From assembly GCA_016790075.1 (NCBI GenBank), contig JAEUPP010000038.1:97729-161728 (forward strand): a stretch of 64,000 nucleotides of DNA, written 5' to 3'. Below are positions 1-64,000 of this stretch, piece after piece. The notes beneath the pieces are model-generated. The model had not been told where the DNA came from. It made no database searches and saw only the letters and a list, made by a program, of their open reading frames with translations. The position numbers and the translations under genes are program-made. Positions within the stretch are counted from its first letter, which is position 1, and every line of letters starts with the position of its first letter. Origin of the DNA: Rhodanobacteraceae bacterium. Lineage in GTDB: Bacteria; Pseudomonadota; Gammaproteobacteria; Xanthomonadales; Rhodanobacteraceae.

Positions 1-45
1 GATGTGGTCGACGCCGAGTTCACCGAAGTCAACGACAAGAAGTAA
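1..45 (+). CDS. dnaK: DnaK chaperone, C-terminal end only
   Basis: Only the last 14 codons and the TAA stop lie in the window. The reading frame ends in VVDAEFTEVNDKK, which matches the conserved acidic C-terminal tail of bacterial Hsp70 (DnaK), the part of the lid that contacts co-chaperones. DnaJ follows on the same strand, the standard gammaproteobacterial order. The identification rests on this tail plus the neighbour. Confidence 0.9.
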   Translation, partial: DVVDAEFTEVNDKK

Positions 46-69
46 ACCGTTATCCAGCTGAGAAGCAAG

Positions 70-101
70 ACGGACAGTCCAAACGGCTGTCCGTTTTGTT
101 T
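70..101 (+). terminator. Rho-independent terminator after dnaK
   Basis: A perfect 8-bp stem (70-77 pairs with 87-94, ACGGACAG/CTGTCCGT) with a 9-base loop is followed by a T-rich run (TTTTGTTT). It lies between dnaK and dnaJ, so dnaJ is probably made partly by read-through or from its own promoter. Confidence 0.8.
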
Positions 102-157
102 ATGAGGCCGGCCGTACTGAACCCGGGGGACTTGCCGGCATTGCCGCAGCGATCAAC

Positions 158-1282
158 ATGAGCAAGCGCGACTACTACGAAATTCTCGGTGTAGAGAAAA
201 ATGCAGGCGAGGAAGACCTGAAGAAGGCCTTCCGCCGCCTTGCGATGAAATACCACCCGGACCGCAATCCGGATGCCGATGCCCAGGAGAAATTCAAGGA
301 GGCCAAGGAGGCCTACGAGATTCTCGGTGACAAGCAGAAGCGCGCTCTGTACGACCAGTACGGCCACGCGGCGTTCGAGCAGGGTGGCATGGGTGGCGGT
401 CGTGGCGGGTTCCACGGTGCCGATGTAGGCGATATCTTCGGCGACATCTTTGGCGATATCTTCGGTGGCGGCCGTTCCAACCGCCCGCGGCGCGGCTCGG
501 ATCTGCGCTACATACTCGAACTCGATCTCGAAGAGGCGGTATTCGGTGTCGAGCGCACGATCGAAGTGCCAACCCTGATCGGCTGCAAGACCTGTGCAGG
601 TTCCGGCAGCAAGGACGGCAAGACCTCGGCCTGTGCGACTTGCCGCGGCCACGGTCGCGTACGCATGCAGCAGGGCATATTCTCGGTGCAGCAGGTCTGC
701 CCGCATTGCGCCGGTACGGGCAAGACCGTAGCCAACCCCTGCAAGGATTGCCGTGGTGAGGGTCGGGTCGAAGACGCGCGTACCTTGCAGGTCAAGATTC
801 CGTCCGGCGTCGATTCGGGTGACCGCATTCGTCTTGCTGCCCAGGGGGAAGCCGGTCCTGCGGGTAGCGAACCGGGAGACCTTTACGTCGAAGTGCGCGT
901 GCGCGAGCACGCCATTTTCCAGCGTGAAGGGGACGACCTCTACTGCGAATTGCCGATCCGCTTCACCCAGGCCGTGCTAGGTGCCGATCTGAAGGTGCCT
1001 ACTCTGGATGGCGAGGCGGTGATTACGCTGCCGGCCGAGACGCAAACAGGCAAGTTGTTCCGGCTTCGCGGCAAGGGCGTGAAGAACGTGCGCTCGGGCC
1101 GTGTCGGTGACCTGCATTGTCGCGTGGTCGTCGAAACGCCGGTCAAGCTCACTCGGCGCCAACGCGAATTGCTGGAAGAACTCGAAAGCACCTTTGAAGG
1201 CGCTGAACCGGGTGCACATACACCGCGGGCAAGCTCCTGGTTCGACGGTGTCAAGCAGTTCTGGGAGCGAATGACCTCATAG
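158..1282 (+). CDS. dnaJ: Chaperone protein DnaJ (Hsp40)
   Basis: Cytoplasmic co-chaperone that delivers unfolded clients to DnaK and stimulates its ATPase. The 374-residue product has the full type I layout: J domain at residues 1-70 with the HPD triad at 33-35, a Gly/Phe-rich linker at about 75-115 (repeated GDIFGDIFG), a zinc-binding domain at about 140-210 with four CxxCxGxG motifs ([32 protein letters not shown]), and the C-terminal substrate-binding domains. Length is that of the family. The ATG at 158 places [12 protein letters not shown] at the N-terminus, the canonical DnaJ start. Downstream of dnaK, separated by a terminator. Confidence 0.97.
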
Positions 1283-1396
1283 CGAGGCGACGGCCACGGC
1301 CGGTGAATCGAGAACGATTCGCCAGTCCGATTCGGCCGGCGTCCAAGCCACAGTCGTGCGATGCGGCGGATGCGAACCGCGGCTGTATCGCACGCA

Positions 1397-1461
1397 CAAA
1401 AAACCCGTCAATCAGAGACCAGGGGGAGGGGTCCTGGTGCCGTTGGTAATTGACGGGTCAA
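1397..1461 (-). terminator. Terminator of the phasin gene
   Basis: A perfect 10-bp outer stem (1403-1412 with 1449-1458, ACCCGTCAAT/ATTGACGGGT) encloses a second 6-bp hairpin (ACCAGG at 1418-1423 with CCTGGT at 1433-1438). Read on the minus strand it is followed by a T run (complement of the A run at 1398-1403), so it fits the end of the minus-strand phasin gene. On the plus strand it has no T run after it, so it is a poor terminator for dnaJ. Confidence 0.6.
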
Positions 1462-1511
1462 AAAGTAATCGGTCGCTGCGCGGCCGATGGTGTGATGAAA
1501 CGGATACTGCC

Positions 1512-2066
1512 TTATTCGGCGCTGGCCGGGGCTGGCTTGACCTTGGGCTGGCGCTTGGCCTTGGGGGCGGCTTCGGACTTGTTGGCGGTATCTGATTTGC
1601 TGACCGTGTCCGGCTTGGCGGTAGCACGGGCCGGTTTCGGATTCAGCTTACGGATTTCTCGTGACAGCTCTTCGACGCGGTGTGCTATTTCGTTGAGCTC
1701 CTTGCGGCCCGGGACACCGAGCTTGCCGAGTGCACGGGAAACGCGATCCTCAAACACCTTCTCCAGCTTGTCCCAGGTTTCCTGAGTGCGTTCCTTGACC
1801 TGGCTGACACCGGTTTCTACCGCGCCGCGCACTTCATCAGCCTTGCCCAGCGCCAGCTTGCGTGTCTTCTGCTCCAGGCTTACGCCTTCACGCACCAGGG
1901 TGTCGAACAGGCGGGTGCCTTCTTCCTGTGCCTTGGCGAAGGCACCGAGACCGGCCAGCCAGATCTGCTGCGCAGACTCCATGATCGATTTGCCGAGGTT
2001 GTTGTTGTCCGCCGACTTCGGCGCCGACTTGCCCTTGGCTTTGGCTTTCAATTTCGGTTTGCTCAT
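1512..2066 (-). CDS. Phasin family / PHA granule-associated protein
   Basis: Predicted surface protein of polyhydroxyalkanoate storage granules. The 184-residue product begins with a Lys/Ala-rich segment (MSKPKLKAKAKGK), then a helical phasin core at about 25-120 (ESAQQIWLAGLGAFAKAQEEG is typical of PhaF/PhaI-type granule proteins), a predicted coiled-coil-like stretch, and an Ala/Lys/Pro tail at about 145-184 resembling the histone-like tail of PhaF. The ATG at 2066 is preceded by GAGGAGCG at good spacing; an upstream in-frame ATG at 2159 lacks one. It sits downstream of a patatin-like gene and a PHA-region gene on the same strand, which supports a PHA role. No PHA synthase is in the window. 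Confidence 0.8.
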   Translation of the reverse strand: MSKPKLKAKAKGKSAPKSADNNNLGKSIMESAQQIWLAGLGAFAKAQEEGTRLFDTLVREGVSLEQKTRKLALGKADEVRGAVETGVSQVKERTQETWDKLEKVFEDRVSRALGKLGVPGRKELNEIAHRVEELSREIRKLNPKPARATAKPDTVSKSDTANKSEAAPKAKRQPKVKPAPASAE

Positions 2067-2188
2067 ACGACGCTCCTCAACGGGGACTCCTGGTACGTCA
2101 CTGCGCCCAAGATTGCGCGGCAGTCTCGGTGCGAGGGCTAGAATAATCACACTATGCACGCTGCTCGCTCCGAGGTTGTGTCAGCGTG

Positions 2189-2221
2189 ATTCGTAATAAA
2201 AATTACGAATTACAAATTGTA
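2189..2221. promoter_or_regulatory. Two adjacent AT-rich palindromes upstream of the phasin gene
   Basis: ATTCGTAAT (2189-2197) and ATTACGAAT (2202-2210) form a perfect 9-bp inverted repeat around an AAAA loop. TACAA-A-TTGTA follows at 2211-2221. They sit in an AT-rich island between the patatin stop and the phasin start, in otherwise GC-rich DNA. They could be operators for a granule regulator or part of the phasin promoter; a weak terminator for the patatin gene is the alternative. No protein match is claimed. Confidence 0.4.
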
Positions 2222-2230
2222 AAAATTTTC

Positions 2231-3472
2231 CTATTGTTGCTTGTGTGTTTTTCGAGGTGTCAGCGCCAGCGCTTCGAGTTCATCCAGTGCTTCGCGCAGC
2301 CGTGCCGTGGCTGGAGTGTGCGGCGCCGGTGCCGGCCCCAATCCGGAGCGCAGGGTGCGCCTGTCGTCATCGAGTACGCTCATGTCGAGTGCAAGCCCGT
2401 GGCGTGCAAGCAGCGGCTCGAGCTCGGAACGGCGCGAGCGCAGATCAGTCAAGGTTGAACGGTAGGCGTGTTCGGCGACCTGCAGGCGATTGTCGTAGCT
2501 GAACACGTTGCTGAAGAACATGCGTACGTCATCGGCGTTGGGCTCGAACAGCACTACATCGGCATTGGCGTAATGACTGCGGTATTTTGACAGGCTGGCC
2601 TGCACCCGCGATTGCAGCAAGGTGCGGAAGGTCTGCGACAGTACGGCTGGCAGGCCGCGTTCGACCAGGCTTGCGGCTGCGTCGCCACTCTGTGTTGCGT
2701 CGAACGGAACCAGTGGGTTGATGCCCAGGACCAGGTCGGCGCCGGCGTCCAGCGCTACCGATGCATGCAAGGTGCGCTGCAGCGCGCCGTCGACGTAGTA
2801 GCGGTCTGCGATGCGGACCGGCGGGTACAGACCGGGTAGCGCCGAACTCGCCTGGATCGCGCGCGAGATCGGCACGTCGTCATATCCCGGCGAGCCAAAA
2901 CGTATGGCTTTGCCGCTGTCGAGTTCGACCGCGATCACGTAGAGCTTGCGCGAAAGCGTGCGGAAATCGTTGCTGCGGCCATTGCGGGTGAATACGCCGC
3001 GCAGAAAAACCTCGATCTGTTCGTTGTCGAACAGGCCGGTCGGCAGCAAGCTGCCAAGGCGTACCAGCGTATCGGTCAGGCTTTGCTGCAGTGGGTGGCG
3101 CACCACATCGGTCAACCAGTCGAGCAGCAACCCGGGTGCACGCCAACTGCGCCGCAGGTATTCCCACAGCGCCGGCTGAACGAACAGCTCGGGCCGGAAA
3201 CGCGTCTCGTGCGATTCGCTGGTCAGGAAAATGCGGCACATTTCGGCCGGGCTTAGCTGGTTCGCCAGTCCAGCGCTGATAAAGGCGCCGGAGCTTACGC
3301 CGACGTAGACGTCGAGGGTTCTGGTGTCGAGTCCGTGTATCGCGTCCTGGATCGCGCACAAGGCGCCGAGTTCGTAAATTCCGCCTAGTGGTCCGCCGCC
3401 GGCAACAGCCAGGCCTATACGCGGCCTGCGGCGTGGCTTGGGCGGTTGACTGGCGGCCTGGATGACGAGCAT
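2231..3472 (-). CDS. Patatin-like phospholipase/esterase
   Basis: Predicted serine acyl hydrolase with a patatin fold. In the 413-residue product the oxyanion motif GGGPLGG lies at 25-31, the nucleophile elbow G-V-S-S-G at 58-62 (Ser60), and the dyad Asp sits in a DGA motif (YYVDGALQ) near residue 230. There is no signal peptide, so a cytoplasmic or granule-associated location is likely. Its position between a PHA-region gene and a phasin gene suggests action on the granule surface, on lipid or on polymer, but the substrate cannot be read from sequence. The C-terminal 150 residues are unassigned. The ribosome-binding site at the chosen ATG is weak. Confidence 0.82.
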   Translation of the reverse strand: MLVIQAASQPPKPRRRPRIGLAVAGGGPLGGIYELGALCAIQDAIHGLDTRTLDVYVGVSSGAFISAGLANQLSPAEMCRIFLTSESHETRFRPELFVQPALWEYLRRSWRAPGLLLDWLTDVVRHPLQQSLTDTLVRLGSLLPTGLFDNEQIEVFLRGVFTRNGRSNDFRTLSRKLYVIAVELDSGKAIRFGSPGYDDVPISRAIQASSALPGLYPPVRIADRYYVDGALQRTLHASVALDAGADLVLGINPLVPFDATQSGDAAASLVERGLPAVLSQTFRTLLQSRVQASLSKYRSHYANADVVLFEPNADDVRMFFSNVFSYDNRLQVAEHAYRSTLTDLRSRRSELEPLLARHGLALDMSVLDDDRRTLRSGLGPAPAPHTPATARLREALDELEALALTPRKTHKQQ

Positions 3473-3592
3473 GGCGATCTGCTATCGGAGGATTCGGCCG
3501 ACTGTATCGGTCGATGAAATGAGGTTGACTGTAGCCGCTCAGTTGCTGTCGCTCCCGGTCGGCAATCCGGCCGGTTTTGCTGGTGGCGCGGC

Positions 3593-3874
3593 TCAGGCGG
3601 TGCCGAAGTGTTGCACAAGGCGCTTCTGGATTTCCTTCTCCACGGCGGGCTTGAGCATCGTCAGCAGAAACCCGAGTTCGGCGGTCACGTGTACCAGTCC
3701 CTTCTCCAGGGCAATCTTGCCGTTCACGCCGGAGCGCTCAAAGTGCAGCACGTTGCCTTTCCACCCCCAGGTCAGGTCGAATTTCCTGGAGATTTCTTCA
3801 GCCACTTCCGTCACGGCAATCTTGGCTTCCTTGACGGGCTTGGCATGCTTGTGGCGGATATCGATCGAGGGCAT
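3593..3874 (-). CDS. Polyhydroxyalkanoic acid system family protein
   Basis: Small (93-residue) protein resembling the short protein found in PHA granule gene regions (the polyhydroxyalkanoic acid system family). It starts MPSIDIRHKHAK and contains an amphipathic helix (VKEAKIAVTEVAEEISRKF), a hydrophobic strand region with the W-x-W pair, and ends EIQKRLVQHFGTA. Function in the family is not well defined; a structural or regulatory granule role is usually assumed. It is the promoter-proximal gene of the patatin and phasin group on the minus strand, with about 120 bases to the patatin gene. Confidence 0.75.
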   Translation of the reverse strand: MPSIDIRHKHAKPVKEAKIAVTEVAEEISRKFDLTWGWKGNVLHFERSGVNGKIALEKGLVHVTAELGFLLTMLKPAVEKEIQKRLVQHFGTA

Positions 3875-4050
3875 TGCTGGTTTCCGCTATGAAGAATAAA
3901 CAAGGCTTGTGGCCGGGGAGCTTTGCACTATGATGCCCGAGGCCGCGTAGTCGGCGTGATGCAGTGCCGCATGCGGCCACGATTGCGGCGAGGGCGCGCA
4001 TTTCAAGCCGGCGACCGCAAGACCGTCAACAGGCAGGGGGTGGGGCTGAC

Positions 4051-4716
4051 GTGCATTCGAGATTGCTGTTGTGGGCGGTTATGTCGATACCCTGCGTCGC
4101 CGGCGCTGCGACGATAGAAGGGCGGATCACGCTGACGCTCGACGGCAAGGAGCTCCGGCCTGAAGAAGCGGCCGAAGCCGTCGTCTATTTCCGGCCTGCG
4201 ACTCCGATTCCAGTTGCCGCGGCCAAGCGGCCGATCGAGATGGTCACGCTGCGCAAGCAGTTCGCTCCGCGCATCTTGCCGATCACCGTGGGCACGGAGG
4301 TTCGCTTCCCGAACCAGGATCCTATCCTGCACAACGCCTTCTCGACCTCGAAAGATAACGGCTTCGACATCGGTCTGTACGGCCAGGGCGAGGGCAAGGC
4401 GCAGCGCTTCGACCATGCGGGCTATGTCCGTGTCTACTGCAACGTACATCACTCGATGGTCGGCCACATCCTCGTTCTTGATACGCCTTTTTTTGTACGG
4501 CCCGATGCGTCGGGAAAGTTCCGCCTCAAGGATCTGCCTGCGGGCAAGGGAGATCTCGTGATCTGGCTGGATCGCGCGACGCCATGGCATGCCGAGGTGG
4601 TTGCCGGCAAGGCCGAGCCGGTGGCGATCAGGCTTGAACTTGCGCAAAAAAAGATTCCGCCACACATGAACAAGTTCGGCAAGCCCTATGGCAGGAGCAG
4701 CGATGGCGGCTATTGA
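4051..4716 (+). CDS. Periplasmic cupredoxin-like protein
   Basis: Predicted exported copper protein of the group often annotated as methylamine utilization protein. A GTG at 4051 with AGGCAGGGGG upstream gives a good signal peptide (residues 1-20, LLLWAVMSIPCVAGA) and 221 residues in total. Type 1 copper ligands are visible: His in LHNAFS and the cluster CNVHHSM (Cys, His, Met). The C-terminal part is strand-rich. The stop codon lies inside the 5' end of the membrane kinase gene (4703), so translation is likely coupled. Whether it delivers electrons, binds copper or is a ligand sensor for the kinase is unknown. A start at the ATG at 4081 is possible but would shorten the signal peptide. Confidence 0.75.
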   Translation: MHSRLLLWAVMSIPCVAGAATIEGRITLTLDGKELRPEEAAEAVVYFRPATPIPVAAAKRPIEMVTLRKQFAPRILPITVGTEVRFPNQDPILHNAFSTSKDNGFDIGLYGQGEGKAQRFDHAGYVRVYCNVHHSMVGHILVLDTPFFVRPDASGKFRLKDLPAGKGDLVIWLDRATPWHAEVVAGKAEPVAIRLELAQKKIPPHMNKFGKPYGRSSDGGY

Positions 4717-7417
4717 GCGGCAGCGGCGTCAAGGCGGATTCGCGCTGCCGCTGGCAATTCGCTTTTTTCTCGCGATGGCGCTGATGATCGTACTCGCCGT
4801 CAGTGCGGCGATCGTGGTGACCTATGTGCAGGGCAAGCGCATCGCGGATAGGGCCATCGGCAAGACACTCGCGACCAGCCAGGCGGCCCAGCGCGAGTTT
4901 GAACAGCATCGCCTGGAGCAGCTGGAACTGAGCCTGCGTCTGGTGGCCTCCGATGCGAGCTTCGTCAAGTACATCGCTGACGCCAACAGCACGAGCAATC
5001 TACCGGGGCTCGGCGGTGATGCTGCGCCCGACACGGTGTCGATGCGTGATCTTCTCGGCGACCGGCAGAAAGACATAGGCTTCAGCCTCGGCATACTGCT
5101 CGATGGCAAGGGCGAGGTGCTCGCTCGCACCGATCAGACCGAGGCGTTTACCGAATCTCTGGCGGCTGACCCGCTGGTCGCGCCGGCGCTGGCCGAAGTC
5201 CGGCCGCTCAGCGGCTACTGGCGGCTCGACGGCAAGCTCTATCAGGCCGCAATCGTGCCGCTGGCGCAGGACCAGAACGTGGCAGGCTTTCTGCTGCTCG
5301 CTCAGGCCGTGGACGACACGCTGGCAAGAAAAGTAGCCCAGGTCAGTGGCGCCGAGATCGCGTTCTGGATGCCGCTGGGCGGCAAGCCGGCCCTGGTTGC
5401 GACCTCGCTGGATGCACCGCTGGCGGCCGCACTGCGCGAGCGCATTGGCGCCAGCGGCAGCCTGCCGGCGACAGGTGCTGGCGCAGAGGACACGCATCTT
5501 GACCTGACCGGCCAGGACTGGGTCACACGTGCATCACCGACGGCGGCGGCCGATGCCGCTGATCTGGGCAAGGTCATGGTGCTGGCTTCGTCAGAACAGG
5601 TCATTGCGAGCTACCGGGCGATCCTCAACAGCGTGCTGCTGGGCGGGTTGATAACGATGCTGCTCGCGCTGCCGCTGTCGTACCTGATATCCAAGGGCAT
5701 ATTGCGGCCTGTTTCGGCCATGGCTGCTGCGGCGGAGCAGGCGGCCGCCGGCAATTTCCAGACCCGTCTGGGCATGCAGGGCCAAGGCCAGGACGAGCTT
5801 GCGCGGCTTGCCCGTGCTTTTGATTCGCTGCTGTCGGATCTGCGTGAAAAGAGCGACATGGAAGGTTATGTCGGCAATCTCGCACGCTTCCTGCCCGAGC
5901 CCGGACAGGAAGGCTCTGGCCTGAGTGTGCACACTCAACCGCTGTCGACCGTGATTCCCGCCCGCCGCGAGTCGGCTGTGTTGCTCGGTCTGGAGTACCG
6001 GCATCTGCTGACTGTTCCGGCGCAGACACCGCCGGAACAGGTTGTCGACGACAACACCCAGGTGCATGCCCGCCTCAGCGCCGCCGCGGCGCAGCGCGGC
6101 GCCCTGTGCCTGCGCGGGCCCGGTGCGCGCTGGACGCTGGCCTTCAGTGGCCTGGGACGTCTGAACGATGCGCTGAGCGTGCTGCGTGACGAGCTCGCAG
6201 CCACGCCGGCGCCGGCGGCGGCGCTGGCCGATGGTCCTGTGGTATTGGCAGATTCCGGCAGCGGCGCGCAGCTGATTGGTGCCGTCCAGGTGCAGATCGA
6301 CAGGTTGCTCTGTGATGCCGCTCCGGGTCAGGTCCTTGCCGGCCGCAGTAGCGGTGAGTCCCTGCGCAGTGAATTTGGTGCGGATGCGGTCAGCGTTGCG
6401 ACCGGAGGTTTCAGCAGCAAGCAGTACTACGCGCCGGCCAGGGAACTGTTGCAGCGTCTGCCCGCGCCGGTTGCGCCGGCGTCACCGGCAGATGAGGACA
6501 ATGCCACCGTGCCGCGGGGCGTTGCCGCGATCACGCCGCGTGCGTCCGGTTCCGCCGCCGCGCCGATGCGTGCTGGGCGTGACAGCGGTGAACTCGCGCC
6601 AGGGGCGACCCTGGGCGGACGTTATCGCGTGCTGTCGGTGCTCGGTGCCGGCGGCATGGGCGTGGTCTACAAGGCGCACGACCTTGAACTCGACGATGTG
6701 GTCGCACTCAAGATGCTCAAGCCCGGCGCATTGCTTGACGCCGAGCAGTTGGACCGCCTCAAGAGCGAGATCAAGCTCGCGCGCCGCATTACCCATCCGA
6801 ATGTGTTGCGCACGTTCGACTTCGGCGAGGTCAACGGCTTGCCCTATATCTCGATGGAATATGTGCGTGGCATGACTTTGCGTTATCTGCTGCGGGAGGC
6901 CAAGCGCGTGCCTTACTCCGCCGGCTTGCGCATTGCACGCCAGCTTGCTGCGGGCCTGGCAGCCGCGCATGAAGTGGGCGTGCTGCACCGGGACATAAAA
7001 CCTGAAAACCTGATTCTCGAAGCCAATGGCAACGCCAAGCTCATGGATTTTGGCATCGCACGGCCTGCCCGCCGAGCGACTCCCGGACATACCCAGCCCG
7101 GCACCTTCCTGGGCACTCCTAACTATTGCGCGCCTGAGCAACTGGCAGGCGAGGAAGTTGACGAGCGGGCGGACATCTATTCCTGCGGTGTTCTGATGAC
7201 CGAAATGTTTTGCGGCGCGTTGCCGTTCAGTGGTTCAAACACCATGGAGATCTATATGGCGCAGATGCAAGCCGAGCCCGCACGGCCGTCGACACTGTGG
7301 CCGGAGATCCGGCCCGAACTGGAAACGCTGATCCTCAAGTGCCTGCAGCGTAATCGCAACGACCGGCCCGCCAGCGCCGCCGAGCTGGCCGTAGCTCTGG
7401 CACAGCTGAGGGCCTGA
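4703..7417 (+). CDS. Membrane Ser/Thr protein kinase with periplasmic sensor, HAMP and cyclase-like domain
   Basis: A 904-residue receptor kinase. In order: TM1 at about 15-40, a periplasmic sensor of about 260 residues (double-Cache-like), TM2 at about 305-330, HAMP linker to about 385, a domain at about 410-590 with the spacing of a class III nucleotide cyclase but without the metal-binding Asp residues that I can see, and a C-terminal Hanks-type kinase. The kinase has the glycine loop GAGGMGVVYK, the VALK lysine, HRDIKPEN (Asp near 764), DFG and APE. The ATG at 4703 has AGGAG at good spacing; the ATG at 4688 lacks it. It overlaps the cupredoxin gene and is followed after 2 bases by the barrel gene, with an FHA gene beyond, a natural reader of phosphothreonine. 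Confidence 0.85.
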   Translation: MAAIERQRRQGGFALPLAIRFFLAMALMIVLAVSAAIVVTYVQGKRIADRAIGKTLATSQAAQREFEQHRLEQLELSLRLVASDASFVKYIADANSTSNLPGLGGDAAPDTVSMRDLLGDRQKDIGFSLGILLDGKGEVLARTDQTEAFTESLAADPLVAPALAEVRPLSGYWRLDGKLYQAAIVPLAQDQNVAGFLLLAQAVDDTLARKVAQVSGAEIAFWMPLGGKPALVATSLDAPLAAALRERIGASGSLPATGAGAEDTHLDLTGQDWVTRASPTAAADAADLGKVMVLASSEQVIASYRAILNSVLLGGLITMLLALPLSYLISKGILRPVSAMAAAAEQAAAGNFQTRLGMQGQGQDELARLARAFDSLLSDLREKSDMEGYVGNLARFLPEPGQEGSGLSVHTQPLSTVIPARRESAVLLGLEYRHLLTVPAQTPPEQVVDDNTQVHARLSAAAAQRGALCLRGPGARWTLAFSGLGRLNDALSVLRDELAATPAPAAALADGPVVLADSGSGAQLIGAVQVQIDRLLCDAAPGQVLAGRSSGESLRSEFGADAVSVATGGFSSKQYYAPARELLQRLPAPVAPASPADEDNATVPRGVAAITPRASGSAAAPMRAGRDSGELAPGATLGGRYRVLSVLGAGGMGVVYKAHDLELDDVVALKMLKPGALLDAEQLDRLKSEIKLARRITHPNVLRTFDFGEVNGLPYISMEYVRGMTLRYLLREAKRVPYSAGLRIARQLAAGLAAAHEVGVLHRDIKPENLILEANGNAKLMDFGIARPARRATPGHTQPGTFLGTPNYCAPEQLAGEEVDERADIYSCGVLMTEMFCGALPFSGSNTMEIYMAQMQAEPARPSTLWPEIRPELETLILKCLQRNRNDRPASAAELAVALAQLRA

Positions 7418-7419
7418 TC

Positions 7420-8535
7420 ATGCGCGCAATCAAGCTCGACATCGTTTGCCTGGCGTTTGCAGCGATTGCGCTGACAGCAGCCATTGCCGGTGCTGCGCAC
7501 GCCCAGGACAGCATTCTTGATGCCAGCACAGAAGAGGCAGAGCCGGCTTCACACTGGAGCTGGTTTGGCGACCTTCAGCTGCGTTATGACCATGTCGAGG
7601 GATTGCCCAACGACCGCATCGTGAACCGCTGGCGTGGGCGAGGGCACCTCGGGGGCGAGTTCGTTGCCATGCCAGAACTCAGTTTCGGCGCAGCGATTGA
7701 GCTTGCGCAGGGTAGCGATGACAACGCGGACAACGTCATCAACAACGATAATGCGCGTAGCAACCATGCCGCTGCGAATCAGCTCTGGATGCGCTGGCAG
7801 CCGTCGGAAAACACCCGCGTGCAGCTCGGCAAAGCGGCGTTTCCGCTCGAACTGACGCCACTGACCTGGGATGCCGACCTGCGCCCGGTTGGCATCAGCC
7901 TGCGCCAGTCCATCGCGCTGGGGGACTACAGCCGTATCCAGTTCGATGTTGGTGGTTTTGCACCGCAGCACTATTTTGGCGATGAGTCGCGGCTGGCGGC
8001 GGCGCAGCTTTCCTGGCGCTGGCATGAAGGCGCGCCGACGAATGCGGCAGTGATGCTGAGTTACCTCAACTTCTCGGACTTGGATGAACTCACCCGACGA
8101 GGGCTGACACGAACGAATCGGCGCCTCCCCCAGCAGGGCCCGCTGCTCAGCGACTACCGCTTGCTCGACTTGCTGGTCGTCGGGCGCACAGCGCTTGGCG
8201 ACTGGCCGCTCGAAGCGCGCCTGGATCTGGTGCGTAACCTTGGCGCTGACGATCAGCGTGACGGCGCGCGCTTTAGTCTCGTGCTCGGTAGCCGCCTGCT
8301 GCCGCGCGGCTGGGAGTTGGGCTACTCCATTCAACGCATACAGCGTGATGCAGTGCTGGCTGCATTCAACGAGGACGACTGGTGGTTCCACAGCTACGTA
8401 CGTGGCGTCATGCCCTGGGTCGGTTACGGAATCAACGAGCGCTGGAACCTGAGGCTGGCGCTGTTTCACGAGCAGCGTGGCGGCTTGCCTCGATATACGG
8501 ACCGTATTCTGTTCGACATCGGCGCACGCTGGTAA
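7420..8535 (+). CDS. Predicted outer-membrane beta-barrel (porin-like) protein
   Basis: The 371-residue product has a clear signal peptide (1-28, cleavage after AHA) and then alternating aromatic/hydrophobic strands such as WFGDLQLRYDHVEG and WNLRLALFHEQRGG. It ends ILFDIGARW, an aromatic C-terminal residue as in Bam-assembled barrels. Length and pattern would fit 14 to 16 strands. The start codon is 2 bases after the kinase stop, so it is co-translated with the kinase. I do not recognise the substrate or family; a channel or alginate-porin-like role is only a guess. Together with the cupredoxin and FHA genes it forms a cell-envelope signalling unit. Confidence 0.7.
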   Translation: MRAIKLDIVCLAFAAIALTAAIAGAAHAQDSILDASTEEAEPASHWSWFGDLQLRYDHVEGLPNDRIVNRWRGRGHLGGEFVAMPELSFGAAIELAQGSDDNADNVINNDNARSNHAAANQLWMRWQPSENTRVQLGKAAFPLELTPLTWDADLRPVGISLRQSIALGDYSRIQFDVGGFAPQHYFGDESRLAAAQLSWRWHEGAPTNAAVMLSYLNFSDLDELTRRGLTRTNRRLPQQGPLLSDYRLLDLLVVGRTALGDWPLEARLDLVRNLGADDQRDGARFSLVLGSRLLPRGWELGYSIQRIQRDAVLAAFNEDDWWFHSYVRGVMPWVGYGINERWNLRLALFHEQRGGLPRYTDRILFDIGARW

Positions 8536-8597
8536 TCCCCCGGGGACCTCGTGCTAAATTGCCACCGCGTTATTCAACGGAGTGGGCCGGTTAGCTG

Positions 8598-9485
8598 ATG
8601 GAAATTCGCGCGCGCTTGAGCTTTCCCAACGGCGAGCACCCGGACTTCGTGCTGGCGCCTGGCGTTTGTGGAATAGGCTCCGATAGGAACAACCAGGTCG
8701 TGCTCGAAGGCGGCGGCGTCGCACCGCACCACGTGCGCCTGGAGGTCGACGGGCGAGGCCTGACGCTCAGCGTGCTCGACTCACGTGCCCACACGCACTT
8801 GAATGCGCGTCCGGTGCGCGAGAAAGGGATTGTCCGGCTCGGCGATATACTCAGTGTCGATACCGTGCAGATTATCGTGAAGCCCGAGCGTGACGAAGTC
8901 ATCCGCACTTCGGTGCCCAGTGAAAGCACGTTCCCGGCCGATGCCGAAACACGTGCACGAACGGTACCGCCCAAGGTCGTGCTGCGCGGTGTTTCCGGCG
9001 CCCAGTTCGGCCGCATTGTGCCGGTGCGCGGCCGGCTCACGATAGGTCGCGGCGGCGAATGTGACCTCGTGCTTGACGAGCCTGAAATGTCGCGTCGCCA
9101 CGCGATGATCGAGAACAACGGCGACGGAATCTATCTGCGCGATCTCGGCTCATCCAACGGCACCTTCGTCAATGGCGTGCAGGTGCGAGACGCGGTGCTG
9201 CATCCCGGTGATCAGATCGCATTCGACCGCACCCGCTTCCTGCTCGAAGCGCCAGGCCTGCCGCTGCGGGGCGAACTCGTCGAAGAACGCAATCCGGGTT
9301 TTGCACCAGCGATTACGCAGACCATGCAGGCGGTGACCTTGCCCGAGCCAGCGGCCAACAAGCCCAAGCCTGAAGCGGTGCAGGCCGTCGAAGTTGACGT
9401 GAACCGCAACGAGATCTGGTGGCTTATTGGCGCTGCTGCTGCTATCGGCAGTGCTATCGCGCTGTTGCTGCTGTTTGGGTTTTAG
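8598..9485 (+). CDS. Tandem FHA-domain protein with C-terminal membrane anchor
   Basis: Predicted cytoplasmic phosphothreonine reader anchored by its tail. The 295-residue product carries a first, degenerate FHA domain at about 20-90 (GIGSDRNNQVVLEG, HHVRLEV), a second canonical one at about 135-215 with GRGGECDLVLD, SRRH and SSNGTFVNG, a charged linker, and a single TM helix at about 270-293. There is no N-terminal signal peptide. It closes the four-gene run begun by the cupredoxin, and the kinase upstream is its probable phosphorylation partner by analogy with other kinase/FHA pairs. The first FHA domain has lost some binding residues and may be structural. Confidence 0.85.
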   Translation: MEIRARLSFPNGEHPDFVLAPGVCGIGSDRNNQVVLEGGGVAPHHVRLEVDGRGLTLSVLDSRAHTHLNARPVREKGIVRLGDILSVDTVQIIVKPERDEVIRTSVPSESTFPADAETRARTVPPKVVLRGVSGAQFGRIVPVRGRLTIGRGGECDLVLDEPEMSRRHAMIENNGDGIYLRDLGSSNGTFVNGVQVRDAVLHPGDQIAFDRTRFLLEAPGLPLRGELVEERNPGFAPAITQTMQAVTLPEPAANKPKPEAVQAVEVDVNRNEIWWLIGAAAAIGSAIALLLLFGF

Positions 9486-9546
9486 CAAGCCGGCTCAGCG
9501 CGCTGGCGATCGGCGCAGATTCGATCAGTACGCAGCCGTGCGGCAC

Positions 9547-10194
9547 TTACTGAGGTCTGCGCGTCGGCAAGGTCCCGGTGCGTAGCCGTCGGGCGAGTGC
9601 ACTCCACGGCAAGCGCAGTGCCATCAGGACCAGGTAGATCACGCCATAGAGCAAGGGCTCCTGGTTGGCGAACTTCTGGCCCGACTTGACCAGCCAGAGA
9701 TAGTGCAGCACGGCGCAAAGACCGACGAGATAGACCGTCTTGTGCAATGACGACCAGTGGCGGCCGAGACGGCGCATCATGGCCTGGGTTGAAGTCAGGG
9801 CCAGAGGCACCAGCATGAGCCAGGCGAGGAAACCCATCGTGATATAGGGGCGTTTGACGATTTCGTCGAACAACTGCCGCCAGAAGCCGCCGAGATCGAT
9901 AACGAGATAAATACCCAGATGCAGGCTTGCGTAAAAGAACGCGAACAGCCCGAGCATGCGGCGAAAGCGCAACAGCACCGGTAGGCCGGTGATCTGACGC
10001 AACGGTGTCACGGTCAGTGTTGCCAACAGCAGGCGTAGCGCCCAGTCGCCGCTGCGCCGTTCGAGTACCGCAACGGGATCAGGGCCCAGTGTCTGCCGGT
10101 ATACATCCCAGACCAGCAGTGCGAACGGCAGCAGGCACAGGCTGAATAGCGTGAGCTTGGCCAGGGCGATGCGTGGATCCTTAGGGCGTTTCAT
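9547..10194 (-). CDS. msrQ: MsrQ, haem-binding membrane subunit of methionine sulfoxide reductase
   Basis: Inner-membrane b-type cytochrome that passes electrons from the quinone pool or flavin to MsrP for repair of oxidised methionines in periplasmic proteins. The 215-residue product has about six TM helices and family signatures such as TPLRQITG, RRMLGLFAFFYASLHL (haem-ligand His) and LHKTVYLVG. The ATG at 10194 is preceded by AGGGAGAG, and starts the protein MKRPKDPRI, typical of the family. It lies 84 bases downstream of msrP on the same strand, as in the usual operon. Confidence 0.93.
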   Translation of the reverse strand: MKRPKDPRIALAKLTLFSLCLLPFALLVWDVYRQTLGPDPVAVLERRSGDWALRLLLATLTVTPLRQITGLPVLLRFRRMLGLFAFFYASLHLGIYLVIDLGGFWRQLFDEIVKRPYITMGFLAWLMLVPLALTSTQAMMRRLGRHWSSLHKTVYLVGLCAVLHYLWLVKSGQKFANQEPLLYGVIYLVLMALRLPWSALARRLRTGTLPTRRPQ

Positions 10195-10278
10195 TGCTCT
10201 CCCTGGCGGCGCAGAACAATCATTGCAAAGTGAGTTCGCTACTTGCACTCGTGGTGAAACGCCGCATTAGCGAGCTGC

Positions 10279-11268
10279 TCAGAAGTTTGCGCGCAGATCC
10301 ATGCCCGCGTAGAGCGCGGCAACATCCTCGGCATAACCGTTGAACGGCAAGGTGGCAATGCGTTGCGAAAACAGACTGCTTCCGTTTCCCGCGATACGCC
10401 GTTCGCTGGCCTGGGTCCAGCGCGGATGATCGACAGCGGGATTCACGTTCGAGTAGAAACCGTATTCATTCGCTGCGGCGAGATTCCATGAGGTCGCCGG
10501 CTGCCGCTCCCAGAACTCTATGCGCACTATCGATTTGGCCCCCTTGAAACCATATTTCCATGGCACGACCAGCCGTAGCGGCGCGCCGTTCTGATTGGGT
10601 AGCTCGCGACCATACAGGCCGACCGCAAGCAAGCTCAGCGGATGCATGGCTTCGTCAATGCGCAGCGCCTCACGATAGGGCCAGTCAAGCACCGGATAGG
10701 CCAGGCCGGGCATCTCCGAGGGGCGATTCACGGTAGTGAACGCGACATATTTTGCGCGCGAAGTAGGGCGGAAGCGCGCAAGGCATTCACCTAGCGGTAT
10801 TCCTATCCACGGAATCACCATCGACCAGGCCTCAACACAGCGATGACGATAGACGCGTTCTTCGAGGGTATGTGGCTTCAACAGGTCTTCGAGCGTGAAT
10901 TGACCGATGAGTTCGGCATGTCCTGCAACCTCTATCGTCCAGGGCTTGGGTCTGAAGCGGCCCGAATGGCGCGCCGGTGAACTCTTGTCGGTGCCGAATT
11001 CATAGTAATTGTTGTAGCTGGTCGCGTCGTTCCAGCTAGTGAGTGCTTCGGCTGTCTGCCAGCGCTCGTTGCGTTTGGCCTGCAGTGGCTTGCCGGCCGC
11101 AGTATCGGAGGCCGGCGCAGCGGCCTGGCCTGGTTCGCTGTCACCGCAGCCGGTAACCAGCAGTGGTGCGGCCAGACCCAGCGTGTGCAAAAACTCGCGC
11201 CGCCGCCAGTACACGGACTCGGGCGTGATTTCGGAGCTGGCAATCGGTTTGCTGCGGAATCGTTGCAT
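10279..11268 (-). CDS. msrP: MsrP, periplasmic molybdopterin methionine sulfoxide reductase
   Basis: Catalytic subunit of the MsrPQ system, using a mono-molybdopterin cofactor to reduce protein methionine sulfoxides. With the ATG at 11268 the product is 329 residues. It has a twin-arginine motif (RRREFL at 22-27), the molybdenum-ligand Cys in YRHRCVEAWS, and the family motif PWKYGFKGAKSIV. Unlike the Escherichia coli protein, the signal sequence ends in LLVTGC (Cys41), which fits a lipobox, followed by an Ala-rich linker; this suggests a Tat-exported lipoprotein. msrQ follows. Confidence 0.93.
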   Translation of the reverse strand: MQRFRSKPIASSEITPESVYWRRREFLHTLGLAAPLLVTGCGDSEPGQAAAPASDTAAGKPLQAKRNERWQTAEALTSWNDATSYNNYYEFGTDKSSPARHSGRFRPKPWTIEVAGHAELIGQFTLEDLLKPHTLEERVYRHRCVEAWSMVIPWIGIPLGECLARFRPTSRAKYVAFTTVNRPSEMPGLAYPVLDWPYREALRIDEAMHPLSLLAVGLYGRELPNQNGAPLRLVVPWKYGFKGAKSIVRIEFWERQPATSWNLAAANEYGFYSNVNPAVDHPRWTQASERRIAGNGSSLFSQRIATLPFNGYAEDVAALYAGMDLRANF

Positions 11269-11577
11269 AAGGTGATTGGACTCGGAATTTGGTTTCTTGA
11301 TTGATGTGGTCCGCTTGCGCCAATGACTGCGCCAAGAGTGATTGCCCAATCCCCCGGTATTGATCACTCTGAACGCCGCGGCGACCGGAGCGCCAGCATT
11401 TCACCGATCTGCACAAGCCGCCGTCAGGGCTGCAACGCCCTACCGCGGATAGGGGCTTTGACCTCTTCCGGCCGGGCCCGTTTTGCGAGCAGACCGGCCA
11501 GGCCGCCGGGATCTTTCAAAGGGCTCTGGCGATGCGGACTGCCCTCGCTATACTGGCGCGAAATTGGTCGATGTCGA
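11269..11577. other. Intergenic region between msrP and the PAS-GGDEF-EAL gene
   Basis: 309 bases between divergent genes, so both promoters should lie here. A TATACT at 11549-11554 could be a -10 box for the plus-strand gene, but no matching -35 box was found. The plus-strand frame is open throughout, yet its codons do not resemble the downstream protein. Confidence 0.4.
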
Positions 11578-14500
11578 GTGACGGTGCACGGGGAACCTCA
11601 CATTGCCGCGGCGTTTCGCTATTCGGCCAGCCTGATCGTCGTGTTGGATGCGAGCGATGGCTGCATAGTCGATGTGAGTCCGTCTGTCGAAACGACGCTC
11701 GACTACCCGCGCGACGAGCTTGTTGGCAGGCGCCCGATTGATGTTGGCCTGTGGCGCAACCTCGATGAACGCGCCCTGCTCTGGGCGAATCTGCGCAGCC
11801 AGGGGCGTCTTTGCGACCAGCCGCTCGAGTTTATTGCCCGGGACGGCAGCACATTTCGCGTGCTGTGCAACTGCGAGATGTTCAATCTCGATCGACGCAT
11901 GTACGTCATCTGTATTGGTCGTGGCATCAACGAACCGTCGATGGCCGCGAGCGAGGCAGCGGACGTGTCGAGCTACCGCTCGCTGTTTCTTGCCGCGGCC
12001 GAAGGCATTTATCGCAGCCTGCCGCTCGGGGGGCTTATCGACGTGAATCCGGCGATGGCGCAGATATTCGGCTACGACTCGCCGGAGCAGATGCTGCGCG
12101 ATTTCGCTTGCTCCTCGCGCGATGTCTATGTCGATGCCGAGGATTACGAGCGCATGCTGGAGGAAATCCGCCGCGACGGCGTGCTGAGCAACCGCCGTTC
12201 GCGTGTACGCCGCCGCGACGGCAGCACGATCTGGATCAGTGAGAACTTGCGTTCGGTTCGCGACAGCGATGGCCGGCTGCTGTTTTACGAAGGTTCTGCG
12301 ATCGACATTACGCGACAGGAGGCTGCCGAGAGCGCGCTGCGCCAATCTGAGGAGCTTTACCGCATCCTCGTCGACAACTGCCGCGACGGCGTATTCCTTA
12401 TCCAGCGCGGCAGGGTCGTCTTTCTCAACGAGGCAATGTCCCGCATGCTCGGTTATACCGTCGCCGAGCTTACCGACCATGACTATATGGAGCTGGTAGC
12501 GCCCGAATCGCGCGATGCTCAGCAACAGCGCCGCCTGTCGCGCGAAAGCGGATCGCTTGAAGTGCAGGGCTATGAGATCTACATGCTGTGCAAGGACGGT
12601 TCGCGCCGGCTGGTGCAGGTGCGCGCCGATCCCGTGGTCTACAACAGCGATATCGCCAGCATCGGCACAGCGCGCGACATCACCGAGGAACGCCTGCAGC
12701 AACAGGCCTTGAGCGAGGCCGAGCGCAGATATCGAGAGCTATTTCGCCATTCGGTAGTCGGGCTGTTTCAGACCCGGGCTGACGGCAGCGTCGTCGAAGC
12801 CAATGCTGCGCTGGCACAGCTGCTTGGATACGGCTCGCGTCGCGAGCTGCTGCAGCAGCTCCGCCACCTCAACGATATTGATGTCGATGCCGAAGTGCCC
12901 CAGCGTATCTCGGCTCTGCTGCGAGCCAATGGTTATCTCACTGACGAGGAAGTGCGGTTGCGGCGCAGGGATGGGAGAAACATATGGGCTTTGGTAAATA
13001 TCCACACTGTCCGCGATGAGCAAGGTCACGTACAGAGCCTTGAGGGATCGGTGCAGGACATCACCGCACGCCGCGACGCCGAACGCGCTCTGCTGAGCTC
13101 TGAGGAGCGTTACCGCATTCTGGTCGAACATGCGCAGATCGGCGTCTACGTGATGCGTGAGGGCCGCTACATCTACGTAAACCAGCGTTTTGCCGCATTG
13201 ACCGGTTACGACGAGCGAGAGCTGATCGGCATGCATTGGGCTGAGCTCACCAGTGAAGCGGGGCGGCGCATCGTTGACGACAGGCTAGCCGCGCGCGCGC
13301 GCGGAGAATCGTTGGCGCCAGAGTATGAAACCGTGCTGCGACGCAAGGACGGCCGTGAGCTGCGTATCAGCGTCAGTGCGGGTCTGATCCGGCTTGAGGA
13401 CGGTGACTGTTTCAGCGGCACGGTGCGCGATGTCACCGAACGTCATCGCTTCGAGAGCGAGCTCGAACACAATGCGACCCACGATGCCCTGACCGAGTTG
13501 CCGAACCGCGTGCTGTTTGAGCGGCACCTCGTCGCTCGCCTGCGCGACGCGCACGAGGCCGACAATTTCAACTATGCCATCCTGTTTCTGGATCTCGATG
13601 GCTTCAAGCTCGTCAATGACAGCCTGGGGCATGCAACCGGCGACCGCTTGCTGGTCGAAATTACTGCGCGGCTGCGTGCGGCCGTGCCGCCGGGTTCGGT
13701 GCTGGCCCGTTACGGTGGCGATGAATTTACTGTGCTGCCGCCTGCTAGTTCGGCGGCCGATGCGGAACAGCTTGCGCAGCGGCTCCTGCTCGTGCTCGGT
13801 GAGCCATTCGTATTTGATGGGCATCGCGTCTATTCCGGCGCTAGCATCGGCATCGTCATGGGGCGACCAGGTTACGCGACACCTGAACACGTGCTGCGCG
13901 ATGCGGATACGGCGATGTATCGCGCGAAGGCGCGGGGCAAGTCGGCCTACGTCGTGTTTGATGAAGCCATGCACCAGGCTGCGCGCGAACGATTGCGACT
14001 GGAAACGGATCTGCGCGAGGGCATCGAACGTGCCGAGTTCCGCGTGCACTATCAGCCGGTGGTCGATCTGCGCAGTGGCGCCATCGTCGGATGCGAGGCG
14101 CTGTTGCGCTGGGCCCATCCGCAGCGCGGTCTGCTGCATCCGCCGCAGTTCCTGGGGGTTGCCGAGGAAACGGGGCTGATCGTCCCTATTGACTGGTGGG
14201 GGCTGGAAGAAGCCTGCCGCCAGCTGTGTACCTGGCAGCGGCGCTACCCCGCCTATTCGCGGCTGCGTATCAACGTGAATGTCGACGAGCGCCAGTTCGC
14301 CGAGCGTGACGTCGCCGCCGGAATTGGCCGCGTGCTCGCCCGCACCGAATTGGCTGCGGCTTCGCTGGCTATCGAAGTCACCGAGACGGTGTTTCGTGCC
14401 GGACGCGGCCAGGCCGAGGCGATACTGGCCGAGGTCAAACGGCTGGGCGTGAGTCTTGTCGTCGACGATTTCGGTACAGGTTATTCCTCGCTGGATTCGT

Positions 14501-14781
14501 TTGCGTCCTCGCCGTTTGACGCGCTGAAGATCGATCGCAGCTTCGTGCGTGATATGGAATCCAACCGGCGCCATCGCGCTATCGTGCGCACGATCTCGGG
14601 TTTTGCCGAGGATCTTGGTCTGTCCCTGACTGCCGAGGGTGTGGAGACGCAGGCTCAGGCCGAGCTGCTCATGGCCATGGGGTGCGGCACGGCGCAGGGA
14701 TTTCTGTATGCGCCAGCACTCGCGGCCGAGGCTATGGAGCAGGTGCTCGCGTCGGGCTCGGTACTCCGCCGCCGCGCCTGA
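11578..14781 (+). CDS. Five-PAS GGDEF-EAL cyclic-di-GMP protein
   Basis: Predicted cytoplasmic enzyme that makes and/or degrades cyclic di-GMP in response to signals sensed by PAS domains. Five PAS units can be seen, beginning near FRYSASLIVVLD, YRSLFLAAAEGIY, YRILVDNCRDGVF, YRELFRHSVVGLF and YRILVEHAQIGVY. They are followed by a GGDEF domain with an intact RYGGDEF motif and an EAL domain with intact CEALLRW and DDFGTGYSS motifs. There is no RxxD inhibitory site just before GGDEF and no TM helix. Both catalytic motifs look intact, so activity direction is open. The GTG at 11578 just precedes the first PAS domain; no ATG fits, so the start is uncertain. Confidence 0.88.
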   Translation: MTVHGEPHIAAAFRYSASLIVVLDASDGCIVDVSPSVETTLDYPRDELVGRRPIDVGLWRNLDERALLWANLRSQGRLCDQPLEFIARDGSTFRVLCNCEMFNLDRRMYVICIGRGINEPSMAASEAADVSSYRSLFLAAAEGIYRSLPLGGLIDVNPAMAQIFGYDSPEQMLRDFACSSRDVYVDAEDYERMLEEIRRDGVLSNRRSRVRRRDGSTIWISENLRSVRDSDGRLLFYEGSAIDITRQEAAESALRQSEELYRILVDNCRDGVFLIQRGRVVFLNEAMSRMLGYTVAELTDHDYMELVAPESRDAQQQRRLSRESGSLEVQGYEIYMLCKDGSRRLVQVRADPVVYNSDIASIGTARDITEERLQQQALSEAERRYRELFRHSVVGLFQTRADGSVVEANAALAQLLGYGSRRELLQQLRHLNDIDVDAEVPQRISALLRANGYLTDEEVRLRRRDGRNIWALVNIHTVRDEQGHVQSLEGSVQDITARRDAERALLSSEERYRILVEHAQIGVYVMREGRYIYVNQRFAALTGYDERELIGMHWAELTSEAGRRIVDDRLAARARGESLAPEYETVLRRKDGRELRISVSAGLIRLEDGDCFSGTVRDVTERHRFESELEHNATHDALTELPNRVLFERHLVARLRDAHEADNFNYAILFLDLDGFKLVNDSLGHATGDRLLVEITARLRAAVPPGSVLARYGGDEFTVLPPASSAADAEQLAQRLLLVLGEPFVFDGHRVYSGASIGIVMGRPGYATPEHVLRDADTAMYRAKARGKSAYVVFDEAMHQAARERLRLETDLREGIERAEFRVHYQPVVDLRSGAIVGCEALLRWAHPQRGLLHPPQFLGVAEETGLIVPIDWWGLEEACRQLCTWQRRYPAYSRLRINVNVDERQFAERDVAAGIGRVLARTELAAASLAIEVTETVFRAGRGQAEAILAEVKRLGVSLVVDDFGTGYSSLDSFASSPFDALKIDRSFVRDMESNRRHRAIVRTISGFAEDLGLSLTAEGVETQAQAELLMAMGCGTAQGFLYAPALAAEAMEQVLASGSVLRRRA

Positions 14782-14878
14782 GATGGACCGGGTCTGGCCG
14801 CGTGATATGACGGAATTGCCCTGGCAAGGGCACTGCTGCAGGGCATAATGCCGGACTCGCCCTCGCGGAGTTGCTGCC

Positions 14879-15961
14879 TTGAGTCGTGGTCATAATTTCA
14901 GCGCCGGCCCGGCCGCGCTGCCCGAAGCCGTGCTGCGCCGCGCGCAGGCTGAGATGCTGGAATGGGGTGCTAGCGGCGCATCGGTGATGGAGGTCAGTCA
15001 CCGGGGCAAGGACTTTATCGCGATGGCCGAACAGGCTGAAGCTGACCTGCGCGAATTGCTCGCGGTGCCCGCCAACTACAAGGTGCTGTTTCTGCAAGGC
15101 GGAGCGACCCAGCAGTTCGCGCAGATTCCGATGAACCTGGCCCGGCGCGAACAGCGCGTCGACTACATCGTGACCGGCGACTGGGGCGAGAAAGCCGTGC
15201 GCGAAGCCAGCTCGCTGGCCCGCGTCCATGTGGCGGCGACTTCGGCCGGCAACCGTCATACCGCAATTCCACCGTTGGCGAGCTGGGATCTCGATCCGCA
15301 GGCGGCGTATCTGCACTACACGCCGAACGAAACCATCCGTGGCGTGGAGTTTCACGACGTACCCGATGCCGGCGATGTGCCGCTGATCGCCGACATGTCC
15401 TCGACTATCCTGTCACGACCCATCGATGTGTCGCGCTTCGGTCTGATCTATGCCGGTGCACAAAAGAACATAGGGCCATCCGGCATCGTCGTGGTCATCG
15501 TGCGCGAGGATCTGCTGGCGCGCTGTCCGGCGGATCTGCCCAAGATCTTCAGTTTTGCCGAACAGGCCGCGCAGGGTTCGATGCTGAATACGCCGAATAC
15601 CTTTGGCTGGTATCTTGCCGGCCTGATCTTCCAGTGGCTCAAGCAGGAAGGCGGTCTCGCTGCGATGGCGCTGCGCAACCGGCGCAAGGCCGAAACGCTT
15701 TATCGCTATATCGATGCATCAGGTTTCTACAGCAACCCGGTCGACCCCGCCGCACGTTCCTGGATGAATGTGCCGTTTACATTGCCGCGCAGCGAACTGG
15801 ATGCGATTTTCCTGCAGGAGTCCAAGGACGCCGGCCTGCTGGCTCTCAAGGGTCACAAGCTTGTCGGCGGTATGCGTGCATCGCTGTACAACGCCGTCAC
15901 GCAAGACAGCGTCGATGCTCTGGTTGCATTCATGCAGGACTTCGCCCAGCGCAAGGGCTGA
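14879..15961 (+). CDS. serC: Phosphoserine aminotransferase
   Basis: PLP enzyme converting 3-phosphohydroxypyruvate and glutamate to phosphoserine in serine synthesis, and acting in the parallel pyridoxine step in gammaproteobacteria. The 360-residue product opens with RGHNFSAGPAALP, has the LFLQGGATQQF phosphate-binding segment, and carries the PLP lysine in GAQKNIGPSG. The start is a TTG at 14879, with GGAG upstream; no ATG fits the conserved N-terminus. serA, the preceding step, lies about 1.8 kb away on the opposite strand. Confidence 0.95.
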   Translation: MSRGHNFSAGPAALPEAVLRRAQAEMLEWGASGASVMEVSHRGKDFIAMAEQAEADLRELLAVPANYKVLFLQGGATQQFAQIPMNLARREQRVDYIVTGDWGEKAVREASSLARVHVAATSAGNRHTAIPPLASWDLDPQAAYLHYTPNETIRGVEFHDVPDAGDVPLIADMSSTILSRPIDVSRFGLIYAGAQKNIGPSGIVVVIVREDLLARCPADLPKIFSFAEQAAQGSMLNTPNTFGWYLAGLIFQWLKQEGGLAAMALRNRRKAETLYRYIDASGFYSNPVDPAARSWMNVPFTLPRSELDAIFLQESKDAGLLALKGHKLVGGMRASLYNAVTQDSVDALVAFMQDFAQRKG

Positions 15962-16108
15962 GCACAAATCCGCAGTCGCTAACCTGATACACCCGTACTG
16001 AGGCGCGCTGCTCCCCTGTGTCGGCGGGACCCTCGCCGTCACTGGAGTCGGCGGCGCGCATCAGGACGGCTTTGTGATGGTCTCGCTGCGGACGGGGGAC
16101 GAATGTTC

Positions 16109-17704
16109 CTAGGCGGCCTTGCTTGCCGGCTTGCTGCCGCGCGAACGCAGCCAGGCGGCGTATTCGTCAAGGTCGCCGTCGAAGGCCTCGACCAGGCCAT
16201 CGGCGACACGCCAGTAGCTGTCGCAGACCAGGCCGGTCAAATGGCGGTCATGCGACACCAGCACGATGGCTCCGTCAAAATCGCTGAGCGCTTCGGCCAA
16301 TGCCTCGCGCATTTCAAGGTCGAGATGGTTGGTCGGTTCGTCCAGCAGCAGCACGTTGGGCCGGCGCCAGGCAATCAGCGCGAGTGCAAGCCGCGCGCGT
16401 TCGCCGCCGGAGAAATTGTCGATCACCTCGAACGCGCGATTGCCCGGGAAGTTCCAGCGCGCCAGGAAGTCGCGGAACTCCTGCGTCGCCACGCCCGGTG
16501 CGATTTCCTTGAGGTGATCGATAGGGCTCAGACCTTCGTGCAGCGACTCGACGGTATGCTGTGCGAAATAGCCAAGCTGCATGTCCTTGTGCGCCATACG
16601 GTCACCGGCAAGCAAGGCGAGTTCCCCGACCAGCGTCTTCACCAGCGTAGATTTGCCGGCACCGTTGGGGCCTAGCAGGCCGACGCGATCACCGGCCTCA
16701 AGTCCGAAGCCCACCTTGCGCAGAATGCAGACCTCACCATACCCGGCATTCGTATCGTTAAGGCGCAGCAGCGAATGCGGCAATTTCGCCGGTGCATCGA
16801 AGTTGATGCGGATCTGGCGCTCGGCGCGTACCGCCTCGGTGCCGCTGAGCTTGGCCAGACGCTTGACCCGAGATTGCGCCTGACGCGCCTTGCTGGCTTT
16901 TGCCTTGAACCGGGCGATGAAGGCCTGCAGATGTGCGCGTTCGGCCTGTTCTTTCTCAAAGGCGATCTGCTGCTGGCGCAACTGTTCGGCGCGTTGCCGC
17001 TCGAAACTTGTGTAGTCCCCGCTGTAGAGCTTGGCGCGGCCTTCATGCAGATGCAGCGTATGTGTGCTGAGGCCGTCGAGGAATTCGCGATCGTGCGAAA
17101 TCATCAGCAGCATGCCGGGATACTTGAGCAACCACTGCTCCAGCCAGAGCACGGCATCAAGATCAAGATGATTGGTCGGTTCGTCCAGCAGCAGCAAGTC
17201 ACTGGGCATCATCAGTGCCCGCGCCAGGTTAAGGCGTACACGCCAGCCTCCGGAGAAATCCGATACCGGCATCTGATGCGTGTCGGGATGGAAGCCCAGG
17301 CCATGCAGCAGGCGGCCTGCGCGTGCGTTGGCATCGTAGCCGTTGATCGCGGCGAGTTCCTGATGCGCCTGAGCGACAGCGTCCCAGTCCTCGCGCGCCG
17401 TCGCTGCTGCCTCGGCGCGCAGGATGGCGTGTACTTCGGTGTCACCCGACAGCACGAAGTCGATGGCGGCGTCGGGCAGCGACGGTGTTTCCTGGGCGAC
17501 GCTGGCGATGCGCAGCCGAGTGGGGCGGTCCAGGTCGCCACTGTCGGGTTCGACTTCGCCCTGGATTGCCGCAAAGAGGCTGGATTTGCCGCAGCCATTG
17601 CGGCCAACGACGCCGACACGCGAGCCAGCATGCAGGGTAAGGTCAACCTCCGACAGCAGCAGGCGTTCGCCACGGCGCAGGGCGAAATTACGAAAGGCAA
17701 TCAT
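16109..17704 (-). CDS. yheS: ABC-F family ATPase (YheS type)
   Basis: Soluble ABC-F protein with two fused ATPase domains, a class acting on ribosomes. The 531-residue product has Walker A motifs GRNGCGKSS and GPNGAGKST, signatures SGGWRVRL and SGGERARL, and two LLLDEPTNHLD Walker B motifs, with the charged inter-domain linker between (about 235-300). The start MIAFRNFALRRG resembles YheS. It is shorter than the Escherichia coli protein because the C-terminal charged extension is missing. ATG at 17704 is chosen over 17734 on family fit. It lies 80 bases downstream of serA on the same strand. Confidence 0.88.
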   Translation of the reverse strand: MIAFRNFALRRGERLLLSEVDLTLHAGSRVGVVGRNGCGKSSLFAAIQGEVEPDSGDLDRPTRLRIASVAQETPSLPDAAIDFVLSGDTEVHAILRAEAAATAREDWDAVAQAHQELAAINGYDANARAGRLLHGLGFHPDTHQMPVSDFSGGWRVRLNLARALMMPSDLLLLDEPTNHLDLDAVLWLEQWLLKYPGMLLMISHDREFLDGLSTHTLHLHEGRAKLYSGDYTSFERQRAEQLRQQQIAFEKEQAERAHLQAFIARFKAKASKARQAQSRVKRLAKLSGTEAVRAERQIRINFDAPAKLPHSLLRLNDTNAGYGEVCILRKVGFGLEAGDRVGLLGPNGAGKSTLVKTLVGELALLAGDRMAHKDMQLGYFAQHTVESLHEGLSPIDHLKEIAPGVATQEFRDFLARWNFPGNRAFEVIDNFSGGERARLALALIAWRRPNVLLLDEPTNHLDLEMREALAEALSDFDGAIVLVSHDRHLTGLVCDSYWRVADGLVEAFDGDLDEYAAWLRSRGSKPASKAA

Positions 17705-17784
17705 GAAGCGGACCGGAGGGCGGAAAACCGGCAATGATAGCCTGCTCAGGGTCGGGCCGTCCGCTGCGGACGGTCCGGCCGCTA

Positions 17785-19020
17785 TCAGTACAGCACGCGG
17801 GCGCGCAGCGTGCCGGGAATCGCTGCCAGCGCGTCCTTGAGTTCGGCGGCGCGCTCTTCGGGCATGGATACATCGATGACGACGTAACCGACCTGGGGAT
17901 CGGTCTGCAGATACTGGCCGTCGATGTTGACGTTCTCGCGCGAAAACAGATCGTTGATGCGCGACAGCATGCCCGGCACATTTTTGTGGATGTGCAGCAG
18001 GCGGCGGCTATGCGGATGCTCGGGCAGCGAGGCTTCGGGGAAGTTGACTGCCGACAGCGTGGAGCCGTTGTCGCTGTAGCGCACCAGCTTGCTCGCGACT
18101 TCGATCCCGATATTGTCCTGTGCTTCGAGTGTGCTGCCGCCGACATGCGGGGTCAGGATCACGTTGTCCATGCCAATCAAGGGCGAGGTGAACACATCGT
18201 CATTGCCCTTGGGCTCAACCGGAAACACGTCGACGGCAGCGCCGGACAGATGCCCGCTACGCAATGCCGCCGCGAGTGCATCGATATCCACTACCGTGCC
18301 GCGCGAGGCATTGATAAGTGCGGCACCCGGACGCATGCGCGAAATCTGTTCGGCACTCATCATCATCTGGGTAGCCGGAGTTTCGGGGACATGCAGCGAT
18401 ACCACGTCGGCCCGACCCAGCAGATCATTCAGGCTCAGCGCCGGGCGTGCATTGCCCAGCGCCAGCTTGGTCTCGATGTCGTGATAGATCACGCGCATGC
18501 CCAGCGCTTCGGCAAGCAGGCCAACCTGGGTGCCGATATGGCCGTAGCCGACTATGCCCAGCACCTTGTCGCGGACTTCAAAACTGCCAGCGGCCGATTT
18601 GGACCAGCCGCCGCGATGGCATTCGGCGTTCTTCTGTGGGATGCGCCGCATCAGCAGTATGGTCTCGGCGATGACGAGTTCGGCCACACTGCGCGTATTG
18701 GAATAGGGCGCATTGAATACCGGAATCCCCGCTGCCTTGGCGCCGGCCAGATCCACCTGATTCGTGCCTATGCAAAAGCAGCCGATCGCGATCAGGCGCT
18801 TGGCCTGTTCCAGCACATCCGCCGTGAGCTGAGTGCGTGAGCGTATGCCGATCAGGTGGGCGTCGGCGATGCGGCGCTTGAGCTCGTCCTCGGGCAGCGA
18901 CTTGTCATGAAATTCGATCTGCGAATAACCCGCGTTCTGGAAGGTCTCGACCGCACTGCGGCTGACACCTTCGAGCAACAACACGCGGATGTCCTGTTTG
19001 GGGTAAGACGTCTTCTTCAT
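17785..19020 (-). CDS. serA: D-3-phosphoglycerate dehydrogenase
   Basis: NAD-dependent first enzyme of serine synthesis, oxidising 3-phosphoglycerate. The 411-residue product has the short (Escherichia coli-like) architecture: substrate domain, NAD fold with GYGHIGTQVG, catalytic region with NASRGT and TPHVGGST, and a C-terminal ACT domain (HIHKNVPGMLSRIND) for serine feedback control. It begins MKKTSYPKQDIRVLLLEGV. A D-2-hydroxyglutarate dehydrogenase gene is divergent across 156 bases. SerA enzymes of this type can reduce 2-ketoglutarate to D-2-hydroxyglutarate, which that neighbour would reoxidise. Confidence 0.96.
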   Translation of the reverse strand: MKKTSYPKQDIRVLLLEGVSRSAVETFQNAGYSQIEFHDKSLPEDELKRRIADAHLIGIRSRTQLTADVLEQAKRLIAIGCFCIGTNQVDLAGAKAAGIPVFNAPYSNTRSVAELVIAETILLMRRIPQKNAECHRGGWSKSAAGSFEVRDKVLGIVGYGHIGTQVGLLAEALGMRVIYHDIETKLALGNARPALSLNDLLGRADVVSLHVPETPATQMMMSAEQISRMRPGAALINASRGTVVDIDALAAALRSGHLSGAAVDVFPVEPKGNDDVFTSPLIGMDNVILTPHVGGSTLEAQDNIGIEVASKLVRYSDNGSTLSAVNFPEASLPEHPHSRRLLHIHKNVPGMLSRINDLFSRENVNIDGQYLQTDPQVGYVVIDVSMPEERAAELKDALAAIPGTLRARVLY

Positions 19021-19176
19021 GGTTTGATCGCGTCAGGGAATTGATGTAAGCGGCGCAGCCATGCGGTGCTGCGGCGAAACGCCACTATGCCCGTTCGCGC
19101 CAGTCTGCCGCAATGCAACACTGGACGACTAATGACATCGCTGGCAGGCTCGGCCGACCCCCTGAGACGAGCCTGT

Positions 19177-20559
19177 ATGAACACGTCCGCCCTTGCTGCG
19201 TTGCGCCAGTCCCTGCCGGCGCTGAAACTGACTACCGAAGCCAGCGAACTTGAGCACTACGGTCGTGACTGGACCCGGCGCTGGACACCGGCGCCGCTCG
19301 CGATCGCCTGGCCGACAGATACGGCCCAGGTGCAGGGCATAGTGCAGTGGGCCAACGCACAGGCGGTCGCGCTCGTGCCTTCTGGCGGCCGCACGGGTTT
19401 GTCCGGTGGTGCGGTCGCGGCAAATGGTGAACTCGTTGTGAGCCTGGAGCGCATGAACCGGGTGCTCGCCTTCGATGCCATTGACCGCACCCTGACCGTG
19501 CAGCCGGGCATCGCACTGCAGACGGTGCAGAATGCAGCGATTGAGCACGGACTGATCTATCCCGTCGATTTCGGCGCACGCGGTTCCTGCCAGATCGGCG
19601 GCAACGTCGCGACCAATGCCGGGGGCATTCGCGTTATTCGCTATGGCAATACGCGCAACTGGATAGCCGGCCTCAAGGTCGTCACTGGTGCGGGCGATGT
19701 GCTGGATCTGAATCGCGGCCTGGTCAAGAACGCGAGCGGTTATGACCTGCGCCACCTGTTCATCGGCTCCGAAGGCACGCTCGGTATTGTGGTGGAGGCG
19801 ACGCTGGCCCTGACCGACGCGCCGCCGCCTTCACAAGTGCTGCTGTTCGCGGTGCCGCATATGGATGCACTGATGCAGGTCTTCGGCGCCTGCCGCGCGC
19901 GTCTGAGCCTCAGCGCCTTTGAGTTCTTCACGGACCGCGCCCTGCATCACGTCATGGCACACGGTGCGCAGAATCCATTCGCGGAGATCGCGCCGTATTA
20001 CGTGGTCACCGAATTCGATGCAGGCGACGAGGCACAGCAGAACGCAGCGCTCGCGCTGTTCGAGCATTGCCTGGAGCAGGGGTGGGTCACGGACGGTGTC
20101 GTAAGCCAGAGCGAGGCGCAGGCGCGCAGCCTTTGGCGCTTGCGTGAAGGCATTACCGAGAGCCTTGCACCGCACAAGCCCTACAAGAACGATATATCGG
20201 TACGCATCGCCGCCGTGCCGGCTTTCCTGCACGATATGCAGGCGCTGCTGAGCCGTGAATACCCGGAATTTGATGTGATCTGGTTTGGCCACATCGGCGA
20301 CGGCAATCTGCACATCAACATCGTCAAACCCGAAGGCATGGACTATGCAGCGTTCATCGCCGAGTGCGAGCGTGTCACCGAGCTGCTCTGCGAGGTGCTG
20401 GTGCATCACGCCGGCAGTATCTCGGCCGAACACGGCATAGGTCTGGTCAAGAAACCGTATCTCGGCAGCGCGCGCAGCGCCGAGGAAATTGCGCTGATGC
20501 GCGGTATCCGTGCGGTCCTTGATCCCAACGGGATCATGAATCCGGGCAAGTTGTTCTAG
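19177..20559 (+). CDS. FAD-linked D-2-hydroxyglutarate dehydrogenase
   Basis: Flavoprotein of the VAO/GlcD fold that oxidises D-2-hydroxyglutarate to 2-ketoglutarate. The 460-residue product shows the FAD loop PSGGRTGLSGGAV, the family segment IGGNVATNAGGIRVIRYGN, and the C-terminal metal/substrate motif WFGHIGDGNLHIN plus EHGIGLVKK. The ATG at 19177 matches family length; the ATG at 19132 is an alternative, with no clear ribosome-binding site for either. Divergence from serA supports this substrate: coupling of the two enzymes is established in Pseudomonas. A glycolate or lactate dehydrogenase is the less likely reading. Confidence 0.85.
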   Translation: MNTSALAALRQSLPALKLTTEASELEHYGRDWTRRWTPAPLAIAWPTDTAQVQGIVQWANAQAVALVPSGGRTGLSGGAVAANGELVVSLERMNRVLAFDAIDRTLTVQPGIALQTVQNAAIEHGLIYPVDFGARGSCQIGGNVATNAGGIRVIRYGNTRNWIAGLKVVTGAGDVLDLNRGLVKNASGYDLRHLFIGSEGTLGIVVEATLALTDAPPPSQVLLFAVPHMDALMQVFGACRARLSLSAFEFFTDRALHHVMAHGAQNPFAEIAPYYVVTEFDAGDEAQQNAALALFEHCLEQGWVTDGVVSQSEAQARSLWRLREGITESLAPHKPYKNDISVRIAAVPAFLHDMQALLSREYPEFDVIWFGHIGDGNLHINIVKPEGMDYAAFIAECERVTELLCEVLVHHAGSISAEHGIGLVKKPYLGSARSAEEIALMRGIRAVLDPNGIMNPGKLF

Positions 20560-20648
20560 CCAGACCGCACGCGCCATATCGCGCAATCACATATCCGTCC
20601 TGGCCTGGAACTCGCGTATAAGCTTGGCTGTTGGACTACGGAATCGCG

Positions 20649-21749
20649 ATGAATACTGAGCAACCCCCACCGTCGCTGGACCTCGCACAGACTCGATTGC
20701 GCATCGACGCGATCGACAGGGAAATCCAGCAACTGATCGCCGAGCGTGCGCGCTGGGCCCAGCAGGTCGGCAAGGCCAAGGGCGAACTCAAGGCGGCTGT
20801 TGACTATTACCGGCCCGAGCGCGAAGCGCAGGTATTGCGCATGGTCGTGGACCGCAACGCCGGCCCACTCAGCAACGAGGAAATGGTGCGGTTGTTCCGC
20901 GAGATCATGTCCGCCTGCCTCGCGCAGCAGGAGCCCCTGAAGATCGGGTTTCTTGGTCCGGAAGGCACCTTCAGCCAGCAGGCTGTGCTCAAGCACTTCG
21001 GCCATTCGATCAAGGGTCTACCGCTGGCGACGATCGATGAGGTATTCCAGGAAGTTGCCGCGGGTAACGCCGATTTCGGCGTGGTGCCTATCGAGAACTC
21101 CAGCGAAGGCACGGTGAATTCCTCGCTGGACCTTTTTGTCACTTCGCCGCTGAAAATCTGCGGCGAAATCGAACTGCGCGTGCACCAGCATCTGTTGTCG
21201 CGCACGACACGGCTGGAGGAGATCGAACGCGTCTATTCGCATCCGCAATCGCTGGGCCAGTGCAAGGCCTGGCTGCGGGCAAACCTGCCCAGAGCCGAAC
21301 GCATTCCGGTATCGAGCAATGCCGAAGCCGCACGCCGTGCGCGCAACGCGGACGATGCTGCGGCAATCGCCGGCGAAACTGCGGCGCATATTTACGGCCT
21401 CAAGGTTCTCGCGCGGCAGATCGAGGACCGTCCTGACAATACCACGCGCTTTTTTGTGATCGGCCGGGAGCTGTTTCCCGCCTCGGGTCACGACAAGACT
21501 TCGCTGCTGATGTCGGTCAGAGACAGGCCCGGCGCGCTGTACGAACTGCTGACACCGTTTGCTGATCAGGGGCTGTCCATGACCAAGATCGAGTCGCGGC
21601 CGGCACGGACGGGAAAATGGGAATATGTATTCTTTATCGAGATTGAGGGGCATGTGGAAGATCCGCGCATCAGTGCGGCGATAGACCAGGCGAGGGTGCG
21701 GGCGGCCGAAGTGAAGGTGCTGGGCTCCTATCCGGTGGCCTTGTTATGA
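20649..21749 (+). CDS. pheA: Bifunctional chorismate mutase / prephenate dehydratase (P-protein)
   Basis: Two-step enzyme of phenylalanine synthesis, chorismate to prephenate to phenylpyruvate. The 366-residue product has an N-terminal AroQ mutase at about 10-95 (RIDAIDREIQQLIAERA), a prephenate dehydratase at about 100-275 (GPEGTFSQQAV, NSSEGTVNSSLDL, the TRF motif), and a C-terminal ACT domain (DRPGALYELLTP, ESRPARTGKWEY) for feedback control. ATG at 20649. Its stop overlaps the hisC start by four bases. Confidence 0.96.
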   Translation: MNTEQPPPSLDLAQTRLRIDAIDREIQQLIAERARWAQQVGKAKGELKAAVDYYRPEREAQVLRMVVDRNAGPLSNEEMVRLFREIMSACLAQQEPLKIGFLGPEGTFSQQAVLKHFGHSIKGLPLATIDEVFQEVAAGNADFGVVPIENSSEGTVNSSLDLFVTSPLKICGEIELRVHQHLLSRTTRLEEIERVYSHPQSLGQCKAWLRANLPRAERIPVSSNAEAARRARNADDAAAIAGETAAHIYGLKVLARQIEDRPDNTTRFFVIGRELFPASGHDKTSLLMSVRDRPGALYELLTPFADQGLSMTKIESRPARTGKWEYVFFIEIEGHVEDPRISAAIDQARVRAAEVKVLGSYPVALL

Positions 21750-22864
21750 GCTGGGATATCGCTGGCCTCGCCAATGCCGCAACGGCGAAATTGCGGGCTT
21801 ATGATCCGGGTCACGACTTGCCGGCGTTGCGGCATCAGCATGGCGAGCGCCTGATCGAGCTCGGTTCCAACGAAACCTCGCTGGGTGCGAGTCCTGCCGT
21901 TGCGGCGGCCATCACCGCAGCACTGCCGGATATTTATCGCTATCCCGATCCCAAGGGCGGTGCACTCAAGTGCGCGCTGGCCGCACACCTCGCCGTCGAG
22001 CCGGCGCAGATCGCGCTCGGCAATGGTTCGCATGAGCTGCTCATGCTGCTCGCGCAGTGTTTCGCCGATGCCAAGACCTCGGTGGTCTATTCGCAATATG
22101 GCTTCGCGGTTTTTTCCATTGCTACCGCAGCGGCTGGCGCACAAGCGGTGTGTGTGCCCGCCTTGCCGGCAGATCATCCCAGCGCGCCGCTGGGGCATGA
22201 CCTCGATGCGATGGCCGCTGCGGTAAGGCCTGATACGCGGCTGTTATACGTCGCCAATCCGAACAATCCGACCGGAACCTGGTTCGATGACGCGGCGCTG
22301 GACCGCTTCCTGCAGCGACTGCCGGCACATCTTGTCGTCGTCGTCGACGAGGCGTATGCGGAATACGTGACGACGCCCGGTACCGGTTCGGCCGTGCGCC
22401 TGTTGCGCAATGGCGGACGACAGCAGCCGAATCTGATCGTCACTCGTACGTTTTCCAAAGCCTATGCGCTGGCTGGATTGCGCGTTGGTTATGCAGTGGG
22501 CTCGGTTGGGGCCATCGCCGTGGTCGAGCGCCTGCGAGAGTCGTTCAATGTCAACAGCCTCGCTCTGGTTGCTGCCGAAGCGGCCCTGGCCGACGTGGCG
22601 CATGCGCAGCGTATTCGGGATCACACGGCGATCGAGCGCGAGTGGCTGGCGGATCGGCTACGCGCGCTTGGCTTGCGTGTGTTTCCGTCGCAGACCAATT
22701 TTCTGCTGGTCGATTTCGGGCGCGAAGCAGGCGAAATCGAAACCCAGCTGTTCCGCCACGCCGTCGTGGTAAGGCCCATGGCCGGCTACGGTCTGCCGAC
22801 CTGTCTGCGTATCAGTATCGGCACGCGTGCGGAAAGTGAACGCCTGCTGGAGGCGCTGGCATGA
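21746..22864 (+). CDS. hisC: Histidinol-phosphate aminotransferase family protein
   Basis: PLP aminotransferase, 372 residues, with NPNNPTGTW, VVVDEAYAEY and the PLP lysine in TRTFSKAYALAGLRVGYA. In this position between pheA and aroA the enzyme usually serves both imidazole acetol phosphate and aromatic keto acids, so it may be the final step of phenylalanine and tyrosine synthesis (HisC2). Overlaps pheA and aroA by ATGA junctions, so all three are coupled. Confidence 0.93.
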   Translation: MSWDIAGLANAATAKLRAYDPGHDLPALRHQHGERLIELGSNETSLGASPAVAAAITAALPDIYRYPDPKGGALKCALAAHLAVEPAQIALGNGSHELLMLLAQCFADAKTSVVYSQYGFAVFSIATAAAGAQAVCVPALPADHPSAPLGHDLDAMAAAVRPDTRLLYVANPNNPTGTWFDDAALDRFLQRLPAHLVVVVDEAYAEYVTTPGTGSAVRLLRNGGRQQPNLIVTRTFSKAYALAGLRVGYAVGSVGAIAVVERLRESFNVNSLALVAAEAALADVAHAQRIRDHTAIEREWLADRLRALGLRVFPSQTNFLLVDFGREAGEIETQLFRHAVVVRPMAGYGLPTCLRISIGTRAESERLLEALA

Positions 22865-24168
22865 GCGGCAGTAACGAAACCTGGCTCAGTACACGCGGCA
22901 CTGCGCTGGCGGGTGAATTGCGCGTACCTGGCGACAAGTCGATCTCGCATCGCGCAGTGATGTTCGCCGCGTTGGCCGATGGCACTTCAAGCGTCAGCGG
23001 CTTTCTTGAAGGTGAAGACACGCGCGCGACCGTCCGCGCCTTCGCGACCATGGGCGTGCGCATCGAGCAACCCAGTGCCAGCGAGCGCATCGTGCATGGT
23101 GTTGGCCTGCACGGACTCAGCCCACCCGCTACGCTGATCGATTGTGGCAATGCGGGCACGGGCATGCGCTTGCTTACGGGCATTCTGGCGGGGCAGCGCT
23201 TCGACAGCCGGTTGACCGGTGACGAATCCCTGTCACGCCGGCCCATGCGCCGTGTCATCGAGCCGCTGGCGCGCATGGGCGCGCAGATCGACGCCCAGGA
23301 AGGTGGGCTGCCACCGCTGCAAGTGCATGGCGGGCGAATCCTGAGCGGCGTTGATTATGCGTTGCCGATTGCCAGTGCCCAGGTCAAATCCGCCGTGCTG
23401 CTTGCCGGTCTCTACGCGCGCGGCGAGACGGTCGTGCGTGAGCCGCATCCGACGCGCGACTATACCGAGCGCATGCTCGCCGCATTTGGATGGCCAATTG
23501 CATTCTCCGCGGGGCAGGCGAGGCTTTCGGGCGGCCATCAGATGTGTGCGACGAATGTCGTCGTGCCGGCGGATTTCTCATCGGCCGCGTTCTTTCTCGT
23601 TGCCGCGAGCCTGGTGCCGGGTTCGGACCTGCTGCTGCGCGAGGTCGGCATCAATCCGCGGCGCACCGGTTTGCTGGCGGCGCTCAGGCTGATGGGCGCC
23701 GACATCACGCTGGAATCTCCGCGTGAACTGGGTGGTGAAGCGGTCGCCGATCTGCGTGTCCGCCATGCGCGGCTGCAGGGTATCGCGGTGCCGGAGGCCC
23801 TGGTTCCGGACATGATCGACGAGTTTCCCATTTTGTTCGTGGCCGCTGCAGCGGCAGCGGGAACGACCCGCGTGACCGGTGTTGCCGAGCTGCGCGTCAA
23901 GGAATCCGACCGTATCGCAGTCATGGCACGTGGTCTGCGCCGACTTGGTATTGCGATCGAGGAAACACCCGATGGTGCCATCATCGAAGGCGGTCGCCTT
24001 GGGGCAGGCACGGTGGACAGTGCGGGGGACCACCGCTGCGCCATGAGTTTCGCCGTCGCCGGCCTCGTTGCTGACGGCGAGATCCAAATCGGCGACTGCG
24101 CCAATGTGGCGACTTCATTCCCGGGTTTTGTCGAACTTGCCAACAGCTGCGGATTTCGCCTGAGCTGA
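22861..24168 (+). CDS. aroA: 3-phosphoshikimate 1-carboxyvinyltransferase (EPSP synthase)
   Basis: Shikimate pathway enzyme joining shikimate-3-phosphate and PEP. The 435-residue product has VPGDKSISHRAVMFAALADG, CGNAGTGMRLLTG and RVKESDRIAVMARGLRRLG, all class signatures. It overlaps hisC by four bases. In many gammaproteobacteria cmk and rpsA follow; here a gap and an exported beta-propeller gene follow instead. Confidence 0.97.
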   Translation: MSGSNETWLSTRGTALAGELRVPGDKSISHRAVMFAALADGTSSVSGFLEGEDTRATVRAFATMGVRIEQPSASERIVHGVGLHGLSPPATLIDCGNAGTGMRLLTGILAGQRFDSRLTGDESLSRRPMRRVIEPLARMGAQIDAQEGGLPPLQVHGGRILSGVDYALPIASAQVKSAVLLAGLYARGETVVREPHPTRDYTERMLAAFGWPIAFSAGQARLSGGHQMCATNVVVPADFSSAAFFLVAASLVPGSDLLLREVGINPRRTGLLAALRLMGADITLESPRELGGEAVADLRVRHARLQGIAVPEALVPDMIDEFPILFVAAAAAAGTTRVTGVAELRVKESDRIAVMARGLRRLGIAIEETPDGAIIEGGRLGAGTVDSAGDHRCAMSFAVAGLVADGEIQIGDCANVATSFPGFVELANSCGFRLS

Positions 24169-24510
24169 CGGCGTGCCTACAGATCCTGGACGTCTTTCAG
24201 CGATCTGAGCTGTTTCGCTGGGCCAGCCGATAAGCGTGGACTTTGCCCGGAATGCGAGGTGCGGCGGCATCCTCGCCGGGCACGCGGTCTGCCGTTCTTG
24301 CTGGTGGCCGATGGACAGCGGGTCCGGACAACCGGTAGCTGCCGGAACGGACCCCATTGCCGGCTCGTCGCTTGGTTGCACAGCTTGCGCACTATCGACC
24401 GTCTCATGATCCGCTACAGCGGCCTGTCACCATTGAATGGCCTTATGAGGCGCGCTTGCGAGTCCTCGTACAGGCACTCAATCAGGCTTTCCTTCGAAAA
24501 GGAATACTGC
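24169..24510. other. Gap between aroA and the beta-propeller gene
   Basis: 342 bases with no convincing gene. An in-frame extension of the next ORF crosses it but lacks a good start and the codons look random. No cmk or rpsA remnant was seen. The promoter of the next gene should lie here; no clear -35/-10 pair was recognised. Confidence 0.5.
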
Positions 24511-25680
24511 ATGAAAAAAATGATCATGCTTTGCATGGCAGCGGCGGCCGTGGGCGTCGTTACGGCCAACGCGGCGACCTATGTGGATCTGCCTATCACC
24601 AACGCCAGGGACCACGCATTCAACGGCAATCTGCTCTACGTCACCAGCGGCAACCAGCTGCATCGCTTCGACCTTTCCACTTGTACGCATTATTCACCGT
24701 TGACACTGGGGCAGCGCCTGCTCGGAGTGGAAGCATCGCCGGATGGACGCTATTTGGCTGTTGCAAACGGTGCCGTCATCAACGGAAACGTTCAGGTATT
24801 TCTGTTTGACAGGTTCGGCCAGCGCGCACCTCGCACGATTTCCTATCCTGCCGCGTTCGGCGAAAGCGGTAGCTACATGGTGTCCTGGGAAGGCAGTTCG
24901 AGCCTGTTGATCAGCGGTACCTACGCGGGTTCAGGTTGGACCCCGCTGCGACGCTACAATGTTCTGACCGGTGCGCTGGCTCAGGTTCGCTCCGTGACCC
25001 AGAACACGATGCTCGCCGCCAGCGCCAACGGTCAGGCAACAGCGCTGGCGGAATCAAACATCAGCAGTGGCCCTGTACATGTACTGGATGCAGCCAGCAG
25101 CACTGTCGGTGCATCGGTCAACACGAACTGGTTTGTGTTCGAGGTCGCGGTGAACAGCGACGCAAGCCGTCTGATCGTGCCTACCTACAGCGGCACGTTT
25201 GTCTACCAGCGCCAGGGCACCAGTCTGTCCCAAACCGGAACGATAGGTGCGTATGCGGACTATGGCCCGGTGGCCGCTGCATTTTCGCCCGACGGTAGCC
25301 GTATCGTTACCGCGAGTTATGCCTGGACTCCAAACCCCACGCGGCAGGGAATTCTTCTGTACGACGCACAGACGCTTGCGCGAATTTCGACTATCGACCC
25401 TTACCCGTTCAGCTGGACCGGAAACTACGCGCTGGGTGCCGGGCGGCTGACCTTGTCGCACGACGGCAACTGGCTGGCCGCCACGCTCAATGATCGCGTT
25501 CGCCTTTACGACGTCCATGCCGAACTTGGTGACCCCGGTCGCGCACCTTCGGGCTGCACCAGGGCCGTACCCAGCTTCGACGATTACGCCGACGAGCGCG
25601 CGCTGCAGCAGCAGGTCGATCGTGCTGCACCGCGTACGGTAGACGCGTATGGCCGTTTCGTGGATCCAGCGGCGAAGTAG
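24511..25680 (+). CDS. Exported beta-propeller-like protein
   Basis: The ATG at 24511 follows AAAAGGAAT and opens a signal peptide (MKKMIMLCMAAAAVGVVTANA). The mature part of the 389-residue product has repeated blades of YVTSGNQLHRFD, ASPDGRYLAVANG and FSPDGSRIVTASY type, the pattern of seven-bladed WD40/YVTN-like propellers. It is predicted to be periplasmic or extracellular. Substrate or partner is unknown. The end, AYGRFVDPAAK, lacks the C-terminal motif found in neighbouring exported proteins. Confidence 0.75.
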   Translation: MKKMIMLCMAAAAVGVVTANAATYVDLPITNARDHAFNGNLLYVTSGNQLHRFDLSTCTHYSPLTLGQRLLGVEASPDGRYLAVANGAVINGNVQVFLFDRFGQRAPRTISYPAAFGESGSYMVSWEGSSSLLISGTYAGSGWTPLRRYNVLTGALAQVRSVTQNTMLAASANGQATALAESNISSGPVHVLDAASSTVGASVNTNWFVFEVAVNSDASRLIVPTYSGTFVYQRQGTSLSQTGTIGAYADYGPVAAAFSPDGSRIVTASYAWTPNPTRQGILLYDAQTLARISTIDPYPFSWTGNYALGAGRLTLSHDGNWLAATLNDRVRLYDVHAELGDPGRAPSGCTRAVPSFDDYADERALQQQVDRAAPRTVDAYGRFVDPAAK

Positions 25681-26043
25681 AACTGGTCAGTGCCCAGTAG
25701 AACGCGGCGACGGCGCTTGCCGTCGCCGCTGCCCCACCGGTCGTGCGTGTACGGATGCAGGAAAAGGGGTGGATGTAGTCGGTTAGGGGATCTGAACGCG
25801 GCTTCCCGGCCAATCCGGCCTGATCTTGCCGCCTCGAAATCCGCAGAAACGCACCATCCGAGCGTGGTGCAGCCGCTGTCATCGGGGCACTATCGTGTCG
25901 TGACCGATGCGTCGAGGACGTAACTCCTCGGCGCAGTGCAAAACGCGAGTACCTGTCGACAGGCCTTGGCTGTGGCTGATCTTCGGACAGGATAGATCGC
26001 TTGCGAGCACGGTCGGTATCGGCGGCCACGAGGTGATTGGGAC
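25681..26043. other. Gap with a GC hairpin downstream of the propeller gene
   Basis: 363 bases without a supported gene. A perfect 11-bp stem (25704-25714 with 25719-25729, loop GCTT) lies 24 bases after the stop, with no T run. It is a likely transcript-end structure, less surely a terminator. The rest shows nothing recognisable. Confidence 0.45.
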
Positions 26044-26802
26044 ATGAGTTTGCTACGCATCGGGGCGCTGATCCTCGCACTGTCGGCAACGCTGCGTTCG
26101 CCGGCCCCGGCCGCGAAGGAAATCAGCGGCATCCTGTCAGCCCGGCCGGCGACATCGGTCGCGACGCCGGTGTCTGCAGGCCGGCATCACCTCAAGGCAG
26201 GAACGACGCTGTATGTACCGGAGACGATTCCGGCCGATGCAGCGGCGCCCTTCCTGCTGCTGCTCCATGGCGGCGGCGGCACGGGCGAGAACATGATCCG
26301 CAAGTTCAAACGCCAGGCGGACCGTCACGGCATCATCCTGCTGGCACCTGATGCGGCAGGGCCTACCTGGGACGTGGCACTGTCGATGACGGGCAATCCC
26401 TGGACGCAACCAAGTTTCGGTAGGGACGTGCTGCGTATCGATGCCGTACTCAAGGACGCATTCGCGCGCGTGAATGTGGATCCACAGCGTGTCGCGGTCG
26501 CCGGCTTTTCCGACGGCGCCAGCAATGCCTTGTCGATAGGTGTTCACAATGCTGCATTGTTCCATGACACGCTGGCTTTTTCCGCCGGTGGCATGGTTCC
26601 ACACCGGGGCGGGCCGCCGGGCCGGGTATTGTTCATCCATGGAGCCAAGGATCCGGTTTTGCCGATAACAACCATGCGCGACTCGCTGGCACCTACGCTG
26701 CGCGCGGCAGGTTTTGCTGTGACGTTCGTGACCTTCGATGGTGGGCACGAACTGCCGGACCGGGTGGTGGAGCAGGCCATAGCCTGGTGGCTGGGACTGT
26801 AG
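26044..26802 (+). CDS. Secreted alpha/beta hydrolase (PHB depolymerase/LpqC-like esterase)
   Basis: Predicted exported serine esterase. The 252-residue product has a signal peptide (1-24, ending SPAPAA), the oxyanion region LLLHGGGGTGENM, the nucleophile elbow GFSDGAS, Asp in GAKDPVLP and His in DGGHELP, a full catalytic triad. The fold and length match the polyhydroxybutyrate depolymerase/feruloyl-esterase-like group. The substrate cannot be fixed; PHA oligomers are possible given the granule genes at 1.5-3.9 kb, but they are distant. ATG at 26044 follows a short gap with weak ribosome-binding site. Confidence 0.8.
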   Translation: MSLLRIGALILALSATLRSPAPAAKEISGILSARPATSVATPVSAGRHHLKAGTTLYVPETIPADAAAPFLLLLHGGGGTGENMIRKFKRQADRHGIILLAPDAAGPTWDVALSMTGNPWTQPSFGRDVLRIDAVLKDAFARVNVDPQRVAVAGFSDGASNALSIGVHNAALFHDTLAFSAGGMVPHRGGPPGRVLFIHGAKDPVLPITTMRDSLAPTLRAAGFAVTFVTFDGGHELPDRVVEQAIAWWLGL

Positions 26803-27015
26803 CCTTGTCGGGAGTGCGGACAGCCCATTCTCCGGCCCGCTCGATCAATCATGCGGCCGCAGTAGAAGGGGTGTGAGAAATGCAGGCTAGCGAACACCCT
26901 GGCTGACGAACACGGTCACGGGGTCAATACCCCTCAAGCGCTACCAATCGAAAGTAGAGATTGGCATTCCTGCCACCGATGTTGGAGGCCGCCGGCGGCA
27001 GCCTGGCGGAAGTTA

Positions 27016-27996
27016 TCAGTCAAAGCCAGCCCGAAAAAGCACGTCGCTCAGGGAAACGTAGATCGACGCAAACTGCGTGGCGGGTGTGCCGAACCCCATG
27101 TTGCTGTAGTAAAGGTATTTCCGCGTTCCCATGGCATTGGCTTGCGCAAGGAAATCTGGTGCCGAGTTGGCCACGCCCAATGCTTCGTAGTAGAAACGGT
27201 CGGAGCGTGCGTTGTTTTTCACGTACAGGGATCTGCTGGCGAGTGAGGGAGAATTGAAGATCAGGTCTCCACTGTAGCGATAGCCCAAGCGGCCTTGCGT
27301 GCCCGCCTGCGAGAGAAATGCAGTCACATCCGGCGATGTGTTGCGGGTTTCGTACTGAAACGTCTCACTGACGGCGCTGTTCTTCACGAACAGCGACGAG
27401 AATACGAAGCTGCCGCCGACGGCTGGAAATCCGACATTTCCCATGAAGGCGTAGCCTTGCGCTCCCTGCGTGTTCACTTGAGTCAGGAAATCTGCCTCAG
27501 TCAAAGCTGTCGGCAGCTCACGATAGGCAAAGGTATCGTTGCCGCTGTAATTGACGAGCAGGGAATCGCTCACGCTGTAGTCGCCGAGGTAGAGGAATCC
27601 GGCCGCACCTTGGGTATTGAGCTGGGTGACTAGCGCCGCGGCTGATGCAGGTCTTGCGATCGACTGATAGGTAGCAGTCACATTGGACGAAACCGCACGC
27701 CCATAGATAGAGACGGTGCTCGAGAATACGTAGTTGCCGCCGTACAAGAAGCGCTGGGCGCCTTCGGAGTTGGCCTGATTGATCAGCCCTGCGACAGTTG
27801 GTTCGTAGGGCAACACCCGATAGTCATAGGTGCTGTCTTGCAGAGGGACGTGATTGGTCAGTGATTGGGCTTGGGCGATAGTCGCAAAAAAGGTCAATGC
27901 CAACGATACGGCGCATGACCGGATGATGCCTCGCCCTGAACATACTGGGCTTGCCACTTCGTAAGCTCTTTTGCCCAACGATCCAAATTCTTTCAC
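27016..27996 (-). CDS. Exported protein with five ~50-residue repeats
   Basis: Unrecognised 326-residue protein. Start choice: a GTG at 27996 preceded by AGAGGA; a strong AAAGGAG upstream serves only a four-codon ATG frame (ATGAAGTGGTAG), so the true start, or a sequence error, is open. A hydrophobic signal (SCAVSLALTFFATIAQAQ) follows an unusually long n-region. The rest is made of five imperfect repeats, each about FLxQxNxxGxxGYxYxG, then a variable strand, then S-L-[YF]-V-K-N. It ends VLFRAGFD, the short C-terminal motif shared with other exported proteins here. Presumed surface or extracellular, function unknown. Confidence 0.65.
   Translation of the reverse strand: MKEFGSLGKRAYEVASPVCSGRGIIRSCAVSLALTFFATIAQAQSLTNHVPLQDSTYDYRVLPYEPTVAGLINQANSEGAQRFLYGGNYVFSSTVSIYGRAVSSNVTATYQSIARPASAAALVTQLNTQGAAGFLYLGDYSVSDSLLVNYSGNDTFAYRELPTALTEADFLTQVNTQGAQGYAFMGNVGFPAVGGSFVFSSLFVKNSAVSETFQYETRNTSPDVTAFLSQAGTQGRLGYRYSGDLIFNSPSLASRSLYVKNNARSDRFYYEALGVANSAPDFLAQANAMGTRKYLYYSNMGFGTPATQFASIYVSLSDVLFRAGFD
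27030..27790 (-). repeat. Five tandem ~150-base protein-coding repeats
   Basis: Repeat units begin at the codons for LINQANSEG, LVTQLNTQG, FLTQVNTQG, FLSQAGTQG and FLAQANAMG. They are related at protein level but diverged at DNA level, so they are old duplications. Confidence 0.75.
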
Positions 27997-28199
27997 TGCG
28001 AGATCCTCTACCACTTCATCGAATGCACTCCTTTCTGGAGAGCGAGCCGGGATGGTACCCAAAGGCACTGCAGCAATCGCCACCGCTTGGTAACGGATCG
28101 ATAACGAACCGGATTCCGCGATGCTCTTTGCAGCGCAAGAAAGGGTGTCGCAGCGCACGCGGCCATCTCGAAGCTGTCATTGTAGCCGTGCCAGTTCTT

Positions 28200-28239
28200 A
28201 AACCCGGAAAGGCCGCCAGAAACTGGAATTCTGGCGGCC
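28200..28239 (-). terminator. Hairpin terminator after the first delta-60-type gene
   Basis: A perfect 11-bp stem (28211-28221 with 28229-28239, GGCCGCCAGAA/TTCTGGCGGCC) lies just past the minus-strand stop at 28272. The following bases on the minus strand are TTTCCGGGTTT, a weak T tract. A diverged version of the same element follows the tandem copy at about 30161-30190. Confidence 0.5.
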
Positions 28240-28271
28240 CCTGCACCATGGTTGGCTGGAGCTGGGTTCAA

Positions 28272-29732
28272 TCAATACTCCAGCCCATCGGTGAACAGGC
28301 CGTCGCCCTTCAGGCGCGCGATCGAGTAGTCGAAATCCTGGACTCCGCCGGGAAGATTCTGCGCCCAGAGGCGTGCGCCGGCCAGCAGTATGCGGCCGTG
28401 ATCCAGCGTCAGCCCGGCGCTTTGGTGATTCGTCGGTTGTCCTGAGCCAGCGTTCGGGAAGGTGATCAGGCTGATGGACGAACTGCCACCGCCGAAACCG
28501 GTCGCAAACTGGGTGTCGGGTTGCCCGGAGGCCGATAGCTGCACTACCCATTGCACGCGGGCCGGGTCTGCGGCCAGGGGCTGCGCCGAGGTCGTACCCG
28601 CGATCAGTATGCGCCCGTCGCTGTGCACCGCCATGTCGCTCAGCTGCAGGTCGCTGAGTATGGAATTGTATATATTGACTCCGCTGCCGAAGCCGGCAAC
28701 ATAGCTGCCGTTCGGGTTGATGCGGGTAACCAGGTAGTTGTTGCTGATATTGCCCGATACATTGCGCTGCACTTCTCCCGCGATCAGGATATTGCCGTCC
28801 GGGGTTGCCGCAAGTGAACGGGCGCGGTCTTCGTTGTCGCCGCCCAGGTTGTATCCGATGGTGCGCTTGCTCTGGATGCGTTGTGATCCCGGACAGGCAG
28901 CTGTCGAGGGGCAGAACGTCGAGTCGTCGGCTCCGTTCAGCGCGCTGATCTTCGCGATAGCGAAATCAGTGCCGGATTCGTCGACTGCGAAGCCGGCGAT
29001 ATACAAGGAGTTGCCAAGCAGGAGGATAGCCTGCGCGCCATCGGGATCGCCTCCGGGCGTGTTGTCGTCGAGGTCGAATGCGATGGTGCGGCGTCCACTG
29101 CCGGCGAAGGTACTCAGCGGCGTGGCATCCGCGCTGGCAAGTTTCATCACGAGAAAGTCGTAGTCGTTAGTGCTGAATTGCACCTGCCCGGCCACATAGA
29201 TCTGGCCTGCGCCGTCGGTCGTCACGGCAGAAAGCGTGTCGGTGCCGCTGGCCACGACATCGATCGGGATGCTGCGGCAGCCGCTGGACGAAATATTGGT
29301 GTCCGGGAAACCACTCAGGTTGTAGCGGCAGACCACCGGGTCGTAATCGAACAGCGTGCCACCGGGTTTGTTGCCGTAGCCGACGACCACGATGCGGTTG
29401 ACTGCATCCAAAGTGACGCCAGTTACTACCCGTAGCGGTGCGGTGCGTGCGATCTTGCCGCTGACGCCAAACGAGGTATCGAGCGAGCCGTCGGGTTTGA
29501 AGGCAGCCATGCCGACGGCACCCCCGTCGACATAGCCGACCACGATATAGCGGCCGCTACGTGGATCGACGACGACGCGATGCGCGAAATCGCCCTTGAC
29601 CGTTGTGATGTCAAAAGCAACTGCCTGCAAACCGTCGCCGCTAAAACTCGAGTCCGTATCGCCCTCGCGGGCTGAGGCACTGGCGCAAACTGCCAGCAGC
29701 AAGGCTGCGCAGAAGGTGTAAGTCAGTTTCAT
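28272..29732 (-). CDS. Exported delta-60 repeat-type beta-propeller protein (copy 1)
   Basis: The 486-residue product has a signal peptide (MKLTYTFCAALLLAVCASASA) and then repeats of the delta-60 type seen in secreted proteobacterial proteins: GDTDSSFSGDG, DPRSGRYIVVGYVD, PDGSLDTSFG, PDGNILIAGEV, SDGRILIAG. They probably form a propeller. Cysteines are few and paired. It ends DGLFTDGLEY, a C-terminal motif shared with its tandem paralogue and others nearby. AGGGGAG lies at good distance from the ATG. Function is unknown. Confidence 0.8.
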   Translation of the reverse strand: MKLTYTFCAALLLAVCASASAREGDTDSSFSGDGLQAVAFDITTVKGDFAHRVVVDPRSGRYIVVGYVDGGAVGMAAFKPDGSLDTSFGVSGKIARTAPLRVVTGVTLDAVNRIVVVGYGNKPGGTLFDYDPVVCRYNLSGFPDTNISSSGCRSIPIDVVASGTDTLSAVTTDGAGQIYVAGQVQFSTNDYDFLVMKLASADATPLSTFAGSGRRTIAFDLDDNTPGGDPDGAQAILLLGNSLYIAGFAVDESGTDFAIAKISALNGADDSTFCPSTAACPGSQRIQSKRTIGYNLGGDNEDRARSLAATPDGNILIAGEVQRNVSGNISNNYLVTRINPNGSYVAGFGSGVNIYNSILSDLQLSDMAVHSDGRILIAGTTSAQPLAADPARVQWVVQLSASGQPDTQFATGFGGGSSSISLITFPNAGSGQPTNHQSAGLTLDHGRILLAGARLWAQNLPGGVQDFDYSIARLKGDGLFTDGLEY

Positions 29733-30219
29733 GAGACAGCTCCCCTGTATTCCGTCGTATTGTGCTGCTGTTGAAACCGTAATTCACGCAGAATGGTGCG
29801 AAACCCTGACAGGGTTGATCAGACTGCATTGATCGCTCAGCTTGCAGCGGTCAGTCGCCACAACAGCGAGTTCTGTGCCAAATGCAGCAGGGCACGAGGT
29901 AGCGGCAGCAACGGCCGCGCGGTCGCGGCCGGCACGTTCAATCGGCGCAAGGTCGGCTGTACCTCTCGGCACACGTCGCCGGGTGCAGTGCGGCCGGCAG
30001 AAACCGGCCGGTCCTGCATCAGGGACGCGGTGGCGAGCGCGTTTTCCGGCAGCGGGAACATCATGTGCGTGTATTCATTCCAGCTGATCTCAACAAACAA
30101 GAAGCGGACGCTCGAGGCGAGACTCCGCAGGCCGGGCTGTGCGCTCCTTCACCGGCCACGGCCACCAGAAACGCCGATTCCGGCGGTCCCGGGCATCTGC
30201 GGATTGGAGCCAGGGATTC
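29733..30219. other. Gap between the two delta-60-type genes
   Basis: 487 bases. It holds the promoter of copy 1 and the diverged terminator of copy 2. A short minus-strand open frame (29837-30100, with an inner ATG ATG) was seen but has no convincing ribosome-binding site and matches nothing I know. GC-rich hairpins (29912-29931; 29992-30009) are ordinary for this composition. Confidence 0.4.
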
Positions 30220-31680
30220 CTAGTATTCCAGCCCGTCGCTAAACAGGCTGTCGCCCTTCAGGCGCACGAGCGCGTAGTCATAGTCCCGCACTCCGCCAGC
30301 CAGATTCTGGGCCCAGAGCCTGGCTCCGGCCAGCAGAATACGGCCGTGGTCGAGGGTGATTCTTCCGCTCTCGTGGTTCGTCGGCTGTCCCGACCCTGCA
30401 TTCGGGAAGGTGATCAGGGCGACGGACGAGCTGCCACCGCCGAAGGCGGTTGCAAACTGGTTGTCAGGCTGGCCGGAAGCCGACAGTTGCACGACCCATT
30501 GCAAGCGGACCGGGTCTGTGGCCAGAGGCTGCGAGGACGACGTACCCGCTATCAGGATGCGGCCGTCGCTTTGTACGGCGATGTCCGTCAGAAGAAGGTC
30601 GGAAAAAATTGAATTGTATATACTTGAACCGCTGCCGAAGCCGCTGGCTGGACTTCCGTTGGGGGCAATCCGGGCTATCAGATAGTTGTTGCTGACCGCG
30701 CCGGATACCGAGCGCTCGACCTCACCGGCGATCAGGATATTGCCCTCGGGCGTTGCCGCCAGCGCGCGTGCGCGGTCCTGGTTGTCGCCTCCCAGGTTAT
30801 ACCCGATCGTACGTCGGCCCTGGGTGCGCTGCGATCCCGGACAGATCAGCGTACTCGAACAGAAAGACGTGTCTTCTGCTCCGTTCAGTGCACTGATTTT
30901 CGCGATGGCGAAGTCGTTGCCAGCTTCATCGGCGGCGTAACCGGCGATGTAAAGTGAACTGCCAACCAGAAGTATCGCTTCGGCGCCGTCAACATCTCCG
31001 CCGGGCTGGCTCAGGTCCAGGTCAAACTCGATGTAGCGCCGGCCAGTGCCAGCGAACGTACTCAGCGGCGCCGCGTCGGGACTCGCGAGCTTCATCACGA
31101 GGAAGTCGTAGTCGTTTGTACTGATCTGCACTTGTCCGGCGACATAAATCTGGCCAGCGCCATCGGTGGTGACCGCGGAGAGCGTGTCAGAGCCATTGGC
31201 CAGCGCATCGACCGGGATGCTGCGGCAGCCGCTGGGCGAGATGCCAGCATCCGGAAATCCGCCGAGGTCATATCGGCACACCACAGGATCGAAGTCGAGT
31301 GAAGTCCCGCCTGGCTTGCGGCCGTAGCCGATCACGACGATACGACCAACCACATCCAATGTGACATCGGTAACGGCCTGGAACGGAGCGCCGCGGGCAA
31401 TCTTGCCGCTTGCTCCGAACGAAGTATCTGGGGTGCCATCGGGCTTGAATGCCGCCATGCCGACAGCGCCGTTATCGAGATGGCCGACCAGAATATAGCG
31501 GCCGGTACGCGGATCGACGACGACTCGCCGGCCGAAGTCGCTCTTGGCGGTCGTGATGTCGAAGGCGACCGTCTGCAGACCGTCTCCGCTGAAGCGTGAA
31601 TCCGTATCGCCTTCCCGGGCAGCGGCGCCGGTCGCGGCCAATATCAGGCTTGCAGCACAGAGGTAGTGAGTGATGGTCAT
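30220..31680 (-). CDS. Exported delta-60 repeat-type beta-propeller protein (copy 2)
   Basis: Tandem paralogue of the gene at 28272-29732, with the same length of 486 residues and most positions identical by eye (for example REGDTDSxFSGDGLQ near the N-terminus of both). The ATG at 31680 gives a signal peptide (MTITHYLCAASLILAATGAAA); an upstream in-frame start at 31764 would disrupt it. It ends DSLFSDGLEY. Both copies have kept an open frame and the terminal motif, suggesting both are used. Function is unknown. Confidence 0.8.
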   Translation of the reverse strand: MTITHYLCAASLILAATGAAAREGDTDSRFSGDGLQTVAFDITTAKSDFGRRVVVDPRTGRYILVGHLDNGAVGMAAFKPDGTPDTSFGASGKIARGAPFQAVTDVTLDVVGRIVVIGYGRKPGGTSLDFDPVVCRYDLGGFPDAGISPSGCRSIPVDALANGSDTLSAVTTDGAGQIYVAGQVQISTNDYDFLVMKLASPDAAPLSTFAGTGRRYIEFDLDLSQPGGDVDGAEAILLVGSSLYIAGYAADEAGNDFAIAKISALNGAEDTSFCSSTLICPGSQRTQGRRTIGYNLGGDNQDRARALAATPEGNILIAGEVERSVSGAVSNNYLIARIAPNGSPASGFGSGSSIYNSIFSDLLLTDIAVQSDGRILIAGTSSSQPLATDPVRLQWVVQLSASGQPDNQFATAFGGGSSSVALITFPNAGSGQPTNHESGRITLDHGRILLAGARLWAQNLAGGVRDYDYALVRLKGDSLFSDGLEY

Positions 31681-31798
31681 GCGGTATTTCCCGGTGCAGC
31701 AAGTTCGGTTGCTGCTTCCGGGATGAACTAACGTTAACGAGCGCGCGATAGTGACATTCGCCACGTTTGTGTCGGATTAGCGGTTACAGCTGGATAGG

Positions 31799-31837
31799 CC
31801 AAAAAAAACGACCGGCCTGAGCCGGTCGTTTTTTTAT
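31799..31837 (-). terminator. Strong terminator after the S8 protease gene
   Basis: A perfect 10-bp stem (31807-31816 with 31821-31830, loop CTGA) is flanked by eight A residues on one side and seven T residues on the other. Read on the minus strand it ends in eight T residues, which suits the protease gene that stops at 31875. It would also work on the plus strand. Confidence 0.92.
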
Positions 31838-31874
31838 TGCCGTGGCGCTCTGTCGAGCACCCCGCTGTCTGCAC

Positions 31875-34800
31875 TTACGGCGTGAAGCTGCCCGTCAGGC
31901 TGGCACCCGAATAGGCGGCGTAACCGTTGAGCATCACGTAGTAAGTCCCCGCCTGCGCGGTCGTGATGTTGCAGGTCTCGTTGTTACCGCCCAGGAACGG
32001 ACGGCAGTCGTAGCTGCTCAGGGTCGGCGCGGAACCGAACTTGACATACATGTCCGCATCACCCGTGCCACCGCTCAGGACGAACTTGAGGTTGGTCGCA
32101 CCGGCCGGCACAGCCAAGGTGAAGGTCTGGGTCGCGTTGAGCGCACCCGACAGACCCGTGCGCGGCACACCGTTCTGCAGAGCGCTGCCGCCGCCGCCGG
32201 TGGTGTAGCTGCCGGTCAGGCTGGCGCCCGAGAACGTGGCATAGGCACGTACCAGCACGTGGTAGGTACCGGCCTGGGCCGTGGCGATGTTGCAGGTTTC
32301 GGCATTGGTCGAACCATCCGACTTGCAGTCATAGGTCGTCGTCGTCGGCGCGGAACCGAACTTCACATACAGGTCCGCATCACCCGTGCCACCGCTGGTG
32401 ACGAACTTCAGACCGGTTGCACCCGCTGGCACCACCATGGTGTAGGCCAGGTTCACACCCGTTGCTGCGGCGAGTCCGGTCTTGGCCACACCGTTCTGCA
32501 GCACCGTATCCGTCGGCGGCGCGGTCACCGTGACCGAGCTCGACTTGGTGTTGCTCGCACCACCGTTGTCGGTCACGGTCAGGGTGACCGTATAGGTGCC
32601 GGCGGCTGTATAGGTCTTGCTCGGATTGGTCGCGGTCGAGGTGGTGCTGTCGCCGAAGTTCCAGCTGCGCGAAGCAATGGTGCCGTCGGAATCGGTCGAG
32701 GTGTCGGTGAAGTTCGCGGTCAGGCCGCTGACACTGGAGGTGAAGTTCGCCACCGGTGCCACATTGCCCGGACCGCTGCTGACCGTGACCGAGGAGGTCT
32801 TGGTATTGGCCGCACCCGCGTTGTCCGTCACCGTCAGCGTGACCGTATAGGTACCGGCCGCGGCGTAGGTCTTGGTGGGATTGGTTGCGGTCGAGGTGGA
32901 GCCGTCGCCGAAACTCCAGCTGCGCGAGGCGATGGTGCCGTCGCTGTCGGTCGAGGAGTCGGTGAAGTTGACCGTAAGGCCGCTGGTTGTGGTGCTGAAA
33001 TTCGCCACTGGCGGTGCGTTGCCGCCGCCGCCGAAGTTGCCGGTTGCGGCCAGCGCGTACTTCTGCGGGCCGGTCGGCACGTTGATGCCACGTACACGCA
33101 CCGTATACGTGCCCGCGGCCGGATTGGCGAAGCTGATGCGGTGCACGTTGTTGCGGTTGTCGTAATTGGTCGTCGTCGTGCTCTGGCTGGGGTTGGCGTT
33201 GGTGACGCTGACGCCGGCCGGCAGCTTCTGTGTCCACACATCGCCGTTGGGCGCGACGACTTCCAGTCGCAGCGCATTGACCAGCGCCGGGTTGGCGCCG
33301 ACCGAAGCGGCGGCGTCAGTCCAGGTCAGTGCAATGTTCAGCGGCGTGCCGGCCGTCACCGTCAAGGTGTGGTTGTCCTGGCCGCCGGTCGACAGGCCAG
33401 TGGCGGCATCGTGGATGTACAGGCGGTTGGTATCGCCGTTGAAGTACAGCGAGTCGTCCAGCAGTACGCGGCCCCAGCCTTGGGACTGACCCGGCGACGT
33501 GCCTGCACCCGTGCCGGTCATCGGCATGGCGCCAGCGATAAGTATCGACTTGATCAGCGCGCCCGAGGGATTCGCGATCGCATTGGCCGCGACCTTCTGG
33601 CCGGTGGGATAGAAACCGCGCTGCAGGTATTCGCGCACGAGCGCAGCGAGGCCGGCGGCGGTCGGCGTAGCCATCGAGGTGCCGCTCATCGTGGCGGTGC
33701 CGCAGGCGTTGCGTCCGGCGGAAACGATGCTCGAACCCTGTGCCGTAATGTCCGGCTTGGTGCGACTGTCGTTGGTCGGGCCACGCGAGGAGAAGCTCGC
33801 CATGGCGTTGGCCGCGGTGCCGCGGCTGGTTGCGCCGACGGTGATGACGTTCTTCGCGTTGCCCGGGCTGCCGACGTTATAGCCGGCGGGAGCGATGCTG
33901 GCGTCATTGCCTGCAGCAAACAGCAGCACCAGGTCGTTCCTGTCGCGCGTGACATTGTCGGCGTCGCGCGACTGCGAGTCGTAAGTCACCGTACAGCCGG
34001 CAATATAGTTGCCGAACTGGTCTACGCAGCCGCCGCCCCAGGAGTTGCTGTGCAGGCGCGCACCGTTGGTATAGGCCGTGTTGGCCGCGTGATACGGGTT
34101 GCCGCCCTGACTGTTGAGGTAGGCCAGGTCAGAGCCGGTCTCCTGCATCACCAGCTTGGCGCCGGGGGCCGTGCCATCGAGATCTGTATGTCCGCCCGGG
34201 GTGGTGAAGTTGGTGCAGTCGACGGGGGTAGCCGGATTCTGGCCGAGGATGGAGCCAGCGACATGGGTGCCGTGACCGTGCGGGTCGGTCGGCGTATTGC
34301 CGGTGAGGCCGGACCACTTGTAATAGGCGATGACCTTGCGCGCGGCATTGTTCGGCGCGGCGATGGCCGCACAGCTCGCACCCGTGGTGCAGTTGCTCAC
34401 CGGCGGTGCCTGCGCAGCATCGTTGAAGGCGCAGTTGGCGATATGCAGACCGGTATCGAGTTCGCCGATGATCTGGCCGCAACCATAGAGGCCGCGGTCG
34501 AAGACCGGGCGCAGTGGCGACGGGCTGTTGACGTTGCTCTGATGCAGCCAGTCAGCCTGCGAATTCATCAGGCGCATGGGCCAGCGGAAGCCGATGGCAG
34601 CGACATTGGGGTCGGCGGCCAGTTGTTCCACGGCGGCGCGTAGCGTGGCGCGCTCAAAGCGGGCAACCACGCGGGTATCCGTGCCGGCTGTGATCGTGTT
34701 GACGAAACTCAGCCCCGGCGCGCTCATGACTGCTGATTCGACGCTGGCCCGGTCACCGGCGCTGTGCATGCTGACCACGAGCTCGGTTACCCCGGCGCGC

Positions 34801-35261
34801 TCGGCAATATTCTGGCCCTTGATTTCGTTGGCCAGGTTCAGGTCGACCTTGAAGGCCGGCAGGAAAGGTCCGCTCCAGAGCTGGCCTTCGATCGGGCTGA
34901 TGCGTGCCCCGTTGGACTTGGCGCGCACGATATAGGCGTAGTGAGGCGCATAGCCCAGGATGTGATAACTCGCCTCGACGGCGGCGCGGCGCTGATCGGT
35001 AATCGGGCCGTCGAACTTGATCAGGCGCAGCGGCGAGTTCTTGAACGAATCCAGCTTGGCCAGTGCGGCGAGATCCTGATTGGCAAGCGTAATGGCGCCG
35101 GAGCAGACGTTCTGTTCGGCACTGGAGAACGAGACCATGCAACGCTCGGAAGTGTCGTTGCGCGAGTTGTCGGAACCACCAACGGTAGTACGGCTGTTGT
35201 CGGTAGCCATTACTGACGCCGACAGCGCAATACCAATACCGATAAACAAAGATGTACGCAT
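31875..35261 (-). CDS. Secreted S8 (subtilisin-like) serine protease with PKD and PPC domains
   Basis: A 1128-residue exported endopeptidase. After a signal peptide (MRTSLFIGIGIALSASVMA) comes a propeptide of about 240 residues, then the catalytic domain with Asp in GELDTGLH, His in HGHGTHVAG and Ser in GTSMATP. After it lie a jelly-roll-like segment (about 590-730), two PKD domains (SFGDGS/NFGDST, TAAGTYTVTLTVTD), and two bacterial pre-peptidase C-terminal domains (GGTGDADLYVKFG, GGTGDADMYVKFG) that are normally removed on maturation. It ends SLTGSFTP without the FxxGF motif of its neighbours. AAGGAAA lies before the ATG. Type II secretion is likely by analogy. Confidence 0.95.
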   Translation of the reverse strand: MRTSLFIGIGIALSASVMATDNSRTTVGGSDNSRNDTSERCMVSFSSAEQNVCSGAITLANQDLAALAKLDSFKNSPLRLIKFDGPITDQRRAAVEASYHILGYAPHYAYIVRAKSNGARISPIEGQLWSGPFLPAFKVDLNLANEIKGQNIAERAGVTELVVSMHSAGDRASVESAVMSAPGLSFVNTITAGTDTRVVARFERATLRAAVEQLAADPNVAAIGFRWPMRLMNSQADWLHQSNVNSPSPLRPVFDRGLYGCGQIIGELDTGLHIANCAFNDAAQAPPVSNCTTGASCAAIAAPNNAARKVIAYYKWSGLTGNTPTDPHGHGTHVAGSILGQNPATPVDCTNFTTPGGHTDLDGTAPGAKLVMQETGSDLAYLNSQGGNPYHAANTAYTNGARLHSNSWGGGCVDQFGNYIAGCTVTYDSQSRDADNVTRDRNDLVLLFAAGNDASIAPAGYNVGSPGNAKNVITVGATSRGTAANAMASFSSRGPTNDSRTKPDITAQGSSIVSAGRNACGTATMSGTSMATPTAAGLAALVREYLQRGFYPTGQKVAANAIANPSGALIKSILIAGAMPMTGTGAGTSPGQSQGWGRVLLDDSLYFNGDTNRLYIHDAATGLSTGGQDNHTLTVTAGTPLNIALTWTDAAASVGANPALVNALRLEVVAPNGDVWTQKLPAGVSVTNANPSQSTTTTNYDNRNNVHRISFANPAAGTYTVRVRGINVPTGPQKYALAATGNFGGGGNAPPVANFSTTTSGLTVNFTDSSTDSDGTIASRSWSFGDGSTSTATNPTKTYAAAGTYTVTLTVTDNAGAANTKTSSVTVSSGPGNVAPVANFTSSVSGLTANFTDTSTDSDGTIASRSWNFGDSTTSTATNPSKTYTAAGTYTVTLTVTDNGGASNTKSSSVTVTAPPTDTVLQNGVAKTGLAAATGVNLAYTMVVPAGATGLKFVTSGGTGDADLYVKFGSAPTTTTYDCKSDGSTNAETCNIATAQAGTYHVLVRAYATFSGASLTGSYTTGGGGSALQNGVPRTGLSGALNATQTFTLAVPAGATNLKFVLSGGTGDADMYVKFGSAPTLSSYDCRPFLGGNNETCNITTAQAGTYYVMLNGYAAYSGASLTGSFTP
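31878..32510 (-). repeat. Tandem PPC-domain repeats within the protease gene
   Basis: Two units of about 310 bases each encode LQNGVxxTGL to SLTGSxT, joined by a Gly-rich linker. DNA identity is high in parts, for example around the GTGDAD codons, so recombination between them is possible. Confidence 0.8.
32520..33020 (-). repeat. Tandem PKD-domain repeats within the protease gene
   Basis: Two units of about 245 bases each encode VANF to SSVTV, with the shared core STDSDGTIASRSW and GTYTVTLTVTDN. Near-identical DNA between units suggests recent duplication or gene conversion. Confidence 0.8.
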
Positions 35262-35927
35262 TTCGGAATTTCCTTAGTAGCGGCAACTGCTGCCCTGCTC
35301 GCGCCGGACCCCCGTGCGGCGAAACAGTGGCTAGAGTGACGACGCGCAGGTGCGAGTCCCGGGTCGTCGTAGATGACTGAATGCCGGCGGGTGGACTCAT
35401 TGCTGCCGGATAGCCGGCGTCTGGTTGCGAATGGGTCTGCAGGTTGCGGGCACGCAGCGAATGCGGCGTTAAGGTGAATGAGCGTACTAGCGGTGGTGCA
35501 CCTCCCCGATCAGGCGGGCAGCGGTGTTGGGCGCCCGTTTCCCACGAACACCCGACGGCGTCGGGCATCGTCGGCCACGCCTCCCCGCGCGGCCATTGCT
35601 ACCTACACGTCACGCGATGCCTGAGGAACTCAGGGCGGGGCCACTGACGTCGGCTACAGGTTGTGCGCAACCTAGTTCGACGATTGGCGGCCCCTATGGC
35701 AACGCTGACAGCGCAACAGCATGTCTGGACATGTCATGCCCGACCTTGCGTGATTTCTCAAAAATTTATTTGCTGTCGGATTTTGTGCGCCGGTCGACAC
35801 AAATAATTTTCAAGTCTTTGATTTAAAAGGAATGCGTGCCGCGGGTGGCATAACTCCGGCTACGCAGGCGTATGCGGCCTGAGCTGTGGCAGGCCGCTTA
35901 CGGCGCCTCTTGGGGGCCACTGGATGC
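35262..35927. other. Long gap upstream of the protease with an AT-rich island
   Basis: 666 bases without a supported gene. Positions about 35755-35830 are strongly AT-rich against the surrounding DNA and may hold a promoter or protein-binding site. A perfect 8-bp hairpin (35874-35881 with 35890-35897) lies past the end of the DUF4199 gene and may end its transcript. Short ORFs crossing the region look random. Confidence 0.45.
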
Positions 35928-36455
35928 TCAGGTTGAGGCGAAACCGGCCCGCCGTCGTGTGATGAGGAAGGCCGCAATCAGGCTTTCGGCGACGCCGAGC
36001 ACGAACACCGTTGCTGCCATGACAGCGCCTTGTAACGGCCGGTTGTAGAAAAACGGCCGCATCGCCTCGAGCTCCTCTAGCTGTGCGCTGATGTTCGCAG
36101 CCGGTGCGCCAGAGCCACGGATCTGCTCGGCGTAGTACGTGATCAGCGCCTCGGGCAGGGTGTCCCCGACCAGGGTATAGAACAGCCAGGTCGCCAGCCC
36201 GAAAACCAGGCCGGCCACGGCGGACACGCCGACACCTACGGCAAGCGCCTGGCCATAACGCAAGCCACGTCCGCGCTCCACCTCATGACGCATCGCAAAA
36301 TAAGTCGCCGTCAGGCACAGCAGCATGCTGGTGTAACCGACGATTTCCCCGATCTTCATCCACTCGGGTTTGGCGCCGAATAGGAAATAGGGGGCGAACA
36401 GCAATACGCTGATGAGTCCGCCACTGGTAAGGCCGTATCGCAGCAAAGCAGGCAT
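35928..36455 (-). CDS. DUF4199 family membrane protein
   Basis: A 175-residue inner-membrane protein with four hydrophobic segments (about 8-28, 36-54, 70-95, 145-167) and the Arg/Glu-containing inner motif FAMRHEVERGRGLRYGQAL characteristic of DUF4199. GGAG lies 7 bases before the ATG at 36455. The family has no assigned function. A membrane LuxR-type regulator lies just upstream on the same strand, and the two may form one transcript. Confidence 0.78.
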   Translation of the reverse strand: MPALLRYGLTSGGLISVLLFAPYFLFGAKPEWMKIGEIVGYTSMLLCLTATYFAMRHEVERGRGLRYGQALAVGVGVSAVAGLVFGLATWLFYTLVGDTLPEALITYYAEQIRGSGAPAANISAQLEELEAMRPFFYNRPLQGAVMAATVFVLGVAESLIAAFLITRRRAGFAST

Positions 36456-36554
36456 GTTCTGGCTCCGGGTTGAGGTGATCCCAGGCTAGTGCTGTGAGGG
36501 TGGCTGCTGCCATCACCTGATCGGGGGATTTTCGGGTGAGCCTTGCTGTCGCGT

Positions 36555-37079
36555 TCAGGCCAGGCCGCGCTCCCGCGCGACCTTGAGCGCTTCGACACGC
36601 CGGCCGACGCCGAGTTTGGCGTAAACATTGGCCAGATGCGTTTTCACCGTGTTTTCCGACAGCGTCAGCTCGCGTGCGATTTGCTTGTTGGTAAGTCCGC
36701 TTACGAGATGACGTAGGACTTGCTGCTCGCGCGGGCTGAGTCCGTCGACCCCGGGTTCGGGAGCGGAGAGCCGGCTATCGGCGCCGGAAAACGGCGCGCA
36801 GGAGAACGGCGTGGTCGCCGAAGGCGCCGTCTCCGCTGCACGCGGTGGCGGCGCGGTGGTGGCATCGTCCTTGCGTCTGGACTCGGCACTGCTTGCCTCG
36901 CGTCGGTATCGGGCAAGCTGCAGACCAGCCGTCATGGCGACTATGGCGATAGCGGCCCCGACGAGTTCGCGGCCCCAGCCCAGATGGATGGGCGCGAGCT
37001 GGATGATCCACAGGCAACACAGCAGCGCGGCAGCAAGCGCACCGTAGGCGAGGGCGGTCAGTACAAGGCGCTGCGGCAT
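36555..37079 (-). CDS. LuxR-type HTH regulator with membrane-spanning N-terminus
   Basis: The 174-residue product starting at 37079 has two TM helices (about 5-26 and 35-55), an Ala/Pro-rich linker, and a C-terminal LuxR helix-turn-helix (LSPREQQVLRHLVSGLTNKQIA, with TLSENTVKTHLANVYAKLGV). It lacks a receiver domain, so it would sense at the membrane and bind DNA from there. The start is uncertain: ATG 37157 is an alternative, and no ribosome-binding site is clear. It lies upstream of the DUF4199 gene, a pairing seen in related bacteria and possibly regulatory. Confidence 0.75.
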   Translation of the reverse strand: MPQRLVLTALAYGALAAALLCCLWIIQLAPIHLGWGRELVGAAIAIVAMTAGLQLARYRREASSAESRRKDDATTAPPPRAAETAPSATTPFSCAPFSGADSRLSAPEPGVDGLSPREQQVLRHLVSGLTNKQIARELTLSENTVKTHLANVYAKLGVGRRVEALKVARERGLA

Positions 37080-37803
37080 ACGGTGCGAATAGTAACTGAG
37101 CAGCCCGGCGCAGTGGCTGGGTTTGCCGGATGCAGAGCCGTTGCCGGCATATGTCATACATTCATTGCTGGTCACGAGGGATAGCGGGCTTGCCGTGTTC
37201 GCCTGTTGGCGTGGCCGGAGCCGCCAAAGCCGAGGACGGACGTGGGATGGCGTAGCGGATATCTGGCGCCGTACCCAGTGGTTTTTCCTCTTGTATCTTT
37301 TGTTGACAATCAGGCCTCGCATCCGGGAGCGTACTGATCTATCCTCAGGGCCAGCAGTCGACCATCTGTCTCACCGATCGGTAAGGCTGCGAGTTGTAGC
37401 CGTTTGCTTCGATTGCATCGTGAACTCTCAGGGGGGTTCTGCATGTTCATAGCACCTTCCGGTCCGCAGCTGGAACCGGAGATGGCCTTTGCATTGCCAT
37501 CTGATTTGTTGGCTCCGGCGGCTTTTGCCGGACTGCATTCCCCGCCCCAGAGTTTTCCCGCAATAGCGGCGCCCGTGCGTCGACCTCGCCAGACAACAAC
37601 ACGATTATCGCACTGGTGGTGGTAGTCCACGTGTGCACAATGGTACTGTCGGACCGTGCCGGGCAACTAAGCGAAGTGGCCATGGCGCTCAGTCGAACAG
37701 CTGAGCGCTGCGGCAGGGTTTGCCTGGCACGTTGACGGTTGATTGCAAGTCTGCAATTGCTTCGAATTTCTCCCGCCACACAACCTAACCTGGGGACATG
37801 AAC
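37080..37803. other. Gap between the LuxR-type gene and the roadblock-like gene
   Basis: 724 bases between divergent genes. It contains a small candidate ORF (37443-37625, listed separately), a perfect 8-bp hairpin (37685-37692 with 37701-37708), and a TTGACA at 37303-37308 without a good -10 partner. Otherwise nothing is recognised. Confidence 0.45.
37443..37625 (+). CDS. Candidate small protein, 60 residues
   Basis: An ATG at 37443 follows AGGGGGG at good spacing, a strong ribosome-binding site in a region with no other gene. The product is rich in Ala and Pro and ends in LSHWWW. No signal peptide or TM segment is seen and it matches nothing I know. It may be a chance frame; only the ribosome-binding site and position support it. 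Confidence 0.25.
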   Translation: MFIAPSGPQLEPEMAFALPSDLLAPAAFAGLHSPPQSFPAIAAPVRRPRQTTTRLSHWWW

Positions 37804-38160
37804 ATGGCAAAGATAAACCTTGATCCACTGCGTAATCTCGACGGATACATCGCCGCGGCCCTGGTGGACGGAGACAGCGGCATGATGCTGGCCGGTGATG
37901 GTACGGCGGTCAACCTGGAAGTCGCCGCGGCGGGCAATACCGAAGTGATCCGCGCCAAGCGCCGCGTCGCCGCCAGCCTCAAGCTCAACGACACCATCGA
38001 GGACATACTGATCAGCCTGGGCAAGCAGTATCACTTGCTCCGTCCGCTGGAGAGCAACCAGAAGCTGTTCCTCTATGTCGTGCTTGATCGTGGCAAGGCC
38101 AATCTGGCGATGGCCCGCCATGAGCTTCGCAGCTTCGAGAAATCGCTGGACTTCTCCTGA
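37804..38160 (+). CDS. Roadblock/LC7-like protein
   Basis: A 118-residue cytoplasmic protein. The pattern DGYIAAALVDGDSGMMLA, the EVIRAKRRVAASL helix, and EDILISLGKQYHLLRPL followed by LYVVLDRGKANLAMARHEL is that of bacterial roadblock (MglB-like) proteins, which dimerise and often act with small GTPases or in polarity. No GTPase gene is near. GGGGA lies 7 bases before the ATG at 37804; the ATG at 37798 is too close to it. An unknown gene and an HDAC-like gene follow on the same strand. Confidence 0.72.
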   Translation: MAKINLDPLRNLDGYIAAALVDGDSGMMLAGDGTAVNLEVAAAGNTEVIRAKRRVAASLKLNDTIEDILISLGKQYHLLRPLESNQKLFLYVVLDRGKANLAMARHELRSFEKSLDFS

Positions 38161-38343
38161 TTCATGCGGTGCGGCGGGCAGCTGGCTCGCCGCACGCCTT
38201 TCCCCCGGATTTTTCGCCCTGCGAAGGGTTCCGGTGCATAGTGATCTTTGCACTATCGACCCACCGAGCAGCATGCCCGCCCGGGCAATGGCTGGCTTCA
38301 GGCCCGCCAGCGGAGGGCTCCTGCGCCTACGCGGTTCGACATC

Positions 38344-39276
38344 ATGGCACACGAGATCGTCAGTGCATTCGGCCGGGCGGGTATGGCCCTGTGCAGAACC
38401 CTGGTCGAAATGCTGGACGAACATTTCAGCCACCACACCGAGCGTCGTGGCTGCGGTTTCACCCAGGCCACCCGCCACCTGGCGACTTTCATCAACACAC
38501 CACGCGACCCGGTTCAGGCCAGCGAGCTGGGATTGTTCGCCAACTGGCCCAAGGCCGACACCGAACAACTCGCCGCACGTCTGCTCGATGCCGGCTGGCC
38601 TTGGGGCTGGAGGGCGCTGGACGAGGCCGACGAACAGATTACGTCGGGTGCCGGGCATGCCGCCCTGCAGCAGGAGCTGCGAACGCTGCGGCCGCGGCTG
38701 AGGAGTATCCGCGCAAGCCTCGAGTTCGAGGAAAGCCGGATTTTTGTCGATCTCATCGCCGATCTGCTGGGGCGATGCCATCGTGCCGCGCCCGAGTTGC
38801 CGCCCATGCCGGAAAAGCCCGCCATCGGCAGCTGTTCACAGGCCGAGGAGTTTTTCCTGGAGATCGCACAGACCCGCATCCGGCGCGGCGGGACGGTCAA
38901 TACTGTCATCGACGGAAACGGACAGCCCTTGTTGCTGGAGAAAGTGGGCATAGGTGAATCCCACTCGGCACTGGTGGTCAATCCGGTGCAGATCAACGAT
39001 GTCTGGATACCGCCCGGTGCGCTCTGCGCCATACGTTATCCCGAGCCATTGCCTGCGCCTGTCCCGACCCGGCATGGTGTTCGTATACCCGTACCGGCGC
39101 TTGCCGAAGTCCGTTTCCTGCGCCTGACGACGCTGGCCGTGACGCCGGAATCGCGACGCCGGGCGTTTCATTACCAGGTGAATTCGCAAGTCCAGGCGAA
39201 CATGCTTTCGCCGCTGACTTGCACCATCGAACAGCTGCGTACGGTTGCGCAACAGCAGCTGGCCTTTTCGCAATGA
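38344..39276 (+). CDS. Unrecognised cytoplasmic protein
   Basis: A 310-residue product with no signal peptide, TM helix or motif I can name. The N-terminal half is helical and has several charged/aromatic clusters (WPWGWRALDEADEQ). The C-terminal half is strand-rich, ending in a helical stretch (CTIEQLRTVAQQQLAFSQ). The ATG at 38344 lacks a clear ribosome-binding site. Its stop overlaps the HDAC-like start by four bases, so the two are translationally coupled, which argues for a shared process with the deacetylase. Confidence 0.6.
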   Translation: MAHEIVSAFGRAGMALCRTLVEMLDEHFSHHTERRGCGFTQATRHLATFINTPRDPVQASELGLFANWPKADTEQLAARLLDAGWPWGWRALDEADEQITSGAGHAALQQELRTLRPRLRSIRASLEFEESRIFVDLIADLLGRCHRAAPELPPMPEKPAIGSCSQAEEFFLEIAQTRIRRGGTVNTVIDGNGQPLLLEKVGIGESHSALVVNPVQINDVWIPPGALCAIRYPEPLPAPVPTRHGVRIPVPALAEVRFLRLTTLAVTPESRRRAFHYQVNSQVQANMLSPLTCTIEQLRTVAQQQLAFSQ

Positions 39277-40169
39277 GTGAAATTGCAGTCTTCTTTGCTC
39301 CGGAGTACTGCCCGCCCAGTCATCCCGCGCTGCAGCGCCTTGGCCTGGCGGCGCAATTGGTCGTCCGCCGCAAGCTGGGGCATCTGCGCGCGCCGCGCCC
39401 GCTGGAGTACGAACGGCTGCGCGGTCTGCATTGTGATCGTTATCTCGAAGCGTTTTTCGCCGGCGACGAACCGCTGGCATCGAGCCAGGGGGTTCCCTGG
39501 TCGGCTGCGTTGCGGGATGCCACCCTGTGCATGCTCGGCGGGCAATTGGAGGGCGCACAACACGCTCTGGATACCGGCATTGCGATGAATCTCGCGCGCG
39601 GTTTTCACCACGCGGTCTACGAACGTGGTTCGGGGTTCTGTGCGTTGAACGGCATTGCACTTGTCGCGCATGCCATGCCAGGCAAACGCATCGCCGTGCT
39701 GGACTGCGACGAGCATGGGGGCAACGGCACGGCTGAATATGCCGCTCGCCTTGAGAATCTGTACGCCCTGTCGATATTCGGTACCCGCTTCGGATGTTAT
39801 AGCGGGCTGCGTTCTTATACGTTTCCTGTGCGGGTGCGGGAGAACGGGTTCGGTCAGTATCTGAACGCGCTGCAGGAGTCGGTCGAGATCATCGCAAAAG
39901 TAAAGCCGGATCTGCTGATCTATCAGGCCGGTGTCGATTGTCATGACGGAGACCCCAAGAGTCAGGTCGGCCTGAGCACACGCGATGTGTTCCAGCGCGA
40001 CCTGTTTGTGTTCAAGGCGGCCCGTGCCCTGGGCATCCCGATCCTCTTCCTGGTCGGTGGGGGCTACCAGCGGGCGTGGCGCGTTGCCCAGCTGAACGCG
40101 AATACGCTGGCAGCTGCGCTGGCAGCAGCCCGGCCTGGCGCGGCGCCTCCGCCGCTGCTTCCCGAATAA
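39273..40169 (+). CDS. Class IV histone-deacetylase-like amidohydrolase
   Basis: Zinc-dependent deacetylase fold, 298 residues, of the HDAC11-like/AcuC-like group. Visible motifs are GFHHA (active-site His pair), DCDEHGGNGT (metal Asp and following His), YQAGVDCHDGD (second metal Asp), and VGGGY (catalytic Tyr). All key residues appear present. In bacteria such proteins may act on acetyl-lysine, polyamines or acetyl-CoA synthetase. The overlap with the unknown gene upstream and proximity to a roadblock-like gene do not reveal the substrate. Confidence 0.88.
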   Translation: MSEIAVFFAPEYCPPSHPALQRLGLAAQLVVRRKLGHLRAPRPLEYERLRGLHCDRYLEAFFAGDEPLASSQGVPWSAALRDATLCMLGGQLEGAQHALDTGIAMNLARGFHHAVYERGSGFCALNGIALVAHAMPGKRIAVLDCDEHGGNGTAEYAARLENLYALSIFGTRFGCYSGLRSYTFPVRVRENGFGQYLNALQESVEIIAKVKPDLLIYQAGVDCHDGDPKSQVGLSTRDVFQRDLFVFKAARALGIPILFLVGGGYQRAWRVAQLNANTLAAALAAARPGAAPPPLLPE

Positions 40170-40296
40170 GTCCCGTCCCGGATCAGCGCGATATATCCGC
40201 TTGCCGCTGTGAGGCTAGTGCGCACCGGCAAAGCCGGCGCTGGGCTCCGATGGCGAGAATCGCGCCAGGTACAGACCGCAATAAGCGGGTAGGCCA

Positions 40297-41166
40297 CTAC
40301 GATGCTGGCCCGATATTGCGGCGTACCCGCACGAGCTGGGCAAGGATGCTGATGGCGATTTCCTGCGGTGTTTCCGCTGCGATCTCCAGGCCGACCGGCG
40401 CCTGTACCCGGGCAAGCACAGCGGCCTGCTCGGGCAGGGCGGACAGGACTTGCCGGATGCGGCGGTGGCTGCCCATCATGCCCAGGAATGCGGGCGGCCG
40501 TTGGCACAGTACACGCAGGCTCGCGATGTCGGCGGCGAAATCCCGGTTCAGCAATACCGCGTATACCGGACGTGGGGTGTCCAGCGCCCGGGTGAGTTGT
40601 ATGTAATCGCCCCGATACACGGCCGCGCCGGCAAAGGCGCCGTCAGTGAAACACTCGGCGCGGGTATCGAATACGGCGATGTCGAAATCGAGATGGCGCG
40701 CGGCTTCGCAGAGCGCGGCACCGCAGTGGCCAGCCCCGACAATGAGCAGGCGCGGATTGGGCAGCAGTGGCAGGTCGCCATAGGCTGCGGCGAGTACGGC
40801 AACCCGTCCCTGCGCGAGTTCTCCGGCCGCATGTTCGGCAGCCATGCGGTCGGTTTCGCCTTCCCAGCGCCGCAGCGCCAGCTGCATGCGGCCGCCGCAG
40901 ACACCAGCAGCCTGGGCGCCACCGCCGAGATCGATGGCCAAGCTTGCGGTGGCCGGGGCCGAGGCGCCCAGCAGCCTCCGCGCCGCATCGATCGTGCGTG
41001 CTTCGGCCAGTCCTCCGCCTATGCTGAACGCTATGTCGCCCGCGGTGATCAGCATGCGCGCACCACGCTTGCGCGGCGTGGCTCCGCTGGTTTCTATGAC
41101 GCTGGCCACGACGACGGGCTCGTGCTGCAGCCGCCGGGCGAGTTGGGCCAACAGGCGCTCATCCAT
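40297..41166 (-). CDS. xdhC: XdhC, xanthine dehydrogenase maturation factor
   Basis: Chaperone that inserts sulfurated molybdopterin into XdhB. The 289-residue product has the XdhC domain at 1-120 with the family SGATPRKRGARML and GGGLAEARTIDAA, then a Rossmann domain (LLIVGAGHCGAALCEAA) at about 145-260. The gene lies 38 bases downstream of xdhB on the same strand, completing the three-gene set. Confidence 0.93.
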   Translation of the reverse strand: MDERLLAQLARRLQHEPVVVASVIETSGATPRKRGARMLITAGDIAFSIGGGLAEARTIDAARRLLGASAPATASLAIDLGGGAQAAGVCGGRMQLALRRWEGETDRMAAEHAAGELAQGRVAVLAAAYGDLPLLPNPRLLIVGAGHCGAALCEAARHLDFDIAVFDTRAECFTDGAFAGAAVYRGDYIQLTRALDTPRPVYAVLLNRDFAADIASLRVLCQRPPAFLGMMGSHRRIRQVLSALPEQAAVLARVQAPVGLEIAAETPQEIAISILAQLVRVRRNIGPAS

Positions 41167-41204
41167 GGGCGCAGTTCATGACCGAGTCGCTGTCGGAGCG
41201 CCGC

Positions 41205-43559
41205 TCAGGTGGCGACATCGAGTGCTTCCGCTACGGCCCGGGGTTCGACGCGGCGCACGCGTTCTATCGCTGTGTAAATCGCTTCGGGTGTCGCCGGCGA
41301 GGCCAGGGTCACGGGGCAGGGTGTAGCCGCGAAGGCGGCTATGGCTTCACGCAGTGCCTCGCGCACGCTGAGCGCCAGCATCAGCGGTGGTTCGCCAACG
41401 CCTTTGCTGTGGAAGATCACGTTTGTGCTCGGTGCACGCGAACGCCGGAACAGCGTGACGTGGAAGTCCTGCGGCACTTCGCCCAGGGTCGGGATCTTGT
41501 AGGTGCTGGGCGCGTCCGTCAGCAGCCGGCCCTGTGCGTTCCAGCGCAGCTCCTCGCAGGTCAGCCAGCCCAGGCCTTGCACGAAGCCGCCTTCGATCTG
41601 CCCGCGGTCGATCAGTTCGGCCAGGGAATCGCCGACGTCGTGCAGCAGGTCGACACGGCGCAGAGTGTGTACACCGGTAAAACCGCACACTTCCACTTCG
41701 GCGACCGCGGCGCCGAACGCGTAGTAGTAGAACGGATGGCCGCGGCCCTGTTTCGGATCCCAGCTAAGGCCGGGGGTGCGATAGTAGCCGGTGGCGGAAA
41801 GGCTGATGCGCGTGTTGTAGGCTGCCTGCACGACCTCGGCAAATTTCAGGCCGCGCGCGGATGCTGCAGGCACCGACGCGTCGCCGTCGGCCCAGATACG
41901 GCCTGCGCCGAAACGTACCGCCTGCGGCGTGCAGCCGAGCAGCTGGGCGGCGACCGGCACCAGGCGTTCGCGCAGCGTCTCGCAGGCCGCTTTTACTGCC
42001 TGGCCGTTGAGGTCCGAGCCGCTGCTGGCAGCGGTCGCCGAGGTATTGGGCACCTTGTCTGTGCTCGTGGGCATGACGCGGATCTGCGCGCTGTCCACGC
42101 CCAGCACGTGGCTGGCGACGGCGAGCATCTTGGTGTGCAGGCCCTGGCCCATCTCGGTGCCGCCGTGATTGAGCTGTATGCTGCCGTCTGTATAAATATG
42201 AACCAGTGCGCCGGCCTGGTTGTATTCGGTCTTGTTGAACGAGATGCCGAATTTGACCGGTGTTATCGCAATGCCGCGCTTGAGCTGCGCATGCGCGGCG
42301 TTGAATTGCGCGATGGCGCGGCGGCGTGCGTCGAATTCGCTGTCGCGCTTGAGCTGCTGCCAGAGTTCCGCCAGGTGATTGTCCACCACGGGCTGGCCGT
42401 AGGGGGTCTGGTTGCGCCTGCCATCGCCGTCATCGCTGTAGAAATTACGCTCGCGTACAAGGTCTGCGGGCAGGTTCAGCTCCGCGGCGATGCGTGCCAT
42501 TACCTCTTCCCCGATCAGCATGCCCTGGGGGCCGCCAAAGCCGCGGAAGGCGGTATTCGAGGCAAGATGTGTCCTGGCGATGCGGCCGATGATTTCGACC
42601 TGTGGGCAGTAGTAGGCATTGTCCACATGTACCATGGCGCGCATCAGCACTGGCGGGGACAGATCGCAGCTCCAGCCGCCGTCGGCGTAGAGTTCCACGC
42701 GCAGGGCCTGCAGCAGGCCGTCGCCGTCGAAGCCGGCTTCGTAGCGCGCATAGAACGGATGGCGCTTGCCGGTCATCTGCATATCGAGCTGGCGCGACAG
42801 CTTGATGCGCACCGGCCGGCCCGTGGTCCAGGCCGCGAGCGCAGCGATGGCGGCGCAAGGATTGGCCTGGGTTTCCTTGCCGCCGAAACCACCGCCCATG
42901 CGCAGGCAGCGGCAGACCACGCGGTTGGATGCGATGCCTAACACACGTGCGACGATGATCTGCGTCTCGGTCGGATGCTGGGTGGAGGACGTGACCTGGA
43001 TCAAGCCATCCGCGTCGAGCTGCACCCAACTGGTCTGCGTTTCCAGGTAGAAGTGATCCTGTCCGCCCAGGCTGACCTCGCCGCAGACGCGATAAGGCGC
43101 GAGTTCCAGCGCGGTTGCTGCATCGCCGCGTGCCACGCGCGCGGGCGGCAGATGGTAGGCCTCGCGCGCGATCGCATCGGCGATAGTCAGGCAGGGCGTC
43201 AGCGGCAGATAGTCCACTTCGACGCAGGCAGCAGCGGCGCGGGCGCTGGCTTCATCGACGGCGACTACCCAGGCTACCGCCTGGCCGTGGAAGCTCACCT
43301 GTTCGGCCGCGATCAGCGGCTCATCGTGCAGGATGGGGCCGGTATCGTTTTCGCCGGGAATATCCGCGGCGGTCAGTACACGTACCACACCCGGCATACG
43401 TGCCGCTGCGCTGACCTCGATACGCCGGATCTGCGCGTGCGCATGCGGCGACTGCACCGGCCACAGGCTCAGCAGGTCCTGCGGCGGATGCTGCTCGTCG
43501 GTATACAGGGCACGGCCGTTGACATGGCCCTCGGCGCTTTCGTGAGTGCGCGCTTTCAT
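41205..43559 (-). CDS. xdhB: Xanthine dehydrogenase, large molybdopterin subunit
   Basis: Catalytic subunit oxidising hypoxanthine and xanthine to urate. The 784-residue product has GGGFGGKETQANP, FRGFGGPQGM, GTEMGQGLHTKM and the C-terminal GVGEPPLMLALSVREAL, which carries the catalytic glutamate. The ATG at 43559 overlaps the xdhA stop by four bases; an upstream in-frame start at 43613 would lie inside xdhA and is rejected. Confidence 0.95.
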   Translation of the reverse strand: MKARTHESAEGHVNGRALYTDEQHPPQDLLSLWPVQSPHAHAQIRRIEVSAAARMPGVVRVLTAADIPGENDTGPILHDEPLIAAEQVSFHGQAVAWVVAVDEASARAAAACVEVDYLPLTPCLTIADAIAREAYHLPPARVARGDAATALELAPYRVCGEVSLGGQDHFYLETQTSWVQLDADGLIQVTSSTQHPTETQIIVARVLGIASNRVVCRCLRMGGGFGGKETQANPCAAIAALAAWTTGRPVRIKLSRQLDMQMTGKRHPFYARYEAGFDGDGLLQALRVELYADGGWSCDLSPPVLMRAMVHVDNAYYCPQVEIIGRIARTHLASNTAFRGFGGPQGMLIGEEVMARIAAELNLPADLVRERNFYSDDGDGRRNQTPYGQPVVDNHLAELWQQLKRDSEFDARRRAIAQFNAAHAQLKRGIAITPVKFGISFNKTEYNQAGALVHIYTDGSIQLNHGGTEMGQGLHTKMLAVASHVLGVDSAQIRVMPTSTDKVPNTSATAASSGSDLNGQAVKAACETLRERLVPVAAQLLGCTPQAVRFGAGRIWADGDASVPAASARGLKFAEVVQAAYNTRISLSATGYYRTPGLSWDPKQGRGHPFYYYAFGAAVAEVEVCGFTGVHTLRRVDLLHDVGDSLAELIDRGQIEGGFVQGLGWLTCEELRWNAQGRLLTDAPSTYKIPTLGEVPQDFHVTLFRRSRAPSTNVIFHSKGVGEPPLMLALSVREALREAIAAFAATPCPVTLASPATPEAIYTAIERVRRVEPRAVAEALDVAT

Positions 43560-44959
43560 GCGGCCGCTCCGGTTAGCTCCGTCGCGACAAACTTCGCAAA
43601 CAGGCTGGCGCATAACGAGCGGCGATAGTGTGCACCGGCCCGATGGTCACTGAGCGGCGTGAATGCCGCCTGCAGCAGGGCTTGCGCGGTTTCCATCGTG
43701 GCGGCATCCAGTGTGCGGCCACGCAGAAAGTCTTCAACGCCGACAGCGCGGCACGGTATCGCCGCAACGCCGCCATAGGCCAGACGTGCCTGCCTGACCT
43801 GGCCGGCGGCGTCGATCTGCACGGCAAACGCCGCTGCGACGATGCTGATATCGTCCGTCTGGCGTTTCGCCACCTTGTAGGCGGCGCTGAGCTGGCGTGT
43901 TGTGCTGGACGGGGGCGGTGGGCGTGGCAAGGTGACAGCGGCAATGAGCTCGTCGTCCGCGCGTGCCGTCTTGCGGTAGCCGAGGAAATAATCGGCGATG
44001 GCGATATCCCTTTCACCGCGTGGTCCGCGCAGATGCACAACTGCATCCAGCGCCAGCAGCACGGGCAACAGATCGCCGATGGGCGAGGCCGTGCCCAGGT
44101 TACCGCCCAGGGTGGCGCGGTTGCGCACCTGGCGTGCGGCGAACCAGGGCAACATCTGATCCAGCGCGGGAAACAACCCGGCCAGCCGTGTTTCGAGCTG
44201 GCTCAATGGCAGTGCTGCGCCGATACGCACGTGGCCCTGGTTCAGTTCGAGCTGCTGCAGTTCCGCGATGCGGTCCAGTGCGATATACGTGGCCGCGCGG
44301 CGGCGGCCATGACTGAGTTCAACGCCGAGATCGGTTGCGCCGGCAATCCAGACCGCGTCCGGGAACTGCTGCTTCAAGGCGATGGCATCGGCCAGCGTGA
44401 GCGGACTGTGGTAGCCGTCCAGCGCGCCTGCGGTCGACGTAACGGGTAGGCGCAAGCGCAAGGCAAAGGCGTCATCGGCAACCGGCTGTCGCGCCAACGC
44501 CGCTGCCGCGTCGCGGATAGGCCGATAGCCGGTGCAGCGGCACAAGTTGCCTTCGATGGCCGTTGTGCCGAGTTCGCCGGCGTAGTAGCCCGCGAACAGG
44601 CTCATTACGAATCCCGGCGTGCAATAGCCGCATTGCGAGCCTGCATGATCGACCAGCGCCTGTTGCACCGGATGCAAAGGGGCGCCCGGCTGCTGCAGCG
44701 CCTCGACCGTAAGCACTTCGCGGCCCGGCAGGGAGCCCAGCGGCAGCAGGCAACTGTTGACGGCGGTGAAGCGCGTGTTGCCATCACTTTCCGTCTGCAG
44801 CAGGGCGACCGTACACGCGCCGCAGTCGCCGTCGGCGCAGCCTTCCTTGGTTCCGGTCAGGCGCCGGCGCTTGAGCCAGCGCAGCAGGGATTCGGTAGGG
44901 TCGCAATCGGCCATATCGACCGGCTGATGGTTGAGCTGAAACTGGCAGGGCGTCGTCAT
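43556..44959 (-). CDS. xdhA: Xanthine dehydrogenase, small subunit (2Fe-2S and FAD)
   Basis: Electron-transfer subunit. The 467-residue product has a plant-type 2Fe-2S ferredoxin domain ([12 protein letters not shown] at about 40-55), the second cluster ([11 protein letters not shown] and [11 protein letters not shown]), an FAD domain at about 190-370 ([24 protein letters not shown]) and the CO-dehydrogenase-flavoprotein C-terminal domain. ATG at 44959; a TTG at 44965 is possible. First gene of xdhABC, divergent from adenine deaminase across 129 bases. Confidence 0.94.
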
Positions 44960-45088
44960 CGGCAAAGAGTAGCGCGGCGCGCAGGGCTTGGCACGGCATG
45001 CCCGTCAACGCGGAATCACCTTTGCGCAACTGCGCCGATGGTGCAGACTGCGCCGCCACGCGTATGCGATAGCCGCACCGGAGCCGCC

Positions 45089-46126
45089 GTGAATGATCAT
45101 CGCCAGAACCTGCACGCTTTCGCCCGCGCCATGCCCAAGGCGGAGCTGCATATTCATATCGAAGGCTCGCTGGAGCCGGAGCTGATTTTCACGCTGGCGC
45201 GGCGCAACGGTGTGGACCTGCCGTATGCATCGGTGGAAGCACTGCGTGCCGCCTACGCATTCACCAATCTGCAGAGTTTTCTCGATATCTACTACGCCGG
45301 GGCCAGCGTACTGCTGTACGAGCAGGATTTCTTCGACATGGCCTGGGCCTACTTCGAGCGTGCCCGGGCCGACAACGTGGTCCACGCCGAGCTGTTCTTT
45401 GATCCGCAGACGCATACGGACCGCGGCGTACCCATCCGGTTCGTGATCGACGGTCTGCACCGGGCCTGTGTCAAGGCGCAGGCGGAACTCGGCATACGCG
45501 CGGAGTTGATTCTTTGTTTCCTGCGGCATCTGAGTGAAGAAGCGGCATTGGCGACCCTGGAGCAGGCCAGGCCGCATCGCCACCAGTTCATCGGCGTGGG
45601 CCTGGATTCCAGCGAGGTCGGCCACCCGCCGGAAAAATTCGCACGTGTATTTGCCGCAGCCCGCGCACTGGGCCTGCACGCGGTCGCCCATGCGGGCGAG
45701 GAGGGGCCGCCCCAGTACATCTGGGATGCACTGGACCAGCTTGCGGTAGAACGTATCGATCATGGCGTGCAGGCGCTGCGCGACGCGGAGCTCGTGGCGC
45801 GGCTGGCGCGCGAACGCATTCCGTTGACGGTATGCCCGCTGTCCAATGTAAAGCTCTGTGTGTTTGCGCAACTGCGTCAGCACAATCTGCGCGAACTGCT
45901 CCAGCGTGGCCTGGTTGCAACTGTGAACTCGGATGATCCGGCCTATTTCGGCGGTTACATCAACCAGAACTTTATCGAGACCCTGGACGCGCTGGATCTC
46001 ACCGGTGCCGAACTCGTGACGCTGGCGCGCAACAGTTTCGATGCGAGCTTTGCCAGCGAGGCCGACAAGGCGCGTTATCACGCACAACTCGATGCCTGCT
46101 GCCGCGAGTTCGGCATCAGCAGGTAA
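45089..46126 (+). CDS. Adenine deaminase (adenosine deaminase-like)
   Basis: Zinc hydrolase, 345 residues, deaminating adenine to hypoxanthine. Motifs: metal-binding [15 protein letters not shown], catalytic [26 protein letters not shown], and [10 protein letters not shown]. The wording is closer to bacterial adenine deaminases of the adenosine deaminase superfamily than to classical adenosine deaminase. A GTG start at 45089 has GGAG at good spacing; the longer upstream open frame overlaps xdhA on the opposite strand. Divergent from xdhA and upstream of hiuH. Confidence 0.88.
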
Positions 46127-46175
46127 TCAACGTCAGTTCGGCCAATCCGGCTACGCGCCGGCAACAGGAGTGGAA

Positions 46176-46529
46176 ATGGGAAAGCTGACCACGCACGTGC
46201 TCGATACCGCTGCCGGCAAACCGGCAGCCGGCGTTGCGCTTGAACTCTATGGTATGGCCGTCGGCGCACGGCTGCTGCTGGTGCGCATGACGACGAATGC
46301 GGACGGCCGCTGCGACACGCCGCTGCTGGCCGACTACAAGCTGCAGCCCGGCGTGTACGAGATCGACTTCCGTATCGGCGACTACTTCGCCGCGCAGGGC
46401 ATCGCCTTGCCGCAGCCGCGTTTTCTCGATGTCGTCACCGTGCGCGTCGGCATTGCCGATGCGAGCGCGCACTATCACGTGCCCCTGCTCGCCTCACCCT
46501 ACAGCTACAGCACCTACCGCGGTTCCTGA
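46176..46529 (+). CDS. hiuH: 5-hydroxyisourate hydrolase (transthyretin-like)
   Basis: A 117-residue transthyretin-fold hydrolase that opens 5-hydroxyisourate made from urate. It starts MGKLTTHVLDTAAGKPAAG and ends in the diagnostic tetrapeptide YRGS; HVP and R residues of the active site are in place. CAGGAG precedes the ATG. No signal peptide. It lies between adenine deaminase and puuD, with 49 and 9 bases between. Confidence 0.95.
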   Translation: MGKLTTHVLDTAAGKPAAGVALELYGMAVGARLLLVRMTTNADGRCDTPLLADYKLQPGVYEIDFRIGDYFAAQGIALPQPRFLDVVTVRVGIADASAHYHVPLLASPYSYSTYRGS

Positions 46530-46538
46530 GAGCAGCGT

Positions 46539-47768
46539 GTGACCGAGTACGTCATTGAATGCCTCACGTTCCTGCTGCGCTGGCTGCACGTGGTCGCGGC
46601 CATCGCCTGGATTGGCGAATCGTTCTACTTCGTCGCGCTGGACCGTGGACTCAAGCCGCCGCAGCAAGCGGAGCCTAATCTTTACGGCGAATCCTGGTCG
46701 GTACACGGCGGAGGTTTTTACCGCAAGCAGAAGTACCTGCCGGCACCGCAGCAGTTGCCGGCGGAGGTGCATTGGTCAAAATGGAAATCGTATACAACCT
46801 GGATGTCTGGCCTGGCCCTGCTGACCACGGTCTATCTGTTTTCGCCGCAGGTGTATCTGATTGATCCGGCCGTCGCGGCCTGGACGCCTGCTCAGGCGGT
46901 GCTGCTCGCGCTCGCATTCCCGCTGCTGGGCTGGCTCTGCTACGACGGCCTGTGCCGCCTGCTGCAGGATCGCGACGACATGCTGGGCGTCGCCATCGCC
47001 GGGCTGGTGCTGCTGCTCTGTTATCTGACAATGCAGGTATTTGCGGCGCGCGCGGCCTTTCTGCTGACTGGTGCCGTGCTCGGCAGCATCATGTCGGCCA
47101 ATGTGTTCTTCGTGATCATTCCGGGGCAGAAGCAGATCATCGCCGCACTCGCGCGTGGTGCGACGCCGGACCCCGAACCCGGCCGGCGCGGCAAGCAGCG
47201 TTCTGTACACAACACCTATTTCACCTTGCCGGTCGTGTTCGCCATGCTGAGCACGCATTACGCCACCGCATACGCGCATGCGGACGGCTGGCTGGTGCTC
47301 GCGGCCTTCATGGCCGCCGGCGCGCTGATCCGCCAGTTCTTCGTGCTCTGGCATGGCGGCGGCAGGGCCTGGTGGCTGCTGCTGGCCGGGGCAGCGCTGC
47401 TGCTTGCGGTATTCGCCTGGATACGGCCACAGCCCAAAGCAGCTGCTGCCACTACCGCTGCGTTGGTCACCGCAACGGGCAAGCCGCTGGCCGAAGCGGC
47501 GCCGCCGGATACACCGGCGATACAGGCGGTGCTGGCGCGCCATTGCCTGCAGTGCCACTCCGCCACGCCCAGCCTGATGGGCGCAGCGCCCAAGGGCATG
47601 ATGTTCGACACCCCGCAGCAGATCGAATCGCAGGCGGCTCTGATCGAACGCCAGGTCAGCGTGCTGCGGGTGATGCCGCCCGGTAACCTGACCCAGATGA
47701 GCGAGGCGGAGCGCGAGGCGATTGCGCGTTGGGCCGCCCAGAAGTCACAGCCTGCGCCGGGTCAGTAA
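46539..47768 (+). CDS. puuD: PuuD, membrane urate hydroxylase with c-type haem domain
   Basis: Converts urate to 5-hydroxyisourate with electrons passing to a cytochrome. The 409-residue product has about eight TM helices, starting with LLRWLHVVAAIAWIGESF and carrying the family HGGGFYRKQK and WSKWKSYTTWMSG segments, then a C-terminal cytochrome c domain with CLQCH near residue 335 and a Met ligand candidate in VMPPGN. The GTG at 46539 follows hiuH by 9 bases, so a GTG start in a coupled operon is chosen. Confidence 0.92.
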   Translation: MTEYVIECLTFLLRWLHVVAAIAWIGESFYFVALDRGLKPPQQAEPNLYGESWSVHGGGFYRKQKYLPAPQQLPAEVHWSKWKSYTTWMSGLALLTTVYLFSPQVYLIDPAVAAWTPAQAVLLALAFPLLGWLCYDGLCRLLQDRDDMLGVAIAGLVLLLCYLTMQVFAARAAFLLTGAVLGSIMSANVFFVIIPGQKQIIAALARGATPDPEPGRRGKQRSVHNTYFTLPVVFAMLSTHYATAYAHADGWLVLAAFMAAGALIRQFFVLWHGGGRAWWLLLAGAALLLAVFAWIRPQPKAAAATTAALVTATGKPLAEAAPPDTPAIQAVLARHCLQCHSATPSLMGAAPKGMMFDTPQQIESQAALIERQVSVLRVMPPGNLTQMSEAEREAIARWAAQKSQPAPGQ

Positions 47769-48109
47769 CGTGATCACGCCCCAGGGCAACAGAGGTGGCC
47801 TATGTCCGTGATGCCAACGGTGTGGCATGCCACTACGGGCGCGTTGCACTCAGGCAAGATCGGCGCGACGATCACACGCACGGCACGGTGGAATGCGGTG
47901 CGAGGTGGAAGGGGCGTCAGAAGGATGGCGATGATTGCTGGAGTCATCGTGAATCGCGTCGCGTCCTCGCCGGTGCTGCCCTGGCATCTGCAGCCGTGCA
48001 CGAGGCCGCGTCGGACGGGGGACGGCGATCCCCTGGCGGACCCAATACACCGAGGGAAAGAACCCGACATGGGCTGACCGTAGGTGATTGCCACAGGAGC
48101 ATCGGTGCG
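47769..48109. other. Gap between puuD and the metalloprotease gene
   Basis: 341 bases. The metalloprotease frame is open upstream to 47795, but its residues there do not resemble the protein and no start has a good ribosome-binding site. No OHCU decarboxylase (the next step after HIU hydrolysis) was found. Confidence 0.45.
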
Positions 48110-49570
48110 ATGAACGAGCGGATCGTACGGCTGTTGCTGGTCATGCTGGTGGTCTGGAGCGTCGACGCGAATGCCAACTTGTGTGGGCTGGATAGCCTCA
48201 ACGACCGCTATCGCAGCGAGTCGCGGAACATCACCGGAGCGAGCTTCACGCCGCCGGATTACCTCGGCAGCGTGGCGGAATACAACGCGTGGATTCTCGC
48301 ATGCAACCGCAAGCGTGATTCTCATGGTGCGGCACTCGACAAGGGGATCGACCCGGGCAGCCCCGATGGCTTTGCGAGCAACTTGCCGGCGCGGATGGTG
48401 AAGGGCCGGATCGAGTATCTCGACGCGGTGGTCTCGCAACTCAAGTATGGCTATCGCTTGCACCGGGTAAATGGCGAGTGGGTTGTCACGATCGCGATCC
48501 GCCTGTTGTTTCCCGACCGTCCGATCAAGAACCGTCTGGACATTCCTGCCGAGCTGGCGGTACAGCTCGGTTTGATGACGGCTCCGGTCGGCGCAACCGG
48601 CACCCGTGACTGCGATGCCGGGCAGGAAGGGACGGCGCGGCTGCCGATCCGCACGGTGGTCAATCAGGGACGCCTGGTAACCTTCGACGGCTTCGGCTGC
48701 CGCCTCGAGCGCGACCGCCGGCTTGCCAATGGCGAAAAGTTGCTGGATCACTTCTATCTGTTCTGGAAACAGGCGATTGAAACGGCGTGGAGCCGACCTG
48801 GCTTCCGCATCGAGGTGGTGTTTCCCGATTACCCGTCGCCTTTGTTCCCTGCCCCTGCCGCCGGGGTGGCAACAGCCTTCGACAAGACCAACACGGAGTG
48901 GAAGATCCGTTTTTCGGACAACGCCGAGAAACGCACGACGTTTCAGCAGCTGCCATTCAAATGGGAGAACGCACCGATGGCGCTCGCGGGCGCCACTATC
49001 GCGCACGAAGCTGGTCATCTGCTGGGTCTGGACGACGAATACCGGGAGAACGATCGCGGCGCCAAGAACGCGTGGCGTGATTGTGCCGCGCACGGCGGCG
49101 CGGGCTACCTGATGTGCAGCCAGACTTTTGCTGACGACGGCACGCCGGACAACGATGTCGGTGGCATAGGTCATCCCGAAGCCGCCAAGGGGATCTACGC
49201 CTGGATCATCACGCGACGCTATGCGATTGGCGACACACCCGAATGTGCGGACGATGCCGACTGTGGCTTTGCGGACTATTGCGATCGCGGCGGCGCGCTT
49301 GCGCTGGCGAAGAATGTGTGCGCGCCCAGACTCGGCGTGTGCGAGGCCTGCGATCGCGACAACGAATGCGTGTCCGGGAAATGCACGCTGTTGCGCTGTG
49401 TTGCAGCCACCACTCTTGCGATTGGCGCGACCTGCTGTCGCAACCAGCAATGTGCGAGCAACAACTGCTCAAGCAAGGGGCAGTGCCAGTGCCGGCGCAA
49501 CGATGATTGTCCCAGCGGACAGAAATGCCGCGAGGGTTTCCTGGGAATAGGGTTGAATGAGTGCCGATGA
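48110..49570 (+). CDS. Exported zinc metalloprotease with cysteine-rich C-terminal domain
   Basis: A 486-residue product. It has a signal peptide (MNERIVRLLLVMLVVWSVDANA), an N-terminal region of about 260 residues without recognised homology, and HEAGHLLGLDDEYREN at residue 299, which combines HExxH with a downstream Asp/Glu of the gluzincin or M-family HExxHxxGxxD type. The C-terminal 110 residues are cysteine-rich (CDRGG, CEACDRDNEC, CCRNQQCASNNC, CRRNDDCPSGQKC) like Dickkopf-type or secreted disulfide modules. AGGAG lies 12 bases before the ATG, rather far. Presumed secreted protease; target unknown. Confidence 0.72.
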   Translation: MNERIVRLLLVMLVVWSVDANANLCGLDSLNDRYRSESRNITGASFTPPDYLGSVAEYNAWILACNRKRDSHGAALDKGIDPGSPDGFASNLPARMVKGRIEYLDAVVSQLKYGYRLHRVNGEWVVTIAIRLLFPDRPIKNRLDIPAELAVQLGLMTAPVGATGTRDCDAGQEGTARLPIRTVVNQGRLVTFDGFGCRLERDRRLANGEKLLDHFYLFWKQAIETAWSRPGFRIEVVFPDYPSPLFPAPAAGVATAFDKTNTEWKIRFSDNAEKRTTFQQLPFKWENAPMALAGATIAHEAGHLLGLDDEYRENDRGAKNAWRDCAAHGGAGYLMCSQTFADDGTPDNDVGGIGHPEAAKGIYAWIITRRYAIGDTPECADDADCGFADYCDRGGALALAKNVCAPRLGVCEACDRDNECVSGKCTLLRCVAATTLAIGATCCRNQQCASNNCSSKGQCQCRRNDDCPSGQKCREGFLGIGLNECR

Positions 49571-49587
49571 GATGTGACGGAAGTTTC

Positions 49588-49608
49588 GGGCCTTGGCTCT
49601 CAAGGCCC
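49588..49608. terminator. Hairpin between convergent genes
   Basis: A perfect 8-bp stem (GGGCCTTG/CAAGGCCC, loop of 5) between the stop of the metalloprotease and the stop of the beta-helix gene. It lacks a T run on either strand, so it is only a possible shared transcript-end structure. Confidence 0.35.
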
Positions 49609-49632
49609 CGATGGCTTCGCGCGGTGCAGGAT

Positions 49633-51081
49633 CTAGACTCCCTGGAAGCCGTCAGTGAAGAGGCGGTCTGGCGCGTAGATGTCGGCGGGAATTGCCGTGC
49701 CTAGCTGCTCCCAGACATAACGGGTCAACGACGAAGCGGCGCAGAAACCCGTGGTAATGCCCGTCTCGGTGCACAGTGCGGTGCGAATGCGGTCTTCCTG
49801 TGGCCATGGCCAAAGTTCGGCAGCCGTGGGCTGATCAAAGCCCGGCTCGCCGTGCAAGCTGCCGGGTGCGCCCAGGCGCTTGAGCACGACCGCACCGACG
49901 CGGGTGGCGCCTGGGCCTGCGGTTGCGAGGGCTGAACCAGCCTCGATGCGGGGCAGCCAGCGCAGGCCCGAGGTGGCCGGGTTCATGCTCGGCTCGGTGC
50001 CGCAACTGGCCTGGAAGCAGATGTTGCCGCTGTGGGCGATAGCCTGGAAGTTGCCGCCGTTGATATCGGACAGCAGGGAATTGGTGGCGTTGAACAATCC
50101 GGCACCGTGATAGTCGTTGATGCCGCCGCTGCCGAGCTGGCCCAGCGTGATGTTGCGCAGGCTGCCCGCATGCGCGGCGCCATTGATGGTGAGGCCGAAA
50201 TCAGCCTTGAACACGATGCTGTCGCTGAGGCGGCTGTCGCTTGAGGCATTGCCTCCATCCCAGCCCACGCCGCTGTTCGCGACGTTCAGCACGATGGCCC
50301 CGGAATTGTGGATATGTGCCGAGGCCGGCCCGTTGCTCGGATGGTATAGCGCTGCCTCGAAGTAACCGCTAGGGCGGCTGTCGAGCAGCAGCAGGTTCTG
50401 GGTTAGTATATTTGTAGAGTTGTAAAGTGAAACAACCGCCTGCGGATTGCCCTGGGTATCGCTCCAGCCGTCCTCGTGTCGCGCGACCAGACGCCGCAGT
50501 ACCACGCGGTCAGCGTTGTAGACCAGCACGTTATAGCGGCCGCCGCGGCCGTAGGCGAAGGAATCCTCGACGAGAACGTATTGCGCACCAGGTGTTGCGT
50601 TGTTGGTACCTATGGCCAGCGAGACTGCATTGCCGGTCGCCGGGCCATTCGCGAAACCGCAGCGCAGAAACTTGAGGTAGCGACCGGTGACTGATTTCTG
50701 GGTCGCGCCGGTCCAGTCCAGCCCTTCGAACTGCAGGTAGTGATCACCCAGCGGGATCTCCAGCAGCGCCGTGATACGCACGCTGGCATCGATTTCTGCT
50801 TTCACGGTATTCCAGGCGCTGCTGCGACCGGCGACGAGGCCGTCAATGCGGTTGCCGTCGCCGGCATACGTGCCCGGCCTTACGATCACCGTATCGCCGC
50901 CCAGCGGCGACATCAGTGCGGCGGCGGCCCGTATCGTTTTCTTGGGTTGTGCCGCTGAACCGTTGCCGCTGTCGTCGGCGGCTCCCGCGCTGACGTAGTA
51001 GGTTGCGGCGTTACCCGCGACGGGCAGCAAAGCCAGACAAACCAGCGTCGGCAACAGCGCACGATAACGAGATGTAGGCAT
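49633..51081 (-). CDS. Exported right-handed beta-helix protein
   Basis: The 482-residue product starts at ATG 51081, giving a signal peptide (RALLPTLVCLALLPVAGNA). It begins TYYVSAGAADDSGNGSAAQP, typical of pectate-lyase-like parallel beta-helix proteins, and continues with repeated helical coils (NILTQNLLLLDS, LRNITLGQLG). No catalytic Arg/Asp cluster of a known lyase could be confirmed. It ends DRLFTDGFQGV, the shared C-terminal motif. The longer upstream open frame is a read-through of the gap. Confidence 0.75.
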   Translation of the reverse strand: MPTSRYRALLPTLVCLALLPVAGNAATYYVSAGAADDSGNGSAAQPKKTIRAAAALMSPLGGDTVIVRPGTYAGDGNRIDGLVAGRSSAWNTVKAEIDASVRITALLEIPLGDHYLQFEGLDWTGATQKSVTGRYLKFLRCGFANGPATGNAVSLAIGTNNATPGAQYVLVEDSFAYGRGGRYNVLVYNADRVVLRRLVARHEDGWSDTQGNPQAVVSLYNSTNILTQNLLLLDSRPSGYFEAALYHPSNGPASAHIHNSGAIVLNVANSGVGWDGGNASSDSRLSDSIVFKADFGLTINGAAHAGSLRNITLGQLGSGGINDYHGAGLFNATNSLLSDINGGNFQAIAHSGNICFQASCGTEPSMNPATSGLRWLPRIEAGSALATAGPGATRVGAVVLKRLGAPGSLHGEPGFDQPTAAELWPWPQEDRIRTALCTETGITTGFCAASSLTRYVWEQLGTAIPADIYAPDRLFTDGFQGV

Positions 51082-51226
51082 GAAGAAATGACCACAAGGA
51101 AGTTGCTGCGTTGAAACCCTGCCGCGCGCAGGCGGGTATTTTTCCCGCGTAGCCGGGCGCCAGCTGTTGCGAACGATAAGCGAAGCGGGGTTATGCGTCG
51201 CGATCAACGTTGCAGGTGGGCATGCT

Positions 51227-51817
51227 TCACCGTAGCGGCTGACAAGCCGCTGCATCCGGTTCTGCGGCCAGCGTACCCGCATAGCGCAGCACCAGCCCAA
51301 GCAAAGGTAGACGGAATTCGACCTCGAACACATAACCTCCGTCGACGATGCGCTTGCCCGCTCGTGTGTCCAGCAGCGCAAGCGGGATGGGCAGGCCATG
51401 CCAACGGGCGCCGCGCAGGCGCCAGAGCCAGTCACCGCCGGTGGTATCGACTCCCAGGTCCAGCCGCAGCGGCCCGGTGCTTTCGTACCAGCCACCGCTG
51501 GGGAAGTGTCCGTAGGGAATGAACCGGGAAATCATCTCGGCCCCGGTCTCAAAACGCCGGCACCACAGCAGCGAGTCATGGGTGTGTGTGATACGCACCC
51601 GAAAGCCGCAGTCGCTGTGGCCTGCCGGCAGGCCTAGCCGGCGCGCAAGGCGCCGGCCGATCAGTCCGGCGGCACCACGGCCGTGGTTGATCGCAATACG
51701 CCCGTGCAGTACGCCACCATGGCTATGCAGGGTCTGCAGCAAAGGATGCAATTGGTAAAAAGCATCACCAAACCAGCGTGTAACGATGGTGGTGTCGGGT
51801 TGTCCGGATGGGGCCAA
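51227..51817 (-). CDS. DUF4166 family protein
   Basis: A 196-residue protein that begins near WFGDAFYQLHPLLQTLHSHGG and contains GRGAAGLIGRRLARRLGLP, both typical of DUF4166. No signal peptide, no assigned function. The start is a TTG at 51817, with AGGCACAGGCC before it; no ATG fits. It lies 9 bases after the small membrane protein gene on the same strand, so the two are probably one transcript. Confidence 0.7.
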   Translation of the reverse strand: MAPSGQPDTTIVTRWFGDAFYQLHPLLQTLHSHGGVLHGRIAINHGRGAAGLIGRRLARRLGLPAGHSDCGFRVRITHTHDSLLWCRRFETGAEMISRFIPYGHFPSGGWYESTGPLRLDLGVDTTGGDWLWRLRGARWHGLPIPLALLDTRAGKRIVDGGYVFEVEFRLPLLGLVLRYAGTLAAEPDAAACQPLR

Positions 51818-51826
51818 GGCCTGTGC

Positions 51827-52165
51827 CTATCGTCCGCCCTGTGAATGCAGCAGACGCGTCAGGCGCAGGGCAAGAGCGAACAGCAAGACAGCGAGCAGAG
51901 CCGGAACCGCGGCTGCCAGCCATTCGCTTGCGCCGTTGGCGACCCAGACCACAAGGCCGGTTACGACGAGACAGCAAGCGAGCAGCGCCAGTGTCAGTGA
52001 AACGCCGGCTACGAGGCTGATGGAAAGCAGCGAAATGCCGGTACCCGGTGCGGCCGGCGGTGTTTCGCGCTGGCGGCGGTTAAGCCGGCGATGCCGGCGT
52101 AGCGCCGTGGGCTGCGCCAGTCTGCTGCCGGTGGTAGATAAAGCCAAAGCCTTGGAGGCGCTCAT
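51827..52165 (-). CDS. Small membrane protein
   Basis: A 112-residue product with two TM helices (about 46-71 and 82-101), a positively charged N-terminus (ALRRHRRLNRRQRE) and a short C-terminal tail. I do not recognise a family. The ribosome-binding site is weak. Upstream of the DUF4166 gene with 9 bases between. Confidence 0.55.
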   Translation of the reverse strand: MSASKALALSTTGSRLAQPTALRRHRRLNRRQRETPPAAPGTGISLLSISLVAGVSLTLALLACCLVVTGLVVWVANGASEWLAAAVPALLAVLLFALALRLTRLLHSQGGR

Positions 52166-52519
52166 AGTAGGTACGCGTGTTTCCGCGATCGTGTGAACTA
52201 CCTGTTAGGACGCAGCAGAGGCTGATTCCCCCCATGTAGCTGCGTTTTTCCGGATGAGGCCGTCCATCAGAAAACCAAGCGCGACCAAAGTCGCACTGTG
52301 CCGCGCCTGGGTTTGACCTTGTTGACGACAGACCGTAAAACGTAGCGTGCTGTCCCGGACTCTCTGGACGCGTGCACCCTGGTTTTGCAGTGCCGGCCTG
52401 GTTGAGTTCGGCACTTGACATGTGCTTGCGCTGCGAGTCCTTGACAGCGTCGTCGGGGCAATCGCGGAGCGGGTGCCGGAATGCCGAAACTTGTCCAGGT
52501 CTTTCAAAGGAGCAGAGCT
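52166..52519. other. Gap between divergent small membrane protein genes
   Basis: 354 bases. It should hold promoters for both sides. No gene or clear promoter element recognised; the plus-strand frame crossing it is not supported by a ribosome-binding site until 52520. Confidence 0.4.
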
Positions 52520-52909
52520 GTGGCGATCAGGGGAGCCGGCGGCACGCCGGGTGGTATTGGCGAATTTCTGCTTGGTTTTGCGCTGGCCGTAGCTGGTGGA
52601 TGGCTGCTCAGCAATCAGGTCATCGTCAGCGGCGGCAGCTGGAACATCTGGGGCTACAACACCTTTGGCCTTTCATTGCTGCCGTTCGTGCTCGGTGTCG
52701 CCATGCTGTTCTTCAACGGGCGCTCGGTGCTGGGTTGGTTGCTGACGATGGGGGGGCTGGTCATTGTTTTCGCCGGTGTCATCGTAAACCTGCGTGTGTA
52801 TTTCGTTGCGACCAGCCTGTTCAATACCTTGCTTATTCTGGTACTGCTGTTTGGCGGCATAGGCCTGCTGGCGCGCTCGCTGCGCTCGCACGGACCTGCC
52901 GAGTCATGA
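52520..52909 (+). CDS. Four-helix membrane protein
   Basis: A GTG at 52520 follows AAAGGAG at good spacing and is preferred to the ATG at 52481. The 129-residue product has four TM helices (about 12-32, 48-64, 70-92, 97-118) and no motif I know. Its stop overlaps the next start by four bases (ATGA), so the two proteins are coupled, and it may anchor or support the haem-motif protein that follows. Confidence 0.65.
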   Translation: MAIRGAGGTPGGIGEFLLGFALAVAGGWLLSNQVIVSGGSWNIWGYNTFGLSLLPFVLGVAMLFFNGRSVLGWLLTMGGLVIVFAGVIVNLRVYFVATSLFNTLLILVLLFGGIGLLARSLRSHGPAES

Positions 52910-53418
52910 AAGTGCAGGTGCGGTGGCTGCTCGCAGTGGCCGGGTTGGCTGCCCCGGCGTTGCTGCAGGCCTGGCCGGTCGAGGAAGCGCTTTTCCCGCG
53001 CCTGCCGTTTGCTGATCAATGCGACAGCATTGCGGCGATTCCGCTGCGCCAGCACGTGAATTACAACCTTGACATACAGCCGATCTGGAGCACGCGCTGT
53101 GCGAACTGCCACGTCGACTGGGGCAAGTTCCCTTCGGCTGATCTGGATCTGAATCCGCCGAATTCCTGGTTTTTTCTCTACAACGAGCCGAGTAGCCAGG
53201 ACAACAGCCTGATCCGTGTCGTACCGAACCGGCCGCTGCAAAGTCTGCTGTTTACCAAGCTCAATTGCGAGGTCAACGACGTGGGCGTGCGCATGCCGCG
53301 GGATCGGCAGCCGATTCCGATTGCCGAACAGGCATTGGTGCACGACTGGATTCTGGCCGGCGCGCCCGAAGTCGACGACGACACCATTTTCCGCGCTCGC
53401 TTTGAAACGCGCGGCTGA
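52906..53418 (+). CDS. Exported haem-binding-motif protein
   Basis: A 170-residue protein with a signal peptide (VRWLLAVAGLAAPALLQA) and a CxxCH motif (CANCHVDWG) that would bind one c-type haem. The following region (NPPNSWFFLY, GVRMPRDRQP) offers Met as a possible second ligand. The domain resembles the planctomycete-type or DUF1588-like cytochrome wording but is too short to call. It ends DTIFRARFETRG, a variant of the shared C-terminal motif. Coupled to the membrane protein gene upstream. Confidence 0.7.
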   Translation: MKVQVRWLLAVAGLAAPALLQAWPVEEALFPRLPFADQCDSIAAIPLRQHVNYNLDIQPIWSTRCANCHVDWGKFPSADLDLNPPNSWFFLYNEPSSQDNSLIRVVPNRPLQSLLFTKLNCEVNDVGVRMPRDRQPIPIAEQALVHDWILAGAPEVDDDTIFRARFETRG

Positions 53419-53440
53419 GCGCGGTACTACGGAACCCGCC

Positions 53441-54214
53441 ATGCAGCTGCAACTCGATAACAAGGTTGCCATTGTCACCGGCGCGAGCCGCGGCATAGGC
53501 CGCGCCATCGTCACCACGCTGGCCCAGGAGGGGGCGCAGGTCGTCGCTGTCGCGCGCTCAGCCGAAGCGCTGGACGAGCTGGTCGCTGCGCTGCCGGTGC
53601 CAGGTCTTGCCGTCGTGGCCGACCTGCGGGAACCGAAATCGGCGCAAGCGGTCGTCGATGCGGCGCTGCAGGCTTTCAACCGGCTCGATGTTCTCGTCAA
53701 CAATGCCGGTGCTACGGTGCGTGGAGACTTCCTCGCCCTCGATGATGCGGCCTGGCATGACGGCTTCGCATTGAAGTTCTTTGCCGCTATGCGGCTAAGC
53801 CGTGCCGCATGGCCGGCCTTGCGCGACAGTCAGGGCAGCATCGTCAACGTGATAGGCATCGGTGGTCGCACCGGCAGCGCCGAATTCACCGTTGGTGGCG
53901 CGGTCAACGCCGCGCTGTTGAATCTGACCAAGGCATTGGCCGATCGCGGCGTGCAGGACGGCGTGCGCGTCAATGCCGTCAATCCGAGTTCGATTGCGAC
54001 CGAACGTCTGCAGGGCCGCGTGCTCACGCTGGCGCGCGAGCGTGGCGTTGATGCCGCACAGGCGGCGAGTGAGATCGCGGCGAGCTTGCGGGTTGCGCGC
54101 TTTGGCACGGCTGAGGAGGTTGCTGCGGCGGTGGTTTTCCTCGCCTCACCGCTGGCGGCTTATTGCCAGGGCGCCGTGCTCGACGTCGACGGCGGGCAGA
54201 CGCGCACGCTATAG
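53441..54214 (+). CDS. Short-chain dehydrogenase/reductase family protein lacking YxxxK
   Basis: A 257-residue Rossmann protein with the cofactor motif TGASRGIG, the NNAG segment and family length. At the usual catalytic site YxxxK, the aligned region reads EFTVGGAVNAALLNLTKAL, without the Tyr and Lys. A related subgroup with the same AVNAAL wording occurs in SDR-like proteins. It may still bind NAD(P) but use a different mechanism, or act as a non-catalytic partner. It starts 23 bases after the haem-motif gene. Confidence 0.78.
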   Translation: MQLQLDNKVAIVTGASRGIGRAIVTTLAQEGAQVVAVARSAEALDELVAALPVPGLAVVADLREPKSAQAVVDAALQAFNRLDVLVNNAGATVRGDFLALDDAAWHDGFALKFFAAMRLSRAAWPALRDSQGSIVNVIGIGGRTGSAEFTVGGAVNAALLNLTKALADRGVQDGVRVNAVNPSSIATERLQGRVLTLARERGVDAAQAASEIAASLRVARFGTAEEVAAAVVFLASPLAAYCQGAVLDVDGGQTRTL

Positions 54215-54221
54215 CCAGCTC

Positions 54222-55100
54222 TCAGCGCCAATAGGCCTGGCCGTCGACGATGGTATGGGTCATGCCGCCGACCCAGACCGTGCCATCGGCTTCGATGCGT
54301 ATGCCTATACGGGCGTCGTGGCCGATTTCCCGCCCCTGGCTTACGCGATAACCGCGGGCGAGTGGACCAGTTGGTTCACCGGCGGCGATCCAGGCGGCGA
54401 TCAGGCCATTGGCTGCCCCCGAGGCCGGATCTTCAACGATGCCGACACCCGCCGGAAAGGCACGCACGGCGATCTCGTAGTCGGGCTGATGGCAGCGGGC
54501 GAAGGCGCAAAGGCCAAGACTGTCGCTGGCCTTGGCCAGCCGCGCGATGGCCGCGTGATCCGGCTGCCATTGACGCAAAATGGATTCTTCAGCAAATTCC
54601 GCAATCCACCAGCGCCGGCCGCCTTCGACAAAGCCCGGCGGCAGCGCGCCCAGCGGCGTGCGGTCGAGGATGGCGCGTACCAGCTTGGCATGCAGCACAT
54701 CCGGCTCCAGTGCACGCGCACGCGGCGCCTGCACCGACAGCACGCGGCCTTTCTCGGTCTGCGCCCGGTGAATGGTCAGCAATCCGGCGCCGCATTCCTG
54801 CACCAACTGGTCGCTGTCTGCGTTGACGAAGCCAGTTTCCAGAGCCGCATGCGCACTGCCGATGGTCGGATGCCCGGCAAAGGCAATTTCGCGCTGCGGC
54901 GTGAATATGCGGACGCGGTAGCTGGCGCCGGCTTGCGTCGGCGGCAACAGGAAGGTGGTTTCGACCAGGCCGGTCCAGCGCGCAAAGCGCTGCAGCGTGG
55001 CATCGGTCCAGTGCTCGGCGCCGATCACGACGCCAAGCGGGTTGCCGCCGCCGGCTTGCTCGGCGAACACGTCGAGTTGCAGATAGCGCACGGTTTCCAT
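54222..55100 (-). CDS. PhzF family isomerase-like protein
   Basis: The 292-residue product belongs to the PhzF/diaminopimelate-epimerase fold. Features are the N-terminal LDVFAEQAGGGNPLGVVI, the active-site segment FAGHPTIGSAHA, a conserved Glu in LVETTFLLPP, and GIVEDPASGAANG near the C-terminus. Substrate is unknown in this genome. No phenazine genes are near. It converges with the SDR gene, with 7 bases between stops. Confidence 0.9.
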   Translation of the reverse strand: METVRYLQLDVFAEQAGGGNPLGVVIGAEHWTDATLQRFARWTGLVETTFLLPPTQAGASYRVRIFTPQREIAFAGHPTIGSAHAALETGFVNADSDQLVQECGAGLLTIHRAQTEKGRVLSVQAPRARALEPDVLHAKLVRAILDRTPLGALPPGFVEGGRRWWIAEFAEESILRQWQPDHAAIARLAKASDSLGLCAFARCHQPDYEIAVRAFPAGVGIVEDPASGAANGLIAAWIAAGEPTGPLARGYRVSQGREIGHDARIGIRIEADGTVWVGGMTHTIVDGQAYWR

Positions 55101-55184
55101 GTGGCCAGCGTAGCCGTATCCGACGGTCTTGCGCCAGCATGTTTCGTGGCGGCCAGGTTCAGACCGGGCCGGATGCTGTAACGC

Positions 55185-56060
55185 TCAGGCAGCCGCGCTA
55201 GCGCGCTCGCGCAACGCGTTGCGGTAGCGGCGGCTGCAGGGCAGGGTAGTGCCGTCCTTGAGATGCAGACGTGCATCGCCGGTTTCCAGCGGTTCTATCA
55301 TCGCGATCTGGTCGAGGTTCACGATGTAGCTGCGGTGAGTGCGTGCAAAACGCTGCGGATCCAGGCGCGCTTCTATTCCGGCTATGGTGCTGCGCAACGG
55401 GTAGTCACGTCCGCGCACGTGCAGGTTGGTGTAGTTGCCGGCGGCCTGTATCCATTCGATATCCTCGGCCGCAATCAGGAACTCGCGTCCGAGCTTGCGT
55501 ACCAGAAAACGTTCCGGCCGCTCCAGCGGTTCCACCGGCGGGCCCACGTCCGGTGCGGCCAGCAGGCTGGCCTCGCCCTGCAGGCGCAGCAGCACGAAGC
55601 GGTAGGCATGGATCAGCACGACCGTGGCGACGAACTCGCGCACGTCCTTGAGGTATTCGTAGCCGAGTTCCAGCGGCCAGTTGCCGAAATCGTAATGCTC
55701 GCCCTGCGTGGCATAGGCGAGCTTGCGCAGCGCGACCATGCCCAGCACATGGGCCAGCGACCAGATCAGGCTGGCCGGCAAATACCAGGGCAGGTTGCGG
55801 CGCCAGGTATCCCGGTGCAGCGGAAAGCGTCGTGTGAACACCACCACGGCGGGCACCAGCAACAGGATCAGGAAGCCGCTGGAGGTTTCCCAGACCACGG
55901 GTTTCCAGGGAGCGAAGCCTAGCTGCGAGCGCTGCACGTCCACGATCACCGTCAGGCTGTTGAACACGGCGTTGATCAGGAACGCGACTATCCAGAAGCC
56001 GATCTCGGCGCTGCGGCGCCAGCGCTGGTAGTGCGCCAGCCAGTTGGTGGTTTCGCTCAT
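55185..56060 (-). CDS. Membrane LytTR-type transcription regulator
   Basis: The 291-residue product has four predicted TM helices in the N-terminal 175 residues and a C-terminal LytTR DNA-binding domain (EDIEWIQAAGNYTNLHVRG, RFARTHRSYIVNLDQIAMIEP). No receiver domain. It would sense at the membrane and control genes directly. It is divergent from an acyltransferase gene across about 147 bases, a pairing that suggests the acyltransferase is its target. Confidence 0.88.
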   Translation of the reverse strand: MSETTNWLAHYQRWRRSAEIGFWIVAFLINAVFNSLTVIVDVQRSQLGFAPWKPVVWETSSGFLILLLVPAVVVFTRRFPLHRDTWRRNLPWYLPASLIWSLAHVLGMVALRKLAYATQGEHYDFGNWPLELGYEYLKDVREFVATVVLIHAYRFVLLRLQGEASLLAAPDVGPPVEPLERPERFLVRKLGREFLIAAEDIEWIQAAGNYTNLHVRGRDYPLRSTIAGIEARLDPQRFARTHRSYIVNLDQIAMIEPLETGDARLHLKDGTTLPCSRRYRNALRERASAAA

Positions 56061-56207
56061 GCGCGGATTCTACGGAGCGCTGCTGCCGTGCGCGCGCAGT
56101 TCGTCCCAGGTTTCCGCCGCTAGTCCCAAACCTAGCTCCATCAAGCCCTTGGCAGCGGACGGCGGGTGTGACACGGGGCAGGCTGACGGCACCTCACCGG
56201 AGTCCCC

Positions 56208-57434
56208 ATGAACCGCCGCCACGATATCGACGCCCTGCGCGTGATCGCTTTTGCGTTCCTGATCCTCTACCACATCGGCATGCTCTACGTGACCGAATGG
56301 GGTTGGCACATCAAGAGTTCCTATCTGTACGAGTCGCTGCAGCTGCCCATGCTGTTCATGAACCGCTGGCGCATGGATCTGATCTTTCTGATTTCCGGCA
56401 TGGCTGCGGCCTTTGTGCTGAAACCCGGGCAGACCGGCCATTTCCTCGCCCTGCGCAGCGGGCGCCTTCTGCTGCCATTGACCGTCGGCATCCTCGTCGT
56501 GGTGCCGGTACAGCCCTATGTCCAGGGCGTAACCAATGGTGTGGTCGAACCCGGCTTCCTGAGCTTCCTGGCCGAGTACTACAGCGCCAGGCGCTGGCCG
56601 GAAAACGCCTTTGACGGCTGGCAGCACGGTTATACCTGGAACCATCTGTGGTATCTGGCCTATCTCTGGGTTTATACGCTGTGGCTTGCCGCCCTGCTGC
56701 CGGCGCTGCGCAGCCGCTGGGGCCGACGCCTGACAGAAGGTTTTGCCAACTTGCGCGGTGCCGCCTTGCTGTTGCTGCCGGCCCTGCCGCTGCTGCTGTA
56801 CTCGCTGACCCTGCAGCCGCGGTTTCCCGACAACGGCGACTTTATCCACGACTGGTACCGCAACGCGGTCTATTTCACCGTGTTTCTCTATGGCTTCGTG
56901 ATCGCGCGCCATGCGGGTTTCTGGCAGGAAGCCCTGCGTATGCGCAAGACCGCGCTGGCATCCGCACTGGGCCTGTTCGTGGTCTACGCGATCGCGCGGC
57001 ACGATCTGCCCGATGAGATTCCTTACTGGCACGAAGTTCTGATCGTGAGCCTGCGTAATTTCTATGTCTGGGCCATGTTGCTGGCCATACTCGGCTGGGC
57101 ACATGCCATTCTCAATCGACCGTTCGCCTGGCTACCGCGCGCGAACGAAGCCGTCTATCCCTGGTACATGCTGCACCAGAGCCTGATCGTGCTGATTGCC
57201 TACGGTCTGGTGCCGCTGAAGCTAGGCGGATTCTGGGAAGCCTTGCTGGTAACTACAGGCACGCTGGCCGGGTGCTGGCTGCTGCATGAGTATGTGATCC
57301 GCCGCAGCGACTGGCTGAGGCCTTTGTTCGGGCTCAAGCGCGAGCAGTCCGAACCCTCGCCCCTGCGCATGGCGCTGTACGGTGTGGGTTCTTTCTTTTC
57401 GCTGGTGGCTTTTGTCCTGCTGCAGTCGGCATAA
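56208..57434 (+). CDS. Membrane acyltransferase family protein
   Basis: A 408-residue protein with about ten TM helices, of the acyltransferase 3 / OpgC-like family. It starts MNRRHDIDALRVIAFAFLILYH with the family Arg/His pair and has FLISGMAAAFVLKP in the third segment. GGAG lies 5 bases before the ATG. Probably modifies a periplasmic glycan or lipid with an acyl or succinyl group. Divergent from the LytTR regulator. Confidence 0.87.
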   Translation: MNRRHDIDALRVIAFAFLILYHIGMLYVTEWGWHIKSSYLYESLQLPMLFMNRWRMDLIFLISGMAAAFVLKPGQTGHFLALRSGRLLLPLTVGILVVVPVQPYVQGVTNGVVEPGFLSFLAEYYSARRWPENAFDGWQHGYTWNHLWYLAYLWVYTLWLAALLPALRSRWGRRLTEGFANLRGAALLLLPALPLLLYSLTLQPRFPDNGDFIHDWYRNAVYFTVFLYGFVIARHAGFWQEALRMRKTALASALGLFVVYAIARHDLPDEIPYWHEVLIVSLRNFYVWAMLLAILGWAHAILNRPFAWLPRANEAVYPWYMLHQSLIVLIAYGLVPLKLGGFWEALLVTTGTLAGCWLLHEYVIRRSDWLRPLFGLKREQSEPSPLRMALYGVGSFFSLVAFVLLQSA

Positions 57435-57783
57435 GCAGCGGGCTGGCGTGGCCGGGACATGTTTCGCTGGTCGCGCCCGGGGCTTGTTACTGCAGCAGAT
57501 CGCATTGGACGTCGCGATCAGCTTGTGGTGCAATTCCAGGCTTTTCGTGGCTTTCAGGGGCTTGTCAACTGCCGCATGCGCCTGCAGCGGCAGTTCTGCT
57601 GTTGGCCTATGGCGCGGTCCAGGCGCTGTGGCCTGTCACGGCGTCTCGCATCACGCGTGACTTCAATACCGGCCTGAAACCGTGCTCGTAAACCCGGGCC
57701 GCGACTGCCGCTGCACCAGTTGCTTATGGATTGTGATGTGTCCCCGGGCACAGCGCGTTGAGTCTCTTTTCGTTGGGACAGTT
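57435..57783. other. Gap with a hairpin before the RHS-type gene
   Basis: 349 bases without a supported gene. A perfect 9-bp stem (AACTGCCGC at 57567-57575 with GCGGCAGTT at 57587-57595, 11-base loop) lies in the middle, without a T run. The promoter of the RHS-type gene must lie here or be shared with the acyltransferase gene. Confidence 0.4.
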
Positions 57784-60700
57784 ATGTCAGTTCGTGAATT
57801 CAGGGGGGCGGTAGTGGATATCGCGAATGGCGTGATGTGTGATGCCGGCTGTACCGGCAGACGCGTAAACGGGGGCTGGCTGGTGCTGTTGCTGGTGCTG
57901 CTATTCCTCGGATATACCGGCGCTGCTGGCGCAATTTCTCCGCCTACCGAAGACGCTTGTCCGGCTTCGGGGGATCCACCGGTCATTCCCGGGTCGGTAC
58001 GTACCCATCCGGGCCATTGGCACAACCCCCGGCGCTCTGGCACGGGCTGGGATTTTTTCTACGCGGAATCCAATACCACCATGCTCGGGTATTGGTATAC
58101 CTACAACAGCGACGGTGCACCGGTCTGGTATGTCACCTCGCCGATCAGTCTCGGCGCGTCGACCCAGACCTGGAGCGGCACGCTGTACCAGGTGACCATG
58201 AGTGCTACCAACGGCGTTGCCTCCAGCGCCATCGGCGAAGTCAGCGGCCGGCTTTATCCCGGAGCCACCCGGCGCATGGGCTTGCGTTGGAGTCTGACCT
58301 CGTCGTTCCCCAATCCGCCGCAGGAATGTGTCTACGACATCTACGGCGAAGCGCCGATCCATATGGCCGAATCCACGCCAGCCTTTGGCGGCAACTGGTA
58401 CGACGCAGCACATTCGGGCTGGGGCTATCTGTACTCGATGGGGCGTGATGCGACGAAATACAACGAAGCCGAGAAGCTGCTGGTCTACGACCTCGACGGC
58501 AAGCCAACCTGGTTGCTGGCCCTGACCAACAGCCTGACCGTGCCCGGCGATTCGGTCACTGCCCGTGGGCTTACCTACAACAAGTTGCGCAGCGGTTATT
58601 CCCTCGTTACCGACTGCTTCGACGATCCCGCTACGCAGACCCAGAACGAGTGTCTGGATACCTATGATGTGGGCAACTTTTCCCGCACGTTCATCAGCGC
58701 AACCTCGGCGACGATCAACGTCAGCGCGAACGTGGCCGCCAATCTGGGCGCAAGAACCAACCGGCCCGTGGTCTGGCCGAATCCGAATGTGATATTTCCG
58801 GGCAATCCGCAGAACGGCATTCCGCCCAGTGCGCTGACCTATCCCGTGGCCTTGGGCAAGGCCACGCTGCCGACCCAGGTGCTGGTCAACAGCTCCTACT
58901 GCGAGGCAGCCAGCATGGTCAGTACCTGCAACGTCTATGTGGGCTGGTCGTCGGAGAATACGAACGATCGCCTGTTCCGCTACAACCTGGTGAGCGGTGC
59001 GCGCGATGCGATCGGCAATTCCAGTATTGGCTACCGGGCCGACCCGCTGTTGCCCGGCAACCGGGTGCGCTACGAATTGCGCCGCGGGTCGGCCCTGGGG
59101 GCGCTGGTGTTCCAGTCGCCGGAGGTGCTGGTCAGCGTCGGTGGTGGGGATTCCAATTCGGGTCCCGCCGATGTGCCGCCGGCGCCGACGGTGTTTCAGG
59201 AGCCCACGCCGGACAGCGAATCCGACAAGGTCGGCGCCATTGCAGCGACGTTCCGGGTCAATGATGGCGGCAATGCGACCTATACGATTCCGCTCTATGC
59301 CCCGCGTGGACGCGGTGGCCTGACGCCGGAGGTGTCGCTGGCGTATAGCAGTGCCGGCGGTGAAGGTCTGCTGGGCACGGGTTTCAATCTGCACGCTGCC
59401 TCGTCGATCCAGAAATGCCGCAGCGGCAAGGAGTTTGGCGACGGCGATACCGTCAGCAGCGCACTGGACCAGTTTTGCCTCGACGGTCAGCGCCTGCTGT
59501 TGTGGAAAGGTATCCATATGCAGCCGGGTGCCGAATACCGCACTGAAATCGATTCGTTCCAGCGTGTCGTCCTGACCGCGACACCGGTCATTTCCTCGTC
59601 AGCGTTTGGCCTCAGCGAGAATCTGACGACCTATGCCTTCACCGTCTATGGCAAGGACGGTTCGGTGCGCCGCTTCGGCGATAGTGCCGGCACCGTGGTA
59701 GCGCCGGTGCGTTTTGGCCGGGGCGCTGCCATCAGCTGGTTGCAGACCGAGCTCGCTGATGTTTCCGGCAATACGATCCAATTTACCTATTCCTCGCAGG
59801 GCAGTGGCTCCCTCAGCACGCCCGGCGAGCGCACGCTGCAGCGGATCAGCTACGTGGGCGGAGCGCTGGAGTTCAGCTACATCACTTCCGGGCGCCGCGA
59901 TATCAGCCATTCGAGCATCGGTGATGCCTATGCCAGCCAGCTGCTGGAGCGCGTAACGGTCTACGGTGCTGACAATCAGGTGTTGCGGCGTTATGTGGCC
60001 GGCTATGCCAATCGGATCGTCGCCGATATCTACCTCGTGCGTCCGCGCCTGATCAGTCTTGGCGAGTGCGCCGACGCGGCCGAGCAGATCTGCTACCCGG
60101 CGACGACCTTCAGCTGGAGCGATGCCTCGGCTGTTGCCGACAGCGGCAACTCCGACGCGACCAGCGGCAAGCGCTTTCCGAATCTGGTTTCGCATCGCCT
60201 GGCCGATTTCGACGGCGACGGCCGCAGTGACATCGTCTGGGCGGATCAGGGCGGGCGCCTGAATGTGCTCTACGCCGAGGCCAATGCCAGCGGCATCACC
60301 TTCAGCGCGAACACGGAAATCGCAAGGCTGTTGCGGGTCGATCCTGTCGGCGCATTCCAGACCCTGGACCTCGACGCCGACGGCCAGGACGATGTGCTCT
60401 ACCTGTCCGAATCGAGCACGACACCGAATCGCGTTGCCTGGTATTTGCGGCGGGCGAATGGCCGCAGCTTCGCCGCCCCGGAGCTGCTGCTCGACAACGT
60501 CGGCCCGGTCGATGCGGGCGAGGTGCTCAAGTATGAATCCAGCCTCACCGATCACACCGGTGACGGCTTGCCGGATCTGGTGTTCCGCATCGGCCTGGAC
60601 GGCAACAGGATCGCGATCCTGCAACGCAATCCTGACAATACCGATCGGCCGTTTGCGTTTGCCGCACCGCTGCCCGTGCGTTTGATCGATGGCGATGCGA

Positions 60701-63700
60701 GTGGGCTGAACCTTTGCGCCGGTTCGACCTATACGGCGCGGCGCGATCAGGAGCGTGCACAGCCGGTCGATATCGATGGCGACGGCCGTGCCGACCTGGG
60801 TTTCATGTCCTCGGATGCGGCCTGCGGCAGCGGTGTACCTATCGTGACCGGTGTTGCCGGGGCCACGGAGGGAACGCCGCCACCGCCGGTGGCGCATGAA
60901 GGTCCGGGCGTGGCGGCTGGCACACCCGTGGGCTATTACTTCGTGACCTACCGCGCGGAAGGCGTCTTTGCCGGTGCCGGTGGGGCGCCCGAGTTCCGCT
61001 TCACACGCGCCGGCCGCAGCGTGCGCGTGGTCGAGCAACTCGGCCCGGGCTCGCGCGAACGGGCGCGCCAGCGCGTAATGGCCGGCGATCTGAATGCCGA
61101 CGGCTATATGGACTATGTATTTCTCAACGACGCCGCACAGTGGCGTGTCAATCTGACCGTCGCCGATCTGGCCTATGGGCGGGATCAGTGCGTGGCCAAC
61201 TGCCTGGATGCCAACCACGTCGACAAGGTGCAGCTGATCGACTTCGACGGCGACTCCAAGCCTGATTTCTGGTGGCCGGATGCCACGACGCCGAACCGGA
61301 ATTACAAGGTACACCTGTGGAATGGTGATGGATTCACAGCGGCGGCGGTGAATTCGGGTTTTCTCGCCGCCGCGGGCAACGACTGGCAGCGCCTGTCGGG
61401 CGACTTCGACGGCGACGGGCTGGCCGATAACCTGATCGTCAAGCCGGTCAGCAACGGCGTCGCCGACGGCGGCTGGAGCGTGCGGCGCGCCGTGTCCCAT
61501 CATCAGGCGCGTGGCGCGATCGTGGCCATCACCAATGGTCTGGGCGCACGCACCGAGATCACCTATTCACCGCTGACCTTCTCCTCAGTCTACCGGCGCG
61601 GCTATGACGGACCACTGCGCACCTGGGGCCGCGGCTCGGCGGTGTTCGACCTGGCCTTGCCGAACTCTGTCGTGCACTACGTCAGCAGCAGCGCACCGGT
61701 AAGCGGCAACCCGGCCAATCAGGCGATTGTGCAATACCAGTACCGCGGTCTGAAGCTGCAGGCCGGCGGTCGCGGTTCGCTTGGGTTCGGCCGGGTCACG
61801 ACGGTCGACCTGCAGACCCTGGTCGGCGTGGATACCTATCTGCTGAACGAGTTCCCCCTGACCGGTCTGGCGATGCAGACCAATACGCGCCGCCTGAGCC
61901 AGATACCGGCCGACAGCTGCCGTGCGGGCGACGGCAGCGTTGTTGAATCCGCTGCCTGTTTTTCACGCGCACCTATCTGTGCCAGCGGCAAGATCGGTCC
62001 CTGCGACAGTGCGCTGCCTGAGCCCAACGCGGGCCGGGTCAAGGTGTTGCTCGATACCTATGGCTGGCGTTATCAGCCCGATGCGCCGCTGGCCAACGGC
62101 CCGGGGCGGTCGTTGAACTACTATCTGCAGGGTCTGCCCGGCGTACCAGCGTCTGGGCCGACGGCGCCGGTATTCGTTGCGCGCATCCAGTCCAACATCG
62201 CCGACTACGATGCCCTCAGCTTCAAGTCCGCAAAGCTCGAAGTGGTCAACTTCACACCCGATGGGTACGACGATTTTGGCAATGTGCTGCGCAGCTCGAC
62301 CACGTCGCGGCGGCGCTCGTCGATCAATACGACGGACGAAACCTCGGTCACGACCGAAGTCCGCAATACCTATGCCGACAACCTAGCGGCCTGGAAACTG
62401 GGACGCCTGACCCGCACCCTGACCTTTACCCAGCGGGAGGAGTACCGCAGCACAGGTACCTCCGTGACCACCCAGGGTCGCCGCGCCAGCTTTGCCTATA
62501 CCAGCTACGGCCTGCTGCAGGCGGAGCGGGTCGAGGGCATGAGTGGCAGCAGCGTCGATACCTTGACGCCCGATACACAGACTCGCGGCACCGCGACCTA
62601 CTACCAGCACGATGCGGCCGGCAACCGCACGGCGGTGTTCACCTGCAGCGCGGATATCGAGGAAAGTGTTTGCCGTTCCGGTGCGGGCGGTGTGAACTAT
62701 GCCTTCCATCCCGCCGGCCGCAGCGTGATGCGTTATTCGCGCACCGAATACGATGCGCTGCGGCGTTATCCCGAGCGCGTGGTCGAGCCGTTCTCCAACG
62801 GTGCGGATACGGTGCGGGAGCTGGTCAGTTCACAGGTGCTTGCGCGCAACAGCGGCGGCGATGTGCTGGATGCACAGGACGCCAACGGCAAGGTGTCGCG
62901 CCTGCGCTACGGCCGCTTCGGCCGCCAGTATTTCGCCTACGATGCGACCGGTGCATCGACACGCACGACTTGGCGGCGCTGCACGGCCAACTGTCCGTCG
63001 GGTTTGGCGCTGGCTTATGTCCAGACCACGGTGAGCAGCGGCGCGCCCACGCGCTGGAGCTTCCACGATTTGCTGGGCCGGCCCGTGATCGAGCTGCAGC
63101 AAGGGCTCAATGCGAATGATTTCAGCGCCACACTGACCGAGTACGACACACGCGGCAATGCAACCCGTGTCTCGCAGCCGTTCTTTGTGGCCAATGCGGG
63201 CGGCGGCGCGGCTACGCCGGCGGCCGGCCAGACGCCTACCTGGACTACCCATGAGTACGATTTTCTGAACCGCGTCTACCGCAGCACCGCGCCCGATGGC
63301 GGCGTGACCACGAAGGACTATCAGCCGCTGCGCACGACCACGACCTTGCCGCCCAATGCCAGCGGCCAGCAGCAGGTTCTGGTGGAGAACTTCAGCCCGC
63401 AGGGTGAGGTCATTTCCACTATCGACGCCAACAACACAACGGTGACGTTCAGCTATCACGCAGGCGGCCAGCTGCTGCGGGCCGAGCGCGGCAGTCTCGC
63501 GACGGTGAGCAGCTACGACAGCCTGGGCCGCAAACTCTCAACCAGCGATCCGGACACGGGAACCTGGAGCTATACCGTCAACGATGCCGGCGAGACGCTG
63601 ACCCAGACCGGGCCACGTGGCCTGTGCACGGAACAGCGCTACGACGGCCGCGGACGGTTGTGGCGGCGCACTGACTACGCCGGGGCCTGCGGCAGCCTGC

Positions 63701-64000
63701 TGGCCGGCAGTGCGAGCTGGCAGTTCGATACGGCGAGTTACGGTGTAGGCCGGCTCGCGAGTGAACAGTTCAGCGAACCCGGTGCGGTCAGCGTGGCGCG
63801 CCATTACAGCTACAACAGCCTGGGCCAAGCGGTGGAAACGCGTACCGATCAGGACGGGCGCAGCTACTACGCTCAGTCGACGTATGACAACCATGGCCGG
63901 CCGTTCCAGTTCTTCTTTACCGCACCGGGTTTGCCGACGACGGGTGAACGCACGGAGTACAACGCGCAGGGTTTTGCGTACCGGGTCCGTTCGGCTTATC
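57784..64000 (+). CDS. Giant SpvB/FG-GAP/RHS-repeat exported protein, truncated by window end
   Basis: An open frame of more than 2072 codons with no stop seen. Order: N-terminal signal (GGWLVLLLVLLFLGYTGAAGA) after a 32-residue n-region; two Trp-rich modules at about 75-190 and 195-320 (HWHNPRRSGTGWDFFY; GGNWYDAAHSGWGYLYS); an SpvB-like domain from about 475 (GNATYTIPLYAPRGRGGLTPE); FG-GAP/VCBS-type calcium motifs (DFDGDGRSDIVW near 808, DIDGDGRADLGF, DFDGDSKPDFWW, DFDGDGLADNLI); a TcdB-like middle; then RHS/YD repeats (YDTRGNATR, YDFLNRVYR, YNSLGQAVE). GGGA lies before the ATG. The C-terminal toxin or core region is outside the window. Such proteins form shells delivering toxic tips. Confidence 0.9.
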   Translation, partial: MSVREFRGAVVDIANGVMCDAGCTGRRVNGGWLVLLLVLLFLGYTGAAGAISPPTEDACPASGDPPVIPGSVRTHPGHWHNPRRSGTGWDFFYAESNTTMLGYWYTYNSDGAPVWYVTSPISLGASTQTWSGTLYQVTMSATNGVASSAIGEVSGRLYPGATRRMGLRWSLTSSFPNPPQECVYDIYGEAPIHMAESTPAFGGNWYDAAHSGWGYLYSMGRDATKYNEAEKLLVYDLDGKPTWLLALTNSLTVPGDSVTARGLTYNKLRSGYSLVTDCFDDPATQTQNECLDTYDVGNFSRTFISATSATINVSANVAANLGARTNRPVVWPNPNVIFPGNPQNGIPPSALTYPVALGKATLPTQVLVNSSYCEAASMVSTCNVYVGWSSENTNDRLFRYNLVSGARDAIGNSSIGYRADPLLPGNRVRYELRRGSALGALVFQSPEVLVSVGGGDSNSGPADVPPAPTVFQEPTPDSESDKVGAIAATFRVNDGGNATYTIPLYAPRGRGGLTPEVSLAYSSAGGEGLLGTGFNLHAASSIQKCRSGKEFGDGDTVSSALDQFCLDGQRLLLWKGIHMQPGAEYRTEIDSFQRVVLTATPVISSSAFGLSENLTTYAFTVYGKDGSVRRFGDSAGTVVAPVRFGRGAAISWLQTELADVSGNTIQFTYSSQGSGSLSTPGERTLQRISYVGGALEFSYITSGRRDISHSSIGDAYASQLLERVTVYGADNQVLRRYVAGYANRIVADIYLVRPRLISLGECADAAEQICYPATTFSWSDASAVADSGNSDATSGKRFPNLVSHRLADFDGDGRSDIVWADQGGRLNVLYAEANASGITFSANTEIARLLRVDPVGAFQTLDLDADGQDDVLYLSESSTTPNRVAWYLRRANGRSFAAPELLLDNVGPVDAGEVLKYESSLTDHTGDGLPDLVFRIGLDGNRIAILQRNPDNTDRPFAFAAPLPVRLIDGDASGLNLCAGSTYTARRDQERAQPVDIDGDGRADLGFMSSDAACGSGVPIVTGVAGATEGTPPPPVAHEGPGVAAGTPVGYYFVTYRAEGVFAGAGGAPEFRFTRAGRSVRVVEQLGPGSRERARQRVMAGDLNADGYMDYVFLNDAAQWRVNLTVADLAYGRDQCVANCLDANHVDKVQLIDFDGDSKPDFWWPDATTPNRNYKVHLWNGDGFTAAAVNSGFLAAAGNDWQRLSGDFDGDGLADNLIVKPVSNGVADGGWSVRRAVSHHQARGAIVAITNGLGARTEITYSPLTFSSVYRRGYDGPLRTWGRGSAVFDLALPNSVVHYVSSSAPVSGNPANQAIVQYQYRGLKLQAGGRGSLGFGRVTTVDLQTLVGVDTYLLNEFPLTGLAMQTNTRRLSQIPADSCRAGDGSVVESAACFSRAPICASGKIGPCDSALPEPNAGRVKVLLDTYGWRYQPDAPLANGPGRSLNYYLQGLPGVPASGPTAPVFVARIQSNIADYDALSFKSAKLEVVNFTPDGYDDFGNVLRSSTTSRRRSSINTTDETSVTTEVRNTYADNLAAWKLGRLTRTLTFTQREEYRSTGTSVTTQGRRASFAYTSYGLLQAERVEGMSGSSVDTLTPDTQTRGTATYYQHDAAGNRTAVFTCSADIEESVCRSGAGGVNYAFHPAGRSVMRYSRTEYDALRRYPERVVEPFSNGADTVRELVSSQVLARNSGGDVLDAQDANGKVSRLRYGRFGRQYFAYDATGASTRTTWRRCTANCPSGLALAYVQTTVSSGAPTRWSFHDLLGRPVIELQQGLNANDFSATLTEYDTRGNATRVSQPFFVANAGGGAATPAAGQTPTWTTHEYDFLNRVYRSTAPDGGVTTKDYQPLRTTTTLPPNASGQQQVLVENFSPQGEVISTIDANNTTVTFSYHAGGQLLRAERGSLATVSSYDSLGRKLSTSDPDTGTWSYTVNDAGETLTQTGPRGLCTEQRYDGRGRLWRRTDYAGACGSLLAGSASWQFDTASYGVGRLASEQFSEPGAVSVARHYSYNSLGQAVETRTDQDGRSYYAQSTYDNHGRPFQFFFTAPGLPTTGERTEYNAQGFAYRVRSAY

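What the first reader, a model, noticed from the sequence alone, without database searches (positions are those of the whole stretch)
27016..53418. Shared short C-terminal motif on five unrelated exported proteins
Five proteins with signal peptides or signal-like N-termini and unrelated domains carry a similar sequence at or near the C-terminus: VLFRAGFD (27016-27996), LFTDGLEY (28272), LFSDGLEY (30220), DRLFTDGFQGV (49633) and DTIFRARFETRG (52906). The consensus is about D-x-[L/I]-F-x-x-[G/R]-[F/L]-[D/E/Q]. The two delta-60 paralogues share ancestry, but the beta-helix, five-repeat and haem-motif proteins do not. A tag at or a few residues from the end suggests recognition by a sorting, processing or anchoring machine, comparable in logic to PEP-CTERM or type IX tags. 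I know of no described system for this motif.
Basis: partly seen in the sequence, partly recalled or inferred. Interest (0 to 1): 0.88.

Follow-up and report, generated by a model that had tools for sequence, protein, structure and literature searches.

The report
Nine-residue C-terminal export tag, T2SS-linked
Many bacteria of the order Lysobacterales end unrelated exported proteins with the same nine-residue tail, and genomes that use the tail nearly always carry a second type II secretion machine, which suggests that the tail is an address label for that machine.

Summary
All five window proteins carry the motif, and no other open frame of at least 60 residues in six frames does. The canonical form is D-x-[IL]-F-x-[DNS]-G-F-E-stop. 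Of 299 genomes of the order, 106 match, with up to 63 copies per genome; the reversed-pattern control never exceeds 2. Other orders of the class are at chance level. Tagged ORFs look exported (65 of 79, against 205 of 745 untagged) and fall in many unrelated families. Conservation stops nine residues from the end, with no transmembrane helix or basic tail. Tag presence tracks a second type II secretion system: in genomes at least 97% complete, 49 have both, 1 tag only, 7 system only, 152 neither. A genus with that system but almost no GFE tails partly uses FxDRFE, as the fifth window protein does. Best reading: a linear sorting tag for that second T2SS, in a field where substrates are said to share no common sequence. 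The link is correlative: few independent losses, one near-complete tagged genome without the system, and most genomes of that genus poorly tagged. I found no described tag that matches.

The parts
27016..28158 (-). five-repeat exported protein (longest ORF; the true start is probably further in, before the signal-peptide-like IIRSCAVSLALTFFATIAQAQ)
27019..27048 (-). tag SDVLFRAGFD at the very end
28272..29732 (-). delta-60 repeat protein with signal peptide
28275..28307 (-). tag variant GDGLFTDGLEY
30220..31764 (-). delta-60 repeat protein, paralogue of 28272-29732
30223..30255 (-). tag variant GDSLFSDGLEY
49633..51495 (-). beta-helix-like exported protein (longest ORF; signal-peptide-like MPTSRYRALLPTLVCLALLPVAGNA inside)
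49636..49668 (-). tag variant DRLFTDGFQGV (two extra residues)
52906..53418 (+). haem-motif exported protein, starting MKVQVRWLLAVAGLAAPALLQA
53380..53415 (+). tag variant DTIFRARFETRG (R for G, three extra residues)

Best explanation
The tail D-x-[IL]-F-x-[DNS]-G-F-E is a linear sorting tag. Tagged proteins enter the periplasm by an ordinary N-terminal signal peptide and fold. The exposed C-terminal nonapeptide (a hydrophobic pair, a polar-Gly turn, then Phe-Glu) is then bound by a second type II secretion system, here called T2SS-A (gspC-gspD-gspE, with gspF in many genomes, plus a separate gspG cluster), which takes them across the outer membrane. Shown: the tag, its conservation as a peptide, its enrichment on exported proteins, its restriction to this order, and its co-occurrence with T2SS-A at two unlinked loci. 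Inferred: that T2SS-A reads the tag, which component does so (GspC, GspD or the pseudopilus tip), and the turn structure.
For: Tag counts up to 63 and 66 per genome with controls of 0-2. Conservation confined to the last nine residues; synonymous codons and all three stop codons mixed. 65 of 79 tagged against 205 of 745 untagged ORFs signal-peptide-like. GspD-A against tag (at least 3): 88 both, 9 tag only, 27 A only, 175 neither of 299; at >=97% completeness 49/1/7/152; by genus 33/3/2/47. The unlinked pseudopilin GspG-A gives the same split in 27 genomes: present in 18, all GspD-A positive, 17 of them with at least 3 tags; absent in G097, in G019 and in the 7 other untagged genomes. Genus g31: FxDRFE tails in 6 of the 11 genomes re-searched with one mismatch; a related protein ends CGIFCDGFE in family f8 and CGIFCDRFE in g31. 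The only untagged genome of the 33 sampled in family f9, G019, has no GspD or GspG. Two of ten tagged proteins scanned resemble, far below the family cut-offs, the LapA-type M28 peptidases and the rhombosortase- or myxosortase-dependent M36 peptidases.
Against: Everything linking tag and T2SS-A is correlation. On a tree of 36 genomes there are only 4 independent pairs; the tag follows A in 3.4 of 4 on average, a few pairings had one pair going the opposite way, and the sign test is not significant (p 0.125-0.625). G097 (98% complete) has 7 genuine-looking tags but neither GspD-A nor GspG-A. In genus g31, 27 of 30 genomes have A but only 7 of 30 reach 3 tags, so A does not need the tag. In GlyGly-CTERM proteins T2SS export does not need the C-terminal motif (PMC13393428, passages). 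Exosortase also leans towards tagged genomes (20 of 36 against 8 of 34, p 0.008), and I tested too few other genes to know how many track the tag. No structure of a tagged protein could be made.
Confidence: 0.55

Rival explanations
1. The tag is a retention or attachment signal: cargo is exported by T2SS-A through other, structural signals, and the tail then holds it at the cell surface or is cut or modified there, as GlyGly-CTERM does with rhombosortase, but without a membrane helix.
For: Same co-occurrence data. The GlyGly-CTERM precedent: cargo with that motif replaced is still exported and released (PMC13393428, passages). Some tagged proteins carry 'choice-of-anchor' domains.
Against: No transmembrane helix or basic tail in 136 tails apart from 4 marginal hydrophobic windows; rhombosortase over cut-off in 3 of 70 genomes; no transferase found beside tags.
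Confidence: 0.22
2. The tag is read by some other, unidentified machine that happens to be inherited and lost together with T2SS-A.
For: Few independent losses; G097 has tags without A; exosortase and TIGR02999-type sigma genes also lean towards tagged genomes. Gene content was not profiled beyond seven families.
Against: Two unlinked T2SS-A loci track the tag; of 69 untagged-or-tagged contrasts in the 70-genome panel GspD-A misses 1 of 36 tagged genomes, exosortase misses 16 of 36.
Confidence: 0.18
3. The similarity is chance, a DNA-level element, or a remnant of common ancestry of the proteins.
For: Five loosely matched tails in one window would be weak evidence alone.
Against: Controls of 0-2 against up to 66 copies per genome; mixed codons and stops; unrelated domains; internal occurrences 3 in 358,044 residues.
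Confidence: 0.02

Closest known systems
GlyGly-CTERM / rhombosortase (with T2SS)
   Same: Short C-terminal motif on unrelated signal-peptide proteins that use a T2SS; an M36 peptidase family known from that system has a distant tagged relative here
   Different: GlyGly-CTERM is a Gly-rich stretch + transmembrane domain + basic tail cut by a rhomboid protease (PMC13393428, passages); here nine residues at the very end, no helix, no basic tail, and rhombosortase over cut-off in only 3 of 70 genomes
MYXO-CTERM / myxosortase and PEP-CTERM / exosortase
   Same: Dozens of tagged, otherwise unrelated exported proteins per genome
   Different: Tripartite tags with a transmembrane helix (MYXO-CTERM: start of an abstract in a search listing; PEP-CTERM: recalled). 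Exosortase-like genes in 20 of 36 tagged and 8 of 34 untagged panel genomes and none in the window's own genome. Myxosortase was not searched for
Type IX secretion C-terminal domains
   Same: C-terminal signal on proteins that first use a signal peptide, no transmembrane helix (recalled)
   Different: Type IX signals are folded domains of roughly 70-100 residues in Bacteroidota (recalled); here conservation stops nine residues from the end
Type II secretion signals, e.g. loop 3 of PelI
   Same: An exposed nine-residue region of PelI interacts with GspC and GspD and controls recruitment (PMC7949064, passages)
   Different: That is an internal loop of one protein pair; [quoted passage not shown] Here one shared terminal sequence on many families

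Membership tests
Tripartite C-terminal sorting tags (PEP-, GlyGly-, MYXO-CTERM) | Transmembrane helix after the signature motif | tested here: not met
   4 of 136 distinct tails have a 17-residue window of mean hydropathy >=1.6 in the last 45 residues; the motif itself is terminal
Tripartite C-terminal sorting tags (PEP-, GlyGly-, MYXO-CTERM) | Basic cluster at the C-terminus | tested here: not met
   K or R in the last four residues in 0 of 136 tails; three of those four positions are fixed by the selection [ILV]F..GFE-stop
PEP-CTERM / exosortase | Exosortase in the tagged genome | tested here: not met
   None in the window's own genome; in 20 of 36 tagged and 8 of 34 untagged panel genomes
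GlyGly-CTERM / rhombosortase | Rhombosortase in the tagged genome | tested here: not met
   Over the curated cut-off in 3 of 70 genomes: G013 and G053 (untagged) and G097 (tagged)
MYXO-CTERM / myxosortase | Myxosortase in the tagged genome | not tested
   no search made
Type IX secretion C-terminal domain | Conserved C-terminal domain of tens of residues | tested here: not met
   Positions -10 to -20 show no dominant residue in 57 ORFs
Type IX secretion C-terminal domain | Type IX machinery in the genome | not tested
   no search made
Type I secretion C-terminal signals | No N-terminal signal peptide | tested here: not met
   65 of 79 tagged ORFs have a signal-peptide-like N-terminus (home-made rule; 205 of 745 untagged also pass)
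Type II secretion substrates | N-terminal Sec or Tat signal peptide | tested here: met
   home-made rule; Sec and Tat not told apart
Type II secretion substrates | Genome encodes a T2SS | tested here: met
   Own genome: gspC, gspD, gspE at G000:C63 (Pfam) and gspG at G000:C9 (TIGR01710) for T2SS-A; a second gspD and gspG at C42. Neighbouring gspI/J/K/L/M were assigned by size, order and clustering only
Type II secretion substrates | Export abolished in a T2SS mutant | not testable with these tools
   needs an experiment

The most novel reading that the evidence does not exclude
One lineage of type II secretion systems selects much of its cargo by a shared nine-residue C-terminal address tag, so that its secretome can be read from sequence and a folded periplasmic protein could in principle be routed by adding the tail. 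The genus with FxDRFE tails would be a case of tag and reader changing together.
Probability: 0.45. Interest if true: 0.95.

Novelty: new variant of a known kind. Interest (0 to 1): 0.86.

Why it matters
[quoted passage not shown] A shared linear tag in one order, with a natural letter-swap variant and natural loss lineages, makes the question directly testable by adding or removing nine residues. It also gives a rule for predicting secreted or surface proteins in a little-studied group (Dokdonella, Tahibacter, Pseudofulvimonas, Marinicella, Wenzhouxiangella; names).

Tried and rejected
Co-located machine: 20-kb neighbourhoods of tags in tag-poor genomes and the 8-kb named loci gave no recurrent protease or transferase, only a recurrent ECF sigma/Ser-Thr kinase pair; a further 20 neighbourhoods were fetched but used only for the ORF counts. 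A homologue search for the delta-60 protein in genome contigs found none. Rhombosortase as the machine: rejected. Exosortase: not required, since the window's own genome has none, though it leans towards tagged genomes (20 of 36 against 8 of 34, p 0.008). Chance and DNA element: rejected. Genus g31, which has A but no GFE tag, at first looked like a refutation; it proved to be partly a G-to-R variant, but 23 of 30 g31 genomes still have fewer than 3 tags. The one named match outside the phylum (Lentisphaerota MAG, L136) ends a 37-residue frame and is taken as chance. The 19 Xcs-like and 5 divergent GspD genomes carry no tags.

Choices and biases. The thresholds (3 tags; bits per position for A-type) were set after seeing the data, and the tables were typed by hand into the script. 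The -9 Asp frequency is biased because 63 loci were fetched with Asp in the pattern; the unbiased figure is 29 of 57. In one search ORFs under 120 residues and loci under 7 kb were left out, and overlapping loci L163/L164 count two tagged proteins twice, so 65 of 79 is 63 of 77 distinct at most. The 13 extended tails include one protein counted twice. Sigma-factor counts were scored on at most 40 candidates per genome, so the large ones are lower bounds.
Full report
What was checked. Family scans show no shared domain apart from the delta-60 pair, which are 76% identical, and no NCBIfam or Pfam match covers the tails. In the window's own genome (G000, 5,624,045 bases) the strict tail F--GF[DE]-stop occurs 11 times, against 0 for the pattern read backwards. 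Nine of the 11 end open frames of 203 to at least 506 residues; two end frames of 94 and 60 residues and are doubtful. Of the nine, six were scanned against Pfam: lamin-tail domain, dihaem cytochrome c peroxidase, FG-GAP repeats, M12B reprolysin and Lcl_C in five, nothing in the sixth.

How widespread. Over 299 genomes of the order, the tail [ILVMF]F--GFE-stop matches in 106, with counts up to 63 per genome (G015) and a reversed control never above 2. Letting the glycine be G, R or S (and -4 be D, N, S or G) gives 119 of 299, up to 66 in one genome, control again at most 2. Across the class (274 genomes, including own and two others of the order) nine of 271 genomes of other orders have exactly one match each and none has two; the control rings once in six genomes (-4 restricted as above). 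An exact scan of genome contigs (one genome for each of 84,980 species; the window's own genome may be left out) for GAYNNNATCTTCNNNRAYGGCTTCGARTRR found 63 stretches. They come from Dokdonella, Tahibacter, Pseudofulvimonas, Marinicella, Wenzhouxiangella, a Pseudolysobacter MAG, MAGs and one isolate labelled Lysobacterales, Xanthomonadales, Lysobacteraceae or Rhodanobacteraceae, a MAG labelled Xanthomonas, MAGs labelled only Gammaproteobacteria, Proteobacteria or Pseudomonadota (nine stretches, not identified further), and one Lentisphaerota MAG whose match ends a 37-residue frame.

What it looks like. In 57 ORFs of at least 150 residues from the first searches, position -9 is D in 29, -7 is I, L or V in all 57 (the pattern allowed also M and F), -4 is D, N, S or H in 54, and -10 to -20 show no dominant residue; F, G and F at -6, -3 and -2 were fixed by the pattern. 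Synonymous codons and all three stop codons are mixed in 133 ORFs, so the peptide is what is kept. Four of 136 tails have even a marginal hydrophobic window, and none has K or R in the last four residues. With a home-made signal-peptide rule, 65 of 79 tagged and 205 of 745 untagged ORFs in loci of at least 7 kb look exported (Fisher p 1.5e-21; two tagged proteins are counted twice); inside proteins the motif occurs 3 times in 358,044 residues. Tails with 1-6 extra residues, like two of the window's, occur 13 times (12 distinct) in 1604 ORFs with 1 control hit, and 0 of 195 ORFs in sixteen loci from untagged genomes match.

The machine. The neighbourhood approach gave only a regulator (see noticed items). 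A test of the T2SS secretin GspD on 70 genomes showed that tagged genomes nearly always hold two full-length GspDs, while most untagged ones hold one. The extra one, called A here, sits in a gspC-gspD-gspE operon, followed in many genomes by a gspF-like gene and ftsE-ftsX-rpoH-like genes (gspF, ftsEX and rpoH named from recall of the sequences). In the own genome Pfam confirms T2SSC plus PDZ, GspD N0 plus secretin, and T2SSE; no gspF was seen next to gspE there. A tree of 60 GspDs separates A (22 rows, 99*), an Xcs-like pair and the Xps-like B group (36 rows, 100*) (the names Xps and Xcs are recalled, not tested against Xanthomonas records). An A-type profile run on the 299 genomes, joined to the tag counts (at least 3 tags; A called by bits per position, with 10 fragments counted in), gave 88 both, 9 tag only, 27 A only, 175 neither. 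For genomes at least 97% complete the numbers are 49, 1, 7 and 152; by genus 33, 3, 2 and 47. Eight of the nine tag-only genomes are drafts of 73-96% completeness; the ninth is G097 at 98%. The major pseudopilin GspG, at another locus, separates the same way in 27 genomes: a high-scoring type (164-191 bits) in 18, all GspD-A positive, 17 of them with at least 3 tags; only the lower type in G097 and seven untagged genomes; nothing in G019. Around it lie recurrent families in the order expected for gspI-J-K-L-M (assigned by size, order and recall), so A looks like a complete second T2SS.

The exception that became partial evidence. Genus g31 has A but almost no GFE tails. Allowing one mismatch showed FxDRFE tails (FADRFE, FRDRFE, FQDRFE and the like) in 6 of 11 g31 genomes (G037, G058, G084, G094, G099, G129), against controls of 0-3 per genome. 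With the wider pattern, 7 of 30 g31 genomes reach three tags. A related protein ends ...NVIQGLGWKLCGIFCDGFE in G171 (family f8) and ...NVIQGLGWHVCGIFCDRFE in G084 (g31). The window's fifth protein has the same R. Yet 23 of 30 g31 genomes stay under three tags, so A is kept without many recognisable tags.

Limits. All of this is co-occurrence. On the GspD-B tree of 36 genomes, A changes 4 times and the tag 5 times. In the four independent pairs the tag follows A in 3.4 on average, with one opposite pair in a few of the 200 pairings, and the sign test is not significant (p 0.125-0.625). G019, with no GspD or GspG and no tags, is a further case not on that tree. G097 keeps seven tags without A. 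Exosortase-like genes are in 20 of 36 tagged and 8 of 34 untagged panel genomes (p 0.008) and absent from the window's genome; rhombosortase exceeds its cut-off in 3 of 70. Other genes were not profiled. No structure could be predicted because the machine was full.

Known work. Searches for six literal forms of the motif found no paper. Searches for C-terminal sorting signals in this order and for linear or C-terminal T2SS signals found none on it, all in an open-licence library only. [quoted passage not shown] An exposed nine-residue loop of PelI that interacts with GspC and GspD is the nearest precedent (PMC7949064, passages). GlyGly-CTERM is a T2SS-linked but membrane-spanning tag, and constructs in which it was replaced were released to the medium (PMC13393428, passages), which keeps the retention rival alive. 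LapA of Legionella is T2SS-dependent by the title of PMC5904407 (listing only); the tagged M28 peptidase L096 matches the LapA model at 67 bits against a cut-off of 600. The myxosortase paper PMC11980579 was seen only as a listing with the start of its abstract.

Conclusion. A new C-terminal tag is firmly established as a sequence feature of one bacterial order; its reader is most likely the second T2SS, at a little better than even odds for the mechanism proposed.

Noticed in passing
L072, L079, L080, L084, L090, L101, L129: Tagged genes repeatedly sit beside, or in one apparent operon with, an ECF-type sigma factor and/or a Ser/Thr protein kinase (in L079 kinase-sigma-three tagged genes; kinase named from recall). 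TIGR02999-type sigma genes are more numerous in tagged than untagged panel genomes (median 20 against 6, p 2e-9).
   Followed up: partly
L062 (G006:C124): A tail with two tags in tandem, VFQDGFEGARTGVVFADGFE.
   Followed up: no
70-genome panel, e.g. G031, G091, G005: Exosortase-like proteins (PF09721, 30-41 bits) in 28 of 70 genomes; possibly a separate IPTL-type sorting system (recalled, not tested).
   Followed up: no
G019 (family f9): A 4.7 Mb, 100% complete genome with no GspD or GspG match and no tags, inside a family in which the other 32 sampled genomes all have at least 3 tags.
   Followed up: partly
L094:813-3761: A Marinicella protein similar over about its last 200 residues to the M36 peptidase families that carry MYXO-CTERM or GlyGly-CTERM elsewhere (77 and 51 bits, far below the cut-offs) ends in the GFE tag instead.
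   Followed up: no
window 31842-34643: A 933-residue open frame antisense to the subtilase gene 31875-35261; probably a shadow frame in GC-rich DNA.
   Followed up: no
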